Source of the DNA: Tetradesmus obliquus
Taxonomy: Eukaryota; Chlorophyta; Chlorophyceae; Sphaeropleales; Scenedesmaceae
DNA: 64,000 nucleotides
Direction: 5' to 3'
Assembly: GCA_030272155.1 (NCBI GenBank)
Contig: CP126199.1
Location: 5,010,501 to 5,074,500, forward strand
The translations under genes and the position numbers were made by a program. The notes below the pieces were generated by a model. The model was given only the letters and a program-made list of their open reading frames with translations, ran no database searches and had not been told where the DNA came from. Below are positions 1-64,000 of this stretch, piece by piece. Position 1 is the stretch's first letter, and each line of letters opens with the position of its first letter.

Positions 1-1069
1 GCAGGGTGCTGCTGCAGATCTCTAGCTGGAGATTTCTATGGACATCTCTAGATGGAGATACCTAGAGGCTGCAGCGGCTGCTTTTGAGGCTGAGGCTGCA
101 GGAGAAGAATGGTGGTGTTGAGGGAGGGTGCAGGGGCTTGTGTGCTGCTTGTGTGCTGCTTGCAATTGCAGCTGGCGTGCTGCCTGCAGGTGGGGTTGCT
201 TTGTGCTGGCTGAAATACGCTGCGCGTGTGTGAGGACTGTTGTGTGGGAGGCTGAGTAGAGCTGGTGTGCCCCTGCACTCTTAGAGATGGTGTATGCATG
301 TGCAGCTGCACCTTTGGCGTTGATGTGTGTCTGCAGTTGCGTTGCATGTTGTGCTCCGTAGCCTGCTGCTGCAGTTCACTTACAAGCCGCTTCCTAGATT
401 TCACAATCTGGACGTGGCATTGTCGGTGTACTACGTAGCGTGGCCTACTGGCAGCCAGTAGCGCTTGCAAAAGGGGATGAAGTGGCGGGGACGCGGAGGA
501 TGTCAATGGTTACTTGGACATGGCTGCGTTGAACGGATGTCACTTGAGGTTGAGCGGCTTGTACCGAGTGACCCAGTACAGCACAGACTGCTGCTGGACC
601 CAATCTTATACCCAAGCTGACAAGCCAGCCCCAATTGGACGGAGCTGTAGTCGCCACATCAGCATGTTACATTAGCTGGACCATCCAGGTACGCAGATTT
701 TGACTGCAAAATACATCACAAATGGGCCCCAAATACACACTCCGAGCACCAGCACGCGCCCTCTGTGCATTGGCGGGAAACACAGTGTCGAGCGCAAGCA
801 GCGGTCATACTACACTCGGCTTCAAGTCGCGGCAGGTCTTCCATGCGGTCGTAATATAAAATTGGTACAACGTGCAAGCATCGGATGGGCTCGGAAGCGA
901 AACTCCAACTGATTTGGAAAAACGCGAGAAGCACAGCACTGCCGCGTGTCGTCACGCCCAACTCTGCCGTCGCAGCTGCTGCTGACTGACAGCAGCTGGG
1001 TGAAGAAGGCGCTGCCAATTGGCCCGCATGGCTACAAGGTGCACATGGTTGCAACGAACAGCAATCACC
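1..1069. other. no gene identified
   Basis: I see no exon-like stretch with a recognisable protein and no RNA gene here. Short open frames exist on the minus strand (around 48-506 and 445-657), but they are low-complexity and have no family I recognise. The piece around 370-420 on the minus strand could be a short exon, but I cannot support a model. Confidence 0.4.
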
Positions 1070-1099
1070 ATGGTCTTGATGTGCTGCCCTGCCTGCTAT

Positions 1100-2030
1100 G
1101 GATCCTGCGGCGCTTGTGATGGTGGGCTGCTTGAGCTTCTGCCTTCCGAGGACCTCTGAGGGCAATGGCTGCTGCGGCACACCTGCGCCGCCTGAGCAGC
1201 GGACGGCTGCCATATGGGGCTTGTGTGAGGCGCTGGTGATGGTGGGCTGCTTGAGCTTCTGGCGTCTCTGAGGTGCTTGGACCTGAAGGCAAGCGCTGCT
1301 GCGGAACACTGCGCTGGCTGAGCAGCAAACGGCAGCCATTTGGGGGATTATTGGGGGGTGGCTGCACATGCTTAGTCCTGGGCGCTTGGCCGTGGTACAG
1401 TGCCAGTTGCAAGGCCGATGGCGTTGATGCTATGGCTTGATGGGTAACATGATGATGAGTGCCAGTTGAGGGGCAGCTGTGCTGTGCTGTGTGCCGCAGG
1501 ATGTGGTGCTTCCTAGTAGGAAGGAGGCAGCACATGCTTGGCCTAGTCCTAGGCGCTTGGCCCCTTGTCAGCACCAGTTGCGAGACGGCTGAGTTGTGTG
1601 CCGCAGGCTTCGGTGGTGGTGGCAGCGCATGCGTGGCCCGTTCATAAGCAGTTGGCCATGGGGCAGTGCCAGTTGTGGAACAGCGCCAGCTGCAACGTAG
1701 CTGCGCTGTGCCGTATGCAGCTGCAGGCTTTGTCGGTAGTGGCAGCGCATGCTTGGGCTTCCCAGGCCCTTGGCTGTGGAACAGTGGTAGTTGCAGTCCA
1801 GCTGTGCTGTGTCGTATGCAGCTGCAGGCTTTGGTGGTGTTGGCAGCACGGCCTAGAGAGTGTTGGGCCCTTGGCTTTGGAGCAATGGCTGCTGCATAGC
1901 TCAGCTGTGCTGTGGTGCGCAGCAGCGCCAACAATCCTCCTGGCATGGGTCCTCCTGCATTGAAGCAATGGCTGCTGCATAGCTCCATGTCAGCTGTGCT
2001 GTGGAGTCAGCAGCAGGCTTGTGAGGCCCT
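1100..2030. repeat. degenerate minisatellite block
   Basis: Units of roughly 105-120 bp recur with heavy divergence. Landmarks are the phrase 'gatggtgggctgcttgagct' at about 1119 and again at about 1239, and repeated 'gcagctgcaggctt' / 'ggcagcgcatgctt' motifs between about 1500 and 1860. The block creates long but meaningless open frames on both strands. Unit boundaries are approximate. By analogy with the ladders elsewhere in this window it may be the remains of an exon-edge ladder, but no matching exon is visible. Confidence 0.6.
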
Positions 2031-3338
2031 CTGTGTGGTGGCTGCAGTTGTTGTGCAGCAGGTGCAGCTGCGTGTTGAAGGCCCTGGCGGTGACAAGGGC
2101 AGCAGCAGCAGCAGCAGGGGTGGCAGCAGTGTCAGTGGCAGTGCTTGGCAAGCTGTACAAGCCGAATGCTGCCAAAGCATGCCCTGCAACGTGCGCCGGG
2201 TGCGGGCAACACATCCACCAATCCAGGCACAGCATTTCAGAGCTGTGGCAAGTGCTGCAGTTACAGAGTAGCATTCCAAGTGCTGTGCAATGCCTGCACC
2301 TCAAACTCGCTTTACTACTGCTTGCTTCAGCTGGCGACTGCCGCACCTGTTGTAGTCTGCTGCCAGCTGCAAGGGGTCGTCATGGAGGCAGCTGCCCAGC
2401 AACCTGCACACCACAACACAGCACAGCGCAGCACACAGCACAGCTCAGCACAGCACAGGTCAGCCCAGCGCCCTCACTCTCATTGATAAGTGCACGGTTA
2501 GGCAAAACACTGTCATCATCATGTTACCCATCAAGCCATAGCAGAAAAGCAAAACGTTAAGCAAAACACTGTGCAGGCTTCTGCGGTAAGGATGACCTGC
2601 ACCACGCTGAACAAACAGCAACACGCTGCTTGTTGCTGCTGCAGCGGAAGCTGCTGCAGCAGGGGCTGCTGCTGCAGCAGGGGCTGCTGCTACAGCAGGG
2701 GCTGCTGCTGCTGATGGTGTATGTGCACTGCCTGCCGTACCTTACGCTGCTGCTGACTCTGACTGCACGTGTTTCCAGCTTTCTCACCCTCAGCTCGCCT
2801 GCGTCCGCAACACACAGCACAGCAGAGCTCCTGTGAAGCCGCAGTGCAACACAAGCACCCGGAAAACCACACCTTGCAATCAAGTACTGCACGTGCAGGA
2901 ACTGTCATATAGTGGGACACTCTACAGCTCAACCACGCTACGGGCCACTTTGGACAGCAGTGCTGCCATGGGTACGCAAGCAGCGCCTCCTGCTGCTCCG
3001 TCAGACAGCTACCACCCAGACCGCTGCCACCCAATGCGGCGCACCCACCTGGTGCTGCGCTTGCGGAGAGCAGCAGTGCTGCTGTGGCCGGGTGTGTGGG
3101 GCGCAGCGGCAGAAAGTCAAAGTACCACACCTGCAAGGCACAGAACAGACAGCTGTACTGTTCATTTTGCTTCTTATCACACAAATGCTACTGCTACATA
3201 AGGGACACTTGTGATGCACGCATGTTGCAAAAGATACGCAACATCCAGCAACAGGCTAACACCATGCTGCGACACGTGATGCTGCGAGCGCTGCTCTCAC
3301 GTGTGCAGCTGTCATGCCATGTGAGGTTACACGCCCAC
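2030..3338. other. intergenic or unassigned; short CAG/CTG tracts
   Basis: The stretch contains short CAG/CTG microsatellites (about 2100-2120 and 2630-2710) and a CA-rich run at about 2400-2460. Open frames on both strands are Cys/Ala/Ser-rich artefacts of the triplet composition. I see no gene I can support. Confidence 0.4.
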
Positions 3339-3461
3339 CTGATCCGGTCCTTGCAGGAGCGTGTAGGTGTGCAGCTCCAGCAGCTGCTTAGCTGGCTGCA
3401 TGTGCTTCAAAGCAGCAGCCACCTTTTCAAACCCCACCAGTGGCATCTTGCCGGTGTAGAC
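3339..3461 (-). CDS. orphan candidate exon, protein unrecognised
   Basis: On the minus strand, an acceptor CAG at 3464-3462 is followed by 123 nt (41 codons) of ordinary, non-repetitive protein sequence beginning VYTGKMPLVGFEKVAAALKH. It ends in a donor CAG|GTGGGC at 3339/3338. Phase is 0 on both sides, so the exon is symmetric. The amino-acid mix (amphipathic, Leu/Lys/Glu-rich) is unlike the triplet-repeat frames around it. I found no convincing partner exons within 3 kb either side and do not recognise the family. It could be a real internal exon of a minus-strand gene, or a leftover fragment. Confidence 0.35.
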
Positions 3462-4179
3462 CTGCCAGACAGGTGCAGCTGCTGCTGCAGCAGTGCTGCT
3501 TAGTGAGGCGCCCTCTACAGACGCTTGCAGCCGGCTGCAACCGCGTGAAGATTTTATGTAGGGTAAGGTGTGTCTTCTGCCGCATGCTGCAGGCCGTGCT
3601 GCAGCAGGGCTGCAGATGTGTGGTGTAAGCAGGGTCATGGTGAGCTAGTGCTGTACTGCCACCGACGCATTGACAAACCAGCCGCAGTCAACGATAACAA
3701 AACTCTGAGCATGCATAAGGCTCTGAATAGCCGCAGCTGAACGTGTCACTAGCCCGGATAATGACACCAGGGTTGTTGCGAGTGCGAGTGAGTGTTCAAT
3801 GGTCGACTGGTCGCAAAAGCGTCAGCGGTGAAGCTGGTATGAGAAAGATACTTTGCCGACGTTGTGTAGACATCTGGATTGCTGGCGTATCAACAGTGCT
3901 ATCGGGGCCTCACTTGCAGAGCAGTAAGTTGGAGCAGTATCTTGCTGCAGCAGAGCCAGGTGCGGCAACTGCCTCGCTACTTTTTGAAGACTTCACCACA
4001 CACACTTGATCATAGTCTCATTGAATACAATTACCTTGTCTGTGAGCGATCCAGCGATGCAACTGCTCACAGAAATAGGTACGGCATCAGCAACTGACCA
4101 ACCAACAAGCACCGTATCCATGCTTGCAGGTGATTTTCAGGCACAGCTTTCAGCTTCGCCAGTTTCAAAACAACCTGCA
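3462..4179. other. probable 5' flank / leader of the reductase gene
   Basis: No separate gene is seen. An open frame runs from 4006 into the reductase exon, so some of this may be transcribed leader or an extra N-terminal extension. A possible splice acceptor (ttcag) lies at about 4140. The stretch is richer in A/T than its surroundings, fitting a promoter and 5' UTR. Confidence 0.35.
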
Positions 4180-6026
4180 ATGGTGACGACCAGCGACAGC
4201 AGCAGCCGCACACGTGTCCTCGTTACAGGAGGTAGCGGATACCTAGGCCAGTTCCTCATTGCAGCCCTGAAGCAATCCCACAGCATCGCCTACACCTACC
4301 TTCACAACGCAATCACAGCGCACCCAGTCAACGCAGAACCCTTCAAAGTTGACTTGGCTACTGGCGAGGGCTTGCAGGAAGCTGTCTTACAATTCAAACC
4401 GCAGGTTGTGGTCAACTGTGCGGCGCTGTCGCAGCCAGCTGCTTGTGAGCGGGACTACGAGGCTTGCAGGAAACTGAATGTGCCCAGCAAGCTGGTTGAG
4501 GCGCTGAAGCAGCTGCAGCGCAAGGCAGGCATTGATGCGCTGCTCATCCACATCTCAACAGACCAGGTGAGGCATGCAGTGGCGCTTAATCAGCGCTTGC
4601 TAGTGCAGGAGTTGCGCAACTTCAGCACAAACTGTGTTGCGATCTATCAGCTGGTGCTATCCACATCTCAGAAGAACAGGCGAGGCATAATCCTTGACAG
4701 CTGTCAGCTGCGCATGCAGATGTTCTGCACCACCTCATGCAAATATGAGCAGCTACATATCACTATCATCTGGTGCTATCCAAAAGCAACGCAACATGCA
4801 TCGGTAGCAGCGCAACATGCAGATGTTCTGATCCCTGGTCGCTCCCAAGGCCAATCACATGTGCTGATCTCAGGTGTATGATGGCAGCCGGCCTGCCTGG
4901 GCAGAGGCGGCACATAGCCTACAACCGACAAATGCCCATGCCAGCTGCACTCTGTGGTGTTTGCTACTTGCCTCAAACGTTCAAGGTTTGCATCCCCACC
5001 TCTTACAGCACCAACCTCCTGAAAGAATAAGTTCCTGTTTTGCATTCTCTCACCCAGGTGTATGATGGCAGCAGACCCGATTGGGCAGAGACCGACCCAA
5101 CACAGCCAGTCAACGCCTACGGCCGCAGCAAGCTGGAGGCAGAGCAGAACCTTGCAGCTGCATATCCACACAAGCATGTGGTGCTGCGCGCCAGCTTGAT
5201 CTACGGGCCGCAGCCGCCGCTGCAGGCTGTGGGGCGGCCACTGTTTGTGCAGTTTGTGGAGAGCCAGCTGGCGCAGGGCATAGAGACGAGCTTCTTCGTG
5301 GATGAGTTCAGGTGGGTGAGGCTACTTGTTTACACGTGTGCAGTTTGCTTTCAACTGCTGTGCTGGTGAGGGGAGAGCCAGCAGGCGCAGGGCATTGCGA
5401 CAAGCTTCTACTTTTGATGAGTTCAGGTGGGAAAGGCTGATTGTTTTACGTGTGCCCTTTGCTTTCAACTGCTGTACTGGTGCGGGGAGAACCAGCTGGC
5501 GCAAGGGATACAGACAAGCTTCTTCATAGATGAGTTCAGGTGGGTTCAGATGGGTTGGGTTGGGATGCAGGCCACACGTATGCAGACACTGCTGTGCTTT
5601 GCAAGTTGTGGAGAGCCAGCTGGCTCAGGGCATAGAGACGAGCTTCTTTGTGGATGAGTTCAGGTGGGAAAGCTGGGTGCATATATGGGGACTGCTGTGG
5701 CTTGCTTTGCCGTGTGTGCAGTTTGTGGAGAGCCAGCTGGCGCAGGGCATAGAGGCGAGCTTCTTTGTCAAAGAGTTCAGGCAGGTGATGGTGGGGTACT
5801 GCGCATGTTGATGCATGCAGATTCTGCGTCTGCTTGCTTTTCTTTTCTGTTGCGTCTATATGTTGCAGCAGCCCAAAAAGGGTGAGTAGTGCATGCCACA
5901 TATGTAGCGCAGCATGCTGTTGCTGTTTGTCTGTAGTTGCAACTGAAAACAGTGCCTGTTGCTGCAGGTCTGCTGTCTACGTGAACGACATCTGTGAAGT
6001 TGTGAAGCTTGTCATCAGCAAATACT

Positions 6027-6062
<36 letters not shown>

Positions 6063-6600
6063 GCGACACTGGTGACGCCTGTCACTTAGCTGCGCTACCG
6101 CACAGCATATACAACATGGGCGGGCCGGAGCGGCTGGGCAGACATGACATGGCAATGGCCGTAGCGCAGCACTGCGGGCACAGCAGTAAGGCAATCAAGC
6201 CTGCTAACAGTGCAGACGTGCAGCGGTGAGTGGGCTTCCAGCACACGGACAGGCTCAGCAGGTAATTGACAAACAAAATGTTATGCCTGTATCTGAGGCT
6301 GCAGGACATGGTTTACTGCTGCAGCCAGCATTTGCACATGCCCACCAGGTGCCGCTGTGTTGCAAGGGGTTGTCAAACTGTCCTGCTGCTGTCAAGCAAG
6401 CCGCCCATGCATTCAGCTGGTGCTAGGCAGCCAACTTCAGGCAAGCAAGCTGCTGCTGCTGCTGCTGCTGCTGCAGGGGCTACAGCAGTCCTGCAGACAT
6501 TTCAATGAAGATGGAGCAGCTGCTGGCTGACATGCCCAGCATTCGCCTCACGCCTTTTGCTGAGGGCTTGGCGGCAATCTTCCCCAGCAAGGCAGCGTAG
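4180..6600 (+). CDS. RmlD / MAT2B-like NAD(P)-dependent short-chain reductase
   Basis: The model has four exons, 4180-4566, 5058-5311, 5968-6225 and 6477-6600, giving 340 aa with consistent phases. The N-terminus has the Rossmann motif VTGGSGYLG (residues 15-23). STDQVYDG spans the first splice (126-133), and the catalytic-type Tyr-x3-Lys is YGRSK at 150-154. The end carries SPADISM, typical of the RmlD substrate-binding family that includes dTDP-4-dehydrorhamnose reductase and the MAT2B regulatory subunit of methionine adenosyltransferase. A short Ala run interrupts exon 3 (encoded at about 6030-6062). I chose ATG 4180 because it starts just before the Rossmann fold; the frame is open further upstream (to 4006), so a longer N-terminus is possible. 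Both larger introns contain decayed copies of exon 2 edges. The exact substrate cannot be read from sequence. Confidence 0.85.
4874..4908 (+). repeat. partial copy of reductase exon 2 start (intron 1)
   Basis: An AG|GTGTATGATGGCAGC acceptor-plus-exon fragment repeats the true exon 2 start at 5058, then drifts (frame soon lost). It lies 184 bp upstream of the intact exon, inside intron 1. It still carries an AG at the junction and could act as a cryptic acceptor. Confidence 0.8.
5372..5790 (+). repeat. ladder of four copies of reductase exon 2 end (intron 2)
   Basis: The last ~60 bp of exon 2 (coding VESQLAQGIETSFFVDEFR) plus its GTGGG donor recur at about 5372-5432, 5485-5545, 5605-5670 and 5718-5785, spaced about 115-120 bp. 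Copies 3 and 4 are closest to the original; copy 1 has an indel, and copy 4 has changed its donor region to caggcaggtgatg. All lie in the intron between exon 2 and exon 3. Confidence 0.9.
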
Positions 6601-6651
6601 CAAGACCCTGCTGCTGCAGCAAGCAAACAGGCAGCATAATGCCGTCCCCAT

Positions 6652-6722
6652 CTGCTGCTGAGGGCCTGGCAGCAATAATTCCAACTGTTCAACAGCCTGG
6701 CAGCAATAATTCCACCTGTACG
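6652..6722 (+). repeat. decayed copy of the reductase terminal exon in the 3' flank
   Basis: The text 'gctgagggcctggcagcaat' at about 6657 echoes 'gctgagggcttggcggcaat' in the last exon (about 6560-6580). It is followed by a second internal copy of 'cctggcagcaataattcca'. This copy lies after the stop codon, in the probable 3' UTR. Confidence 0.6.
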
Positions 6723-7563
6723 GGCAGCAGCAGCAGCAGCAGTAGCCCGTGCAGCAGAGCAAGCTGCTGGCCGTCAGCTGCGACAGGACAGCATTGGTAC
6801 CGCTCAGCGCCAGCGTGTCAGTGACACAGACCCCAGCCCCAGTAGGTGTTCTGGGCAGAACCTGCTGCAGGCAAGGCCAACAGGTTCAGACTGCAGGTGC
6901 TGCAGGTGGCGCAGCCTGGAACGGCTCCTTGGTAATAGCGAGGGTAGCATTAGAGAGCAAGCATGTGCCTGATCTGATGCTGCTTAATGAGCGTCATGGG
7001 CTTCTCTAAAGGGGGAGGTTGCTCATTGGTAACTTCAAACATGTGCTTCTGTGTCCGGGAATGTGTGCGTGGTGTTTGGGGCGCCATGAGGAGGGTTTGT
7101 AGGGTGGAGGAGCTGTTTGAATTGGCCTAAAACGGCTTGCGAGGCTGACAGGTCCTCGTTGCATGTCTTGCATACTGCCTTTGTGCATCCATGGATGCAC
7201 AGCTGGCCAGCTGGGCGCGCAGCTTCTCAGCAGCAGGGAAGTGACACTGCAGGCTGCAGATCCAGCAGATCCTGCAGCTGCTGCTACAGCCAGTACCTGC
7301 GTACATCGCTCAGGCACCTTTTAACGCAAGTAAACGTTTGTGTTATCAGTATTGTCTTGGTACTGCGGTCCCTTTACGTGCCTGTGACAGGCAAGTGCTC
7401 AGTCAGCGTGGCATTGTAGGTTGGGAGTCAACAACATATTCCTCAAGCCTGCTATAAAGTGGATAGGTGAGCCTGAAAACGTGTGTAAAATTTTGAGTGC
7501 AGCGTAACATTGCTTTTAGCGTGACTTCAAGCAGCAAAGTCAGGCTAGCGCACGTGCCGTACC
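6723..7563. other. intergenic, 3' flank of reductase and 5' flank of LPMO-like gene
   Basis: No gene recognised. A short (CAG)n lies at about 6725-6745. A TGTAA motif occurs near 7484, but it is too far from the reductase stop for me to assign it. Confidence 0.4.
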
Positions 7564-9546
7564 ATGAACGCGCGCGGGCTACTGCTTGGCCTGGTTTGTC
7601 TTTCGGCGAGCTTTGCGCACGTTCGTGGCCATGGCTATCTACTGCAGCCAGCAGCTCGTAACTGGGTTGCGCACAAGCAGGGGCGCTTTTGGAATGAGGC
7701 AAGTGGCAACGGCCTCGGCCAGGGCAACACGCAAGGCCCAGGTACGCGTGCATAGTACAGCATCTTCAAGTGCGGCCGTTTTGTGATGTTTCAATGTACA
7801 ATAGACACATACACCACCGTGTGGTTGTTGAGCCTGCATGCAGCTTGAGCTATAGCTTACTTGCCAGCAGCTGTGCAGCCTGCATTCTGCAGCCTGCACA
7901 ACTGTGCACAAAACAGCACGCCATTTTCGAGCTTGAGTCAATTTAATAGCATGTGTTGCATGTCATGTCATGTGCAGGTGTCTGTGGCGATCCCTTCCAG
8001 ACCACTAACAGCAACTTCATCAATGAGCCCTCACCTGTCCAAGGTACTTTGCCTGCAGCTGCAGCAGAGCAACGCAACAGCCCTTTAAGCAGATCAGAAG
8101 TTCATCCCAGTAGTCAATCTTCTGCATCAATGTATGATACAGCTTTTGCCTGCATATGACAGCCAGCCTGTATCGCAGCTGCTTACCCTTCCTTCAGCAG
8201 GCACCTGGCTCTGTTCAATGCCTGCTGAACGCCTGTCTGACTTGCTGCTTGGTGTATGCTGTAGCCACTTACAAGGAAGGCTCTGTGATCGAGTTGAAGG
8301 TGAGATACTTTCAACCTGGCACATTGCACCTTTCAGCTCAGAGCTCGTTGTCACTAAGCTACCAGCGGTGCCTGCAACCATGATGCAAGAAAGCCACAGC
8401 AACCAGCAACCGTAGCACACTGGCAGTGCTTGGCCAGCAGCACCCCTGCTGCTGCTGTTGCCGCTGGTATCCGCTGGCGCAGTGCAGTGCTTACCATTTT
8501 GTCAGTCGCCATCACACACTGTGGAAGGTTGTTGAGGAGCACAGCCGATCATGAGTGCTGCAGAGTCATAATGCAAAGCGCTACATACTTCTGCTGGTTT
8601 CAAGTGCTTTCCCCAGCACTCAACATGCTGCCACACACCTCATCATCAGAACACCTAAACTTGCTGCTGCACACTGCTGCCCCTGCCTGGCTGCTGCTGC
8701 AGGTCATCCTGACCACCAACCACGGAGGCAAGTTCAGCTTCAGGGTGTGCCCGCGGCGCAGGGACCTGGACGCAGCATGCTTCGGCAGCAACTACCTCAC
8801 ACGGTGCGCTGACCTGCAGGATAATTGATGGGCAGCCAGGCGCAATTGACTGATGCACCGATTGTCTGCCACATGAAGTGTTCCGTAGCTACCAGTTTAA
8901 CTGGGTGCATCTTGTTTGCGTTGTGCAGTGTAAAAAACAGCCCCGGATATGCATGTTGATGATCATGCATAAGTTGGCATTATGCATAAGCAACTCCGTC
9001 GCTGCTGCTGCTGCTGCTGCTGCTTCTGTTGCTGGCCTCTGCAGGGTGGACAACGGCCAGCGCGACTACTGGATTTTTGATATTGCAGCAGAGCACACCA
9101 TGCGCTACAAGCTGCCAGCCGGCATCACCTGCGAGGCCGGCTGTGTGCTGCAGTGGGAGTACTACTCCATGCAAAGCTGCATTGAGCCGGGCTGCGACCG
9201 AAAGTACTGCGGCGGCTACGCTGATGGAGATAACGTGTTATATAACAGCAACCCCGGGTTCTGCGGGCGCACCGGCGCGCAGGCGGAGTTCTTCAGGAAC
9301 TGCGCAGACATCCGCATTTTGCCGGCTGGGGCACATTACATGGGCAGCGGCAGTGGTAGCCCTGAGGGTGTTGAGAATGCAGATGCAGCACAGGATGTTC
9401 ATGGCATGGATGTGAAAGAGGTTGCTGCTGTGGCAGCAGCTGATACAGCTGTAGATGCAGATGTGTCAGGTTCCGGAGGTTTGGATGCTACCGGCTCTTC
9501 CAATGGGGCTGAGATCATCAGCATTGCACCAGCTGTTCAGCCCTGA
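7564..9546 (+). CDS. secreted LPMO-like copper protein (chitin-binding type-4 / AA10-AA15-like)
   Basis: Five exons, 7564-7741, 7978-8043, 8265-8299, 8703-8803 and 9045-9546, give 293 aa. Residues 1-22 are a signal peptide (hydrophobic LLLGLVCLSASF). Cleavage after Gly22 would expose His23 in HGYLLQPAARNW, the N-terminal residue of the copper 'histidine brace' of lytic polysaccharide monooxygenases. The second brace His is likely His100 in TTNHGG, and DYWIFD (134-139) offers the aromatic residue normally found near the copper. Many Cys residues suggest disulfides. After about residue 235 the protein becomes a Gly/Ser/Ala/Asp-rich tail without a recognised domain. In known families such proteins oxidatively cleave chitin or cellulose; which polysaccharide is attacked here cannot be told. 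Exon 3 is only 35 nt, and the acceptor of exon 5 follows a (CTG)n tract. Confidence 0.82.
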
Positions 9547-10457
9547 ACCATAGTGCACACAGCATGCAATGATTGTGGCTGCAAGTGTTTCTCTGCTGTC
9601 AGAGTTTGGTTGAGAATTCCATCCTGGTGAGGCTGCATAAGGCCAAACACAACTTGGGAGGCTGCATGAGGCAAAACACAATCTGGTTATGAGTATACGT
9701 ACCCGCTGCATCAGCAGCAGTTTGTTTCTGCTGAGCACTACGTGGTGTTGTTGAGCTGACAGGTTTGTTGCAACAGTTGCATGTGAGGAGGGGAACATAA
9801 TGGGTTGGTGTGAGGGAGAGCTCACGCTAGTCATGCTGCAAAGGTTGCATTGCTGGCATCATATAGTGCAAGTGATGGTGTGGCATGAGTTGGGTGCATC
9901 ATAGCAGGCATGCGCATGTCATGAGGCATCAACAACTTCTTCAAGGCGGACAATGCCTTGCGAGCAACCACGCTTGCTTGCAGGAGAGCATGCTTGAGAA
10001 CAAATATGCAGCAAGTCAATACTCTGGACTCGCGGTTCAGGTGTTGCGCCATAACTCAACTTCTATAGAGTCTCCCTAGCTGTTGCATACCAGGTGCATC
10101 ACGGCGCTGCCGACGTTTTCTTGGGTGCTGCCGTCCTTTGCACGCATGTGCATTGTGTGGAGCAGTATCATGCTTTGATGGCATCAGCATGAGTACCAGC
10201 TGCGGTACTGTACGCGATTTGATAGGACCCATTTGTTGTTGTATCGTCTTGTCATATGCCTGTGCAGCAAGCACGCATGTGCACATGTTCGTCTCATTGC
10301 TCACACATTATGTTGTGTATTGTCCTGCATCACCTCACTGGTGGAGGCTCAGTATACAAAGTTGCAGGAAAGACAGGATCAACGGTGGTGGCCGCTGGTA
10401 GCCGCTGCCCTCTTGCTGCTGTTGTGGTGGTAAGAGCTCCTTGCAGAGGATCAGTAT
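9547..10457. other. intergenic / 3' flank, no gene seen
   Basis: No exon-like sequence with a recognisable protein on either strand. Likely the 3' UTR of the LPMO-like gene followed by spacer. Confidence 0.4.
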
Positions 10458-10595
10458 CATAGGATCATATCATATCATATCATCATATGATGATGATATG
10501 TTATGATATCGTTATACCAATGTATGTTATACTCCATTTTATGATCCTGTGATATGATGATGATGATATGATGATATAAATGGAGTAAATATAAA
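10458..10595. repeat. AT-rich ATCATA/ATGATG repeat with inverted arms
   Basis: Runs of ATCAT and ATGAT form self-complementary stretches (for example atcatcatatgatgat). A 10-bp inverted pair, tactccattt at about 10530 and aaatggagta at about 10578, brackets part of the block. This is the most A/T-rich stretch in the first 25 kb. It could be a small MITE-like remnant, a DNA-unwinding or matrix-attachment region, or simple-sequence drift. Confidence 0.6.
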
Positions 10596-12388
10596 TTGTG
10601 AAAGTTACATTGCCGCATAACTGACAAGCACCAGCCAGGCACACAGGGCTCTTGTGCTCAATTGCTGTGCAACAGCAGCTGCTTCTGCACAGACACGGCA
10701 GCTCTGCCCGCATCTTCTTAGCAGCTGCAGCCAGCAACAACACAGGCTGTCGTTCTTTGAACATCACCTGCTCATGCTCAACGCTGCTGCCACGCTTGAT
10801 GGCCGCCAAGCTGCGAATTGCGTCAAATCACGGCATGCCAACCGCATACATGCATCTATGGTACAATCAAAAGTCTATCTGAACAGCCTGCAAGCTGCAT
10901 GCAGCTGGATGGACCAATTGCCGGCCGTGGAGGTGCACTGCTACGGCTGACCATGCTGCTGCTGCAAACTGTGCACTACGAATGGGTGCAGCAGCACAGA
11001 GCTGCCTTGGACCAGCCAGCACTGCCAGCAGTTGCACGTGTTGCACACATTGCCGAGTTCGCCTACAGCGCAGCTGCACTAGCTGACGCGCAGAGGCTTG
11101 CTCCTCCTGCTGCTGCAGCTGCTGCTCCAGTGACTGTGTCTCAGGTTGTGAAGCTAGGGTTCTGGTGTGAGTTCCTGTGCGGCCTACACTGGGGTGCCAG
11201 TGAAGTTGCGCACATGTGCTGTACAGCTGCTGCTGCTGCTGCAGCTGCTGCTGCCACGCAATCACTCCAGAGGGAAGGCAGCCTCAAAAGCTGCAGTGGC
11301 AGGGAAGAGCAGCAGCAGGTGCGGCAGAGTTGACAAGAGCAGCGGGAAAGCAGCAGTGTGCAGCAAGCCAGCGCAACTTTGACAGCACATCTGTTCAAGT
11401 GCAGCGACATCATCACCATCACCATCACCACCACCACCACCATCATCATCGTCATCATTATCATCAGCAGCACTAGTGCAACCCTTGCTCTCACCTGCAC
11501 GCTCTGGGCGGCAGTAGCTGTAGCGGCCACTGCAGACGCAAACAGGCAGCAACAACACCAGCGTAATGAAATACCTTGAGTATGCTGCAGGTGGGTGTGA
11601 GCACTCAGTGACTGCCGTTTGACCCAGCATGTGATGCGGTGTCCACAGGGCAAGAATGCAGCGGCAGTTACAGATTCTGCGCCAGATAGCTTGCTGCTGT
11701 GCCTCAATGCACGCAGGATCTGCTGCAGCTACGTGACAGCTGCACCTCCTGTGCTGAATGGCCAACCTCATGTGCTGCAAGTGCAAACACAGCGCTGTGA
11801 ACCTGCCTTCTCATGGACCCAGCAATGCCAGCCCTGCTGCTGCAACTCCTGCAGTGCACATCTGCCAGGTGTTGCTGCCAAGTCATGCACTACAGCAAGT
11901 GCGCTTCAAATTTCCACCCCCAACGACTGTTGTGCTGCTCCTGCAGTCCCTGCTATGCCAGGAGACTGCTGCTGTTGCTGCTGCCGCTGCTGCTGCTGCT
12001 GCTGCTGCTGCGCACCCGGTCAGGTCCAGGCAGTGTGTGTAATGGTGCATCTCATCGTGCGCCTTGGCGGAGGCATCCTCCACACTGCAGCGCCAGCAGC
12101 ACCAGGAACACGCAGTGAATTTGTCTATGGCAAGACATGTTTGGCAACAGAGGCTCAACAGAGTTTGGCGCCATATGAACATGACACAGCAGCTCCTGAT
12201 GTCATCAACAAGTTATGCAGGCCAGCCGCATCATAACAGGTCAGACAGCAACCAAGCGCACTTGCTGGAAGCGGCGCTGGTGCTGCTGCCAGTGCTGGTG
12301 GTGCTGCTGCGGGCAGCTGCATCCCTCAGCTGCGCCCCTAACGACCTAAACATGTGTATCAAACTAATCAGGCACATATTGGCTGCAC
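10596..12388. other. unassigned region; (CAY)n tract and CTG tracts
   Basis: Open frames here are Ala/His/Cys-rich and follow the triplet repeats. A CAT/CAC run at 11405-11466 would encode poly-His/Thr, and (CTG)n runs lie at about 11226-11254 and 11970-12011. I recognise no protein family. If the strand rule seen elsewhere holds (sense CTG in introns), these would fit introns of a plus-strand gene or exons of a minus-strand gene, but I cannot build either. Confidence 0.35.
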
Positions 12389-12658
12389 TTACACGGCAGA
12401 GGCGCAGGCAGTGAGGGCCTTGTACTCCTCTGCGCACTTGCTGCTGGGCTTGTCTGAGCTGGTGTAGCACGACTGGAACGCGTCAGACTGGTCCCGGCAC
12501 TTTGTAAATAGGTGAAAGGCCACGGCCTGGCAAGCAGAAATGTCCACGAACGTCAGATCTGGGGTCGCAAGTGACCAGCTGCACTGCTCGCTGCGATCTG
12601 GCGCTGCTGGAAGACCGACCTGCAGGGAAGTCGTCTTGATGCCCTCCACCTGAGCCAT
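12389..12658 (-). CDS. twin-CX9C (CHCH) protein, likely mitochondrial intermembrane space
   Basis: A single-exon frame of 89 aa. The C-terminal half has two CX9C motifs: Cys-RDQSDAFQS-Cys and Cys-AEEYKALTA-Cys, separated by a short SSDKPSSK linker. This is the classic helix-hairpin arrangement of COX19/COX23/CHCHD-type proteins, which are imported and oxidised by Mia40. The N-terminal half is unremarkable, with one further CxxxxF-like Cys region. I cannot say which subfamily it is; accessory respiratory-chain subunits and copper chaperones share this signature. On the coding strand the stop is GTG-TAA, so the chlorophyte poly(A) signal TGTAA coincides with the stop codon; whether it is used is unknown. 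Confidence 0.75.
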   Translation of the reverse strand: MAQVEGIKTTSLQVGLPAAPDRSEQCSWSLATPDLTFVDISACQAVAFHLFTKCRDQSDAFQSCYTSSDKPSSKCAEEYKALTACASAV

Positions 12659-13158
12659 GATTGCTGCTTGCTAGCGAGGAGGGGCAAACAGAGGACAGGC
12701 CTTACAGCAGGCACGAGCAGACGTCAAGCAGCGGGATACGTAATGGCATTCAGTGTCAAAACTGTCAAGGACCAGATTTCAATTGTAACACGTACATCTC
12801 TTCGGACTGCGCACTCCGGGAGGGTTCTACGGACGATTGCATAACCGTACCTGTGGTGTGCAGCACAATGTTTGCTTTATTTCTTAGAACTCAACGGGTT
12901 GTTTACGTCAGACACTGCGCAGGAACAACACACAAGCACTGGATGTCCCTGTCGCTGAGACACCTGCTGCGGCTGCTGGTGCTGCTGCTAATGCTTTTGC
13001 CTCGTCACCCCGCAGAGCATACAACGTGGTACATTGGACGCAGGTACTACAACTGTATGACATTGCGTCTTCAGCAAGTGCGTTAAAGCCGTTACCAAGC
13101 AGCTGCACTACCAACTTGCAAACAGCATGCCCGTCACCGGTCATGAATCCAACCTGCG
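12659..13158. other. intergenic between two minus-strand genes
   Basis: No gene is seen. It should hold the promoter of the CX9C gene (just right of 12658) and the 3' UTR of the Hsp70-like gene (left of 13159). Confidence 0.4.
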
Positions 13159-13305
13159 CTAAAAGCCTGTGCTGCGGTTGTGCTGCTCTTCCACGTAGCT
13201 ACCGTCCATCATTTCTAGGCCACTGCTGAGTCCCAGCAGCACTGCCGCCTGGATGGCTGCGCCTAGTGCAACAGCCTGCTCAGGGTCAACTTCACACCTG
13301 CAGGA

Positions 13306-13341
<36 letters not shown>

Positions 13342-13913
13342 AGTATCTTCAGGAGTTGACAATGTATTGTATCGGTTTGTGGTGTTACCAGGGGCGCAGC
13401 TTTGGCACACCAGCGGCCAGTATGCATCGGGCTACTTGATGACATGCCCCGACGCTTCTCTATCCCAGCACGATAGCACATCTGTCTGCATCTTCACCGA
13501 TGCACATGCCTGACACTGCAAGCACCTTCAGAAGCTATCTTCCAGCAGTACAGCCGGGCAATCAGCCGAAATGGGCACCCACCTTGGCTCAAGCCCTGTG
13601 AGGGTCTGCAGGCCCTGCTGAATGATGGGCATGCGTGTCGCCCCACCCACCAACAGCACAGCAGTCAGCTTGCGGGGTTTTGGCGCATATGGATCACTGC
13701 TGCCATTGCTGCTGCTGCTGCTGCTGCTGCCGTTCTGCTGCGGTTTGAGTGTCTGCCCTGTTGCCTGCTGTGCTAACAACTGCTCTATTTGACTAGGCTC
13801 GCACTCATACGCCAGCTTGCAATCCTCAGCAAGAGCTTGCAGCGGACTCCACAGTCGCTGCCGCAGCTGCGCTGTCGCTGCATGCATCTCTTGCCGGGAA
13901 AGCTCAACAGTCA

Positions 13914-13954
<41 letters not shown>

Positions 13955-14115
13955 CTCATGCACTGCCCAGCAGCAGCTGCTGTGGCTGTAGCAGCGTCCA
14001 GGTGTATGCTTGTCACCTGCTGCTCAGTCAGCCTGCATTTTGCTGCCTCTGCTGCTTCCAGCAGCTGAGCCAGCACCTCTGGCGGCAGCTGCTGCAGCTG
14101 CTGTGGTGCGGCATC

Positions 14116-14150
<35 letters not shown>

Positions 14151-16158
14151 GCTGCTGTTGCAGCCAGGCTGCCAGTGCTGCGTCAAAGTCGTCCCCTCCC
14201 AGCTGCGCATCACCGTCAGTGCCTAGCACCTGCGGGAAATGAAACACACACACACACACACACCATGAGCAGGTCTGCTTGTTATGCACCCAAGATGATG
14301 CAATTGTAAAGGGAGAGATTCATTGTACATCATGTAAGCAGGGCTGAAGCTGACTCTGGCGCTGAAAGCCTGTATCCTACTCGTATCAAATGTTTACGAC
14401 ATGCGTGGGTGAAGTACCCCGCGTTGCATGATTGTGTGAAGCAGGCTCGAGTGAGCATGCTTCAGTCATACATGCGGCAGTTGAAACCTCAAGTGCAACT
14501 GCTATCAACATGTGCCAGCTGCACTGGTGTTGAACCTCTAGTCAAGCTTCAATAACAACTCGTCTCACCTCCATGATGCCCTCAAAGCTGTCGACAAGCA
14601 ACAGGTCAAACATGGCTCCGCCACTTGCATATCACGTTTGACTTCTGGTCAAACATTGTCATTTGCTATGTGTTACTCCCTCACCTCCATGATGCCCTCA
14701 AAGCTGTCAACAAGCGATAGGTCAAACGTGCCGCCGCCCAGGTCAAACACCAGCAGCAGCTCAGCATCCAGCGGCTTGCCGAAGCCAAAGGCCATGCCGG
14801 CAGCAACAGGCTCCTGCAGCAGAGACACCTGCGGGGGCAACACAGCGGGAACATGTATGTGTTGTAGTGCAGCTGCTGTCAGCTTGCCTGCACTGCCTGT
14901 TGGGCGATTGCGCTGCTTTCATTGCTGCCACTGTCTCCAGCACGCCTGGCTGCCAGAGTCGGCCGGCATGCTGTCCAGAGGTACCGCTGCACGCTTGCCA
15001 GCTGTAAGGCAAGTCATATGTGCGTGCGAGCTGCTGTCAGTGCTGTCTGCAGTGTACCTCACTTCTGCAGCTTGACACGCTTCTGCTGCACTGTGCAGCC
15101 CCACACACCTGCTGGATACCTGCCAGCTGCGCTGCCTGCAGCGTGGCACCTGCTGTCAGTGTGCTGCTGGCTGTTATAACAGCAGTTCCTGGCTACCTGC
15201 TATGACACACACAACACTGCTGAAGTCGCAGCCTCACACACCTGCTGGATGCCTGCCAGCTGCGCCGCCTGCAGCGTGGCGGCGCGCTGCTGCGGGCCAA
15301 AGTAAGCGGGCACCGTGATGACCACCTGCTGAGGGGGTGAGCCCCCCAGGGCCTGTGCAGCCAGCTGCAGCAGGTGGCGCAGCACATCTGCTGACACCTA
15401 TGTATGTAGTTGCAAGCAGCAACAAATGGAGTGAGGATGTGATTAGTTGTGAATAGAGTGTAGGGTTTGATGGATGTGTGCTTGGTGGGGCGCATGTGCT
15501 GTACCTTTACTTGTGCACTGCGCGGCTGACACACAAAATGCCAGCCTGCTTGCTGAGGAGTCATCACGAGCATGTGACTTCTATGAAGCTGAAGAACATA
15601 GCATCTGCTGCTGTGCTGCAGATGCTGATGCAGTGCAATCAGATCCACTGAGTGGTGCAGAGCTGCAGCAGTCACCTCTTGTGGCGTCAGCGGTGCTGCC
15701 CTTGCAGGACACAGCAGCTGCACTCCACCCTGCTCATCTGCTGCCGCACCATACACCAGCTCCAGGTCTTGAACCTCTTCGAGCTTCCTGCCTATCAACC
15801 GCTTGACGCTGTGAAACGTATTGAGGGGGTTGGCTGCTGCCTGCTGCTTGGCCAGCTGGCCCACTAAGCAGCGGCCATCAGGGCTGTAGCTAACTACTGA
15901 TGGGATAGTAAAGCTGCCAGTGCTATCACGAATGATGGTAGGGTAGGTTTCTCCCTTGCGCAGTATAGCCACAGCACTGTTGGTGGTGCCTAGGTCAATG
16001 CCGACAGCAGCTGCTGCAGCCACTGCAGCAGCAGCACAGGCCACTGAGGAACGCCTGCTGTTTGACCTGCTGCTCCTGCATGCTGCTATAACCGGTACGT
16101 TGGAGTAACAAGAGCTGATATGTGGGTGTAGGCGAGGAATCCTGCTTGAGTGAAGCAT
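13159..16158 (-). CDS. Hsp70-like protein containing only the ATPase domain, probably plastid-targeted
   Basis: Exons on the minus strand are 16158-15676, 15397-15242, 14828-14685, 14229-13583 and 13297-13159 (522 aa, phases consistent). After a Ser/Arg-rich N-terminus that resembles a transit peptide come the actin-fold motifs: [14 protein letters not shown] from residue 53, [20 protein letters not shown] at about 241, [11 protein letters not shown] near 455, and the final [17 protein letters not shown]. The protein ends about 24 residues later, so the peptide-binding domain and lid of true DnaK proteins are absent. Poly-Ser, a 13-Gln run (plus strand about 13911-13952) and another Ser run sit in loops of the ATPase domain. 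An upstream in-frame ATG at 16224 is an alternative start. Introns contain partial copies of exon 2 and exon 3 ends. Role is uncertain; short Hsp70-like ATPases exist in plants and algae. Confidence 0.88.
14560..14630 (-). repeat. copy of Hsp70-like exon 3 end (intron 3)
   Basis: The donor-containing end of exon 3 (plus-strand text 'cacctccatgatgccctcaa' at 14683) recurs about 120 bp away at 14567, with the GAG|GTGAG donor preserved, then diverges. Confidence 0.85.
15098..15155 (-). repeat. copy of Hsp70-like exon 2 end (intron 2)
   Basis: Plus-strand text 'cctgccagctgcgctgcctg' near 15119 repeats the exon 2 end ('cctgccagctgcgccgcctg' near 15251), with its GTGTG donor, about 132 bp further along intron 2. 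Confidence 0.85.
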
Positions 16159-16479
16159 GGTGTCCTGTGGCTTTGAAACAACTGCTGGTGGGCGAGCTGA
16201 CAGCTGCAGCAGCAAAAAACCCAAATAAACAGTTTCTTTTGAACATGAACTAATAAAGGCTTCTGGAAAACGTACACTTGCACCGATCGACGTGTTGTCA
16301 CATCATTAGTCAGCTGTCATTAGGTTGCGAAAACACCTACAATACGCACGTCGTCACGGCTCGCTTGCGCCAGTACATTCCTCTGGTTCCAGCCGATATA
16401 CGATCGATTGATTGCTCAGGCTGCAATTCGATTTCAAGGCGTTGATAGCTTCTGATGATGAGAGTTGAGCAGCTGCAGC
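16159..16479. promoter_or_regulatory. shared divergent promoter region
   Basis: The 321 bp between the start codons of the minus-strand Hsp70-like gene and the plus-strand TMEM245-like gene must hold both 5' UTRs and promoters. Part (about 16225-16430) is less repeat-rich than the genes. I see no convincing TATA box or heat-shock element array. If the upstream Hsp70 start (16224) is used, the space shrinks to about 255 bp. Confidence 0.5.
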
Positions 16480-18995
16480 ATGCCTGATTCGTTCATCAGG
16501 CCGCTTAGCCCTGGCTACGCGGGCAGGAGGGAAAGCTCGTACTATTTTCAGCTCGCATTGTATGCTGGAGGCAATGTCCTGGCGGTACTCATCCTGCTGC
16601 TGCTCTGGTTCTGCTGGGATGTCCTATCAGCGTTCCAGGAGCCCTTGATCTGGAGCTATCTCTGCAGGTACGCCTGCATGTCACAAGCAAGCTGCTGAAA
16701 TAAGTTAGCAAGGACGGCTTGTATTCACCTTCCTGCCTGCAGCAGGCAGCTACCTTACCATCACCGAGCAGCAGCAGTACCAGCAAAGCCAGGTCAATGC
16801 AGCATGTGCTGCAGGACTGCTCCTGCGCCAAGGCCTTGTGCCCGCTTCACGCGCGTGCCTTGCCGCTGTGTTAGACTAATGTCTTCTGTTGTTGTCCTGC
16901 AGCCTGTCATTGCGGGACATCAAGCGCTATCTGGTCAACACAGCCAGGCGCGAGCTGCAAACCAGGTGAGGCACGAGCTCAGCAGTACACACCAGCTTGA
17001 CCCACAGATGCAGCACTGCAGCATTCCTGCAAAGGCTCAACAGCAGCATTCATGCTGTAGCTGCGTTCCTATGTGCTCCACCCTTGCATCTCAAGCATGT
17101 CCAATGCGGTTCCTTGGCAAGCATGCAGACTCGACTGCAGCATCAGCTGCTACTGCTAACCACATGCGCTGCTGCGGCCCGCTGCTGCTGCTGTCCGCCC
17201 TGCGCGCAGCTCGTTTGTGGTGTGCTGTGCGAAGCTGCTGCTGCTGCCTGCCGTGATTGTGTGGCAGCTGTTTGAGGAGCTGAGGGACAAGCTGGCAGCC
17301 AAGTACCAGGAGCTGCAGCAGAAGAAGCAGGTGAGCAGATGGTGGCCCTTGCAGGAACAGAGTTGACCTAGAGTTGACCCAGATTTTAATTGTGAATTCA
17401 AGTAAGTGCCAGGGGCTCCAGCTGAAGAAGCAGGTGGGCATTGCTTGCAGGAATGCAAGGCATCACTTGCAGGTAGCATGATTCTTCAAATATACAGCTG
17501 CAGCAGAAAAAACAAATGAGCGGCACGAACAGCAGTCACTGGCGCTTGCAGGAACACCATGCAGTTACATGTATGCCTTGCATGAGATGGATGGCAGCCA
17601 AGAATCAGGAGCTGCAGCAGAAGCAGCAGGTTAGCATGGCTTGCACAATTTGGCTTGTACAAAATGGCTGCCAGCCAAGTTTCAGGAGCTGCAGCAGAAA
17701 CAGCAGGTGGGCGGCACAAAAGACAGTCAACGGCGCTTGCATGAACATTATGCACTAGCGGCAGGCAGTGCTTGCAGGAAAAGCACAATGCTTTGAATTT
17801 GCCCTCATCATAGTTGACTTGTAGCAAATTATGTGGAGCTGCAGCAGCAGAGGCAGCTGAGCAGCAGCTAGCGCTTACAGGAACAACATAAACCTGTTTA
17901 TGTTGCTGCGCGAGTATCTGCCAGCGCATCACCAAGAGGTGCAGCAGAAGTAGCAGCCAGGATGGTTGCATGAAGCACCACAACCTGTGCCTTGCAGGAA
18001 AGCAGTTGCTGATGCAGGCTGATGCCCAAAAGTGCCTTTCTGTTGTTGATTCTGTTGTGCATGTTTGTTTCGCCGCAGGCCACTCCCCAGAAGGCACTTC
18101 CAGCAGCAGCTGCAGCAGCAGCTAGGCGCATCAGCAAGGAGTTTGCAGCAGCAGCAACGGCAGCAGGCGACAGCATAGCCAAGCAAGCTGACAGCAGCGA
18201 CGACAGCTCAGACAGTGAGGACGAGCAACAGCAGCAGCAGCAGCAGAGCGGCAAGAGTAGCAGTGATAATGCATCCAATGGAGGGCTGCATCAGCACCAC
18301 AGCCAGCAGCAGGGGCTCAGGCAGCAGCAGCAACTCTGGCAGCGGAAGCCTGCAGCAGCTGCACCTGCTTCTGCAGCAGCTGCGGCAGCTCAGCAGCAGC
18401 AGCAGCGTCAGCGACCTCCTCTAGGCCCTCGCAGTAAGTCGCTGGGTCTCAGCCAAAGCAGCAGCAGCAGCAGCGGCGGCAACAGCACAGCCCCTGCAGC
18501 TGCTGCAAGTGCCAAAGCAGCTGCGCCACCACAGCGGGCTGCAGCAGCTGCAGCAGCAGCCAGGGCTGCCGGCAAGAGAGCAGCAGCAGCTCCGAGCGCC
18601 AGCAGGAGCAAATGGCGGCGGCGGCTGCGGCGGTGGAGGCACATGGCCGTGCGGCAGCTGCGGTGGTACTGCTTCTGTCTGTTTGAGCTGTTCAAGTTCC
18701 TGCTCAGCTTGCTGCTGCCTCGCAGGCAGCCTCAGCAGCAGCCCCAGCAGCAGCAGCAGCAGCAGCAGCAGAGCCTGGCGCAGTTGCAGCACTGCGCAAG
18801 CACCGCCAGCAGCAGGGCAGGCAGGGCAAGCAGTGTGTACGCTGGGGTGCATTCAGGTGCAGGTGCATTTGATGCTGCTGGCAGCACTCCTATGCGGCCA
18901 AGCCTTGCAGGAAGTATTGGCAGCAGCTACTGCGCATCAGAGCATGGCATGCACGCGCCGTGGACGCCGCAGCAGCAGCAGCACCAGCAGCAGCT

Positions 18996-19063
<68 letters not shown>

Positions 19064-19346
19064 GGATGAGCGGGAGCTTCTCGACACCTTCGCTGGCAGC
19101 GCTAGAAGCATATGCGCAGGCCAACGGCCATGTTGGGCACTCGCGGCTGCTAGCAATGCAAGCAGCAGCAGCTGGGGCTGGTACCCCACAGAGCCCTTTC
19201 TTGATTGGGCTGGCTGCTGCTGCCAGCAGCCCTCTTGCACAGCAGCAGCAGCAGCAGGTGCTGGATGATAGCTTGCTGGGGACGTCATTTGGGGGCTGGG
19301 CAACAGCACAGCCGCCACTGTCACCCCTTGCGCAGGCGCCTAGCAT

Positions 19347-19381
<35 letters not shown>

Positions 19382-20343
19382 TCCAGAGGTTCAGCAGCAG
19401 CAGCAGCCAGGCCAGCAGTCAGGCGGCAGCGCTGGGTGCTGCTGCTGCTGCAGCAGGCTCGCAGGCGCAAGCCGGCACGCGGCATCTGCATGCCACAGCC
19501 AATGGCAACAGCCACGACAGCCCTCCAGCACCAAGCGCTAGCAGCTTGCCTTCACCCACAGCAGCAGCAGCAGCACCTGCTACAGCAGATCTGAGCTACC
19601 TGGCCACTCCTGCTGCTGCTGCTATTGGTGCGGCTGCTAGCTTGCCGCCAAGCAGAGGCTTCTCTGTCCCTGTCGGCCCTACCATGGACGCCCCTGCTGC
19701 AGCAGCAGCAGCAGCAGCAGCTTACCACATGAGTGGCGCTATGAGCTTTGGACTTCTCGGTGTCGCTGCTAGAGCAGCACCATGGGATGGCTTTGGTGCA
19801 AGTGTGCCAGGCAGCGTGCCTGGCAGTGTGATAGGCATGGCAGTAGGCGGTGGGATGGCTGCTGGTGTAGCTGATCCTGGCAGCAGTAGCAGCGGCAGCG
19901 GCAGCAGCCCGAGCGGGATACTGTTCAAGTGGCTGCTGCGGGGCATTGTGCTGTATGAAGGCTGGCGGTATGCACAGGTGCGGCTGATGGTGCTGTCCGT
20001 GCTTGCTGTGCCGTGTCCAGACAAGCACGCAGTCATCATGGTTGTACTGCAATGCTTTTCAGGTTGCAGGACGTGTGTGGCGAGCTGCAAACGCTTTGCA
20101 TGCCCAACTCAACACAAAACAAGAAGCCATTGGTTGCCTCTTAGTACTTACTGCTCCACTGTGTGTGCATGCTGCTGCAGACGCTGCCGCTGCCAGACCA
20201 GCCGCTGCTGGTGCTGCTACTGGGTGGTGTTGTGGCAGTGGCGGGCGGCCTGCCCTTCCTGCTGCTGCCACGCAGCCTGTGGCGCTCCCCGCTGCACGAT
20301 GCAGCAGACAAGGAGGAGCATGCATTGCATGAGGAGCCGCACG

Positions 20344-20374
<31 letters not shown>

Positions 20375-20456
20375 AGGGGAGTCTCCAGCAGCTGATGTAG
20401 CGCAGGGTAGCAGCTGCGGCACCGGCAGAGCAGCAGAGCTGCAGAGTCCCTTCCAG

Positions 20457-20488
<32 letters not shown>

Positions 20489-21567
20489 AGATGACAGCAG
20501 CAGCACACAGCCTGCAGGTAGCAGCAGCAGCAGCAGTTGGTGGGGCATTTCGCTGCTGCGTGCTGCCTGGTCGCTGCTGGTTCGGCTGCTAGTGGCAGCT
20601 GATGAGAATTTGCGGGCGTTTTGTGCCTCGTCATTCCTGGACACTGCTGTGTCTGGCCTGATTGTGGTGGGGCTGATTTTGGGCAGCGTGGTGCTGTCAG
20701 TGGTGCTGCTAGTGCAGGTGAGGCTGTGTGCTGTTTTCATAGCACAGGATCCAGTGTTTTGTTTGCTTAATTTCCTTTTGTGATGGATGAGGACGATGCT
20801 GTGTGCCGTGCTGTGTATACTCTGGGCTCCTTGCATGGAGCTAGAATGCTGGAGGACTAGATTGACCTGGTGGAGCTAGATGAACCTAGATACATGTGCT
20901 GCACAGCAACAATGCAATGCACATGGCACTGTTGGAAGATGTCCCACAACACATGCTGCTTTGCTGCCGCTGCTACCGCTGCTGCTGCTGCCGCCGCCGC
21001 CGCTGCTGCTGCTGCTGCTGGTGCCGCTGAGTACAGGTTGGCGAGGAGAGCAGGCAAGCTGTGCTGGACCTGAACAGCCTGGTGCGCCAGAAAGTGGACC
21101 TGAAATCGGAAGGGGCGCTGCGCCAAGGCGTGCGGACCCTACTGCAGGATTATGAGGGCGAAATAACAGGCATGCTGCGGCATTCCCTGCCCAGCGTGAC
21201 GCAGTACGTAGAAAGCAGAGCAGTGGACTTTCTGGTTAGTCACAACTTAAGCAGGGTACTGCTGGATTTGGAAGGTGTGCGTGTTGCACTGCATTTGCCG
21301 GCAGATTGTAGTGAGGATGCTCAACTAAGGCTGGCTGTGCAGCTGGCAAACAGCAGCGTGGCAGCACAGAAGCTAGGCAGCAGGCGAGAGCAGCTGCAGC
21401 AGCAGCTGTCGCAGCAGCAGCAGCAGCTGGCGGCGCTCGCTCGGCAGTTTCGGGCAGCACAGGCAGGCAGCAGTATAGTAGGCAGTGGCAAGCTTGGTGT
21501 GTCGGCTGCAGTGCATGGCAGCTCAGCAGGATGTGAGCCAGACGGCTCGTTAGCAGCAGGCAGTGGT

Positions 21568-21603
<36 letters not shown>

Positions 21604-24600
21604 GATGATAGCAGTGAAGGCATTAGTGAAAGTGGCACCATTGACAACAGCAGCAGCAGTGAGCAGGCGCTTGCGCAGCAGCTGCTGGAGGTTCAAGAGA
21701 AGGTGGCTGGGCTCCAGGAGCAGCTGCATGGTGAGCCTGCTGCATAGCCACGTGAATGCATGGCTGCCTTCCTAGCTGTGTTTGTTCTGATCATGCGGCA
21801 TTGCATGCTGTTGTGCAGGACTCGCTCACCCTGCCAGTGCCTGCATAGTATATGGCAATCGCAGAAGATGCAGGTGGCAAGGCTGTGGTGTGCTTGCTGT
21901 GGCTCTGCCTACCTGCCTTCTCAAACTTCACTGCTTACTTCCACCATGAAACCCAGCACTGCGCATACTGTCTGTTGCTGTATGGCAACATGGGCTGCTG
22001 CTGCAGGTGTTGAGTCAGCACATTAGGCAGCCAGCGAAGCACTGCAGCTGGCGCAGCTGCGATTCAAGCCAGCACTGCATGCTGTTGCACATAAAACCTC
22101 TTCTCCCAACCCCCTCTCTCCACGTGTTATCCTTCTCTGTGTCGACCTCTCTCAGGTTTGCAGGGTTGTGCTCTGCATACTGCGGCTGTGCCAGCTCCAT
22201 CAAACAACCTCCTTCCACCTTGCAACCTAGCACCAATTGTGAATCACGCGTTTGTTTGATCGGCCTGGTTCCTGCTGCAGGTGTTGAGTCAGCACACGAG
22301 GCTGCAAGCGAAGCATTGCAGCTAGCGCAGCTGCGCCTCACCAACTGCCAGCCGCAGGGGTCAGCAGCAGCAGATGCAGGCAGCCACCACGGCCGCAGCT
22401 TAGGCAGATTCCTCAGTGGCTCCTGGTTTGTGCCAGGCAGTGCATCAGGCGCTGCAGCAGGAGCAGCAGCAGCAGCAGCTGGTGATGGCAGCAGCAGCAG
22501 CAGCAGTGCGGCAGCTGAGCCAGTGCGGCAGCTGAGCCAGATGCAGCAGGTGAGCCATTGCATTGGGCATGTAAGAAGAGGGCTGCGGGCGCTTGTGAGG
22601 CTGGATGTTGCTGCTGCCAGTGATGAGGCAGCAGCAGTGCTGAAGCACTTTGTGCCAGGGCAGGAAGAGGAACAGCAGCAGCAGCAGCAGCAGGAGGAGG
22701 AGGACAGCTGCGGCAAGCCAGCAGCACCAGAGCTGGCGGCAGCAGCAGCAGCAACAATGGACTCAGGCGTTTGCATTGATGACGGCAGCAGCAGCTGCCA
22801 GCAGAGCAGCGTCATTCCTCTGCTGCCGCAAGCTGCTGACTCAGCACAGCAGTGCTTCCACAACACCAGCAGCAACAGCAGCAGCAGCATGCACAAACGA
22901 GGCTCCTTCAAACAGGGCTCTGCTGCGCTGGCAGCCGCCCAACCACCCACCACCACCAGCAGCATCAGCATCATGCGCGTGGCGCGCGGCGTCGCCTACC
23001 CGTTAATAACATCGTTACGGCGGCTGAGCAGTGTGTTTGTATCCGGGCTGGGCAGCACGACAGCAGTAGCGCTGGGCACTGGGCTGGGCGTGCTGCGGCT
23101 GGGGCTGGGCGTGGTGAAGTTCCTGGTGCAGCTGGGAGTGTTTGCATCTGGTGAGCATCCAGTGTTACTATCTTTATTGATATTTTTCATTATCCCTATT
23201 ACACTAATGCCTATTATCATCGGTTTCTTCGTGCTGTGGCTGGGGCTGGGCGTGGTCAAGTTCCTGGTGCAGCTTGGCGTGTTTGCCTCGGGTGAGCAAA
23301 TTAGGTTGCCTGTGTCTGTCTGTATGGTAGCAGCTATGAGCGTTTTGACCTTAGGTTCACACATTGATGGCTATTTGGCATGCGTTGTGTTTGCTTTCTT
23401 TGCCTGGGTCCCGCAGCCAGCAGCATAATTGGCAAAGTACTGGTTCAGAGGAAATTCGGGTGCTTGCTTACTTTTTTGAGTTCTAACAATCCATGCGACC
23501 TGCACTGACACTGGACCACCTGCACTTGCTGCTGCTGCTGCTGCTGCTGTGCCAGTGCTGTACACGCTGCTGGCGCTGGACATTGACCCAGTGGAGCGGC
23601 TGCTGCAGCTGCTGCCCATGTCAGAGGTGCGCGAGCTGCTGTAGCTGCGGCTGCAGCACTTATAGCGTGCATCAAGCAGCACCCTAGTAGCATGGCTTTA
23701 CAGGTTGTGTGGTAGGTACACATGAGTGCTGCCAGTTCATCAACGCTACACCGGCTGCATTTCACGTGTCTGAACGAGCGACTGCACGTGCTGCTGTGCC
23801 CTGAGTGCAATCAAATGTGTACTGCTGTGTGCTGCGCTGCTGCACCCATCCCCGTACAGGCCAGCCAGGACCGTGCCAGCCGCGCAGTCACGCACGCCAT
23901 GCGCGGCGTATTCGTGTCATCCCTCAAGCTCTCAGCCTATTGTGTGCTGCGTTGCTGCACGCCTCCCCCCTGCAGGCCAGCCAGGACCGCGCCAGCCGTG
24001 CAGTCACCCGCGCAATGCGCGGCGTCTTCGTGTCATCCCTGAAGCTCTCAGCCTTCCATGCAGGCTTCACCTGGCTCACGCTGCGCGCTTTCGACGCGCA
24101 TTTTGTGTGCCTGGCGACAGCTGCATCTGCTGTCGTGGCTGTGCTGCCGCTGGTGCCTGTTGCACTTGTGGCGGCGCCTGCGGTGCTGGAGCTGGCGCTG
24201 CTAAGGGGGGCGCCGGTGAAAGCGCTGGTGCTTGCGGCGCTGCATTTGGGGGCGTACTATTTTGGAGATGACCTCATCTTCAGAGAGGTGAGACAGACTG
24301 TCTTCGAGTTGCTGCAAAACTGCTGCTGATATCAGTGTTGGGCTTATGATTGCGGATTGTTGCATGCTGGTTGTTGACGGCGCTGGTGCTTGCGGCGCTG
24401 CATTGGGGGGCGTGTTTTGGAGATGACCTCAATATTTTGGAGATGACCTCATTTTCAGAGAGGTGAGAAAGAGGAAAGGCGTGGCTGCACTGGGGCATGC
24501 GTGCAGCTGTGTCTGAGTTGCTGTGGCTGCTGGTATCATTGGTGTTGGGCTTGAGATGGCGGACTATTTGCATGCTGGGGGGGGTGGGGGGTGGAAGGCG

Positions 24601-25372
24601 CTGGTGCTGGCGGCGCTGCACCTGGGGCTGTGCTATTTTGGGGATTACTTCATCATATTTAGAGAGGTGATTGGGAAGGCCCAGAGGGCGTATGGTGGCA
24701 TGCGTTGTGTGTTTGCATGAGTTGCTCAAGCTGGTGCTGGGGCCCTCCGGGTGCTTGGCTCGAGTTTGACGGCGTGCTACATGATGGTGACCGCACTTGC
24801 TACAAATATTGTACATGCCATAAACCTAACTGCGGCCTGCCATCACTGTCAGTGCTGCTCAGACTGAGCGCGGTACAAAGTTGTTGAAACATGCAGCAAT
24901 CAGCCAGAACTGGCTCAAAGTTTGCCTGCCAGCAAGTAACACGGTGTGTATCGCTTACGCTGCGTGCTGCCGTGTGCGTGCAGGTGGAGCCGACGCTGCC
25001 ATACCTAGTGGGCCTAGGAGTGTTTGGAGGTGCGTGAAAAAGCAGCTGCAGCATGATTCTGCTGGTGCTGGTTATACCTGACATGTCTGAATGCAAAAGA
25101 CCTGGCAGTCGCTACTGCTGCTGCTGCTGCTGCTGTTGTTCACTCCACATGCATTGCTTGGGGACTGCTGAGCAGTCGTGGGTTGCAATGGGCCATCTGT
25201 TTGACTGACTCTGCATGGCCGACCTGCTGCTGCTGCTGCTGCTACTATTGCTGCTGCTGCTGCTGCTGCAGGCATGTACACCTTCAAGAACCCTCTGCAG
25301 GGCGTGCTGCTGGGGCCCATGGTGCTGGCGCTGCTCTCAGTGGGCTACAACCTGCACAGAGACCTGTACTGA
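16480..25372 (+). CDS. TMEM245-like / AI-2E-permease-fold membrane protein with large low-complexity insert
   Basis: Eleven exons: 16480-16667, 16903-16965, 17210-17330, 18079-19977, 20181-20717, 21037-21730, 22281-23150, 23556-23626, 23976-24287, 24984-25029, 25272-25372 (1633 aa). Membrane segments occur near the N-terminus (residues 22-47), in exon 3, exon 5, the end of exon 7, and exons 9-11. The strongest family match is the C-terminus: FHAGFTWLTLRAFD, then repeated hydrophobic segments with LPLVPVALVAAPAVLEL, then VEPTLPYLVGLGVFGG and MYTFKNPLQGVLLGP, which follows the order seen in animal TMEM245. Exon 4 (633 codons) is almost entirely poly-Gln/Ala/Ser, making the protein about twice the animal length. 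Exon 6 has a Leu/Gln coiled-coil-like stretch. Transported substrate is unknown. Ladder copies of exon edges sit in at least four introns, so exon choice there is by frame and best similarity. Confidence 0.85.
17400..17960 (+). repeat. ladder of degenerate copies of TMEM245-like exon 3 end
   Basis: The end of exon 3 (GAGCTGCAGCAGAAGAAGCAG|GTG at 17310-17333) recurs in intron 3 around 17418, 17500, 17608, 17684, 17839 and 17939. Several copies keep the preceding 'gccaag..caggagctgcagc' and the GTG donor, and some retain 'gcttgcaggaac' linkers. Divergence grows along the array. Confidence 0.75.
22000..22066 (+). repeat. decayed copy of TMEM245-like exon 7 start
   Basis: An acceptor plus 'gtgttgagtcagcaca' at about 22007 duplicates the true exon 7 start at 22281. 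The copy contains an in-frame TAG and so cannot code through. Confidence 0.85.
23233..23297 (+). repeat. copy of TMEM245-like exon 7 end
   Basis: The segment coding GLGVVKFLVQLGVFAS with its GGTGAGCA donor occurs at 23095-23156 and again at about 23237-23297, about 142 bp later, inside the intron. Either donor could in principle be used. Using the first donor leaves the second copy intronic. Confidence 0.85.
23850..24668 (+). repeat. copies of TMEM245-like exon 9 start and exon 9 end
   Basis: The exon 9 start (ASQDRASRAV...) appears first at about 23859-23938 and again, intact, from 23976. The exon 9 end (coding ALVLAALHLGAYYFGD with GAG|GTGAG donor) recurs after the exon at about 24383-24465 and about 24597-24668. 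Thus the intact exon is flanked on both sides by copies of its own edges. Confidence 0.85.
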
Positions 25373-25451
25373 GGGGTCTCAGTGTATTTGAGCTCAAAAG
25401 CGCAGCCTGTGATACTGGCTTCTGCTGAGACGGTGGAGCAACTGCGGCGCG

Positions 25452-25456
25452 TGTAA
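25452..25456 (+). terminator. TGTAA poly(A) signal of TMEM245-like gene
   Basis: TGTAA, the usual chlorophyte polyadenylation signal, lies 80 nt downstream of the stop codon at 25372. Confidence 0.5.
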
Positions 25457-26338
25457 TGTGTGTCCTGTGTGACCTGCAACTGATTTCCAAGTGGCTGAAC
25501 GGGCTGTTGCGGTTGGGCAGCCCTCAGGGCCTGCTAGGGTTTGAAAGAATGCAAGCCTGTGTACTGGGGCTTTCATGCTGGGCTCTGTCGATGCACTGGA
25601 GTCAAACGGCTGAATGGGCTGTTGCGCACAGCTGTGCACCTGCAGCTAGGGTGTCAAGATCTTGAATTCTAGATTTGGCCAAGCCTGGGGCCCATCTGCA
25701 CTGGCGCTAGCTTTGTGTTCCTAGCAGCACGCTTTGCAACAATGGTAAGCTTCTGTAGCTGAATCCAGTGGTATCTGGCACGGCACGTCGCTGCCAACCG
25801 GCGCAGGTGCTGATTTACAAAGAAATAGGCCCTTGGTCATCACACGTATGAGTGACGCAGGCCAGGCCAGCCTGTAAGACGGCCATTGGTGCTTTGTTGA
25901 TTAAGCTCTAAAAACTTAATAAAGTTCCAACTCGTTGGTCACGACCTGGGCTGTATGTATCTTTGGCGATGGTAAGGCTCGAGGCTCGTCATCATCTACG
26001 CTCGCTGCATACACCGCCTTGTAAACACGCATATACCTTGAGTATGTGTTTATTAAACATGATTAAATCGACATTAGTTATTCGCGGCTGTGATGACCAT
26101 GATTCCTTCAGACTGATGTTGTCACTTTTTATGTGATGCTGCGAATGTGCTCTTGACTAAATGTTACAGCCGGCGACAACAACCCTTCGATCCAATGCGT
26201 TTGAAGACAGTCTCGGCACAGAACAGAATTGTATCAGCAAGCGCGCTACACTCTTTCTGTGACACACAGCAGTGCGCAGAAGCCTTTCTTGTGCCGATCA
26301 TACTGTTTACCAGCACGTAAGAGTACAGCATCTCCGAG
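25457..26338. other. intergenic; promoter region of the phosphate transporter
   Basis: No gene. From about 25890 to 26330 the sequence is clearly more A/T-rich and free of CTG repeats, consistent with a promoter and 5' UTR for the following gene. I do not see a PSR1-type site I would defend. Confidence 0.45.
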
Positions 26339-27960
26339 ATGGTGCCGGCAATGCCAGAATACCTCTGGCTGGTGGTGTGCGGAGCTCTAGGTGAGTGCTG
26401 ACAACGTACTCGACAACAGCAATAGGCCTGCTCCGTCCAGGGCGATGCACTGACCGGTTACGTGACTGCTCCGTGTTCTGCTTGCAGCGGCCTTCGGGGT
26501 GAGTATTATTGCGGCTTGTTACGGGCTGCAACCGTGAGGGCGGCCCCATGGTCAGGGGGCTATGGTGGTACTTTGACGGTTCGCAGTCGGTGTTGCTGGT
26601 GTGCTGTCTATGCCCGTAGCTGACCCATCCGCACTTGTAATTTGGCCATCGTGCTCAATCTTGTTTTCGCAACGCACAGTTCGGCTGGGGCACAGGTGAG
26701 CCTTGCGGGCTGACTCGTTGCCAGGAACTTCCTGTGACTGCTGCATGTTGTGAATCAATAACGCCGCAGTTGTGCAACTTCAGCATTCCAGCTGAGATTC
26801 CACCCTCAAACTGTCTGCATAGCTGCTTATATTTTGCTCGTTGCTTTGCTGCAGGTGCCAACGATGTGGCAAATGCCTTTGGAACCAGTGTTGGAGCCAA
26901 GACCATCACACTGCGCCAGGCTGTCATTGTGAGTCCCGCAGCATGCGCGGCATAAATTGTTGCGCTAATTCCTGCCAGGCCATCCTCAACTGCGCCTAAG
27001 GCATTCTGGCAGCGCTACATGCATATCCTTGCACAATCCACCGCAGCTGATCTCAAGATGTATGCTTGCACGGCACGGTGATACGCTGCTGCTGCAGATT
27101 GCCGCCATCTTTGAGTTTGGAGGGGCCATGCTGTTGGGTCGCGTGGTGACCAACACCATCGCCGGAGGCATTGCAGATCCTGCTGTGTTTGCTCGCCAGC
27201 CTGAGGTGCGCAGAACAGCAAAAAATCCCATGTTAGAAAGAAATCTTATGTTTGAACATGCTGCTGCCGATGTGATGGTGCACCAAACCAGCCAACAGCA
27301 TGCCATTGCAGCCCTCAGCTGCGGATGCATTAGTAACCTGCCGGTTGACTCGAGCCGGATCAGCCTTGTAGAGCAGTCGAGTGAGGCCGGTGTATGCAGT
27401 ACCCTCAAAAGACAGCTCAAGACTGTCTTGAGCCCATTCTGCCGTAAAGTGTGTCCTGCTGTAGTGCTGTGCTCAGCCATATGACGCATGGTTCTGGCAC
27501 CTCTAAACACATGTTGCGCCGCACTGCCGCATGCAGGTGTATGTATGCCTATGGCATGTGTAGCAGCACATGCTTAGATGCTCAAAAGTGACGTGCCATG
27601 TTGTCTCATGCTGTTGCATCGCGCTGCTGCCGCATGCAGGTCTATGCCTACGGTATGGTCATCGCACTGGCTGCAGGCTTCATCTGGCAGGGATGGGCCT
27701 CCTACATGGGATTCAACGTGTCAGCCACACACTCCATCAGTGAGCGGCCCAGCACGGGTGTTTGTATTTTCCCATTGTTCATATCAGAAAGATGTATGAG
27801 TGCACAGTGCTGCTACATGTAGAGCAGGGTTTGGTGCGTCAAAGGGCTGCTGTGTGCAGCAGTGCGTGTGGCGGCTGAGTGTTATGTATGTCTGCTCGTT
27901 GCACCTGCGCCTCGAGGTGTCACATCGATGCAGTCACCTTGTTGCTGACACACTTTTGTT

Positions 27961-27993
<33 letters not shown>

Positions 27994-30520
27994 CTGCTGA
28001 TTGCAGTCGGTGGTATCATGGGCTTTGCACGTGAGTTCCTGGCAATGCATTGTGACTTGCAGCACCTGCTCTGCAGCCATTTGTAGCCATGCAGCCCTGT
28101 TGCTCGATTTACTGTTTTTCTAATGAATACGCAAAAAGCTAAAATAAAATGAAAGGTGTCTGCCGCCAGCCCAAACAAACCAGCCTACCTCTTGCATGGC
28201 GGATGCCTGTTTGCGAACGTGCGCTGCCTGCATATGCTCCGGATGATCATCTGTCATCCTCAGCAGTGTAGTGAGACTATCCACTCACTTTTTTTGCGTA
28301 TGCCTGTCGCCTGCCCGCCCCTGTCCTTCGCCGTCTATCCCACCTATCAGTTGTGTACGGTGGCGGCTCCGCGGTGCAGTGGGCAACGCCCGACCCCACT
28401 CAGTTCCCACCCTACAAGGGCGTGGTACCCATCATCATGTCTTGGTTCTTCAGCCCTGTGCTCACCGGACTCGCCTCGGCGCTCATCTTTTCGGTCATCC
28501 GCGCTCTGGTCATGCGCCGCAAGAATGCCGCGGACCTGGTGTTCTGGGTGCTGCCCCCGGCTGTGTTCATCACCCTGTTCATCAGTGAGTGAAGGGTTTA
28601 GGTTTAGGTTTTAGGTTTCTTGGTCAGAACAGTGTTTTTGTGTATGTCTTGGCTGGCAGTATTACTGTCGCCGCGTGCGAGTTGCGAAGGTGCTTGATGC
28701 CTTGCGCACATCCTTGCATGCTGATGCTGATGCTGCTGACAAGCTGCCCGCACTGTTATAACTGCCTGTTTTCTCTCACTAACCATATTGTTTTGCCAAA
28801 TGCTGTGCCGCCCGCAGACGTCTTCTTCGTCTTCACTAAGGGAGCCGCCAAGACACTCGGCAACGAGTGGCCCGCCAGTAAGAGCGTGTGGGTGGCTGCC
28901 TGCGTCGCTGCCGGAACTGCTGTCCTGACAGCCGTCATCGTACTGCCGCTGCTGCGCATCAAGGCCCGCAAGCATCATGAGGGAATTGAGGCCAAGGCTG
29001 CTGCCGAGGCCGCCGCCAAGGAGTGAGTGCTGCTGCTACTGCTGCTACTGCTGCTTGTCTTGGTCTGCCGGCTGTTTTTGCCGTTTCGGCAAGCGCAGCG
29101 GCTCTTGCCATGACCTGAGCTTCTTGAACCTCTGCAGCAAGCACTTGATGAGTGCTACCTTGCGCGCTCTCTCCCTCTCGTTGAGCTGATGTTGTGTGTT
29201 TGTGTGTCCCATGTGGCGCTTGCTTACACATTCGCAGTGCCGCAATCGACGTCTCAAAGCTGGACGGCGCAAGCGACGACCTTGAGCCACAGCCAGATAT
29301 CCAAACCCTAAACTCCAACCCTTATTTCTGTCTCCCGCCACCTATTGACACATTCATAGTGCCGCAAGTGACGTCCCAAAGCTGGACGGCGCAAGCGACG
29401 ACCGTGAGCCACAGCCAGATATCTAAAACCTAAACTTCAACCCTGATATTTGTCTCCCGCTGCCTGTTGACATATTTGCAGTGCCGCAATCGACGTCTCA
29501 AAGCTGGACGGCACAAGTGACGACCTTGAGCAACAGTTGGATGTCTACACCCTAAACCTAAACCCTGATATCTGTCCCCCGCTGCCTGTTGATACATTTG
29601 CAGTGCCGCAATCGACGTCTCAAAGCTGGACGGCGCAAGCGACGACCTTGAGCAACAGCCCGATTCCGAGCCCACCACCTGGATGGGCCGCATGACAAAG
29701 AAGGCTTCCAAGGCTGCTCTGTACGGCACATCCGTTGACATCCACCAGACTGTCGAGGACGACCCTATGATTGCTGCGCTGCACGAGCGTGCCGAGAAAT
29801 TTGATGAGCGCGCGGAGCACGTGTTTGGCTACCTGCAGGTACGGCTGCCAGCCGGATGTTGGTTGCTGTTGATTGCTGTTGAAGGTTGTGCACTGGACTT
29901 GCTCAACACAACACACAACACATTATAAGATAACTACATAATGACTTTGCTGAGACAGCAGCACGTGCTGGCGTATTGCAGGTGACCTACGCTATCGCCT
30001 TCTAGCACTGTCAGGGAAGCCTGACAAGCAGCATGTGGCTTGCTGACGGCCTGTTGCCTGTTGTGTGTTTGGCTACCTGCAGGTGTTCTCTGCCATCTGC
30101 GTGGTGTTTGCGCACGGCGCGGGAGAGGTCGGCTACATGACAGGTGCGCAGTCTGACCAGCTTTGACCGAGTTTGACCAGGGTTGCCCAGCTTTGACCAG
30201 CATGGACTGGATCCCAGAACATGTTGCTGATGTCCACTGCTGGCGGTGCTGCATCACACATTGCAGAAGGAGGCACATTGCACGCACACATTGCCTCTGC
30301 ATCAACGTGTTGTGCAACACAATCTGTACATGCAGCTGCCAACTCACCATATCTCACCATATCTCTGTTGCTGCCGTAGGTCCCCTGAGTGTGATCTATG
30401 ACATCTACCTCAATGGCACCCTGAGCACCAAGCTGCAGCCCCAGATGTGGTGCCTGGTGATCTCTGCACTGTCCCTGGTGATTGGCCTCGCCACATACGG
30501 CTACAACGTCTGCAGGTCAG

Positions 30521-30580
<60 letters not shown>

Positions 30581-31960
30581 GATTTGATGAAGAAAAGAAT
30601 ACCCATGTTTGCATGCCTAGCGGTGCGCTGGGCTTCTGATGATTGATTGTACACTGTCTGCTGGCCACAGCAGTGCAGCACTGCAGCCGTGACACAGCAG
30701 CAGCAACCATCCAAATCTGGAAAGCATTCACTCAAGATCTTGTTATTTTGCCTCGTTATGTTGCCCCGTCTTTGCAATCCCGCAGGACCATGGGTGTCTC
30801 TATGGCCAAGCTCTCACCCAGCCGCGGCTTCTCTGCTGAGCTGTCCACTGCCCTGGTCATCCTGGTGGCATCGCAGCTGGGCCTGCCCACATCCTCCAGC
30901 CAGTGCATCACAGGTACGTTTCAAGTAAAGACTTTTTTGCTTGGTTAGCACGCATGGCATGTGGCGTGAACCCTTCATCCTAGTAAGATGCATCATTTTG
31001 ACGCCAGCTTGGATTCATTTCTTACATGTACAATGCAAACTCTGTGTGTCTACAGGTGGCATTGTGGGAGTGGGCTTGATGGAGGGTATCCGTACCGGCG
31101 TGAACTGGAAGCTGTTTGCGCAGCAGTTTGCAAGCTGGGCCGCAACGCTGTTTGTGGTGGGCCTGGGCGTGGCGGCTGTCTTCGCGCAGGGCATCTACTC
31201 ACCCTCCAAGATTGATGGCGACCAGGTGAGCTGAAAGCTGCTGGCGGCTGCTGCAGATTGCGGCTTGCAGGAAAGCGTTGGTCGCTTGCAGGAAAGTCAA
31301 GCTCTTGCACGTTTGGAAACAATATGTTGCGGCAGTGGCGCCTGCTGTTTGCCTCGGCATGGTTTGCCAGCCTAGCGATGTTATTTGCATTGTTACATCC
31401 TCACACTGCCAGTACAGCCTCTGCCGGTTCCGACCCAATCCTCACCAGTGTTACTTTTTATGTTACTTTTTCTGTCACTAACAGGTCCGCATATACGAGG
31501 ACAACGTGGGCAACATCACCAACGCCATGCTCTCCAACTTCAACACAAGCCTGCTCTCTGCCTACAATGGCAGCCAGGCAGGCAACCTCACATCCCTGGA
31601 CCCAGTTTCATGGGCCGCCATGAACAAGACTGTGCAGACATTTGGCAAGCCAGCTTCCAAGATCATGGCCACTAAGGGCTCAAGCTCTTTCATCCGTGCT
31701 GCTGATGTGGTCGATGAGCTGAAGGCAGCGCTGGGCCTGTACCAGAACAACACCATCTTCACGCTGGGCCAGGTGAGAACTTCACGGCGGCTGGGGGGCA
31801 GGGGAGCGTGAAGTTTGTGACGGCGGCTGGGATCAGAGATCGTGCTGGGGTGAATTGGTTTTGCTGCAGGCACATCTAACCTCTATGCTGCGGCAGCGCA
31901 ATTAGTCAACAATTTGCTGTTGTACATGTTTCGACGTGCTTGTTGCTGACAGTCCCTGCA

Positions 31961-32015
<55 letters not shown>

Positions 32016-32124
32016 GTGTTCAACACCGCAGAACAAGGTGCTGCCAGGAGCCGTAGACCTCTGCAATGACTTCCTGGGAGGACCCACCCCCTGCTTCTCA
32101 CCCCAGCTGGTGCCAGCTCAGTAA
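26339..32124 (+). CDS. PHO4/PTB-family Na+- or H+-coupled phosphate transporter
   Basis: Sixteen exons: 26339-26390, 26488-26498, 26680-26695, 26855-26928, 27098-27205, 27640-27739, 28007-28030, 28351-28584, 28818-29022, 29604-29838, 30083-30143, 30380-30515, 30786-30913, 31056-31225, 31485-31772, 32032-32124 (644 aa). The N-terminal half has the family signature GANDVANAFGTSVGAKTITL (from residue 27). The C-terminal repeat has SQLGLPTSSSQCITGGIVGV. About 12 membrane segments flank a hydrophilic central loop (exons 9-10), as in plasma-membrane Pi transporters of the PiT/PHO89 type, known as PTB in green algae. An extra loop near the C-terminus is rich in Asn-x-Ser/Thr sites and probably faces outside. 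The second signature reads HGAGEVGYMTGPL rather than HGxNDVxNAxGP. Exons 2, 3 and 7 are microexons (11, 16, 24 nt). ATG 26339 is favoured; an in-frame ATG follows four codons later. Confidence 0.95.
27520..27560 (+). repeat. partial copy of PTB exon 6 start
   Basis: 'ctgccgcatgcaggt' plus a drifted exon start at about 27526 repeats the true acceptor region of exon 6 at about 27627-27660, some 105 bp upstream of it. Confidence 0.7.
28590..28620 (+). repeat. telomere-like TTTAGG run just inside a PTB intron
   Basis: Immediately after the exon 8 donor the sequence runs agggtttaggtttaggtttt, an imperfect TTTAGG(G) array of about 25 bp. Confidence 0.7.
29230..29650 (+). repeat. four-rung ladder of PTB exon 10 start with telomere-like linkers
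   Basis: The acceptor and first ~45 bp of exon 10 (coding AAIDVSKLDGASDDLE) occur at about 29238, 29359, 29481 and 29603, spaced 121-122 bp. Linkers contain 'ccctaaac' motifs followed by 'cattcgcag', 'cattcatag', 'atttgcag' and 'atttgcag'. Only the last copy continues into the long open exon (29604-29838). Copies 1 and 4 are nearly identical over about 50 bp; copy 2 has a changed acceptor (TAG). Confidence 0.9.
29819..30084 (+). repeat. direct repeat bracketing PTB intron 10
   Basis: 'gtgtttggctacctgcaggt' occurs at 29821-29840, across the exon 10 donor, and again at 30065-30084, across the exon 11 acceptor. In the first copy the CAG|GT is a donor; in the second the CAG| is the acceptor. Period 244 bp. 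Confidence 0.95.
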
Positions 32125-33872
32125 TGCAGCTGTTCATAAGCTGTCATATAACAGTTGTTATAACAGCTGGGGTGTTGAAGCAGCATTGATTGCAGCCAGA
32201 TCCAGCTGCAAAATGCAGCCAGGCTGACCAAACTAGGGGAGGGGAGCAGGCGAGGTGGCTTCAGGCGTGTGTGCACAGGCAGTGCAGCAGCAGCGTATGC
32301 AGGCTTGAAACGCGTGCGTGTATTATGCTTAGCTGGGTTCAGCAGAGGCTCTAATGGTGAGACCTGGCTAGAAAAGGTCAGTTTTGCTTTGGATGGCCCA
32401 GGAAGCAATCTGGTGAAGCGTGGGGCGGTGGTACCATTGGACGACATGCCTTTGTTTCAGCTTTGAAGCAGCAGTGGTGCGTTGCTGTGCGCTTGCTGCA
32501 GTGTGCAGGTGGCTGTCTATGTGTGCATTGTACCTAAACAGCATGGTGCAACAGCTTTGTGTGGTTTGGTTTTGACAGCAATTTAAGCACAGCAGGGACA
32601 GGCTGGGCTGGCAGGTCTGCGGGTCAGTTCCTGCGGTGCACAAAGTGTTGGTGGGTTTTGATTGCTGTTGTGACACAGGCAGGTTAAAAATTTGCCCCGG
32701 GCGGCTGTTGCTCAGTAACCGCCATGATGCATTGACCACTTCTGTGCTGCGCGCTGTTCCAAAAAGCAGAGCACTTGTTGGGTCACAGCTGCCACATACA
32801 CACAACAACAAACAGTACCATGTCATAAGTATGGAGTCAGTCTACAGCTATGCTGCGCTGCGTGCGGTTTTGTGTGTGATGTGCTGCATGACACTGATAC
32901 ACAAAAACAGGTGTTGCTGCGACAGCTGGGACAGCAGGCGTGCTACTGAACATGCCCTTTCTGTTGTCTATTACTGCTGCACATCACCAACGTTTGTGGT
33001 GTTGTTGCAGAGCTAGGTGTACGCCAAAAGGTAAGGAACTTGGTATTGCACTTGCATCATGCTGCTGCCAGTGAATTGTTATCTACAGTTGCCTCATCAC
33101 GGCTGGTTGTGCTTGTGGCTTGGCGCATGTAGCACGCGACAGTTGGAAGCACAACCGGGCCTTGCTGCTGCTGTGCATGCGTCCTGTGGTGACTCTGCAA
33201 CGACTGCCCAGCATCAGCTGCAGCCTGTCCCTGGCTGCTGCTGTTGCCAGTCCTCATGCATCGTTTCCGGTTGTGGACACATATGCAGCACAGTCAGCTG
33301 AGCAATGGTGCGCGTATTGTTGTGCTGTACATATGTTGTTACACTGTCGTCTGTTTTGAATCTAGGCGCTGCAGCATGCTGCGCACAGACACACCAACAG
33401 CATTGCGCAGTGTCATCAATGTTGCAGGAGCTGTTGCGGTTGCAGCAGCATCTACACACTTGTTTATACTGAAATGTAGTACAAAACTTACACAAGTCAG
33501 CAAATGGCAGGTAGAAAAAACACTGCTGCAAGTCTGCCGGTACACACTACCTGTGGTCGATGCACTCTGTTTGGCGTACTGCATGTTTTGTTTGGGCACC
33601 TGTTGCTGCGTACTCTGCCGCAGCACCTTCGGTCGCGCTGCATGCTGTGCTTATATTTTGCTGTTATAGCTGCTGCTCAGCAGCGCATGACATGCTTAGC
33701 AGAGGATTCTTTGGGGGTGCACAGTCAGCTGGATGTGCAGCAGACTCTGCTTATGTTGGCAAATGTGTTCTTCAGGTTTGTCGGTTGGTTATTATTTTGT
33801 ATGGTGTAGCTGTGGTCACACCGCACACCTTCTGGTAACTATGACATAATGTGTCGGTGACATTCAGTACCC
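32125..33872. other. intergenic, no gene supported
   Basis: Open frames exist on both strands (for example around 32636-33016 and 33244-33669), but none resembles a known protein or has exon-like structure. Composition is mixed with CTG-rich pieces. This may include the long 3' UTR of the phosphate transporter. Confidence 0.4.
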
Positions 33873-33936
33873 TAACCCCTTTCAAGCTTCCTGAGGAAGC
33901 GCCTCAGTGAGGCGCGATATACAGATAGAGGGGTTA
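33873..33936 (+). ncRNA. compact three-way-junction RNA candidate (hammerhead-like, uncertain)
   Basis: An outer 8-bp stem (taacccct 33873-33880 with aggggtta 33929-33936) encloses two hairpins. One is gcttcc-tga-ggaagc (33886-33900). The other, partly overlapping alternative is gcgcctc-agt-gaggcgc (33899-33915). The string CTGAGGA (33891-33897) followed by that stem and then GATA resembles the CUGANGA-stem II-GAAA core of a hammerhead ribozyme, but the GAAA box is altered and a stem III is barely formed. It may be a decayed ribozyme from a retroelement, or an unrelated structure. Confidence 0.35.
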
Positions 33937-35204
33937 CATGGTGTGTTCATGCGGCGTACGCAAGGAAGGCGCGCTGCACAGGTGGAAAATGTTAAAAATT
34001 CGCGTATGTCTGCTAGTATTGCACGCTCTTGAGCATAAGGCAAGGCGGCGGTCTATCACACAGTGGTTCCCCCGGCCGAAAGGGCCCTTTAAGCGCCTAG
34101 CGCATGCCCACCATGGCCGGGTCGCTTCTGGTAGCCGTCGCCAGTACGAAACTTGCATTTTGCACTTGTGTGCATCCCTTTTGGCGGCCGGCAGCCCCAA
34201 CAAGCCTGTGTGAACCATTGCGCCACCAGCACACCCATATCAAATCTGATCAGTTGTAATAAATTCATTTTCTCGGTGTCAGGAGCGTGAAAAACGAATT
34301 TCAAAAGGCAGAGCCGTGAAAACCGTCACGGAGCTCGGGCTCCCGCCTTTTCTCTAGGGCCCTACGATCACGCGCGACCTGTCACTTTACAAGCATACCA
34401 TAACAACAGTCAAAACTGGATACCAAGATTTCCAAGCACACACAGATTACGCAGGTGACAGGGCACGGAGGGCGGGGCGCAGATGACACTTCGCTGCTGC
34501 GACAACTGAATGCCATTTCTACAATAGTTATATTTTTGACATCTGTAAAATTCCATATTACACCTTGCTACAAGGGATGTGACAGCTGCAGAGTTTTCCG
34601 GGGTCAGCAGGACCCGCCGAGCCGGTCGCGTTGGAGGTCTGCGCTCCGCGGCTATTGCAGCTTAATCGTTTGCTCCCACTTATCTAGTTCTCCGTAGAAT
34701 AGATTTGTCTACACTACACCCCGAACTTGAACCCGAGCAATTGTAACAGGGCTGGCGCCAGCCTGGCGCTGCTGAGCAGTTTGGTGGCGCTACCATGGTG
34801 CAAGCACAAAGATACCCTCTGCACTGCGCAAACCGCTTTGCTGCTGTTGTGCAGCAATCAGAGCCACAGGGCGTAAATCAAACAGCATTCAGCAACTGGC
34901 CCTGCGGCAGCAGGGCCCCTGCCTCCGGGAGGCTGCTGTGCGACACACAATCGCGGAGTTGCATGGGACTTCCCTTGCGGCAAAGTCTGACACCTTAACT
35001 CCAGCGATTTTGTGTAATTACAGCCGGTGCAGCATCCCTATCCACCGTCTGCATCCTGCTGCGCCTGCATCACCTCTGCAGGTGCCTGCTACGTATCATA
35101 CATCCGGGCCGGATGAACACAGCCTGGCGTCGTATACGTGCGAGTGCGCTCCTGCAGCATCATGCGGCGCCTGCGGGCGACTACGAAGCATCTACAGATC
35201 TCAC
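33937..35204. other. gene-poor, compositionally distinct stretch
   Basis: Few CTG repeats and more A/T than neighbouring DNA. No family recognised in the short frames. Together with the structured element just upstream this may be an old mobile-element remnant, but I see no reverse transcriptase, transposase or terminal repeats. Confidence 0.35.
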
Positions 35205-35345
35205 TGCCTGCTGCTTGGCGGGCGCCAGCCGGGCGGGCCAGCGCCGCAAACTGGCCGCACAGGTCGCCGTCCACCACTTCGCGCACGGGGAAGTAGGCGC
35301 CGCGCAGCTGCTGCATCCGCCGCCAGCATGTGGCCTGGTGCAGCT
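35205..35345 (-). pseudogene. SF3B3-like C-terminal exon fragment
   Basis: On the minus strand a short open stretch encodes RGAYFPVREVVDGDLCGQF, close to the highly conserved near-C-terminal segment of the spliceosome subunit SF3B3/SF3b130 (a Tyr-Phe-Pro-Val-x5-Asp-Gly-Asp-Leu-Cys-x-Gln-Phe pattern). An acceptor-like CAG precedes it (about 35313). I found no other SF3B3 exons on either side, so it is probably an isolated duplicated fragment. Boundaries are approximate. Confidence 0.45.
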
Positions 35346-36156
35346 GCGCTTGCCTCAACCAAGCTGGCAACAACGCCGCCGCTGGCTGTGCAGGGGCACC
35401 TGTAGTGCACAGCAGACGGAGCAGCACAGGCAGGTCAGGGCAGGCCTAGCGCTGGCCAGCCACTGCCCCACACCAGATGCACTGGCAGCATGCGCTTCGC
35501 TGCAATCGGCCCACACAACTAAGAAAGCCATCCGCTCAGACATGCTCCTCACCAGCCCAGCGTTGACTGCCAGTGCTTGCGGGAGGACACTTGCGCATCT
35601 GCGCCAGCAGACAGCGTGCAGGACAGCCGTGCCCCCAGGTCAAACATGCAGTTGTCCACTCATGCCTTCCATGACTTCAGCAGCTGCTACACAGACCTAG
35701 ACAGGTCCAGTTCATCCAGACAACTCAGTGTTGGCTGTGCAGCCAGGGATGAACCAACTGGTGCTGTGGAAGCGTTATTGGCGTGCGCTCGAAAGATGCC
35801 GCTGAAATTCAGAATAGCGTTCAAAATCTAATGACAAGGATGTTTTTGCAGGAACATTCGCCGAGCCCAGGCGTTCACACTGTGAACAAGGGTTTTGTGT
35901 TCCAATGTGCTTACCGCCTTTCTCGACTTCAATCCAAGTCCCTGAACTTTTTCGTCGACGGTAGCTTTTATAAAACTGCGACTTGTGTCCCGCTGTCTAT
36001 GAAGTGCTGGAGCAACTGGATAACGCCAGCAACACTCGGACACAGCCTACTCACGGTTTCCTTGCACAGTCATCGTTCAGCAAACTTTTCGATAGCATCC
36101 ACGACAGCTGATTCAAATCAACACGGATCACAACACTTGCTTCCGCTTACGCAGCG
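35346..36156. other. 5' flank of the Rieske oxygenase gene, no gene seen
   Basis: Short frames around 35577-36160 on the plus strand have no recognisable product. The last 350 bp are less repetitive and probably hold the promoter and leader of the gene starting at 36157. Confidence 0.4.
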
Positions 36157-39100
36157 ATGAAGCCAGCCATGCTCCGGGCCCCTGCAACAACAGCATGCAC
36201 CACAACAGCAGTCGCAAGCAGGAACAAAGCATGCACAGCTACATCGCCAGCTGTCAGGCCCCTCAACAGCTTAACATTGTTAGCATGCACGGCTGAACGG
36301 CAGCTGCGCATCCAGAGGAGCGCTGCTGCTGCAAGGCAGGGCGATGCAGCAACCACAGAAAGCACCCTCACAACCGCCAACAGCAGCAGCAGCACCGCCA
36401 CAGCACCACATCCTGTGGCAATACACCACCAGACAGATGAGCATGACACTGCCCCCCAGTCAGTTGCCAAGCCTGCAGCAGCAGCAGCAGAGGCAGAGCC
36501 AGCCAGCCAAGCTGCTGCGCAGCACTTTGACTGGAACAAGCAGTGGTGAGCCAACTCCTCCTTACACCATGCACCTGCGCATTACAGTAAACTACTGGGC
36601 ATCATGCGCATTACACCAAACTACTGCGCAGCACTTTGACAGGAACAAGCAGTGGTGAGCCAACACTTGGTGATGCCGAACACTTGTGCATTGCAGTAGT
36701 TCATCAGGCATCATGTGCCATCTCAGTTGTGCATTGTTGTTTGGAAACAGTCCTGGCAGCAGTTGAGTCACATCACAAAACAAAGATGTGCCAGCGCACA
36801 ACCGATGAACGTCTGTGCATCTGCGATGCGCGCAACCTGTAGCTCTGCTGCCTATGGCCATCACTGTGGCTGTAGCACAAGCACCCCTCTCCCTGCATTC
36901 CTGGCAGCATGTTTTTGCACTCCCTTGCTCTGGCCTCTTGCAATGCGCAGGTACCCCGCGGCGCCCCAGGCGCAGCTGGACCCCTCCAAGCCATGCGCTG
37001 CGCAGCTGCTGCCGCACACGCACACTCACTATACCACCACACCACCTGCCTGCTGCCCTCTTCTCTCCAAACAATGCACAGGTACCCCGTGGCGCCCCTG
37101 GCGCAGCTAGACCCACAAGCAATTTGCTGCGCAGCTGCTCCCGTAACCTGACCACACCACCTGTGCGCTGTGTCCCTGCTGCCCTCTTCTCCCCAAACAA
37201 TGCACAGGTACCCCGTGACGCCCCTGGCGCAGCTGGACCCCTCCAAGCCATGCGCTGCGCAGCTGCTGCCGTAATCTGACCACACCACCTGTGTGCTGCC
37301 TTCTGCTGGCCTTGTTTGATCCATAGGTACCCCGTGGCGCCCCTGGCGCAGCTGGACCCCCCCAAGCCCACTGCTGCTGCTGCCGTGATCTGACCACACC
37401 ACCTGTGCGCTGCCTATTTCTGGCATTGTCTTATGCGCAGGTACCCCGTGGCGCCCCTGGCGCAGCTGGACCCCTCCAAGCCCACTGCTGCTGCTGCTGC
37501 TGCCGTGATCTGACCACACCACCTGTGCGCTGCCTATTTCTGGCATTGTCTTATGCGCAGGTACCCAGTGGCGCCCCTGGCGCAGCTGGACCCCTCCAAG
37601 CCCACTGCTGTGCAGCTGCTGGGACTGGACCTGGTGCTGTGGAGGGACGCGGAAGGCCAGTGGAGGTGGGCATGCATTACGTTGATCTCTCATTGGACTA
37701 ACTTGCTATATTTCTTCGATAAATTCAAAGCTTGATGTTCCAGGCATGAACCTGGTGCTGTGGAGGGACGCGGAAGGCCAGTGGAGGTGCGCATGCACTA
37801 CTTGAATTCATTTGATATCATATGATTCTTGATGACTTGGGCGGGTTGATTCTCTAGTTGGAGAAACCCGAATCAATCCATGAATTTGATGGTTGATGAT
37901 CCAGGCATGGACCTGGTGCTGCGGAGGGACAGCCAGGGGCGGTGGCGGTGGGATGCCACGCAGTGACGCATTTGATTACTGTTCTGTTTCTGACGGACAG
38001 CAATGCTCTGAGGTCCAGCGACAAAGCTTCGAGTCGCCATGCTGATGCTTGGTAGGATTGCTGCTCGAGCTGCGAAGCTGCCTGCTGCACAACCTAGCTC
38101 TTGCTGCTACTGCTACTGCTGCTGCCGTTGCTGCTGCCGTTGCTGCTGCCGTTGCTGCTGCCCCTGCAGGGCCTTCAGGGACTCGTGCCCCCACAGGCTG
38201 GCTCCAATTTCTGCTGCTGTTTATGTTGATGTTTCCTGCTGCTGCTGCTGCTGCTGCTGCCGTTCATGCTGCCCCTGCAGGGCGTTCAGGGACGCGTGCC
38301 CCCACAGGCTGGCTCCCCTCAGTGAGGGCAGGATCGATAGCAGCACTGGCAACCTGTACTGCAACTACCACGGTGGGTGCGGCCAGCACGGTTACTGCAT
38401 TGTAGTGCATGTTACTTGTTCAAAATGGTGATGCTGCAACATCCTGCTTGATGAGCGGACGCGGCTGCCTGCATGTGAGCTGGCACTCTTCTGCAGCCTT
38501 CTGCACTATGCAAAGCCGGCTGTTTGTATCAAACCAATTGGAAGCCACAACTCCGTATGTTGCTGCTCTTCTGTATTGTCTGTTTGCTGTCGTATGCTAT
38601 GCAATCCAACAGGCTGGCAGTTCAACGGCAGTGGCGCCTGCACAGACATCCCGCAGCAGCCAGCAGGCGCCCCGCCCCCAAATGCCAAGCGCAGCTGCGT
38701 CACCTCATACCCTACTGCTGTTTCAGAGCAGCTGCTGTGGGTGTGGGCGGATGCTGGGCCGGATGCAGCAGCGGAGGCGGCAGCAGCACCCCCACGGGGC
38801 ATGGCACCGGAGGTGGACGAGTGAGTACTTGTGCTTTTGAAGGTGAAGGGGCGGGGGTAGTCCCCGATGTTTTACCAAGCGGAACTGCCCAGCTGCTGCA
38901 GTGTTGAGTATGACAGCAGCAGCAGCAGAGGCGGCAGCAGCGCCGCTGCATGGCACGAGTGAGGCCGGGTTTGGCTTTCGCCGAATTGATGGGCAGCTGC
39001 AACAGCAGTGGCAATGATGAACGTGCCTACTGCAGGTCTCAGTGTCAGTCAGCAAAATAGGAAAGTGTGTGGCAGTGAATTCTGGTGTAACACGGGGAGC

Positions 39101-40904
39101 TGCCTCGTTGCACCGCCACGTGGTTTGCTGCTTACTGCACGCCGCATTGTATCATACGCTTCTACCTCCTTGCACTTGGTGATCATGTGGTGTGGTCTGG
39201 TTGCTGCAGGTTTGGCCCGGATGGCTTCTGGAGCACCAAGCTGTTTATGCACGGCAACACCACCCTGGGCAGCTGGTACCAGCGGTGAGGCGCGCTTTTA
39301 GACTTCGACATGCATGGACACCACACACAAGTTTAGGCCATATGTACTTGGGCAGCACGAATACTTTGACAGCTGATGCCAGCGGTGAGATGCTGCTGCA
39401 ATGCATACTTCTCGTGGCAGCAAGGCCGTGCTGTGTCGATGATTCGTGCATGACGACACGATGTTGATCAGCTGGAACCAGCAGTGAGCAGCTGCCACAT
39501 CGCATGCCATGCCTGCACCATGCATCGGTGCCAGGGCTCTGGTTTCATCAACTTCTTAGGTGTTCTGCGGCTTGTACAGCGGCGTCTGAAAGCAGCATAT
39601 GCAGTGCAAGCGCTGCCGCACAGCGTGTGGCGGCTCGCAGGCACACCTGCGCGGTAGGATGCAAGCCTGGCATATGATCCCCCAGGGCACCCATGCCGAA
39701 CAACAACACGCTTGAAGGGTTTAAATAGAGCCTTGCTGCTGATGCGCTGCCCTGCTGCTGCTGCTACCTTGCTGTAACTGCTGCTGCTTCTGTTGCTGCA
39801 GGTACTGCAATGCCTCGTACATTGCAGTCAAGGAGAACGTGTTCAATGGTGAGTCAGCGCAGCTGCTGTAAGGGTGCGATGCACACTGCGCTCTGCTGTG
39901 CTCTGCTGTGTTGTGCTGTGCCATGCTGTGCTGTGCCATGCTGTGCTGTGCCATGCCATGCCATGCTGTGCTGTGCCATGCTGTGTTGTTTGTTAGTGTG
40001 CAGCAGACCTGTTCCATGACAAGGTGCGGCATGAGCACATGCATACATGTGTTACATTCCAGTTTAACGTGGTAAGCTGTGCTTGACTGTGTGACATCTG
40101 CCGCAGACCCCAGCCATGACACGGTGCTGCATCACGGCATGGGGGGCCTCAGCAGGGAGAAGGCGGCGCCAGCAGAGGTGCAGCACTACAGCATGACCGA
40201 CGAAGGATACAGCGTGACGCGGTGAGCAGTGGGGGTGCACTCTAGCCTCATCCTTTGTGCATCTTGCCTTAAGATTGATGCATGGGACGGCAGCGCTACA
40301 GCATGACTGAAGAAGAGTACAGTGTGATGCGATGAGCAGGAGGAGCGCCACAGCATCGTAAGTTGTGCATCTGACAACAGGAGTGGTGATGCAGTGACGC
40401 ATGCTGCATGTAGCATGGTTGTTACACAGCTGTTGTGTGCTTGTCTTTCCAGGCTTAATGCATCCACTGGGCATGTGGTGGCCGACCACACGTGTGTGTG
40501 TGTGTGTGTGGCGTGCGGCGAAACTGTGCTGCTCCTGTTTTCCCAAACAGCTGCTTCACACTTCGTTGGCCCCGTGCTGTGCGTGTAGGCTGAATGCGTC
40601 CACTGGGCGCACTGTGGCCGACCACACGGTCTTCCCCTGCGGCGTACGTGCGCCGCAACTTGCCATAGCTCCAATATATTGTGTGTCCCGCATGCTTTGC
40701 TGCTCAACTTGCCCCTGCTGCATTGCATCTTGTCTGCCTGCAGGCTGAATGCGTCCACTGGGCGCACTGTGGCCGACCACACGCTCTTCCCTTGCGGTGT
40801 GCGGCGCAACTTTGCTGGGGAGCCGCGGGCAGGCGCTGGCGTGGGCTACGTGGTGCCGCTGAGCAAGGGCCGCTGCAACATGGTGAGGCTGCTGCTGCTG
40901 CTGC

Positions 40905-40969
<65 letters not shown>

Positions 40970-41112
40970 GATCGTATGCATGACAACATGTAGCCACAGA
41001 TGCTTGGATGATATCACATCACTTGCATTGAATGCCCTGGATGTCGTGCTGGCAAGTATGCTGCCTTTGACGCTAATATAGTGCCTTGATCAAAGCACGG
41101 TGCCTCAAACAC

Positions 41113-41153
<41 letters not shown>

Positions 41154-41351
41154 ATGACTTCCATCGTGCGCGACCCCAACTTTGCATTTCAGCCCGGGGG
41201 CCTCAAGGGTTTGCTGCTGCTAGCTGAAACCTGCTGCTGCTGCTGCTGCTGCTGCTGCATTGCTGCTGCTGCCAGATGATGGCCATCGTGCGTGACCCCA
41301 AGTTTGCGTTTCAGCCCGAGGGCCTCAAGGGTTTGCTGCTGCTAGCTGAAA

Positions 41352-41390
<39 letters not shown>

Positions 41391-44300
41391 GCCGTTGCTG
41401 CTGTGCTGCCAGATGATCGCCATCGTGCGCGACCCCAAATTTGCATTTCAGCCCGAGGGCCTCAAGGGCCTGCTGTCGCGGCTGCTGCCGCCCACACCCA
41501 ACTGGGTGAACCACATGCTGCTGCATGACGTGGTTGACGCTGACATCACCATGCAGCACGGCCTGGACGTGAACAGGTGTGTGTGGCTTGCAACGATGAC
41601 ATAATGTTGTTGAGTTGGAGTGACTCGGGTGTATAATGATTTGTGATGCTGCAGCACTGCTAGGTTAACACAGATGTCAACATGCAGCACGGGCTGGATA
41701 TGAATATGTGAGAAACTGGGCTCAAGTAGTATCAGCAGAACCACATGTTTTGACTTGCTTCTTGGCAGATGCCATCATGCAGCACAATAGAGCATCAGCA
41801 CTGGCAGGATCGCACAAGCATTGATCCACCATTCTATGACAAAGTTCAAAGAAAGACTGCTACTGCTGCCCATCTGCGACCATGCAGCGCCCATGCCAAG
41901 GGTGCCAGCAGCGCGCAGGGCTACATGCCTGCTGTGGTCGTGGACCAGGGGTCCATTGCATTCATGCAGCCGACACTCTGCTTGGCCTTGCTCTCTGTAT
42001 CCTTTTCGTTCTCTTTGGACTGCTTCTGTCTGCGCATGCGTTTTGCTGCATGCTGCTACATTGCTCTCATCTCCCTGTGCGGCTCGTCTTGCACTGCTCT
42101 TTTACAACCCTGCAGTGCACATGCCAAGGGCGCCAGCAGTGGGCAGGGCTACATGCCCGCGGTGGACGTGGACCAGGGAACCCCTCACAACCATCCAAAT
42201 GGCACTCTGCTTGGCCCTGCTCATCTCATGACTTGCAAGCCATGCTCTCCATTCTTTTTGCTCATCTATCCTGTGCTGCTCTACATTGCTCTGCACTGCT
42301 GCATCCTGCGCTTCCCATATGAAATCATGCAGTGCACACGCCAAGGGCGCCAGCAGCGCTCAAGGCTACATGCCTGCCGTGGGCGTGGACCAGGGGCCCA
42401 TCGCATTCAGGACCTGGCTGCACAAGCATGGCGGGGGCGGGCCCGTGGTGGCAAACATACTGGACCCAACAGGTGCGTGGCTGCAGCATGTTTGCTAGTT
42501 GGTTAGCTGTATCTTGTGCCGGCCTCAATTGCAGTGTCAGCGGCATATGTGGTCCATGCGCCATCTTGTATCTCCGCGGTGGCAAACACACTGGGCCCCA
42601 CAGGTGCGTGGCTGCAGCATTTCAGCAACTGCACGGCTTGCCAGCTTCTGTTGCAGCGATGTGCCATCTTGCACCTTACGGTGACAAACATACTGGACCC
42701 CACAGGTGCGTGCTGACTGCAGGCTGTTTGCATGTACGCTTTTGAAGGCAATCTTTGTGATGCGAGCTGCAGGCAGATGTAGGCCGTGCGCAATGTTGTC
42801 GATGGCATGCACCACACAGTTGTCGTTTCAGGGGCACTGATCGCAGCAGTACCTATTTTGTGACGCAACAACAATCAAACAGTACATCCCACGTGCGCGC
42901 TATAGCACTGACGCTGAAGTATATATGCTTCATTTATTTATATATATTTATGTTGCGTCGCCTTGGCATCAGAACTGAACAATTACATCGCTGGAAACCC
43001 ACAAACGACAGCAAAACCACACCACAAACCACAACCCCAACAGCAGCCAACGAAGAGGGGCGGGTAATTCGACTGACTGGCTGCTGCCTCAAGGGCAGCA
43101 GCCAAGAAGAGGTCGACCACGGCGGCGCACATGTGCGTCGCCCTTGTACAAGGGCTAAGTACAATGCAAGCACTCACTGAACCCTTCAAGAGCTGCACCC
43201 ACCCTCCACCCTGGTGAGCCACGGCTCCTGCCATAAACGCCTTAAAAGGCTAATTATGTTGCGTCGCCTTGGCATCAGAACTAACACCCACACATCCAAC
43301 ACATGCTACCACATGAACAAGTAAGAGGCCTTGCATGCCAACTGCACTGAAGGAGTACGCGCTTAGCAAGCGCCCCATTGAAAACAAGGGCACAACCATG
43401 ACCCATCAGCAAATGCAGGAAGGGTGGTCACGGAGACCGGCTGTGCAAAGCTCCCTCCACAGGAGCCCACAGACTGCGAAAGCCTAAGACCACCGCTGCT
43501 TCCTTGCAGACAACGCCAACCACCTAGCTGCGTGATATGCACCCAAGAGGCCGGCCTGAGAGGTGCATAGTGGTAAACCACGTCTCCAATGCTACCGTCC
43601 CCGGAGGCACGAAGTTCTTGCTTGCACCCACTGAGTGAAGTCCGCCATGCTGCAAGCCACTACCGGCTGACAGCAAGAGACATACCACCTGATGCATCAT
43701 TACCAGCTGGTGGTGGATCCTGACAATTTTGCTGCCTCGAACAACAAAACTGCATCCAGAACAGCCAGCCCCGAAGGATGTTGGAAGCACGCTAAGCACA
43801 CTGCCCGAAGCCTCCAGCTGCCCCTGCTGCTGCTCCAACTTCGGTCACCAAAGCTCCAGCTTCTAAGCGTTTCCGCTAAAGACTGACAGCGTGGGACCCT
43901 AGAATTGGAGGATGGCCGAAGCCACGCGAGGCGTAGATCTCCACAAGCACCAGCACCCTCATCCGCGCGAGTGATGACGCCTAGGCCTAGGCGCTCGACG
44001 TAGGGGAATCTGATCGGGACCTCCTGGATTATCTACGGAGATAAACGCCTAGGGACTGCAGCACATAGCCGTAGGGTGTAGGCCAACTGCTGTCCAGACT
44101 GCTCCGCAGATCCAGCGTGTATCAGTTGAATTCGAATCAACAATCAATATTATTAATTCGACTGACTGGCTGCTGCCTCAAGGGCAGCAGCCAAGAAGAG
44201 GTCGACCACGGCGACGCACAAGGGCTAAGTACAATGCAAGCACTCACTGAACCCTTCAAGAGCTGCACCCACCCTCCACCCTGGTGAGCCACGGCTCCTG

Positions 44301-44822
44301 CCATAAACGCCTTAAAAGGCTAATATATAACAGCTGAGCTTGTGTGCCTTGGTCCTTTGATATGCAGGCTTTGGCGCGTCGCAGCACCTGCCGCGGCGCC
44401 AGCTGCTGGACCGCTTCGAGTCCCACACCAAGCATTGCCCCTCATGCACCAAAGCCCTAAACAGCTTCCAAACCCTGCAGCGCATTGCTGCACAGGCGAG
44501 CACAGTGCTGGCAGCAGCAGCGCTGGGGGTTGCTGTCATGCAGGCATGCCAGGCAGTAAGCGCGAGTGCATTCAGTGTAAGCGCTGCGAACGCGGCCGAT
44601 GCAGCCGCGAGTCAGCAGCTGCAGGGTGCAAGCGGTGCGCTGGTGGCACTTGCAGCTGGGGTGAGTGTGTGGGCGGGTGCAGCGAATGGGCTGGGGGTGG
44701 GAGTGGTGGTGCTGCTGGCGCTGGCTGCTGCTGCTGCTGGTGGCGTGGCGGGCTGGGCGGGCCGTATGGCTGACCGATTTGTGTTTGTGGATTATGATGA
44801 GCACCACACCTCCAAGAACTAA
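36157..44822 (+). CDS. PAO-like Rieske non-heme iron oxygenase (PAO/PTC52/TIC55 family), chloroplast
   Basis: Eleven exons: 36157-36545, 37561-37665, 38281-38372, 38613-38820, 39210-39284, 39802-39848, 40107-40221, 40744-40882, 41413-41576, 42333-42472, 44368-44822 (642 aa). A Ser/Thr/Ala-rich transit-type N-terminus precedes [19 protein letters not shown], the family start of the Rieske domain. The [2Fe-2S] ligands are Cys171-Pro-His173 and Cys192-x2-His195. The mononuclear-iron site is in [15 protein letters not shown] (Asp-x2-His-x4-His), closest to pheophorbide a oxygenase. The C-terminus has the family CxxC (CPSC, 515-518) and two hydrophobic segments for thylakoid or envelope anchoring. 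Known members open the pheophorbide macrocycle in chlorophyll breakdown or act on related pigments; the exact substrate is inferred only. Nearly every intron carries duplicate exon edges, and intron 10 carries a small inserted element. Confidence 0.9.
36600..36660 (+). repeat. copy of PAO-like exon 1 end
   Basis: The exon 1 terminus with donor ('aacaagcagtggtgagccaa' at 36533) recurs at about 36643, about 110 bp downstream, with one changed base in the exon part (gactgg to gacagg). Confidence 0.9.
36950..37610 (+). repeat. six-rung ladder of PAO-like exon 2 start
   Basis: The acceptor and exon start coding [14 protein letters not shown] recur at about 36951, 37081, 37208, 37327, 37441 and 37561, spaced about 114-130 bp, each preceded by a plausible acceptor (cag or tag). 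Linkers share 'ctgaccacaccacctgtgcg'. Rungs 4-6 are nearly identical. Only the last one runs on to the Rieske-domain continuation and a donor. Confidence 0.92.
37745..37955 (+). repeat. two copies of PAO-like exon 2 end
   Basis: The exon 2 end ('ctggtgctgtggagggacgc' at 37631) recurs at about 37750 and, more diverged, at about 37913. Each is followed by a GTGxG donor-like site. Confidence 0.88.
38163..38210 (+). repeat. copy of PAO-like exon 3 start
   Basis: 'cccctgcagg' plus the exon start coding the first Rieske Cys-Pro-His occurs at about 38160-38206 and again at 38272-38318. Only the second continues through to the second Cys/His pair. Confidence 0.9.
40452..40660 (+). repeat. two copies of PAO-like exon 8 start
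   Basis: The segment coding [19 protein letters not shown] appears at about 40453 (drifted), 40589 (close) and 40744 (used). Confidence 0.88.
41150..41350 (+). repeat. two copies of PAO-like exon 9 start between CTG tracts
   Basis: The segment coding [18 protein letters not shown] occurs at about 41153, 41276 and 41413 (used). Each is preceded by a long (CTG)n run ending in CCAG and followed by 'ggtttgctgctgctagctga' in the two intronic copies. Confidence 0.92.
41880..42185 (+). repeat. two copies of PAO-like exon 10 start
   Basis: The segment coding [17 protein letters not shown]...DQG occurs at about 41886, 42114 and 42333 (used), with spacing of about 220 bp, larger than in other ladders. 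Confidence 0.9.
42575..42715 (+). repeat. two copies of PAO-like exon 10 end
   Basis: The exon 10 terminus coding VANILDPT with its AG|GTGCGTG donor recurs at about 42580-42608 and 42683-42711. Confidence 0.88.
42949..44324. mobile_element. small repeat-flanked element in PAO-like intron 10 (TRIM- or pseudo-LTR-like)
   Basis: A 190-bp segment at 43065-43254 (from taattcgactgactggctgc to cttaaaaggctaat) recurs in direct orientation at 44154-44324. The second copy lacks exactly 19 bp that form half of a perfect 16-bp palindrome (gcccttgtacaagggc, 43140-43155). A further 27-bp repeat (tatgttgcgtcgccttggca...) precedes the first copy at about 42951 and follows it at about 43253. The interior (about 900 bp) has no long recognisable protein but holds a perfect palindrome cgcctaggcctaggcg at 43978-43993. 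The sequence lacks CTG repeats, unlike its host intron. It fits a non-autonomous terminal-repeat element; I cannot identify a primer-binding site or target duplication. Confidence 0.55.
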
Positions 44823-46121
44823 GCGGCATGTGCATTGCATCTTGTGGACAACTAGAGTGCATGTTATCGTTGGTGTATGTTGACAGATATGTGTGTACAA
44901 TAGCCGTGAGTGGTGTGTCTTGCAGAAATGCATAGCAACGCGATGACTGTAGCATCTTTTTGTCCTGCATCCGGCGTTGAGTTGGTGCATGCAGTTTTGG
45001 CAGTGGACTGAGCAAGCAAGCACACAGCGGCAGGAAAGTATCCTTGCGTGCCTGTCGATGGCTTTCTTTCTACCTGTTGACGTTCATTTCAGGGTTTCTA
45101 CTCCCATCTTGGGTGATAGTATCATGCTCCCATCTTGGGTGATAGTATCATACTCCCGTCTTGGGTGATAGTATCATACTCCCATCTTGGGTGATATTAT
45201 CATCTACAATGAAGTGCGGTAGAGTTTGGCTGTTGATCAGGTGTTGATCACAATTCGATCATCGTGCGGGAACTGCTGGGGAAAATTGCTGATGTTGGCA
45301 CCAGAAGCAGTGTTTGCTGTGCCTGCATCGGTTTCTTATGCTGCCGCAGCCTGGCTGAGTCATGCGATGCCTTGTACTTGTGGGAAAGGTGTGCTTCACT
45401 GCATGAGCCCGGACTTGTTCTGCTGTTTTGTGGCTTTCAAATGCTTTTGAGTGGGCTTTCACCTCGTGTTCAAGTGGAGGATCCGATATGACGTAATCAG
45501 CTGCAGATGTAGCATGGGCTGCAGCTTGTCTGGGCGAATGCCATTGAGTGGCAGCAGCGTGTGAAGCAGCAGCTGCCAGTGGTCATGTGCTGGTCCGGTG
45601 TTGTGGTGGTGCGCAGGGTAACGGGCTACCCAGGAGTAGCAGCGTCGTCATTCCCGTACAAGCTTCGTCGAGTGTGGAACAGAGAGCTCCAATGGGATGG
45701 TGAGCCCAAATGTGCAGGACCCAACTATGCAAGTGTGTTGCATGCTGCAGCAGCCCTGGGGCTATGCAGGGCGAATAGACAGGCAGTGGCGCACACAATC
45801 GGATCGCTGGGTTCTTCACGGAACTTGTAGCCTACTTGCAGCGAAAGGCAGTGCTCTTACCTTCATCCTACCACCTGTGACTGTTATGGAACGGAAGTCA
45901 TGGTCACTCTTGCTCGTAACCCAATCCGTCAGAGCGTGGTACCCTTCAGTTTGCCTGCATGATTATTGTGACCGACCTTTGCTTTGACGTTCGCTCATTG
46001 ATTACGACCAGCTGCCTGCCGGTTCCTCCCTCTGGCGTTCACTCTTGTAGCGGCCGGGCGTTGCGGTGGATTCGTGCTGCAGCAGCAGCTCTACGGCAAC
46101 TTTGGTATAATCAGAGCAAAC
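44823..46121. other. intergenic between PAO-like and SLC10A7-like genes
   Basis: Apart from the 26-bp tandem repeat listed separately, I see no gene. Frames at 45226-45830 have no recognisable product. Confidence 0.4.
45100..45203 (+). repeat. 26-bp tandem repeat, four copies
   Basis: Four contiguous units of actcccatcttgggtgatag plus tatcat (26 bp) at 45100, 45126, 45152 and 45178, differing at one or two positions each. Unlike the ladders it has no nearby exon match. Confidence 0.95.
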
Positions 46122-48984
46122 ATGAGGGATGGGGAGGAGCCGGATGCCCAAATTGGTGTGACAGTTGCTGACGATGTGCGACTGCAGCACAGCAGTGAAA
46201 TCAAGCAGGCAGATGTGTCGTCATGGAGCTGTCGCAGCACTTGCAGCAAAGTCTACAACTATGCCCTTGCTCAGTGGGTAAGGAAATGGTGCTTCGGTCT
46301 GACAGCCTTGTCAGCAGCTGGTTGCTGGGCTGGCAGCAGCAGCAGAGAATGCTAGGCAGCAGTTGCAACAACTTTGCTCCCTGGAAGCAAGTTAATTCCG
46401 ACAATTGACCGCTGCTAAGCACTCTAACAGCACGGTTCAATCGCTATATACACACAGCTATAGCAGTGCGCTCGGCAGCTGAGCAGAGGCAGCTGTCCTG
46501 CAGGGCTGCCTGGACAGCTTGGCACACCCTACTGCCCTGACATGGCGTGCAGCGCTATGCCAGGCTGAGCCAGCTCTTGAACATAAAACGTACATGCAAT
46601 GCCCCAGGCATAGAGCTGTTGCAATAGTTTGAAGCCGCAGCCAGGCGCAGCACACCGCATACCAGCTGTCATCACATCTAGGCCCAAGGCGGCCTCCTTG
46701 TCTCATGCCCCATCTAATCACACCGCACGCTTACAAATCTGTCTGCTGCTATTGCCGCTGCCCATTTATTTCTTCTTTCCGACTAAACTGTACATCTGCA
46801 GTTTATCCTTGGGCTGGGCGTGGCGATTGCGTTTGCAGCAGCGGTGCCAAAGCTGGGAGCCACCAAGGGCTGGATACGAGCAGGTGGGTGCACGCTGTCG
46901 AGCACAGCCAAACAGGTTTTGCGGTCCAGCTACAATTCAAACATTCAAGCAGCTAGACATGCAAACTCAGACAACACGCTCCCAGTGAAGCCTTAGGAAG
47001 CAGCGGCAGCGGCAGCAGCAGCAGCGGCTGCAGTGCTCTAGGCACGCCAGGGGTGGTCAGCAGTAGCTGACTGGCACCTCAGCGGGTGTACAGTGGGTGC
47101 TCAGAGTGATTGGTCAAACAGGTGTGCTTGAACAGGTCTTGTGTCTCAGACTGCTTGGTCACCTGACTAGGCTCATGGCAAGCTGCAGCCACAAATGTGG
47201 TTCCCAATGCGGCATGTTGCTGCAGGCATGCACGAAGACACTGCGCCTTTGTGGCGCCTCACCCCAGCTTCCCCTGCTGCTCACGCCTCACTCTTCTCCC
47301 AACACAACCTTCGTTCGTGCAATCTCTTGCTGTTGTTTCTGCTCCTGCCGCAGAGTACTCGGTGAAGATCCCTGCCACCATCATCAACTTCTTCGTTTCT
47401 TTCACCAAACCTCATCTTCTCGTGCGTTCCAATTGTTGTTTCCATCCCCGCAGAGTACTCGGTGAAGATCCCGGCCATCATCATCATCTTCATCATCTCA
47501 GGCCTCGGGCTCAAGACCAAGGCGCTGCTGTCCGCAGCAGCAGACCTACGCATCCACGTGCTGGTGCAGGGCCTGTCTCTGGCAGCCATCCCTGCAATCG
47601 GCTATGGCATTGCCCTAGCCCTTCGTAACAACGGTTTCAATGACCATCTGGCAGATGGCTTAGTCATCATGGCGTGCATGCCGACGACAGTCTCGACAAA
47701 CGTGGTGTATACGGCGCGCGCTGCCGGGAATGAAGCGGCAGCGCTGGTCAATGCAGTGCTGGGAAATATCATCGGGATATTTGTGACGCCGCTGTGGCTT
47801 GGGCACTTCCTGAAGGTGGAGGGCGTCGCACCGTACGGAGATGTGCTGATTGAGCTGAGCTACACCATAATCGCGCCGCTGATTGTGGGGCAGCTGATGC
47901 AGTACTGCACCCCTGGAGTGGTGAGCGCGGCGTGCATTGGGTTGTTTAGCTGTTCTTGCTTGATGCCTAAAGGATTATGCAAGCTGGAAATGATATGGCC
48001 AGCAGCAGCGGCGGCGGCAGTAGGCTGTCCTCAGTTTTTGTGCGTGCATCGTCACCTGGATGCAGCCATCTATTGCATGTCACCTGGATGCAGCCAAGTG
48101 CAGCCAAGCGCAGCTATGTGCAGGTGGTGCTGCTCTGCAACTTGCGGCAGTCGTGCATCAACAGTGCTTACGCCCAGCAGATCACCGGATGCATCGCACT
48201 TAAGTTTTGTGCCACATGGAACCCACAAACTGGCAATGCTTCTGTTGGTGACAGAGCGATCACAGTCAGTCGCATGCCAGCAGGCTATTGACACGCCGTG
48301 TTTTGTAACTATGTTGTCCTTTCTGCCGCGCAGGTGGCGTGGATCAAGAAGCACATCAACACCGCCAACGTGTCCTCGTGCTGCATCCTGGCGCTGGTGT
48401 GGGTCACCTTCTGCAACACCTTCTCTAATGGCAGCACCAAGCAGGTCCCGGGCGTCGACGTGGCAGCAACCGTCTTCCTGGAAGTTGCATTGTTCTTCCT
48501 GTTCCTTGCTGTGAGCTTTGTTGTGGCATGGCCGCCACCTCCGCTGAGGAAGCTGCGGCGCTGGCTGGGCGGAAGCCGAGCAGATGTTGTGGCGGTTGTT
48601 ATTTGCGGCAGTACGAAGACGGTTGCGCTGGGAGTGCCGCTAATCAATGTGATGTATAAGGACGTGCCGTATGCGGGCATACTTGCGATGCCGCTGATCA
48701 TCTACCACGCACTTCAGGTGCTACTGGGTGGGCTGATGATAGAGACATTGCGGAAGTGGTGCCTGAATGCGGATCAGGATGCAGCACCCACTACAGCAGC
48801 ACAGCGGCACCTAGGCAATCAGCCTTCGCTGGGTGGCATTAGCCAGCGGTGGAGCCTGGCGCAGCTGCTGCTGCCTGGCCGCACATCCAGTCAGCTCAGC
48901 TCGAGCCCCGCTGCTGCTGCTGCTGCTGCTACTGGCGCTGTTGGCAGTGACTGCAGCAGTGATGATCACCAGCTGCCCAGATAG
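46122..48984 (+). CDS. SLC10A7/RCH1-type bile-acid-symporter-fold transporter
   Basis: Four exons, 46122-46277, 46802-46883, 47454-47920 and 48334-48984, give 451 aa. The segment YNYALAQW|FILGLGVAIAF across the first splice matches the start of the transporter core in fungal RCH1 and animal SLC10A7. Later come ISGLGLKTKALLSAA, the discontinuous-helix motif ACMPTTVSTNVVYTARAAGN with NEAAALVNAVLGN, and in the second half GSTKTVALGVPLI and PLIIYHALQVLLG. About ten membrane helices are expected. Animal and yeast members limit cellular Ca2+ entry and affect glycosylation in the secretory pathway; the algal role is not known. The N-terminus (52 aa before the core) and the Ser/Ala-rich C-terminal tail are longer than in animal proteins. 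ATG 46122 is the first in frame. Confidence 0.9.
47350..47400 (+). repeat. copy of SLC10A7-like exon 3 start
   Basis: 'cgcagagtactcggtgaaga' at about 47350 repeats the true exon start at 47454 about 101 bp later. The copy continues for about 35 bp before diverging, and is itself preceded by a usable acceptor. Confidence 0.92.
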
Positions 48985-50218
48985 GTGTGGATGTAGGCGT
49001 GGATTTGAGCGCTGGTACTGATAGGGGCGTCTTGAAGTGAGGGTTATGGGCTTGACATGTGGTTTGCTGCGGTGGGGCGCGCTGCCCGTGCTGCGTGTGG
49101 ACATGATACAGCTTGTATTGTTGCTGGGTTTAGTGAAAGTACTGAAGCGGCTTTAGCGCGCATTGAAGCAGCATTCGGGTGCTGCTGGGCTTGCAGGAAC
49201 ACGTGTTGCTTTGCTTGTCTGCTGTGATGAAGGGGCACGCTGCACTGTGCGTTGTGCACAGATGCATGACTCAAACGGGTGTGGGGTGAAAAGGGTAGTA
49301 GTCCGGACTACTACAACAGGTTACATGCGGATGCTGCGCTTGTCAGGTGGTGTCGAGGTTTGCAGACCTGATTGGTTGCTGCAGCTGGATTGTGGTGTTG
49401 GGATCTGTCTCTGATGAGTTTGGGTGAATCAGATATTGCAGTTTTGCTGTTTGGGTGAATCAGGGATTGCAGTTTGGCTGTCAGGTTGGGTGACTGGCGA
49501 TGTTGGCGGTGCCTGTGGTGACCACCACGCTCGCATTGGGACCTGCCCTGTTAGGGTTCTCACTGGCTGACAGTAGCTGTTCTTATCGTATATGCGGAGC
49601 TGTGGGATGCTGCCGACTATTGCTTGTGACATTGTAGAGGATCAGCAGCATGTTTTGCTGTGCAAGCGAGCAGTGGCTCAACCACTCACTTCGCATGCTA
49701 TGCTGCAGTCGGTGCAGGCTGGTGGGCGTCAGCGTCACCACCCACCAGAGTTACTGCTGCTGGTTTTGCTGGGCCTCTGACAAGCAACTTGTCACATGAC
49801 ATTGTATGCCACTGCAACTATAACATGGTTTGATTTCCCATGTTGGAAGCATGCTTGTGAGCAGGCTGAACGCCCACCAGTTCTTTTCCGTGTGTGCTAC
49901 CCTACACCTCTGCTGCATATTTGAGCATAGAAAATGTTTGTTTGCTGGTTTTCTTCGGTGTCGCGCTTTATAACTATTTGCAAATGCACTTCTTAGGATG
50001 TGTCATGCGCGCCCCTACACTAAAAGCAGTGCCCGTTTGAACGCACACTAGCCACATTCCATGGCATTTCGAGAGTCGCAAACTGGCCTTTTCAGAAACT
50101 CAGAAACTTGTTTCTCTCCCTACCAAGTGCTCGAGAGTAGTTTGCCCACCTTCAGTCGTTCCCTCCATGGGCCTACTGTGAGCACGGAGCACTAAGCTTG
50201 TACAAATAAGGCAGCTAA
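48985..50218. other. intergenic, no gene seen
   Basis: No recognised gene. It contains a perfect 20-bp palindrome at 49295-49314 and a short repeated 'gtttgggtgaatcag' pair at about 49419 and 49449. The last 400 bp are more A/T-rich and probably contain the promoter of the CBM20 gene. Confidence 0.45.
49295..49314. repeat. perfect 20-bp palindrome
   Basis: gtagtagtccggactactac is self-complementary over its whole length. It could form a cruciform or a short perfect hairpin in RNA, or be a dimeric protein-binding site. Confidence 0.9.
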
Positions 50219-51451
50219 ATGGCGTTTCAGTGCAGCATGCGGGGCCTGAAGGCCCACAAGGTGCACCAGCGCCAAGCAGTGTGCCAGTCGCATCTGCCGG
50301 TGCCTGGAGTTCCATTGCAGTCAGTTCAAAGGGTCAGTGCGAGTCAGAGCGCTAGAACAGGTAAGTGTCTTGGGCAGCAGGCGCTGCTGCAGCTTCACGA
50401 ACGCATTCCGCTCTTCAGCGCCACTGTGTTTGCACAGCAGCGACAGCCTGCTAGCGTGCATGACTGCTGGTCATCGCGTGTCGATTGCGGCTGATCGCCA
50501 TTTTTGCTGCTGCATGGCTTGCTGGTACCTGCTTTTGGCACAGCTCATGTGCACCAGGGTGCTTCAAAGCCTGCTCGGGCTGCATTGCTGGTGCCCCGGG
50601 CGTATGGAGCTTCAGGGACTAGCTATGATACAAATCCCTACTCGCAAACGGGGTCCTCTAGCCAATTTGGCGGGGGACAGAGGCAGCAGCAGCAAGGCAG
50701 CACTGCGCTGGCAAGCTTGGATCAGGGCGGTGCAGCACTCAAGGCAAAGGAGCAGCCAAAGATGGTAGCAGTTCGCTTCTGGCTCAAGTTTCACGTTGAC
50801 TATGGCCAGAGCATTCGCATCATCGGCGGGCATGAAGCTATGGGTGAGCGCCTGCTTGCACGACAGCAGCACCGCATGTCAGCATGGCGCTGCAATGCTG
50901 TCCTGCAAGCCAGCATGCAGTGGCAGAGGCATCAGGCAGTCAGCTGCAGCAGACTATGTGCGTGTACTGCTGCATGCAGCTGCATGTGCAAGCCGTGCAT
51001 GCTGTGATAGCTTCTCGGGGTGTGCACATTCACCCAGCAGCGTGCTGCAATCAGCATGTGCCCAGCTTTGCTGGAGACACGCGCGTCAGCCTGGCAGCAT
51101 CAACAGTAGCTCGAGACACTGCGTCATCATCTTTCATACTCCATGCCGCACACGCGTCATGCGGTCCTTACAAGAGCCTGTTTGTGTTTACCGTTGCCGC
51201 TGCAGGTGCCTGGAACCTAGCCAAGGCTCCCTTCCTGCGCTGGTCCGAGGGCGACCTTTGGAACGTCACCCTGGAGGTTGCTGCAGGCGGCGTGATCGAG
51301 TACAAGTGAGTCAGCAGCGTGCTAAGATTCAAACATGCAGCATGTATGGGGCAGTGCAATGCGAAGCGCCTGCAGCTGTCACTGTAGCTAGACATATCAC
51401 AACACAGTGCATGCATCCAAGTGGGTGATTACATCACCTGCATTGCCGTGC

Positions 51452-51491
<40 letters not shown>

Positions 51492-53914
51492 AGGTATGTT
51501 GTCGTGGAGGGTGACGGCACCGTGGCTGCCAGCTGGCAGCGGGGCGCCAACAACGTGCTGGCGCTGCAGCTGAATGACGAGGAGGTGGAGGTGTACGACA
51601 ACTGGTGAGCGCTGGCGACGGCAGCAGACGTAAAAAGACACATATGTACAAGATGTGTCAGCAGAGGCAGGGGTGGGGGTGATGAGATGGAGGTGTACCG
51701 ACAACTGGTGAGCTGGTGAGCTTTTGCTGCTGATGGACCACATTTTTGCACGCGGCTGCAGCCGTGCAGTTGTTTTGTCAGCAGCAGAAGAGAAGCATGC
51801 CAGAGACGCCCGTCATCTTCATCGCCACCCCCTGCTACGGCTGCATCCTGACCTACCGACAACTGGTGAGCGCCGGCAGCAGGAGCAGCAGATGTGTCAG
51901 CAGCAGCAGATGTGTTGGCTGCTGCAGCAGGGGCAGCAGCAGCAGCAGCAAGATTGAGCAGCATCGCCAACAGTTGCTACTGCAGCTAGCAGCTGGTACT
52001 GCAGCGGCTGAGACAAAGCAGGCAGCAGTCCGGTCGCTGTTCATAACACGCAATATGTGCATGTGCTTGCAGGAAGAACACCCCGGGCGCGCTGGTGCTT
52101 GTGGACGGCCAGGAGATCACGCGCGAGCGCAAGCTGCTGGCGTGGGCCTCCGACATGAGCCTGCAGCGCAGCGAGCTGCGGCGCACGCGCATGGAGCTGG
52201 CGCAGGCGCGCGAGGAGATCCGCGTGCTGCGCGCGGAGCTCAGCGTGCTGCGCATGGAGGTGCGGCGATTGCTTATACGTGCATTATATGTGCATTATGA
52301 TGTGAGAGTTAAGGTTATGCGTGCAAGGTTGTGTGCTGCGCACGGAGCTCAGCGTGCTGCGCATGGAGGTGCGTCGGTGCTTGTCATTACACGTTGAATT
52401 GGGGGTTGCAGTACCTGAGGTGTTGCCTGCATTGGTAGTGTTGACATATGTATGTTGTGCGCGCAGAGCTCGCCGTGCTGCGCATGGAGGTGCGTCAAAT
52501 AAGGCCTTGCCTGGTCATGTGCCCTGACAGTTGCAAGTGCTGCTCGCTGGTGTTCCAATTGGTGTTGGCGCGTGCCGCATGCTCAGCTGCTATCTCCTTC
52601 AGTTCATCGCCTGTCGATGCAGAAGGCTGACAATCCTCGCCAACTGACTCCTGTTCTCTCCCTCACGTGCAGGTCTCCGAGGCCAACATCGCGCGCGCTG
52701 CTACATGCTGAGGCACAGCTGTGTCCTCTCCTGTGTCTCATCCGTGTTCTCAGATTCTCAGACACACAGCACTGACCACAGCACTGACCTCGCCAACAAA
52801 CCTCATTGCTGCCTGCAGGTCTCCGAGGCCAACATTGCGTGCGCTGCTGCTGAGGCGGGCTAGCTGACAATCACCTCGTGTATCTCACTGTGTTGTTGTC
52901 TGCTGCTGCTGCTGCTGCTGCTGCTCTTGCCCTGCAGGTCTCCGAGGCCAACATCGCGCGTGCTGCTGCTGAGGCTCGCCAGCTGGAGCTGGAGCGCAAG
53001 AACAGCGCGCTGCGGCTGGAGATCGCTGCCAGCAACGCCAGCGCGCGCAGCACCATGGAGGAGGCGGCGCGGCTGCTGAGTGAGTGACAGTTGCTACGTT
53101 TGATGCGTTTGATGTGAGAATGTAGACGTACATTGACTGCTGTTGTGCGGCTGGAGGTCGCGGCCGCAAGCCAGCGCACGCAGCACCATGGAGGAGGCGG
53201 CGCGGCTGCTGAATGCGTGGCGGTGGTTCGACTGTGCTGTGATTGCGTGTATTCGCTGTGTTTGGTGGTGGTAATCGTCACAGCAAGAGTGAGCACGCAC
53301 CACAGCATAGATTTGCTGGGCAGTATCTACGAAAGCCCTGGCGAGTGCATGCAATTCACAGCGGTCGCAACTAACGCTTGTCTGTTTGTTTGTGCTGTTC
53401 TGCTGTGTCAACAGACGACATGTCAGACGACGACAGCGGCATGAACGGCGGCATGGGCATGAGCAGCAGCAGCGGCATGAGCGACGCAGGCAGCGGCGTT
53501 TCCTCAACCTATGCCTCAGCCAACGCGCCCGCAGGCGCCGGCAGCAGCAGCAGCGGCAGCCATGGCAGCGGTGGCGGCATGTTTGGCAGCTTGTTCGGCT
53601 TCAACATGCCTGGCGGCAATGGCAAGGTGCAGAGCAGAGCAGCACCGGATGCTGAGCAGCGGCCCAGCAACGCTGCGTCAGCAGTTGTCGCTGCTGCAGC
53701 TGCCATGGCAGCTGCGGCTGATCCCTGGAGGCAAGGCCAGCAGCAGCAGCCTCAGCAGCAGCCGCAGCCGCAGCCGCCGCAGCAAGATGGCGGCGCTGGT
53801 TTAGCGGGTGCGGCTGGGACGTACAGCCCGCAGAGCAGCAACGGCACCCGCAGCTACACCCCTAACACCACACCTGGCAGCAGCGAAGTGGTGTCTGCCA
53901 ACAGCAGCTCGTGA
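50219..53914 (+). CDS. CBM20 starch-binding protein with coiled coil, probably chloroplast / pyrenoid-starch associated
   Basis: Seven exons, 50219-50360, 50544-50843, 51206-51305, 51494-51604, 52073-52259, 52938-53079 and 53415-53914, give 493 aa. The N-terminus looks like a chloroplast transit peptide. Residues about 122-218 form a CBM20 domain: VRFWLKFHVDYGQSIRIIGG, then GAWNLAKAPFLRWSEGDLW with starch-contacting Trp residues, then EYKYVVVEGDG and ASWQRGANN. Exons 5-6 encode a charged, heptad-like coiled coil of about 110 residues (ERKLLAWASDMSLQRSELRR ... RQLELERKNSALRLEIAAS). The C-terminal third is Ser/Gly/Gln/Ala-rich and disordered. CBM20 plus coiled coil is the architecture of the Chlamydomonas SAGA proteins, which link pyrenoid starch sheath and Rubisco; I see no clear Rubisco-binding (D/N)W(R/K) motif, so the parallel is architectural only. 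Confidence 0.9.
51685..51885 (+). repeat. copies of CBM20-gene exon 4 end
   Basis: The exon 4 end with donor ('acaactggtgagc') recurs at about 51690-51716 and about 51855-51876, after the true end at 51604. Confidence 0.8.
52330..52500 (+). repeat. two copies of CBM20-gene exon 5 end
   Basis: The coiled-coil segment coding ELSVLRMEV with its GAG|GTGCG donor recurs at about 52338-52378 and 52458-52497, about 120 bp apart. Confidence 0.9.
52668..52865 (+). repeat. two copies of CBM20-gene exon 6 start
   Basis: The acceptor plus 'gtctccgaggccaacat' occurs at 52674, 52819 and 52938 (used). The first two copies drift out of frame or hit a stop within about 45 bp. Confidence 0.92.
53143..53215 (+). 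repeat. copy of CBM20-gene exon 6 end
   Basis: 'agcaccatggaggaggcggc' and flanking sequence at about 53183 repeats the exon 6 end (about 53049), but the donor base context has changed (ctgagtgag to ctgaatgcg). Confidence 0.9.
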
Positions 53915-56900
53915 GGCGGCAGTTGGATTTGAGCTTGCTGCCTCCCTGTCAGTTGCATTGCTTGTTGCAGAGAGTGTTGGGGGTGGGGTGTTGTGCTGTG
54001 GCCGAGGCGCCATCCTGCTGTGCGTTGTGCCGCTCAACGCAGCCAACCGGAGCTGTGCGAGGCGTCCGTTGCAACTGCTGATGTGCTGATGTATCGCCAG
54101 CGCTGATGTATTGCTTCTGGCAGCTGCAGCAGCGCCTGCTGCTGGTGCAGTTGCCCTGGCTTGCGCAAGCGTGGCAGAGCAGGGCCAGCGTGGCTTGCTA
54201 TACAGCGCGCTGCCCTGGCTTGCGTAAGCGCGGCAGCGCAGGGCGAGCGTGGCTTGCTGCAGCACATGTGTGGGCTTGCTATACAGCGGGCTGCATATGT
54301 GTGCGGCGAGCCTGTCGTACGGCTGTTGCTGTTGTGCGGTTGCTGTGCTATATATGGTGGTTTGTGTGTTGCAGGTCTGATTGTTGGTCAGCAGCACATT
54401 CTATATATCATCTGGTGCGGTTTAGAGCCGCTGAGAGGCAGGAGTGTCTGCAACGTGAACCGCTGTGTTTCATGTTGCAGGGGAAGTGATGTGAGAAGAA
54501 CAGCTTGTACTTGCGCGATGCACATGCATGTTGCTAGGGTGCCTGCTGCGTAGAGTTCATACGGATGCATACTTAGCAGCACAGCAGGCAGCTGCTGTGA
54601 TGTCTGCTGTGTGGCATTGGCAGCAGCATTGGCAACATTCAGAGAGAAGTACTGCAGCAAAGCTGCACCCACAACTCAGCTGCCGGTTGCATTCGGGGCG
54701 CGCTGCTTGCTGGCCTCGACAATTTGCACATTGAACAGCTGATGCGACCGAGCGAGAAGTGCTTGCTAGTGCTGCTGCTGCTGCTGCTGCTGAGGCTTGC
54801 TTACATATGCTGGACATACTACAGCCTTGGACACAGTTGTACACAGCGTGTCTGCTTCGCCAGTGGTGCAGCCTTTGTTCTGTACAGCGTGTCGTTGGTG
54901 CAACTGCATCGATTGCAGCTGCAGTGGCTGCATGGGCTTGACAGGTTACTAGTATGGTGTGCATGTGCAATGCATGTACAGCTCACAACACAGCTGCTGT
55001 TTGTGGTGTGTTGATGACGGCAAGAAGTCTATTACACAGGCTGTGTCTTGACGCAAAGGCTTGCTGGTATTGGCTTTCGGGCCTTGCTCATGTCATGTCA
55101 TGTGTTCTTGGCAGCAGCCAAATGCAGCAGTTGCACTGCTGCAGGTAAGGCTGCTGCACAGTGCGGGTACCGCGTGTGCCTTTCAACAGTCTTGCTGTGT
55201 TGTCTCAAGGCAGCGCAAGCCGGCGCAGCCATCGCCCTACTCACAGCTCAATTTGGTGCGCCATGTGCGCCACCCCAGCAAAGTAACATGCTGCATCCTG
55301 GTCTTGGGTGGTGCATTGAGGCTTTAGGTTTCTGTTTGCAACAGTGTTTGTTGGGTTGCAACGTCTGTCGTTGGCTTGCTCTCCCCCGTGGCGTTTACCG
55401 TCCGCCAGTTACTGCTCATACGTCTGTGGTGCTCATATGCCGCTGGGACGTGCTTAACGACTAGTAACGGTTACTAGGAGTTTCGTGTCAATGGTGTGTG
55501 TGGGGCATGCGGGTGTGTTGCATGGTGCAGGTGGCCATGGTGTGGTGAAGAGCAGCTGCGTGTTTGTGTGTGTTAGATGACGGCGAGTTGTGTGGTGTTG
55601 TGTAGACACACTTGCAGAGGGTTAGGGGGCGGGGTTGGCTAGCAGATGGGCAGTAATGTGTACTACATTTGCTTCGGATGGGGTTTGAACGGGGTCGGGC
55701 CTTGGGTAGGCAGAGATTGATTTGATGAGTGCCTCACATGGTGCTGGCCAGCTGCAGCAGCTGCTGCTGCTGCTGGTTATCATGTTGCACGCGTCACAGT
55801 GCGCTGCAGTGTGCAGCAGCATCACTGCGCGTGTTGTTTTACGAGCATGTGCAGCAGCGCTTGGCGGCCGGAGTTGCAAGCCTGCTTGGATGGTTCCTTG
55901 ACAGCTCAGCAGCTGTTCTGGCTGAAACAGGTTGGCGTGTCATACCTGCGTGTCCACATGCAGCGGTTGTGCATCACGCAGCAATGCAGCCTGCGTGCAA
56001 GCGTACTTTCAACACACACAGCCAGCAGTGTGTGTGCATGCACCACACTGCAGCAGCTGATGCATGCGTGCCAGCTCACCTCCTGAGCAGCAGCGTACTC
56101 ACCAGTCTGCTGCTGCTCAGCACAGCGTGTTACATCATCAGGCTTGGCACAAGTCGCTTTGTGACGAGCCTTGCAGACACGATTTGTCATTGTCTTGCCT
56201 AATCCTTTGCAGCAGCTGCTGACTTCAGGGCTTGAAGCTGCTCAGCCTTGCGCTGGGATTGTGGCTAATCTTATGCTGTGCAGCATGCGTCCTCCAGAGT
56301 GGTTGCAAGCAACAGCAGCGGGTTCAAGCTGTGTGCTGGGGCTGCAGCTGTTGCTGGTGTACTTTTAGGCCTGGATCTTGCCCGCAAGAATGACGGATGT
56401 GCATGCATGGCTGGTGCTGCAAGTGCACCAATCACACTTCTGCCATCGTGATGTAACTGCTTCAGTACATACGGTACGCATACCACACTGTCACAGCGCA
56501 AGTTGCGCTTTGTGTTTGAACATCTGCTAGGCCGGCGCAGTGCAGAAGTCCTAAAAAGCCAATGCATATATTCCTGCCCAACTGCAATCTGCAAGGGCGT
56601 ACGCCACGCGTGGCTCTGACATCCCTGTGCAGAAAAAGGCAGTCCTACAGGCCTAGTCCATCACCAGTAGGACGTTACACAACGAGCGCACCGCCCATTG
56701 AAAAGCCATTTCCAAGCGCATTGCACCTGCAAGCAGTGTCGATAGCCTTGTCAGCATGGCATGAGTTGTGGCTGCCGCTCCACATACTGATGGCATGCCG
56801 CATGCCATCATATCAAACATTGCACAGCGCTAGCGCATTGCATGCCTGATGCGGCAAAAAACAGCCAGCATCGTACCGTCTTTTATGTTCAGCGAACAAG

Positions 56901-58239
56901 GGCGGCTCATCAGATGGCGACTGCGCTCCAGAAATGATAACCCAGCCGCGACGGCAGACACAATTGTTGTGCTATTTAAGCAGAATGGTTCCCTCACATC
57001 CACACACACGCCTGCATGAACTGACCAAAATGTGAGCACTATAGACGAGTGCTTGTTGCACTGTAAGGCTGAGCCGACACAGCAGCACCCACAAAATGCG
57101 TCAACACCTCGCACACTAGGCGATGACTCACTCGCAGTACAGACTTCAACCTCCACATGTGGCTGAGCGCCAAATGACAGCGGCCTAGAGCAGCCATCGC
57201 CACTAGCATGCATTCATCTGCAAGCATGCCTATACACGTCAGGATGCATTGTCTTCAAAAAGCAATGTAGGGTCTGCAAGCAACGGGTTCATACTGCACA
57301 TACGGCGCAAGTGCCAGCATCCGCTTGCAGGACAACACCCTGCAGACAAACCTCAACTGCTGCTCGCCTGCGAAAAACACCTGATTCTGTGAGCCACCAC
57401 GGCTGCCATTGTCCGCACACAAGCGCTCAGCAGCAGCTGGCAAGGCTTGCTGCATCACTCGCGGCAAATAAAACAGCAGCGTCATACGGCCACAGGCCAC
57501 TCCAACATTTTTTCAAACACCTAAACCAAAACCTCGAACACAGTAATGTACAAGCTGCATGGCCAGTTGTTCTGCACATGCTGCTGGCCAGGCAACCCAT
57601 GCAAAAGCAGCGACGCCCAAGGCCCTATTGTCGACAATTCAAAAACACCCTCCAACAGCAGTGCCACGTCATGCGGTGCAGCACACAACAGCCCTTTCTG
57701 GTGCAGCATCACCGCACAGTGGCAGCACGTCATGTAACACCCGACCCCTCCCACTGTTGGTACACAGACATAACTCGTGACCTGCACCTCATCTAAAAAA
57801 AACCGTACAGCTCGTGCTAAGCCTTTTTGCTGCTGAGGTACCTGCTCAACCGTTCATCATGCACTGCTGCACTGCAGCAAAGGCAGCAGCTGCGGTCAAC
57901 CGCACTCCTCTTCCCTCCCTCCCACCAAAACAATGCGCATCCCTCTGCGCTGTCCCACCCTTAGCTTGACAGCTGATCAGCTCTTCACAAACCGGCTGTG
58001 TACCACGCCTACAGAAGCACAACCAACATGTGCAGCACAGCCGTGATCATGCAAGCATCAGCGCACGTGGTGGTGTGCATCGTACAACATTGTACCGTGC
58101 ATGCACACGCGCCATGAACCTGCCGACACTGCACTGCCAACGCAGGTTGTTGACATAGAACTTGGTTGTCATGCTGTCTGGCGTTGACCAGCAGACCAGA
58201 CCACACACGCCACTGCTTCAGAGGCGCTCAGCGCATCTC
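53915..58239. other. long stretch without a supported gene
   Basis: It contains a two-unit repeat of about 70 bp at 54150-54290, a short CTG run at 54768-54791, and a 17-bp near-palindrome (ctagtaac-g-gttactag) at 55461-55477. Frames at about 55728-56202 and 56171-56368 (plus) and 57255-57500 and 58009-58206 (minus) are not low-complexity throughout, but I cannot place them in any family. Part of the right half may be introns and 3' exons of the minus-strand gene whose exon lies at 58950-59240. Confidence 0.35.
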
Positions 58240-58985
58240 ACAACCACTCAGCACCACGGCAGCGTGCAGCTGCTGTTAGCGGGTGGTGGCCCTGCAGCCA
58301 CCTGAACTTACCCCCAACACCCGGCCACTGACTGCAGGAACTGGCCAGCTGCGCATCTCACAACCACTCAGCACCAGGGCAGCGCGCACCTGCTGTCAGC
58401 GGGCAGTGGCCCCGCAGCCACCTGCACTTCACCCCCAACACCCCGCCGCAAAGTCAAGCCTGACTGCACATATCTCTATTTGCTGCACCACTCAGCACCA
58501 GGGCAGCGTGCACCTGCTGTCAGCCAGTGGTGGCCCCGCAGCCACCTGAACTCACTTTGCCAGCCAGCTGCAAAATCAAGCGTGAGTGCAGACCTTACTG
58601 CACCACTCAGCACCAGGGCAGCGTGCACCTGCTGTCAGCCGGTGGTGGCCCCGCAGCCACCTGAACTCACTTTGCCAGCCAGCTGCAAAATCAAGCGTGA
58701 GTGCAGACTTTACTGCAGCACTCAGCAGAAAAGGCAGCGTGCACCTGCTGTCAGCTGGTGGCGGCCCAGCAGCCAGCAGGATCGCCAGCAGCACCCACTC
58801 CTACAATTAAGCCTGACTGCATATATTCTGTTTGCTGCAGCACTCTGCACCAGGGCAGCGTGCACCTGCTGCCAGCCGGTGCCGGCCCGGCAGCCGCCTG
58901 CACTCACCCCCCTACGATCAAGCCTGACTGTACATCTTGCTGCACAGTTCAGCACCAGGGCAGCGTGCACCTGCTGTCAGCCGGT
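58240..58985 (-). repeat. seven-rung ladder derived from the end of a minus-strand exon
   Basis: Units of about 105-125 bp contain 'ggcagcgtgcacctgctgtc' (plus strand), with copies near 58260, 58380, 58507, 58618, 58733, 58856 and 58961. On the minus strand each unit reads as the end of an exon, CCACCGGCTGACAGCAG, followed by a GTGCAC donor. The rightmost unit is continuous with the exon at 58950-59240, so the array lies in its downstream intron. Confidence 0.85.
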
Positions 58986-59191
58986 GGCGGCCCCGCAGCC
59001 AGCAGGATCGCCAGCAGCACCAGCACTGCAGCAGCCAGCCCCACCCCCTGGAAGGGTGCCGAGCTCCACGCATTCAGCAGCCATGCCTCCTCCCGCTTAA
59101 TTGCATCGCGCGTCATTTTGGCGGCGGGGTCAAACGGCACGGAGCGGCGGCTGCTGCTGCTGCTGCTGGTGCGCACGTTGGAGCGGAAGCC

Positions 59192-59222
<31 letters not shown>

Positions 59223-59240
59223 GGGCGGTCGCTCGTGAAG
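58968..59240 (-). CDS. internal exon of an unidentified membrane protein (partial)
   Basis: On the minus strand, an acceptor GCACGCAG at 59248-59241 is followed by a frame encoding a Ser-rich, Arg-containing linker, then SVPFDPAAKMTRDAIKREEA, WLLNAWSSAPFQGVGLA and a hydrophobic stretch AAVLVLLAILLAAG. It ends at PPPADSR with a GTGCAC donor (about 58968). Phase on entry is 1 and on exit 2 (that is, one and two bases of the split codon). The (AGC)n Ser runs read CAG/AGC on the coding strand, as in other exons here. A cytosolic, basic N-terminal part and one membrane helix are likely. I do not recognise the family, and neither the 5' nor the 3' exons could be assigned. Confidence 0.5.
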
Positions 59241-60369
59241 CTGCGTGCACAGCGGGCAGCAAGGCAATCACAAATGGTGTTATTGAACAGCCAGACTTAT
59301 ACGTTTCAGAATGTTCAATGGGGAGGGAAGGGCGCGTGATGTATCAGCAGTACAGATGCGTGCTGCGTGGTCTATCAAGCTGTGGGGCGGCACTGTACGC
59401 TTGCAGGATGACAGCTGCTGCCCCAGGCCTGAATATGCAGAAGAAGGCAACCCCCTGTGTCCAGCTGCACACAGTGTGCACAGCAACACTGTAAGGGTAA
59501 CAGACGCGTTTGCAGGCGCATGCTACTGCAGCTGCGTGGGTTGAAGCCACCCCTACATTAGAGTGTGACATGCCACTCAGCAGCAGTGTCAGCAATGGGG
59601 CTGGCACTGTAACTGTTGCAGGACAGGCGACCTCACGATGCCAGGAGCTACAAGCATGTCATAACATACTGTTGCTAAATAGTCCTGCATTGAAGCCGTA
59701 CCCACCTGCTCCATTCCCTGTCCCAATCTACTTGGCCCCTGCCATCACTCTTGTCAGCACCAACAGTCACTGCAAGCTGCCTGTTGGTGGTGCTGGCCTG
59801 CAGCACAGCAGCAGGCACAGGTAACACGTTGTTGGTGACGAGGCCACGTTGACCGAGCTGTGAAGCCGGTGCACGCACAGGAGACTGCCAGCCAACTGCT
59901 GCTGTTCATCATGACAACGCCTGACTCACCTGCCGCCTGGTGGCTGGCAGCAGCCGATGGGCGCTGAAACTGGATGCTACTAGTGGGCTGGCCATGGTTC
60001 TGGCTACTGCAGTGGCGTCGCTGCGCGAAGGCGGTGTTGGAGAAGAACGCTCAAGGCACACGCCAACTATACTAGCAGGTGACCGTACAGCTCAAAGATG
60101 CTTGACGTGAGATTAAAAGCAAGCATGCGTTGATCTCCAAACGGTGATGGAAACCAGCGCTGTAAGATGAAGCGCACTGTTACAACAGCACCTGAACTTG
60201 GCGCCCAGTGCATTGTTCAGTGTGGTGCTGTGCAGGTGTAGGATCAAGCAGGTTAGGTACAGGTCGGGTGTTTGCACGCTGCGCACAAGAGGTCGATCGT
60301 GCCGCCCACCACTTGCTGCTTCAGTGTAGCCACCCCGACTGCAACAAGCAAACACACATTGCTTCAAAC
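59241..60369. other. intergenic or 5' part of the minus-strand gene; promoter of eIF3m
   Basis: Upstream exons of the minus-strand membrane protein may lie here, but I cannot pick them out. The right end should hold the eIF3m promoter, so the two genes are probably divergent. Confidence 0.35.
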
Positions 60370-62357
60370 ATGACCATAACTGTGGTTGAGACGTATGAGG
60401 AGGACTCACACATCGCAGTAGCTAGGCACATCGCTTCGCTGCTGGATGAGGGGCAGGTAGGCGCTCAGCTAGGCCGTAGCGCTGCGTTTACTGTCATAAG
60501 AGATTTTAATACTTTGTCTATATTTACATATCGCCGATCACGCTTATGTGGGGTCACTTTGCTGAGCCTGGCGCGCTGCTTTTGGTTGGATGTGCCTGCC
60601 GGCGAGCCTGTTCTTGAGCCTTTCAGCAGCTGCATAGCTGCCAGCAGGAGAAAGCAGCTGCAGTACGTTCAGGAAGATTGAACATGGCAGCATGTGGCTG
60701 TGCTGCAGCCCTGGCAACGACAGGAGCCTCCAGCAACGAGCTGCTGCTGCTGTGTGTTCTGTACTGCCCGCTGCGCTGCGCAGGCCAAGACAGCACTCGC
60801 AGACACGCCAGGCTCGCTGTTCCTGCAAGAGGCAGCAAAGCTTGCTGCTGATGGCCGTTATGACGAGCTTGTCAAGAAGCTGTCAGCACACCTGGACCTG
60901 GTGTTTGCAAAGTGCAGTGACAAAGGTGAGGCGCTGGCTGGCTTTTTATTTTCCATATGCTGCAGCTGCATCCAAAGCCACGCACAGCAGCAGCATCGGC
61001 AGCTGCAGCAGCTACAGCCGTTGTCAAGTACAGTAGCCACTGCAGCCGTTGTCGTAAGGCAGAGGCAAAGAAGCTGTGCAGCAGCAGCAGCAGCAGCAGC
61101 ATGCTATGGTGGTGCAGCAGCTGTTGTCTCGGTATGGTGCAGCTGCAGCATGAATGGGGCTGTTGTCAGTCACTAACACAGCGAGTTGCCTAAAGTAACG
61201 TTTAACAACACACCCAGTGCTGGCTCCAAGAGTATTGGCGGTTCCGCAACACGTACCCGCCCAGGTGTAAAAAAGCGGGCAGCACCAGCGCTTGACAGGG
61301 TCCAGACATGTGCAGCCGCGTGCAACTGCGTGCAATATGGCACCATGTGCGAAGCCTGGCAACGAGTGTGCGCTGCAGCAGGCGACAGCTAAGGATAGCT
61401 TCAGCAAGCGTGCACCAAGCAGCCGTGGCAACAGCGCATTGTGTATGGCACCACACACACACATTGCCGTTGACAGCAACATGCGAATCAGGCAGCACGC
61501 ACAAGAACACCGTGTATATGTTGCGGAGGATGAATCCTGCTGCTGCTGCTGCCGCAGAGGCGGAGTGCATTGTGTCGGTGATCTCTCTGCTGGTGGCGCG
61601 CCTGGACAAGGACAGCCACCTCACGGAGCTGGCCCGCAAGCTGGCGCTGGACATCAGCAAGCAGGTGTGGTGTTATGGTTTTGCAAATATATTAGCATGC
61701 ACCTCTGTGCCTGTGCATGCTAGCAACAGCATCAGCACATGTAGCACCTACATTACAGAGCTGGCCCGCAAGCTGGCGCTGGACATCAGCAAGCAGGTGT
61801 GGTTTGATGGCTTTGCAAACAATTCAGCATGCTAGCAGCAGTAACAGCACATGTAGCAGCGTATTCACTGAGCATGCCCGCAAGCTGGCGCTGGACATCA
61901 GCAAGCAGGTGTGATGTTATGGTTCTGCAAACAGTTTGCATGCTAGCAGCAGCAGCAGCAGCACATGCAGCACATGTAGCAGCCGCCTCACGCAGCTGAC
62001 CCGCAGGCTAGCCCTGGACATCAGCAAGCAGGTACGATGTTATGGTTTTGCCAACAGTTTGGCATGCTAGCAGCAGCAGCAGCAGCACATGTAGCAGCCA
62101 CCTCACGGAGTCGGCCCGCAAGCTGGCACTGGACATTAGCAAGCAGGTGTGTCTGCTGTAGCTTTGCAAACCGTTGGTCATGCTAGCAGCGGCAGCAGCA
62201 CATGTAGCAGCCGCCTCACGCAGCCGACCCGCAGGCTAGCCCTGGACATCAGCAAGCAAGTGCTGTTGTTGTCCACTCGTGTGCTCAAACTTCCAGCACC
62301 ATAATGCTTATGGCGCCTGCCTGTGCATACATTGCTCTTATGCCGTACCTGCTGCCA

Positions 62358-62393
<36 letters not shown>

Positions 62394-64000
62394 CAGCCTG
62401 AGGTGGCGGGTGAGGCGAAGCTCAACGGGCTGCTGGCGCTGTACAGCAGCTGCTCCACAGCGCCTGCGCGCTACATGGTGCTGCTGCAGACGCTGGAGTT
62501 TGCGAAGCAGAGCAAGCAGCTGGCTGCGCTGCTGGTGCCTGTTGTGAGGGTGAGCGGATAGCTGCTGGGCGCTTGGGGGTGGGGTGAAAGATGGAGCCAC
62601 TTTGGTTGCCTGTTGTGAGGCTGGGTGGTGAGGCCAAGCAGCTGGCTGCACTGCCGGTGTCTGTTGTGAGGGTGAGCGGAAAGCTGCTGGGCGCTTGGGG
62701 GTGGGGTGAAAGATGGAGCCACTTTGGTTGCCTGCTGTGAGGGTGGGTGGTGAGGCCAAGCAGCTGGCTGCACTGCCGGTGCCTGTTGTGAGGGTGAGCG
62801 GGGAGCGGGGAGTCAAGCTGCTGGGCATGTTTTTGTTTTGGGTGGAAGAGCAGGTCACATTGGTTGTTGTTTTGCAGCTAGGTAGCAGCTGGATACAGAG
62901 CATTGAAAGGGTTGCATGTGCTTGGTAGACGCAGCAGTATGGAGTTGGGGAGTGGCTGTGTGGGTGGCTACGCAGCAGGAAGTGTGACCGTTGTTGGCCG
63001 ATGAAGATTCAAACAAACACTATCCTTATCTACATTGTTTGATGTCCAGTGATAATCCGTGACTTCCGAGGCCTCTGGGGTGCTTGAGTGTGTTTGAGCA
63101 GGCAGCATGCCCGCGGCTCTGCTGTTACTTTATGTGTTACTATATGTCTGTAGTCTTCACAGGAAGCTGCCGGACGGCAGTCCAAAGGTGCAGCAGCAGT
63201 GCACAGTTGAACCATGCCTGCTTTGTCCTCCTGCAAGCTGGTGTGCGATCTTCCTGCAAGCTGATGTGTGCTCTTCCTGCAAGCTGATGTGTGATGTTTC
63301 TGCAAGCTTATGTGTGATCGTCTTGCAAGCCGATGTGTGATCGTCCTGCAAGCTGATGTGTGATCTTCCTGCAAGCTGGTGCGATCTTCCTCCTTCAAGA
63401 AGGGTTTGTCGCTTTGAGCCAGCAACTGCGGCATGCACACCATACATTGTACACCATACATTGTAAGGCACAACAAAACATGCAGTGTTGGAACCTTCTC
63501 CGGCTTGTCTTAGGGCTATAGTGTCATGACTCCGCATGCCCCTGCTGCTGCCGCTGCTGCTGCTGCTGCTGCTGCAGGGCAAGGCCGAGGAGTGGCGTCG
63601 CACCTGGGGCCTCAAGCCCAGCATGGCCATTGAGCTGTACCTGCAGCTGGCAGCACTCATGAAGGTGGGGCGGTTTAGGGTTTTTAGGGTTTGAACAAGG
63701 GTTTAGGAGGGTTTTGGAACCTAGGGTTTGGGGTTTTGTGTGTGGCTTATGTGTTAGGATGAGATTGCTGCTGGATGTTTATGTGTACGGTAGTGCACCA
63801 TTGCATGCTGTGGTGTACTGATTGAGAGGTTGCATTGTGCACTGCTGTTGTGAGCTGATGACATGTGTGTGCAGCAGTGGAGGGCAGTCGGTGCTGGTGT
63901 GGAGTGGCCAGTGATGATCAAACACACGTAAAAAACCTTATCTACATTGTTTGACACCCAATGATATCCAGTGATCCCTGAGGCCAACCATGCATGCACA
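60370..64000 (+). CDS. translation initiation factor eIF3 subunit m, 5' part (continues beyond window)
   Basis: Five exons are visible: 60370-60456, 60784-60925, 61558-61664, 62397-62549 and 63578-63664, with the gene running off the right end. The protein starts MTITVVETYEEDSHIAVARH. It continues with LFLQEAAKLAADGRYDELVK, EAECIVSVISLLVARLDKDS, LTELARKLALDISKQ|PEVAG, KLNGLLALYSSCSTAPARYM, VLLQTLEFAKQSKQLAALLV and KAEEWRRTWGLKPSMAIELY. This order matches the helical-repeat part of eIF3m that precedes the PCI/winged-helix domain (compare the plant pattern LxxLFNLYNLL...ARFQVYMKALELA...EWNI). eIF3m is a core subunit of the eIF3 octamer that binds the 40S subunit. Exons carry no low-complexity insert, unlike most genes here. 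The introns hold long ladders and telomere-like repeats. Confidence 0.87.
61755..62268 (+). repeat. five extra copies of eIF3m exon 3 end
   Basis: The exon 3 end ('aagctggcgctggacatcag' at 61637) with its AAGCAG|GT donor recurs at about 61770, 61882, 61997, 62118 and 62231, spaced about 112-121 bp. Linkers share 'gcatgctagcagcag' and 'cacatgtagcagc'. Copies are 80-95% alike by eye. Confidence 0.93.
62560..62815 (+). repeat. ladder of eIF3m exon 4 end
   Basis: The exon 4 end (coding SKQLAALLVPVVR with AGG|GTGAGCGG donor) recurs near 62630-62680 and 62755-62800, about 126 bp apart. Linkers share 'gggcgcttgggggtggggtg' and a mini-copy of 'gttgcctgttgtgag'. Confidence 0.9.
63670..63740 (+). repeat. 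telomere-like TTTAGGG stretch inside eIF3m intron
   Basis: Within 80 bp after the exon 5 donor there are six or seven imperfect TTTAGGG / TTTTTAGGG / GGGTTT motifs. Confidence 0.8.

What the first reader, a model, noticed from the sequence alone, without database searches (positions are those of the whole stretch)
4874..62815. Exon-edge ladders: introns carry tandem, decayed copies of neighbouring exon ends with their splice sites
Seen directly in eight of nine multi-exon loci here (reductase, Hsp70-like, TMEM245-like, PTB, PAO-like, SLC10A7-like, CBM20, eIF3m) and at the unidentified minus-strand exon. Copies are 30-80 bp of coding sequence plus the adjoining donor or acceptor, usually spaced 100-135 bp, number one to six extra, and decay with distance. 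They are almost confined to introns and occur on both strands. This is too regular and too general to be independent accidents. Inference: a local, ongoing tandem-duplication process that starts at or tolerates exon-intron junctions, expanding introns and supplying spare splice sites. I know of intron gain by tandem duplication as a proposed mechanism, but not of a genome described as built this way.
Basis: partly seen in the sequence, partly recalled or inferred. Interest (0 to 1): 0.92.

Follow-up and report, generated by a model that had tools for sequence, protein, structure and literature searches.

The report
Exon-edge copies that lengthen introns
In this green alga, introns are lengthened by repeated short copies of the ends of neighbouring exons together with their splice sites, a pattern found in several unrelated genes and chromosomes and not fully explained by ordinary tandem repeats.

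Summary
The genome (104.7 Mb, 17 contigs) is Tetradesmus obliquus or very close to it (98% protein match). In two modelled genes 14 of 26 splice junctions have copies of their exon edge in the adjoining intron (26 copies; 0 of 120 foreign-intron comparisons). Elsewhere 28 of 219 junctions have a direct copy, 0 of 219 an inverted one.

Copies share an anatomy. In high-identity pairs the block is about 54 bp of exon plus 6-12 bp of intron, ending at the splice site (24 of 26 pairs that share a strong site). Blocks recur at 95 bp or more (0 of 164 offsets below 80). Spacers are often unrelated; eight tested matched only themselves. Each copy adds 112 +- 13 bp of intron (12 introns). Intron-resident copies look near-neutral.

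Junction-crossing duplication that expands introns is supported; spare sites as a function, steady decay with distance and intron gain are not. Mechanism open: block duplication with a new spacer fits best, plain tandem duplication is the main rival and fits about half of the copies.

The parts
4057..6602 (+). Reductase (RmlD-like) gene; exons 4057-4566, 5058-5311, 5968-6225, 6477-6602
   Evidence: Clean open frame; 98% to a predicted T. obliquus RmlD-like protein
4655..4686 (+). Weak copy of the exon 1 donor edge in intron 1 (score 20, identity 0.84)
4871..4954 (+). Copy of the exon 2 start in intron 1
5381..5786 (+). Four copies of the exon 2 end with donor in intron 2 (starts 5381, 5495, 5619, 5736; identity 0.84, 0.88, 0.96, 0.86); the last has lost its GT
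14564..14622 (-). Copy of an Hsp70-like exon end with donor (real edge 14680-14738), 90% over 59 bp
17291..17956 (+). Repeats with donor at the right end in the 17-24 kb gene region (gene not identified here)
23089..23298 (+). Block pair 91% identical, offset 141, donor at right end
29238..29603 (+). Three copies of the start of the PHO4 exon 29604-29838 (starts 29238, 29360, 29482), spaced 122 bp
29839..30082 (+). PHO4-gene intron whose 3' end repeats the upstream exon end (GTGTTTGGCTACCTGCAG then GT): candidate AG|GT-type intron gain, offset 244
   Evidence: read by eye; weak HSP 29821-30111
36157..44821 (+). PAO-like Rieske gene, 11 exons
36616..36660 (+). Copy of PAO exon 1 end with donor
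36945..37485 (+). Five copies of the PAO exon 2 start with acceptor (exon starts 36951, 37082, 37208, 37327, 37441; real 37561)
37747..37956 (+). Two copies of the PAO exon 2 end with donor
38156..38205 (+). Copy of the PAO exon 3 start with acceptor (96% over 50 bp)
39447..39488 (+). Weak copy of PAO exon 5 end (score 20)
40290..40337 (+). Copy of PAO exon 7 end
40450..40661 (+). Two copies of the PAO exon 8 start with acceptor
41148..41320 (+). Two copies of the PAO exon 9 start with acceptor, with CTG tracts in the unit
41663..41710 (+). Copy of PAO exon 9 end
41882..42160 (+). Two copies of the PAO exon 10 start with acceptor
42574..42711 (+). Two copies of the PAO exon 10 end with donor
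51579..52985 (+). Donor-type (51579, 52228) and acceptor-type (52669, 52815) blocks in an unidentified gene
58203..59034 (-). About 114-bp repeats with acceptor-like sites on the minus strand (reader: CBM20 gene)
61588..62270 (+). Exon end with donor and its downstream copies (reader: eIF3m gene)
62513..62883 (+). Second array in the same gene region, whole-unit similarity 85%, period 122; not flagged for a splice site

Best explanation
Introns of this alga keep gaining insertions of about 112 bp beside their splice sites. A typical young insertion carries a directly repeated block, about 54 bp of the exon edge plus the splice site and only about 6-12 bp of intron, and a spacer of about 40-100 bp that is unrelated to the matching flank and, where tested, single-copy. 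I read this as local block duplication with a newly made or captured spacer, as in fill-in repair of staggered breaks or back-and-forth template switching, with one breakpoint at or just past the splice site. Shown: location, direction, anatomy of the high-identity pairs, added length, near-neutral look of the copies. Some arrays arise or grow by whole-unit tandem duplication (PTB, PAO exon 2, 62.5 kb). Inferred: the repair or template-switch step. Why the breakpoint sits at the splice site is not known: either the process is tied to exons or splicing complexes, or breaks arise mostly in exons and only those that keep the splice site survive. The copies are by-products that lengthen introns, not functional exons.
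For: High-identity blocks in the sampled stretches: intron side median 6.5 bp (IQR 5-12), exon side 53.5 bp (IQR 45-67); 24 of 26 blocks sharing a strong site have it within 20 bp of the correct end, where about 0.33 would be expected for junction-independent breakpoints. Sense donor at right end 27 of 97 HSPs against 8 (left end), 6 (middle) and 0 antisense; acceptor at left end 25 of 97 against 5 (right end), 9 (middle) and 5 antisense. Flank similarity of 73 block pairs, of which 70 fall in the printed identity bins: intron-side median z 0.0, 0.2 and 0.4, z above 3 in about 2 of 70, including 1 of the 10 pairs at >=92% (mi51, z 3.2). Eight spacers gave 8 matches in the genome, each its own place. 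Direct 28, inverted 0 of 219. Intron length = 296 + 112 (+-13, standard error) x copies, r 0.94, 12 introns, the 1,895-bp last PAO intron left out. Sampled introns with local repeats are longer: 8 with, median 440 bp; 51 without, 233 bp; p 0.0008. Copied acceptor blocks outside HMM exons are coding-like (0.51 bits per codon, n 27), acceptor-like sites elsewhere are not (0.01, n 710). Changes unique to a copy fall 20/14/30 on codon positions 1/2/3, those unique to the exon 5/0/17 (no formal test). A relative's read-through protein (P0014) puts about 366 nt where the reductase intron here has 656, with no copy in that frame.
Against: Whole-unit arrays are plain tandem duplications (PAO copies 37441/37561: exon 44/45, intron 58/58). 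Among 27 intron-side copies at HMM junctions with exon identity of 0.7 or more, 15 keep 0.5 or more identity over the first 40 bp of intron (7 of 15 donors, 8 of 12 acceptors; random pairs 0.27 +- 0.18). The flank test starts where BLAST stopped, which favours unlike flanks; an unmasked version that failed after 8 pairs had z above 3 in 3 of them, all with CAG tracts. Repeat cover is flat across junctions. For donors, copied blocks are no more coding-like than other donor-like sites (0.39, n 37, against 0.33, n 218). Antisense acceptor-like sites at the right end number 16 of 97, perhaps because CTGCAG is a palindrome. The motif test inside coding sequence had no power (donors 8 of 114 against 1 of 22; acceptors 3 of 103 against 1 of 140). 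10 of 36 high-identity pairs share no strong site, 6 of them from one kinesin stretch (mi14), some with a weak acceptor at the end. Pairs within one array are not independent. Exon calls, splice model and thresholds are mine. No RNA data.
Confidence: 0.5

Rival explanations
1. Plain ~115-bp tandem duplications that happen to cross junctions. Exon parts stay similar because the exon is under selection (and perhaps converts its copies), while the intron half of each unit decays.
For: Whole-unit arrays exist with the same period; 15 of 27 exon-edge copies at HMM junctions keep intron-side identity of 0.5 or more; 112 bp per copy equals the period.
Against: At 92-98% block identity neutral decay predicts an alignable spacer; median z is 0.0 in 10 such pairs. 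Copies are themselves near-neutral. P0004, from an unnamed source and 99% identical over its match, reads through reductase intron 1 with few amino-acid changes, so that intron is not hypervariable (by eye). It also predicts pure intronic and intergenic duplications at like density, which I could not measure well.
Confidence: 0.32
2. Functional alternative or mutually exclusive exons kept by selection.
For: Copies often keep consensus splice sites; unpolarised mismatches between exon and copy are third-position rich.
Against: Polarised changes in copies are 20/14/30 by codon position; only 2 of 97 HSPs carry a donor and an acceptor at the two fitting ends; 11 of 32 offsets are multiples of 3, as chance gives (counted).
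Confidence: 0.05
3. Mobile intron elements (introners) or other transposons.
For: Introns lengthened in pieces of fixed size.
Against: Eight tested spacers matched only their own places (that search skips very common words and scores only the best candidates); blocks are copies of the local exon, different in every gene.
Confidence: 0.03
4. Exon-biased breaks with selection: blocks ending inside exons are lethal, so survivors are those whose outer break lies just past the splice site.
For: Observed intron-side lengths pile up at about the minimum needed for a working site (the minimum is recalled knowledge).
Against: Needs a process that spares introns sharply at the splice site; not otherwise shown.
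Confidence: 0.1

Closest known systems
Potato RdRp intron gain by tandem duplication crossing an exon-intron boundary (Ma, Lan and Niu 2016, PMC4974935; first of five parts of the text read)
   Same: Duplicated segment crosses a junction and carries splice signals
   Different: One gene, a new intron arose; here many genes, existing introns are lengthened, many blocks end at the splice site with unrelated spacers
Intron gain by tandem duplication of an exonic AGGT (Rogers 1989; Hellsten et al. 2011; as cited in PMC4974935)
   Same: Local direct duplication involving AG|GT
   Different: Signature found in 0 of 59 sampled introns; one candidate in the window
Tandem duplications from repair of adjacent nicks or breaks in plants, sometimes with filler (recalled from memory, no paper read)
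   Same: Direct repeat of tens of bp with possible filler, local
   Different: No link to splice sites is known to me
Introners (recalled; search listing only)
   Same: Insertion-driven intron change in algae and fungi
   Different: No repeated family seen

Membership tests
AGGT tandem-duplication intron gain | Donor region and acceptor region of the same intron are direct repeats | tested here: not met
   0 of 59 introns above the 99.5% null in either form of the test; PTB intron 29839-30082 is a single candidate
Boundary-crossing tandem duplication | Repeated segment spans a splice junction | tested here: met
   11 of 20 PAO and 3 of 6 reductase junctions; 28 of 219 elsewhere
Boundary-crossing tandem duplication | Whole unit, intron part included, repeated head to tail | tested here: inconclusive
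   True for PTB and PAO exon 2 arrays and partly for 15 of 27 copies; not for most high-identity block pairs (9 of 10 at >=92% have z of 3 or less)
Boundary-crossing tandem duplication | Creates a new intron or new splice usage | not testable with these tools
   No RNA-seq
Introner | Dispersed multi-copy insertion family | tested here: not met
   Eight spacers, eight matches, each at its own place
Mutually exclusive or tandem exons | Copy has acceptor and donor | tested here: not met
   2 of 97 HSPs
Mutually exclusive or tandem exons | Coding selection on the copy | tested here: not met
   Copy-unique changes 20/14/30 by codon position, 43 copies of identity 0.75 or more

The most novel reading that the evidence does not exclude
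A splicing-linked mutational process. Something that recognises exon edges, such as pre-mRNA-templated repair or a splicing-complex-bound template, pastes splice-site-anchored ~60-bp exon-edge blocks with ~55-bp new spacers into the adjoining intron, and this is a main cause of the unusually long introns of this genome.
Probability: 0.27. Interest if true: 0.93.

Novelty: new variant of a known kind. Interest (0 to 1): 0.8.

Why it matters
How introns grow is poorly known, and for most recent intron gains the source sequence could not be identified (PMC4974935). Here copy number accounts for most of the length of 12 introns in two genes. T. obliquus has the longest mean intron (462 bp) of the five algae in a published table (PMC5966456, passages seen). 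The sample rate of 28 of 219 junctions, carried over to the 12,496 genes and 7.8 introns per gene of that table, would mean some 25,000 copy-bearing junctions (extrapolation from four gene families). That makes the process directly testable by comparing strains. It also poses a splicing question: how the right site is chosen among near-identical ones about 120 bp apart.

Tried and rejected
Considered and dropped: telomere-derived filler (TTTAGGG-type heptamers rank 13th of 20 families of the same composition); copying from spliced mRNA (2 weak of 72 exon-exon probes, both chance on inspection); AGGT intron gain; introners; inverted copies (0 of 219); structured RNA or tRNA in the window (none at gathering thresholds). 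Pfam scans of three frames each of five 9.9-kb strand blocks found only PHO4, HSP70 and a weak TFIIA. Searches with two ORFs that run through ladders gave one short relative without a ladder (P0121) and nothing. The motif test inside coding sequence was underpowered. Literature: searches (held open-access library only; listings, plus passages of PMC5966456 and the first part of PMC4974935) showed no report of such exon-edge copies; subscription journals are not covered.

Rows left out: 145 HMM segments were typed by hand out of 249 rows; the others lie outside the fetched loci or looked like ladder copies that I did not want counted as exons. 140 of the 145 fell inside the stretches; 22 of these hold in-frame stops, were kept for splice-site inference and left out of the codon counts.
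Full report
What was given. The finding says that introns in the window carry tandem, decayed copies of neighbouring exon ends with their splice sites. I checked it in the window, then in other genes of the same genome.

The genome. The window is C9:5010501-5074500 of an assembly of 104,662,953 bases in 17 contigs. The spliced reductase from the window matches a predicted T. obliquus RmlD-like protein at 98%. A published table gives T. obliquus UTEX393 an assembly of 108 Mb, 57% GC and a mean intron of 462 bp, the longest of its five algae (PMC5966456, passages).

The window. Repeats of period about 101-132 bp are found by TRF and self-BLAST. The PAO-like gene can be spliced into an 11-exon, 642-aa frame with GT-AG at all ten introns and hits Rieske strongly and PaO below its cut-off. 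Probing every junction of this gene and of the reductase against its own intron gives copies at 11 of 20 and 3 of 6 junctions, 20 and 6 copies, with 0 of 120 in foreign introns. The introns of these two genes that lack copies are 240, 258, 389 and 251 bp long. Leaving out the 1,895-bp last PAO intron, length follows 296 + 112 x copies (r 0.94, 12 introns). So each event adds a whole period, spacer included.

Elsewhere. Pfam searches of the genome return exons independently of any repeat, and their hit lists already show ladders. The same profile stretch recurs beside a full exon in kinesin (C2:7430665-7431399), chaperonin (C16:4172823-4173294), Hsp70 (C17:238408-238865) and tRNA-synt_1 (C13:3960174-3960690) genes. 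I merged 87 fetched loci into 53 stretches (206 kb) and inferred splice sites with a self-trained matrix (donor CAG|GTGAG, acceptor CTGCAG|G). 17 of 116 donors and 13 of 103 acceptors have a local copy at the 99% null point; exon middles 1 of 66; intron probes 100-165 bp from the junction 31 of 199. The last figure is no clean control, because such probes can hit the copies themselves. At a fixed score of 25 the count is 28 of 219 direct and 0 of 219 inverted. Of 32 listed copies 29 lie on the intron side, two of which are not exon copies (exon identity below 0.3).

Where the repeats end. This is the most informative result. In 97 simple HSPs a donor shared by both copies sits within 20 bp of the right end in 27, against 8 at the left end, 6 in the middle and 0 on the antisense strand. 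A shared acceptor sits at the left end in 25, against 5 at the right end, 9 in the middle and 5 antisense. Antisense acceptor-like sites at the right end are frequent (16), perhaps because CTGCAG reads the same on both strands. Among 36 pairs with at least 88% identity whose homology covers at most 80% of the offset, 24 have the site within 20 bp of the correct end, 2 elsewhere and 10 share no strong site. In the 24, the intron side is 6.5 bp (IQR 5-12) and the exon side 53.5 bp (IQR 45-67). Beyond the blocks there is little homology: intron-side median z is 0.0, 0.2 and 0.4 in the three identity bins, with about 2 of 70 pairs above 3. That test starts where BLAST stopped, which favours unlike flanks, and an unmasked run that failed after 8 pairs had 3 above 3, all with CAG tracts. 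Copied acceptor blocks outside the HMM exons are coding-like, unlike other acceptor-like sites; for donors the two classes hardly differ. A motif test inside coding sequence had no power. A gene fetched afterwards, with ladders predicted by its hit list, has similar blocks, for example 45 bp at 96% with an acceptor 4 bp from its end, and also larger repeats without splice sites, for example 481 bp at 94%.

Results that pull the other way. Base-level cover by repeats is flat across junctions. Several arrays repeat the whole unit. Of 27 exon-edge copies at HMM junctions, 15 keep 0.5 or more identity over the first 40 bp of intron (7 of 15 donors, 8 of 12 acceptors; random 0.27 +- 0.18). I had first written that donor copies mostly do not; on recounting I lowered the block model from 0.55 to 0.5 and the novel reading from 0.3 to 0.27, and raised plain tandem duplication from 0.27 to 0.32. 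Identity falls with distance in only 3 of 7 multi-copy ladders in the two modelled genes. The kinesin array mi14 has only a weak acceptor.

Are the copies functional? When copies are compared with each other and the exon, changes unique to a copy fall 20/14/30 on codon positions 1/2/3 and changes unique to the exon 5/0/17. The copies therefore seem to decay with little coding constraint, though I made no formal test. Only 2 of 97 HSPs carry sites at both ends. The predicted T. obliquus protein follows the real edges. A relative's read-through ORF suggests a 366-nt intron in place of the 656-bp ladder intron here, without a copy in that frame. This points to lineage-specific growth, but rests on one predicted protein.

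Source of the spacers. Eight spacers searched as one joined query matched only their own places; that search skips very common words and scores only the best candidates. No repeated element was seen. Telomere-like motifs are not enriched.

Mechanism. Plain tandem duplication explains the direct orientation, the period, the whole-unit arrays and about half of the copies. It does not explain why many young blocks (92-98% identical) have unrelated spacers and stop at the splice site. Block duplication with a new spacer explains those, and leaves open what sets the breakpoint. I give plain tandem duplication 0.32, the block model 0.5, and to a splicing-linked version of it 0.27 as the most novel reading.

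Novelty. Single boundary-crossing duplications and AGGT intron gain are known (PMC4974935, first part read). A genome in which exon-edge blocks of constant anatomy lengthen introns in many genes was not found in the searches, which cover open-access papers only.

Noticed in passing
window 43065-43254 and 44154-44324: A 190-bp repeat at 89% identity, 1,089 bp apart, inside the long last PAO intron, with a 37-bp repeat near by (42945/43251); looks like a separate dispersed or mobile element.
   Followed up: no
window 29839-30082: PHO4-gene intron whose end repeats the upstream exon end followed by GT: possible intron gain by AG|GT duplication, at 244 bp (twice 122).
   Followed up: partly
window, many places (for example 30521-30579, 31962-32015, 40888-40966): Frequent CTG/CAG trinucleotide tracts, several of them in introns beside exon ends.
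   Followed up: no
window 63229-63391 and 45099-45203: Minisatellites of 23 and 26 bp outside the exon-edge pattern.
   Followed up: no
   Followed up: no
window 28597-28615 and 29550-29562: Short TTTAGG/CCTAAA runs in PHO4-gene introns.
   Followed up: yes
L088 3047-3910: A 481-bp direct repeat at 94% identity (offset 385) in the tRNA-synt_1 gene stretch, without splice sites at its ends.
   Followed up: no
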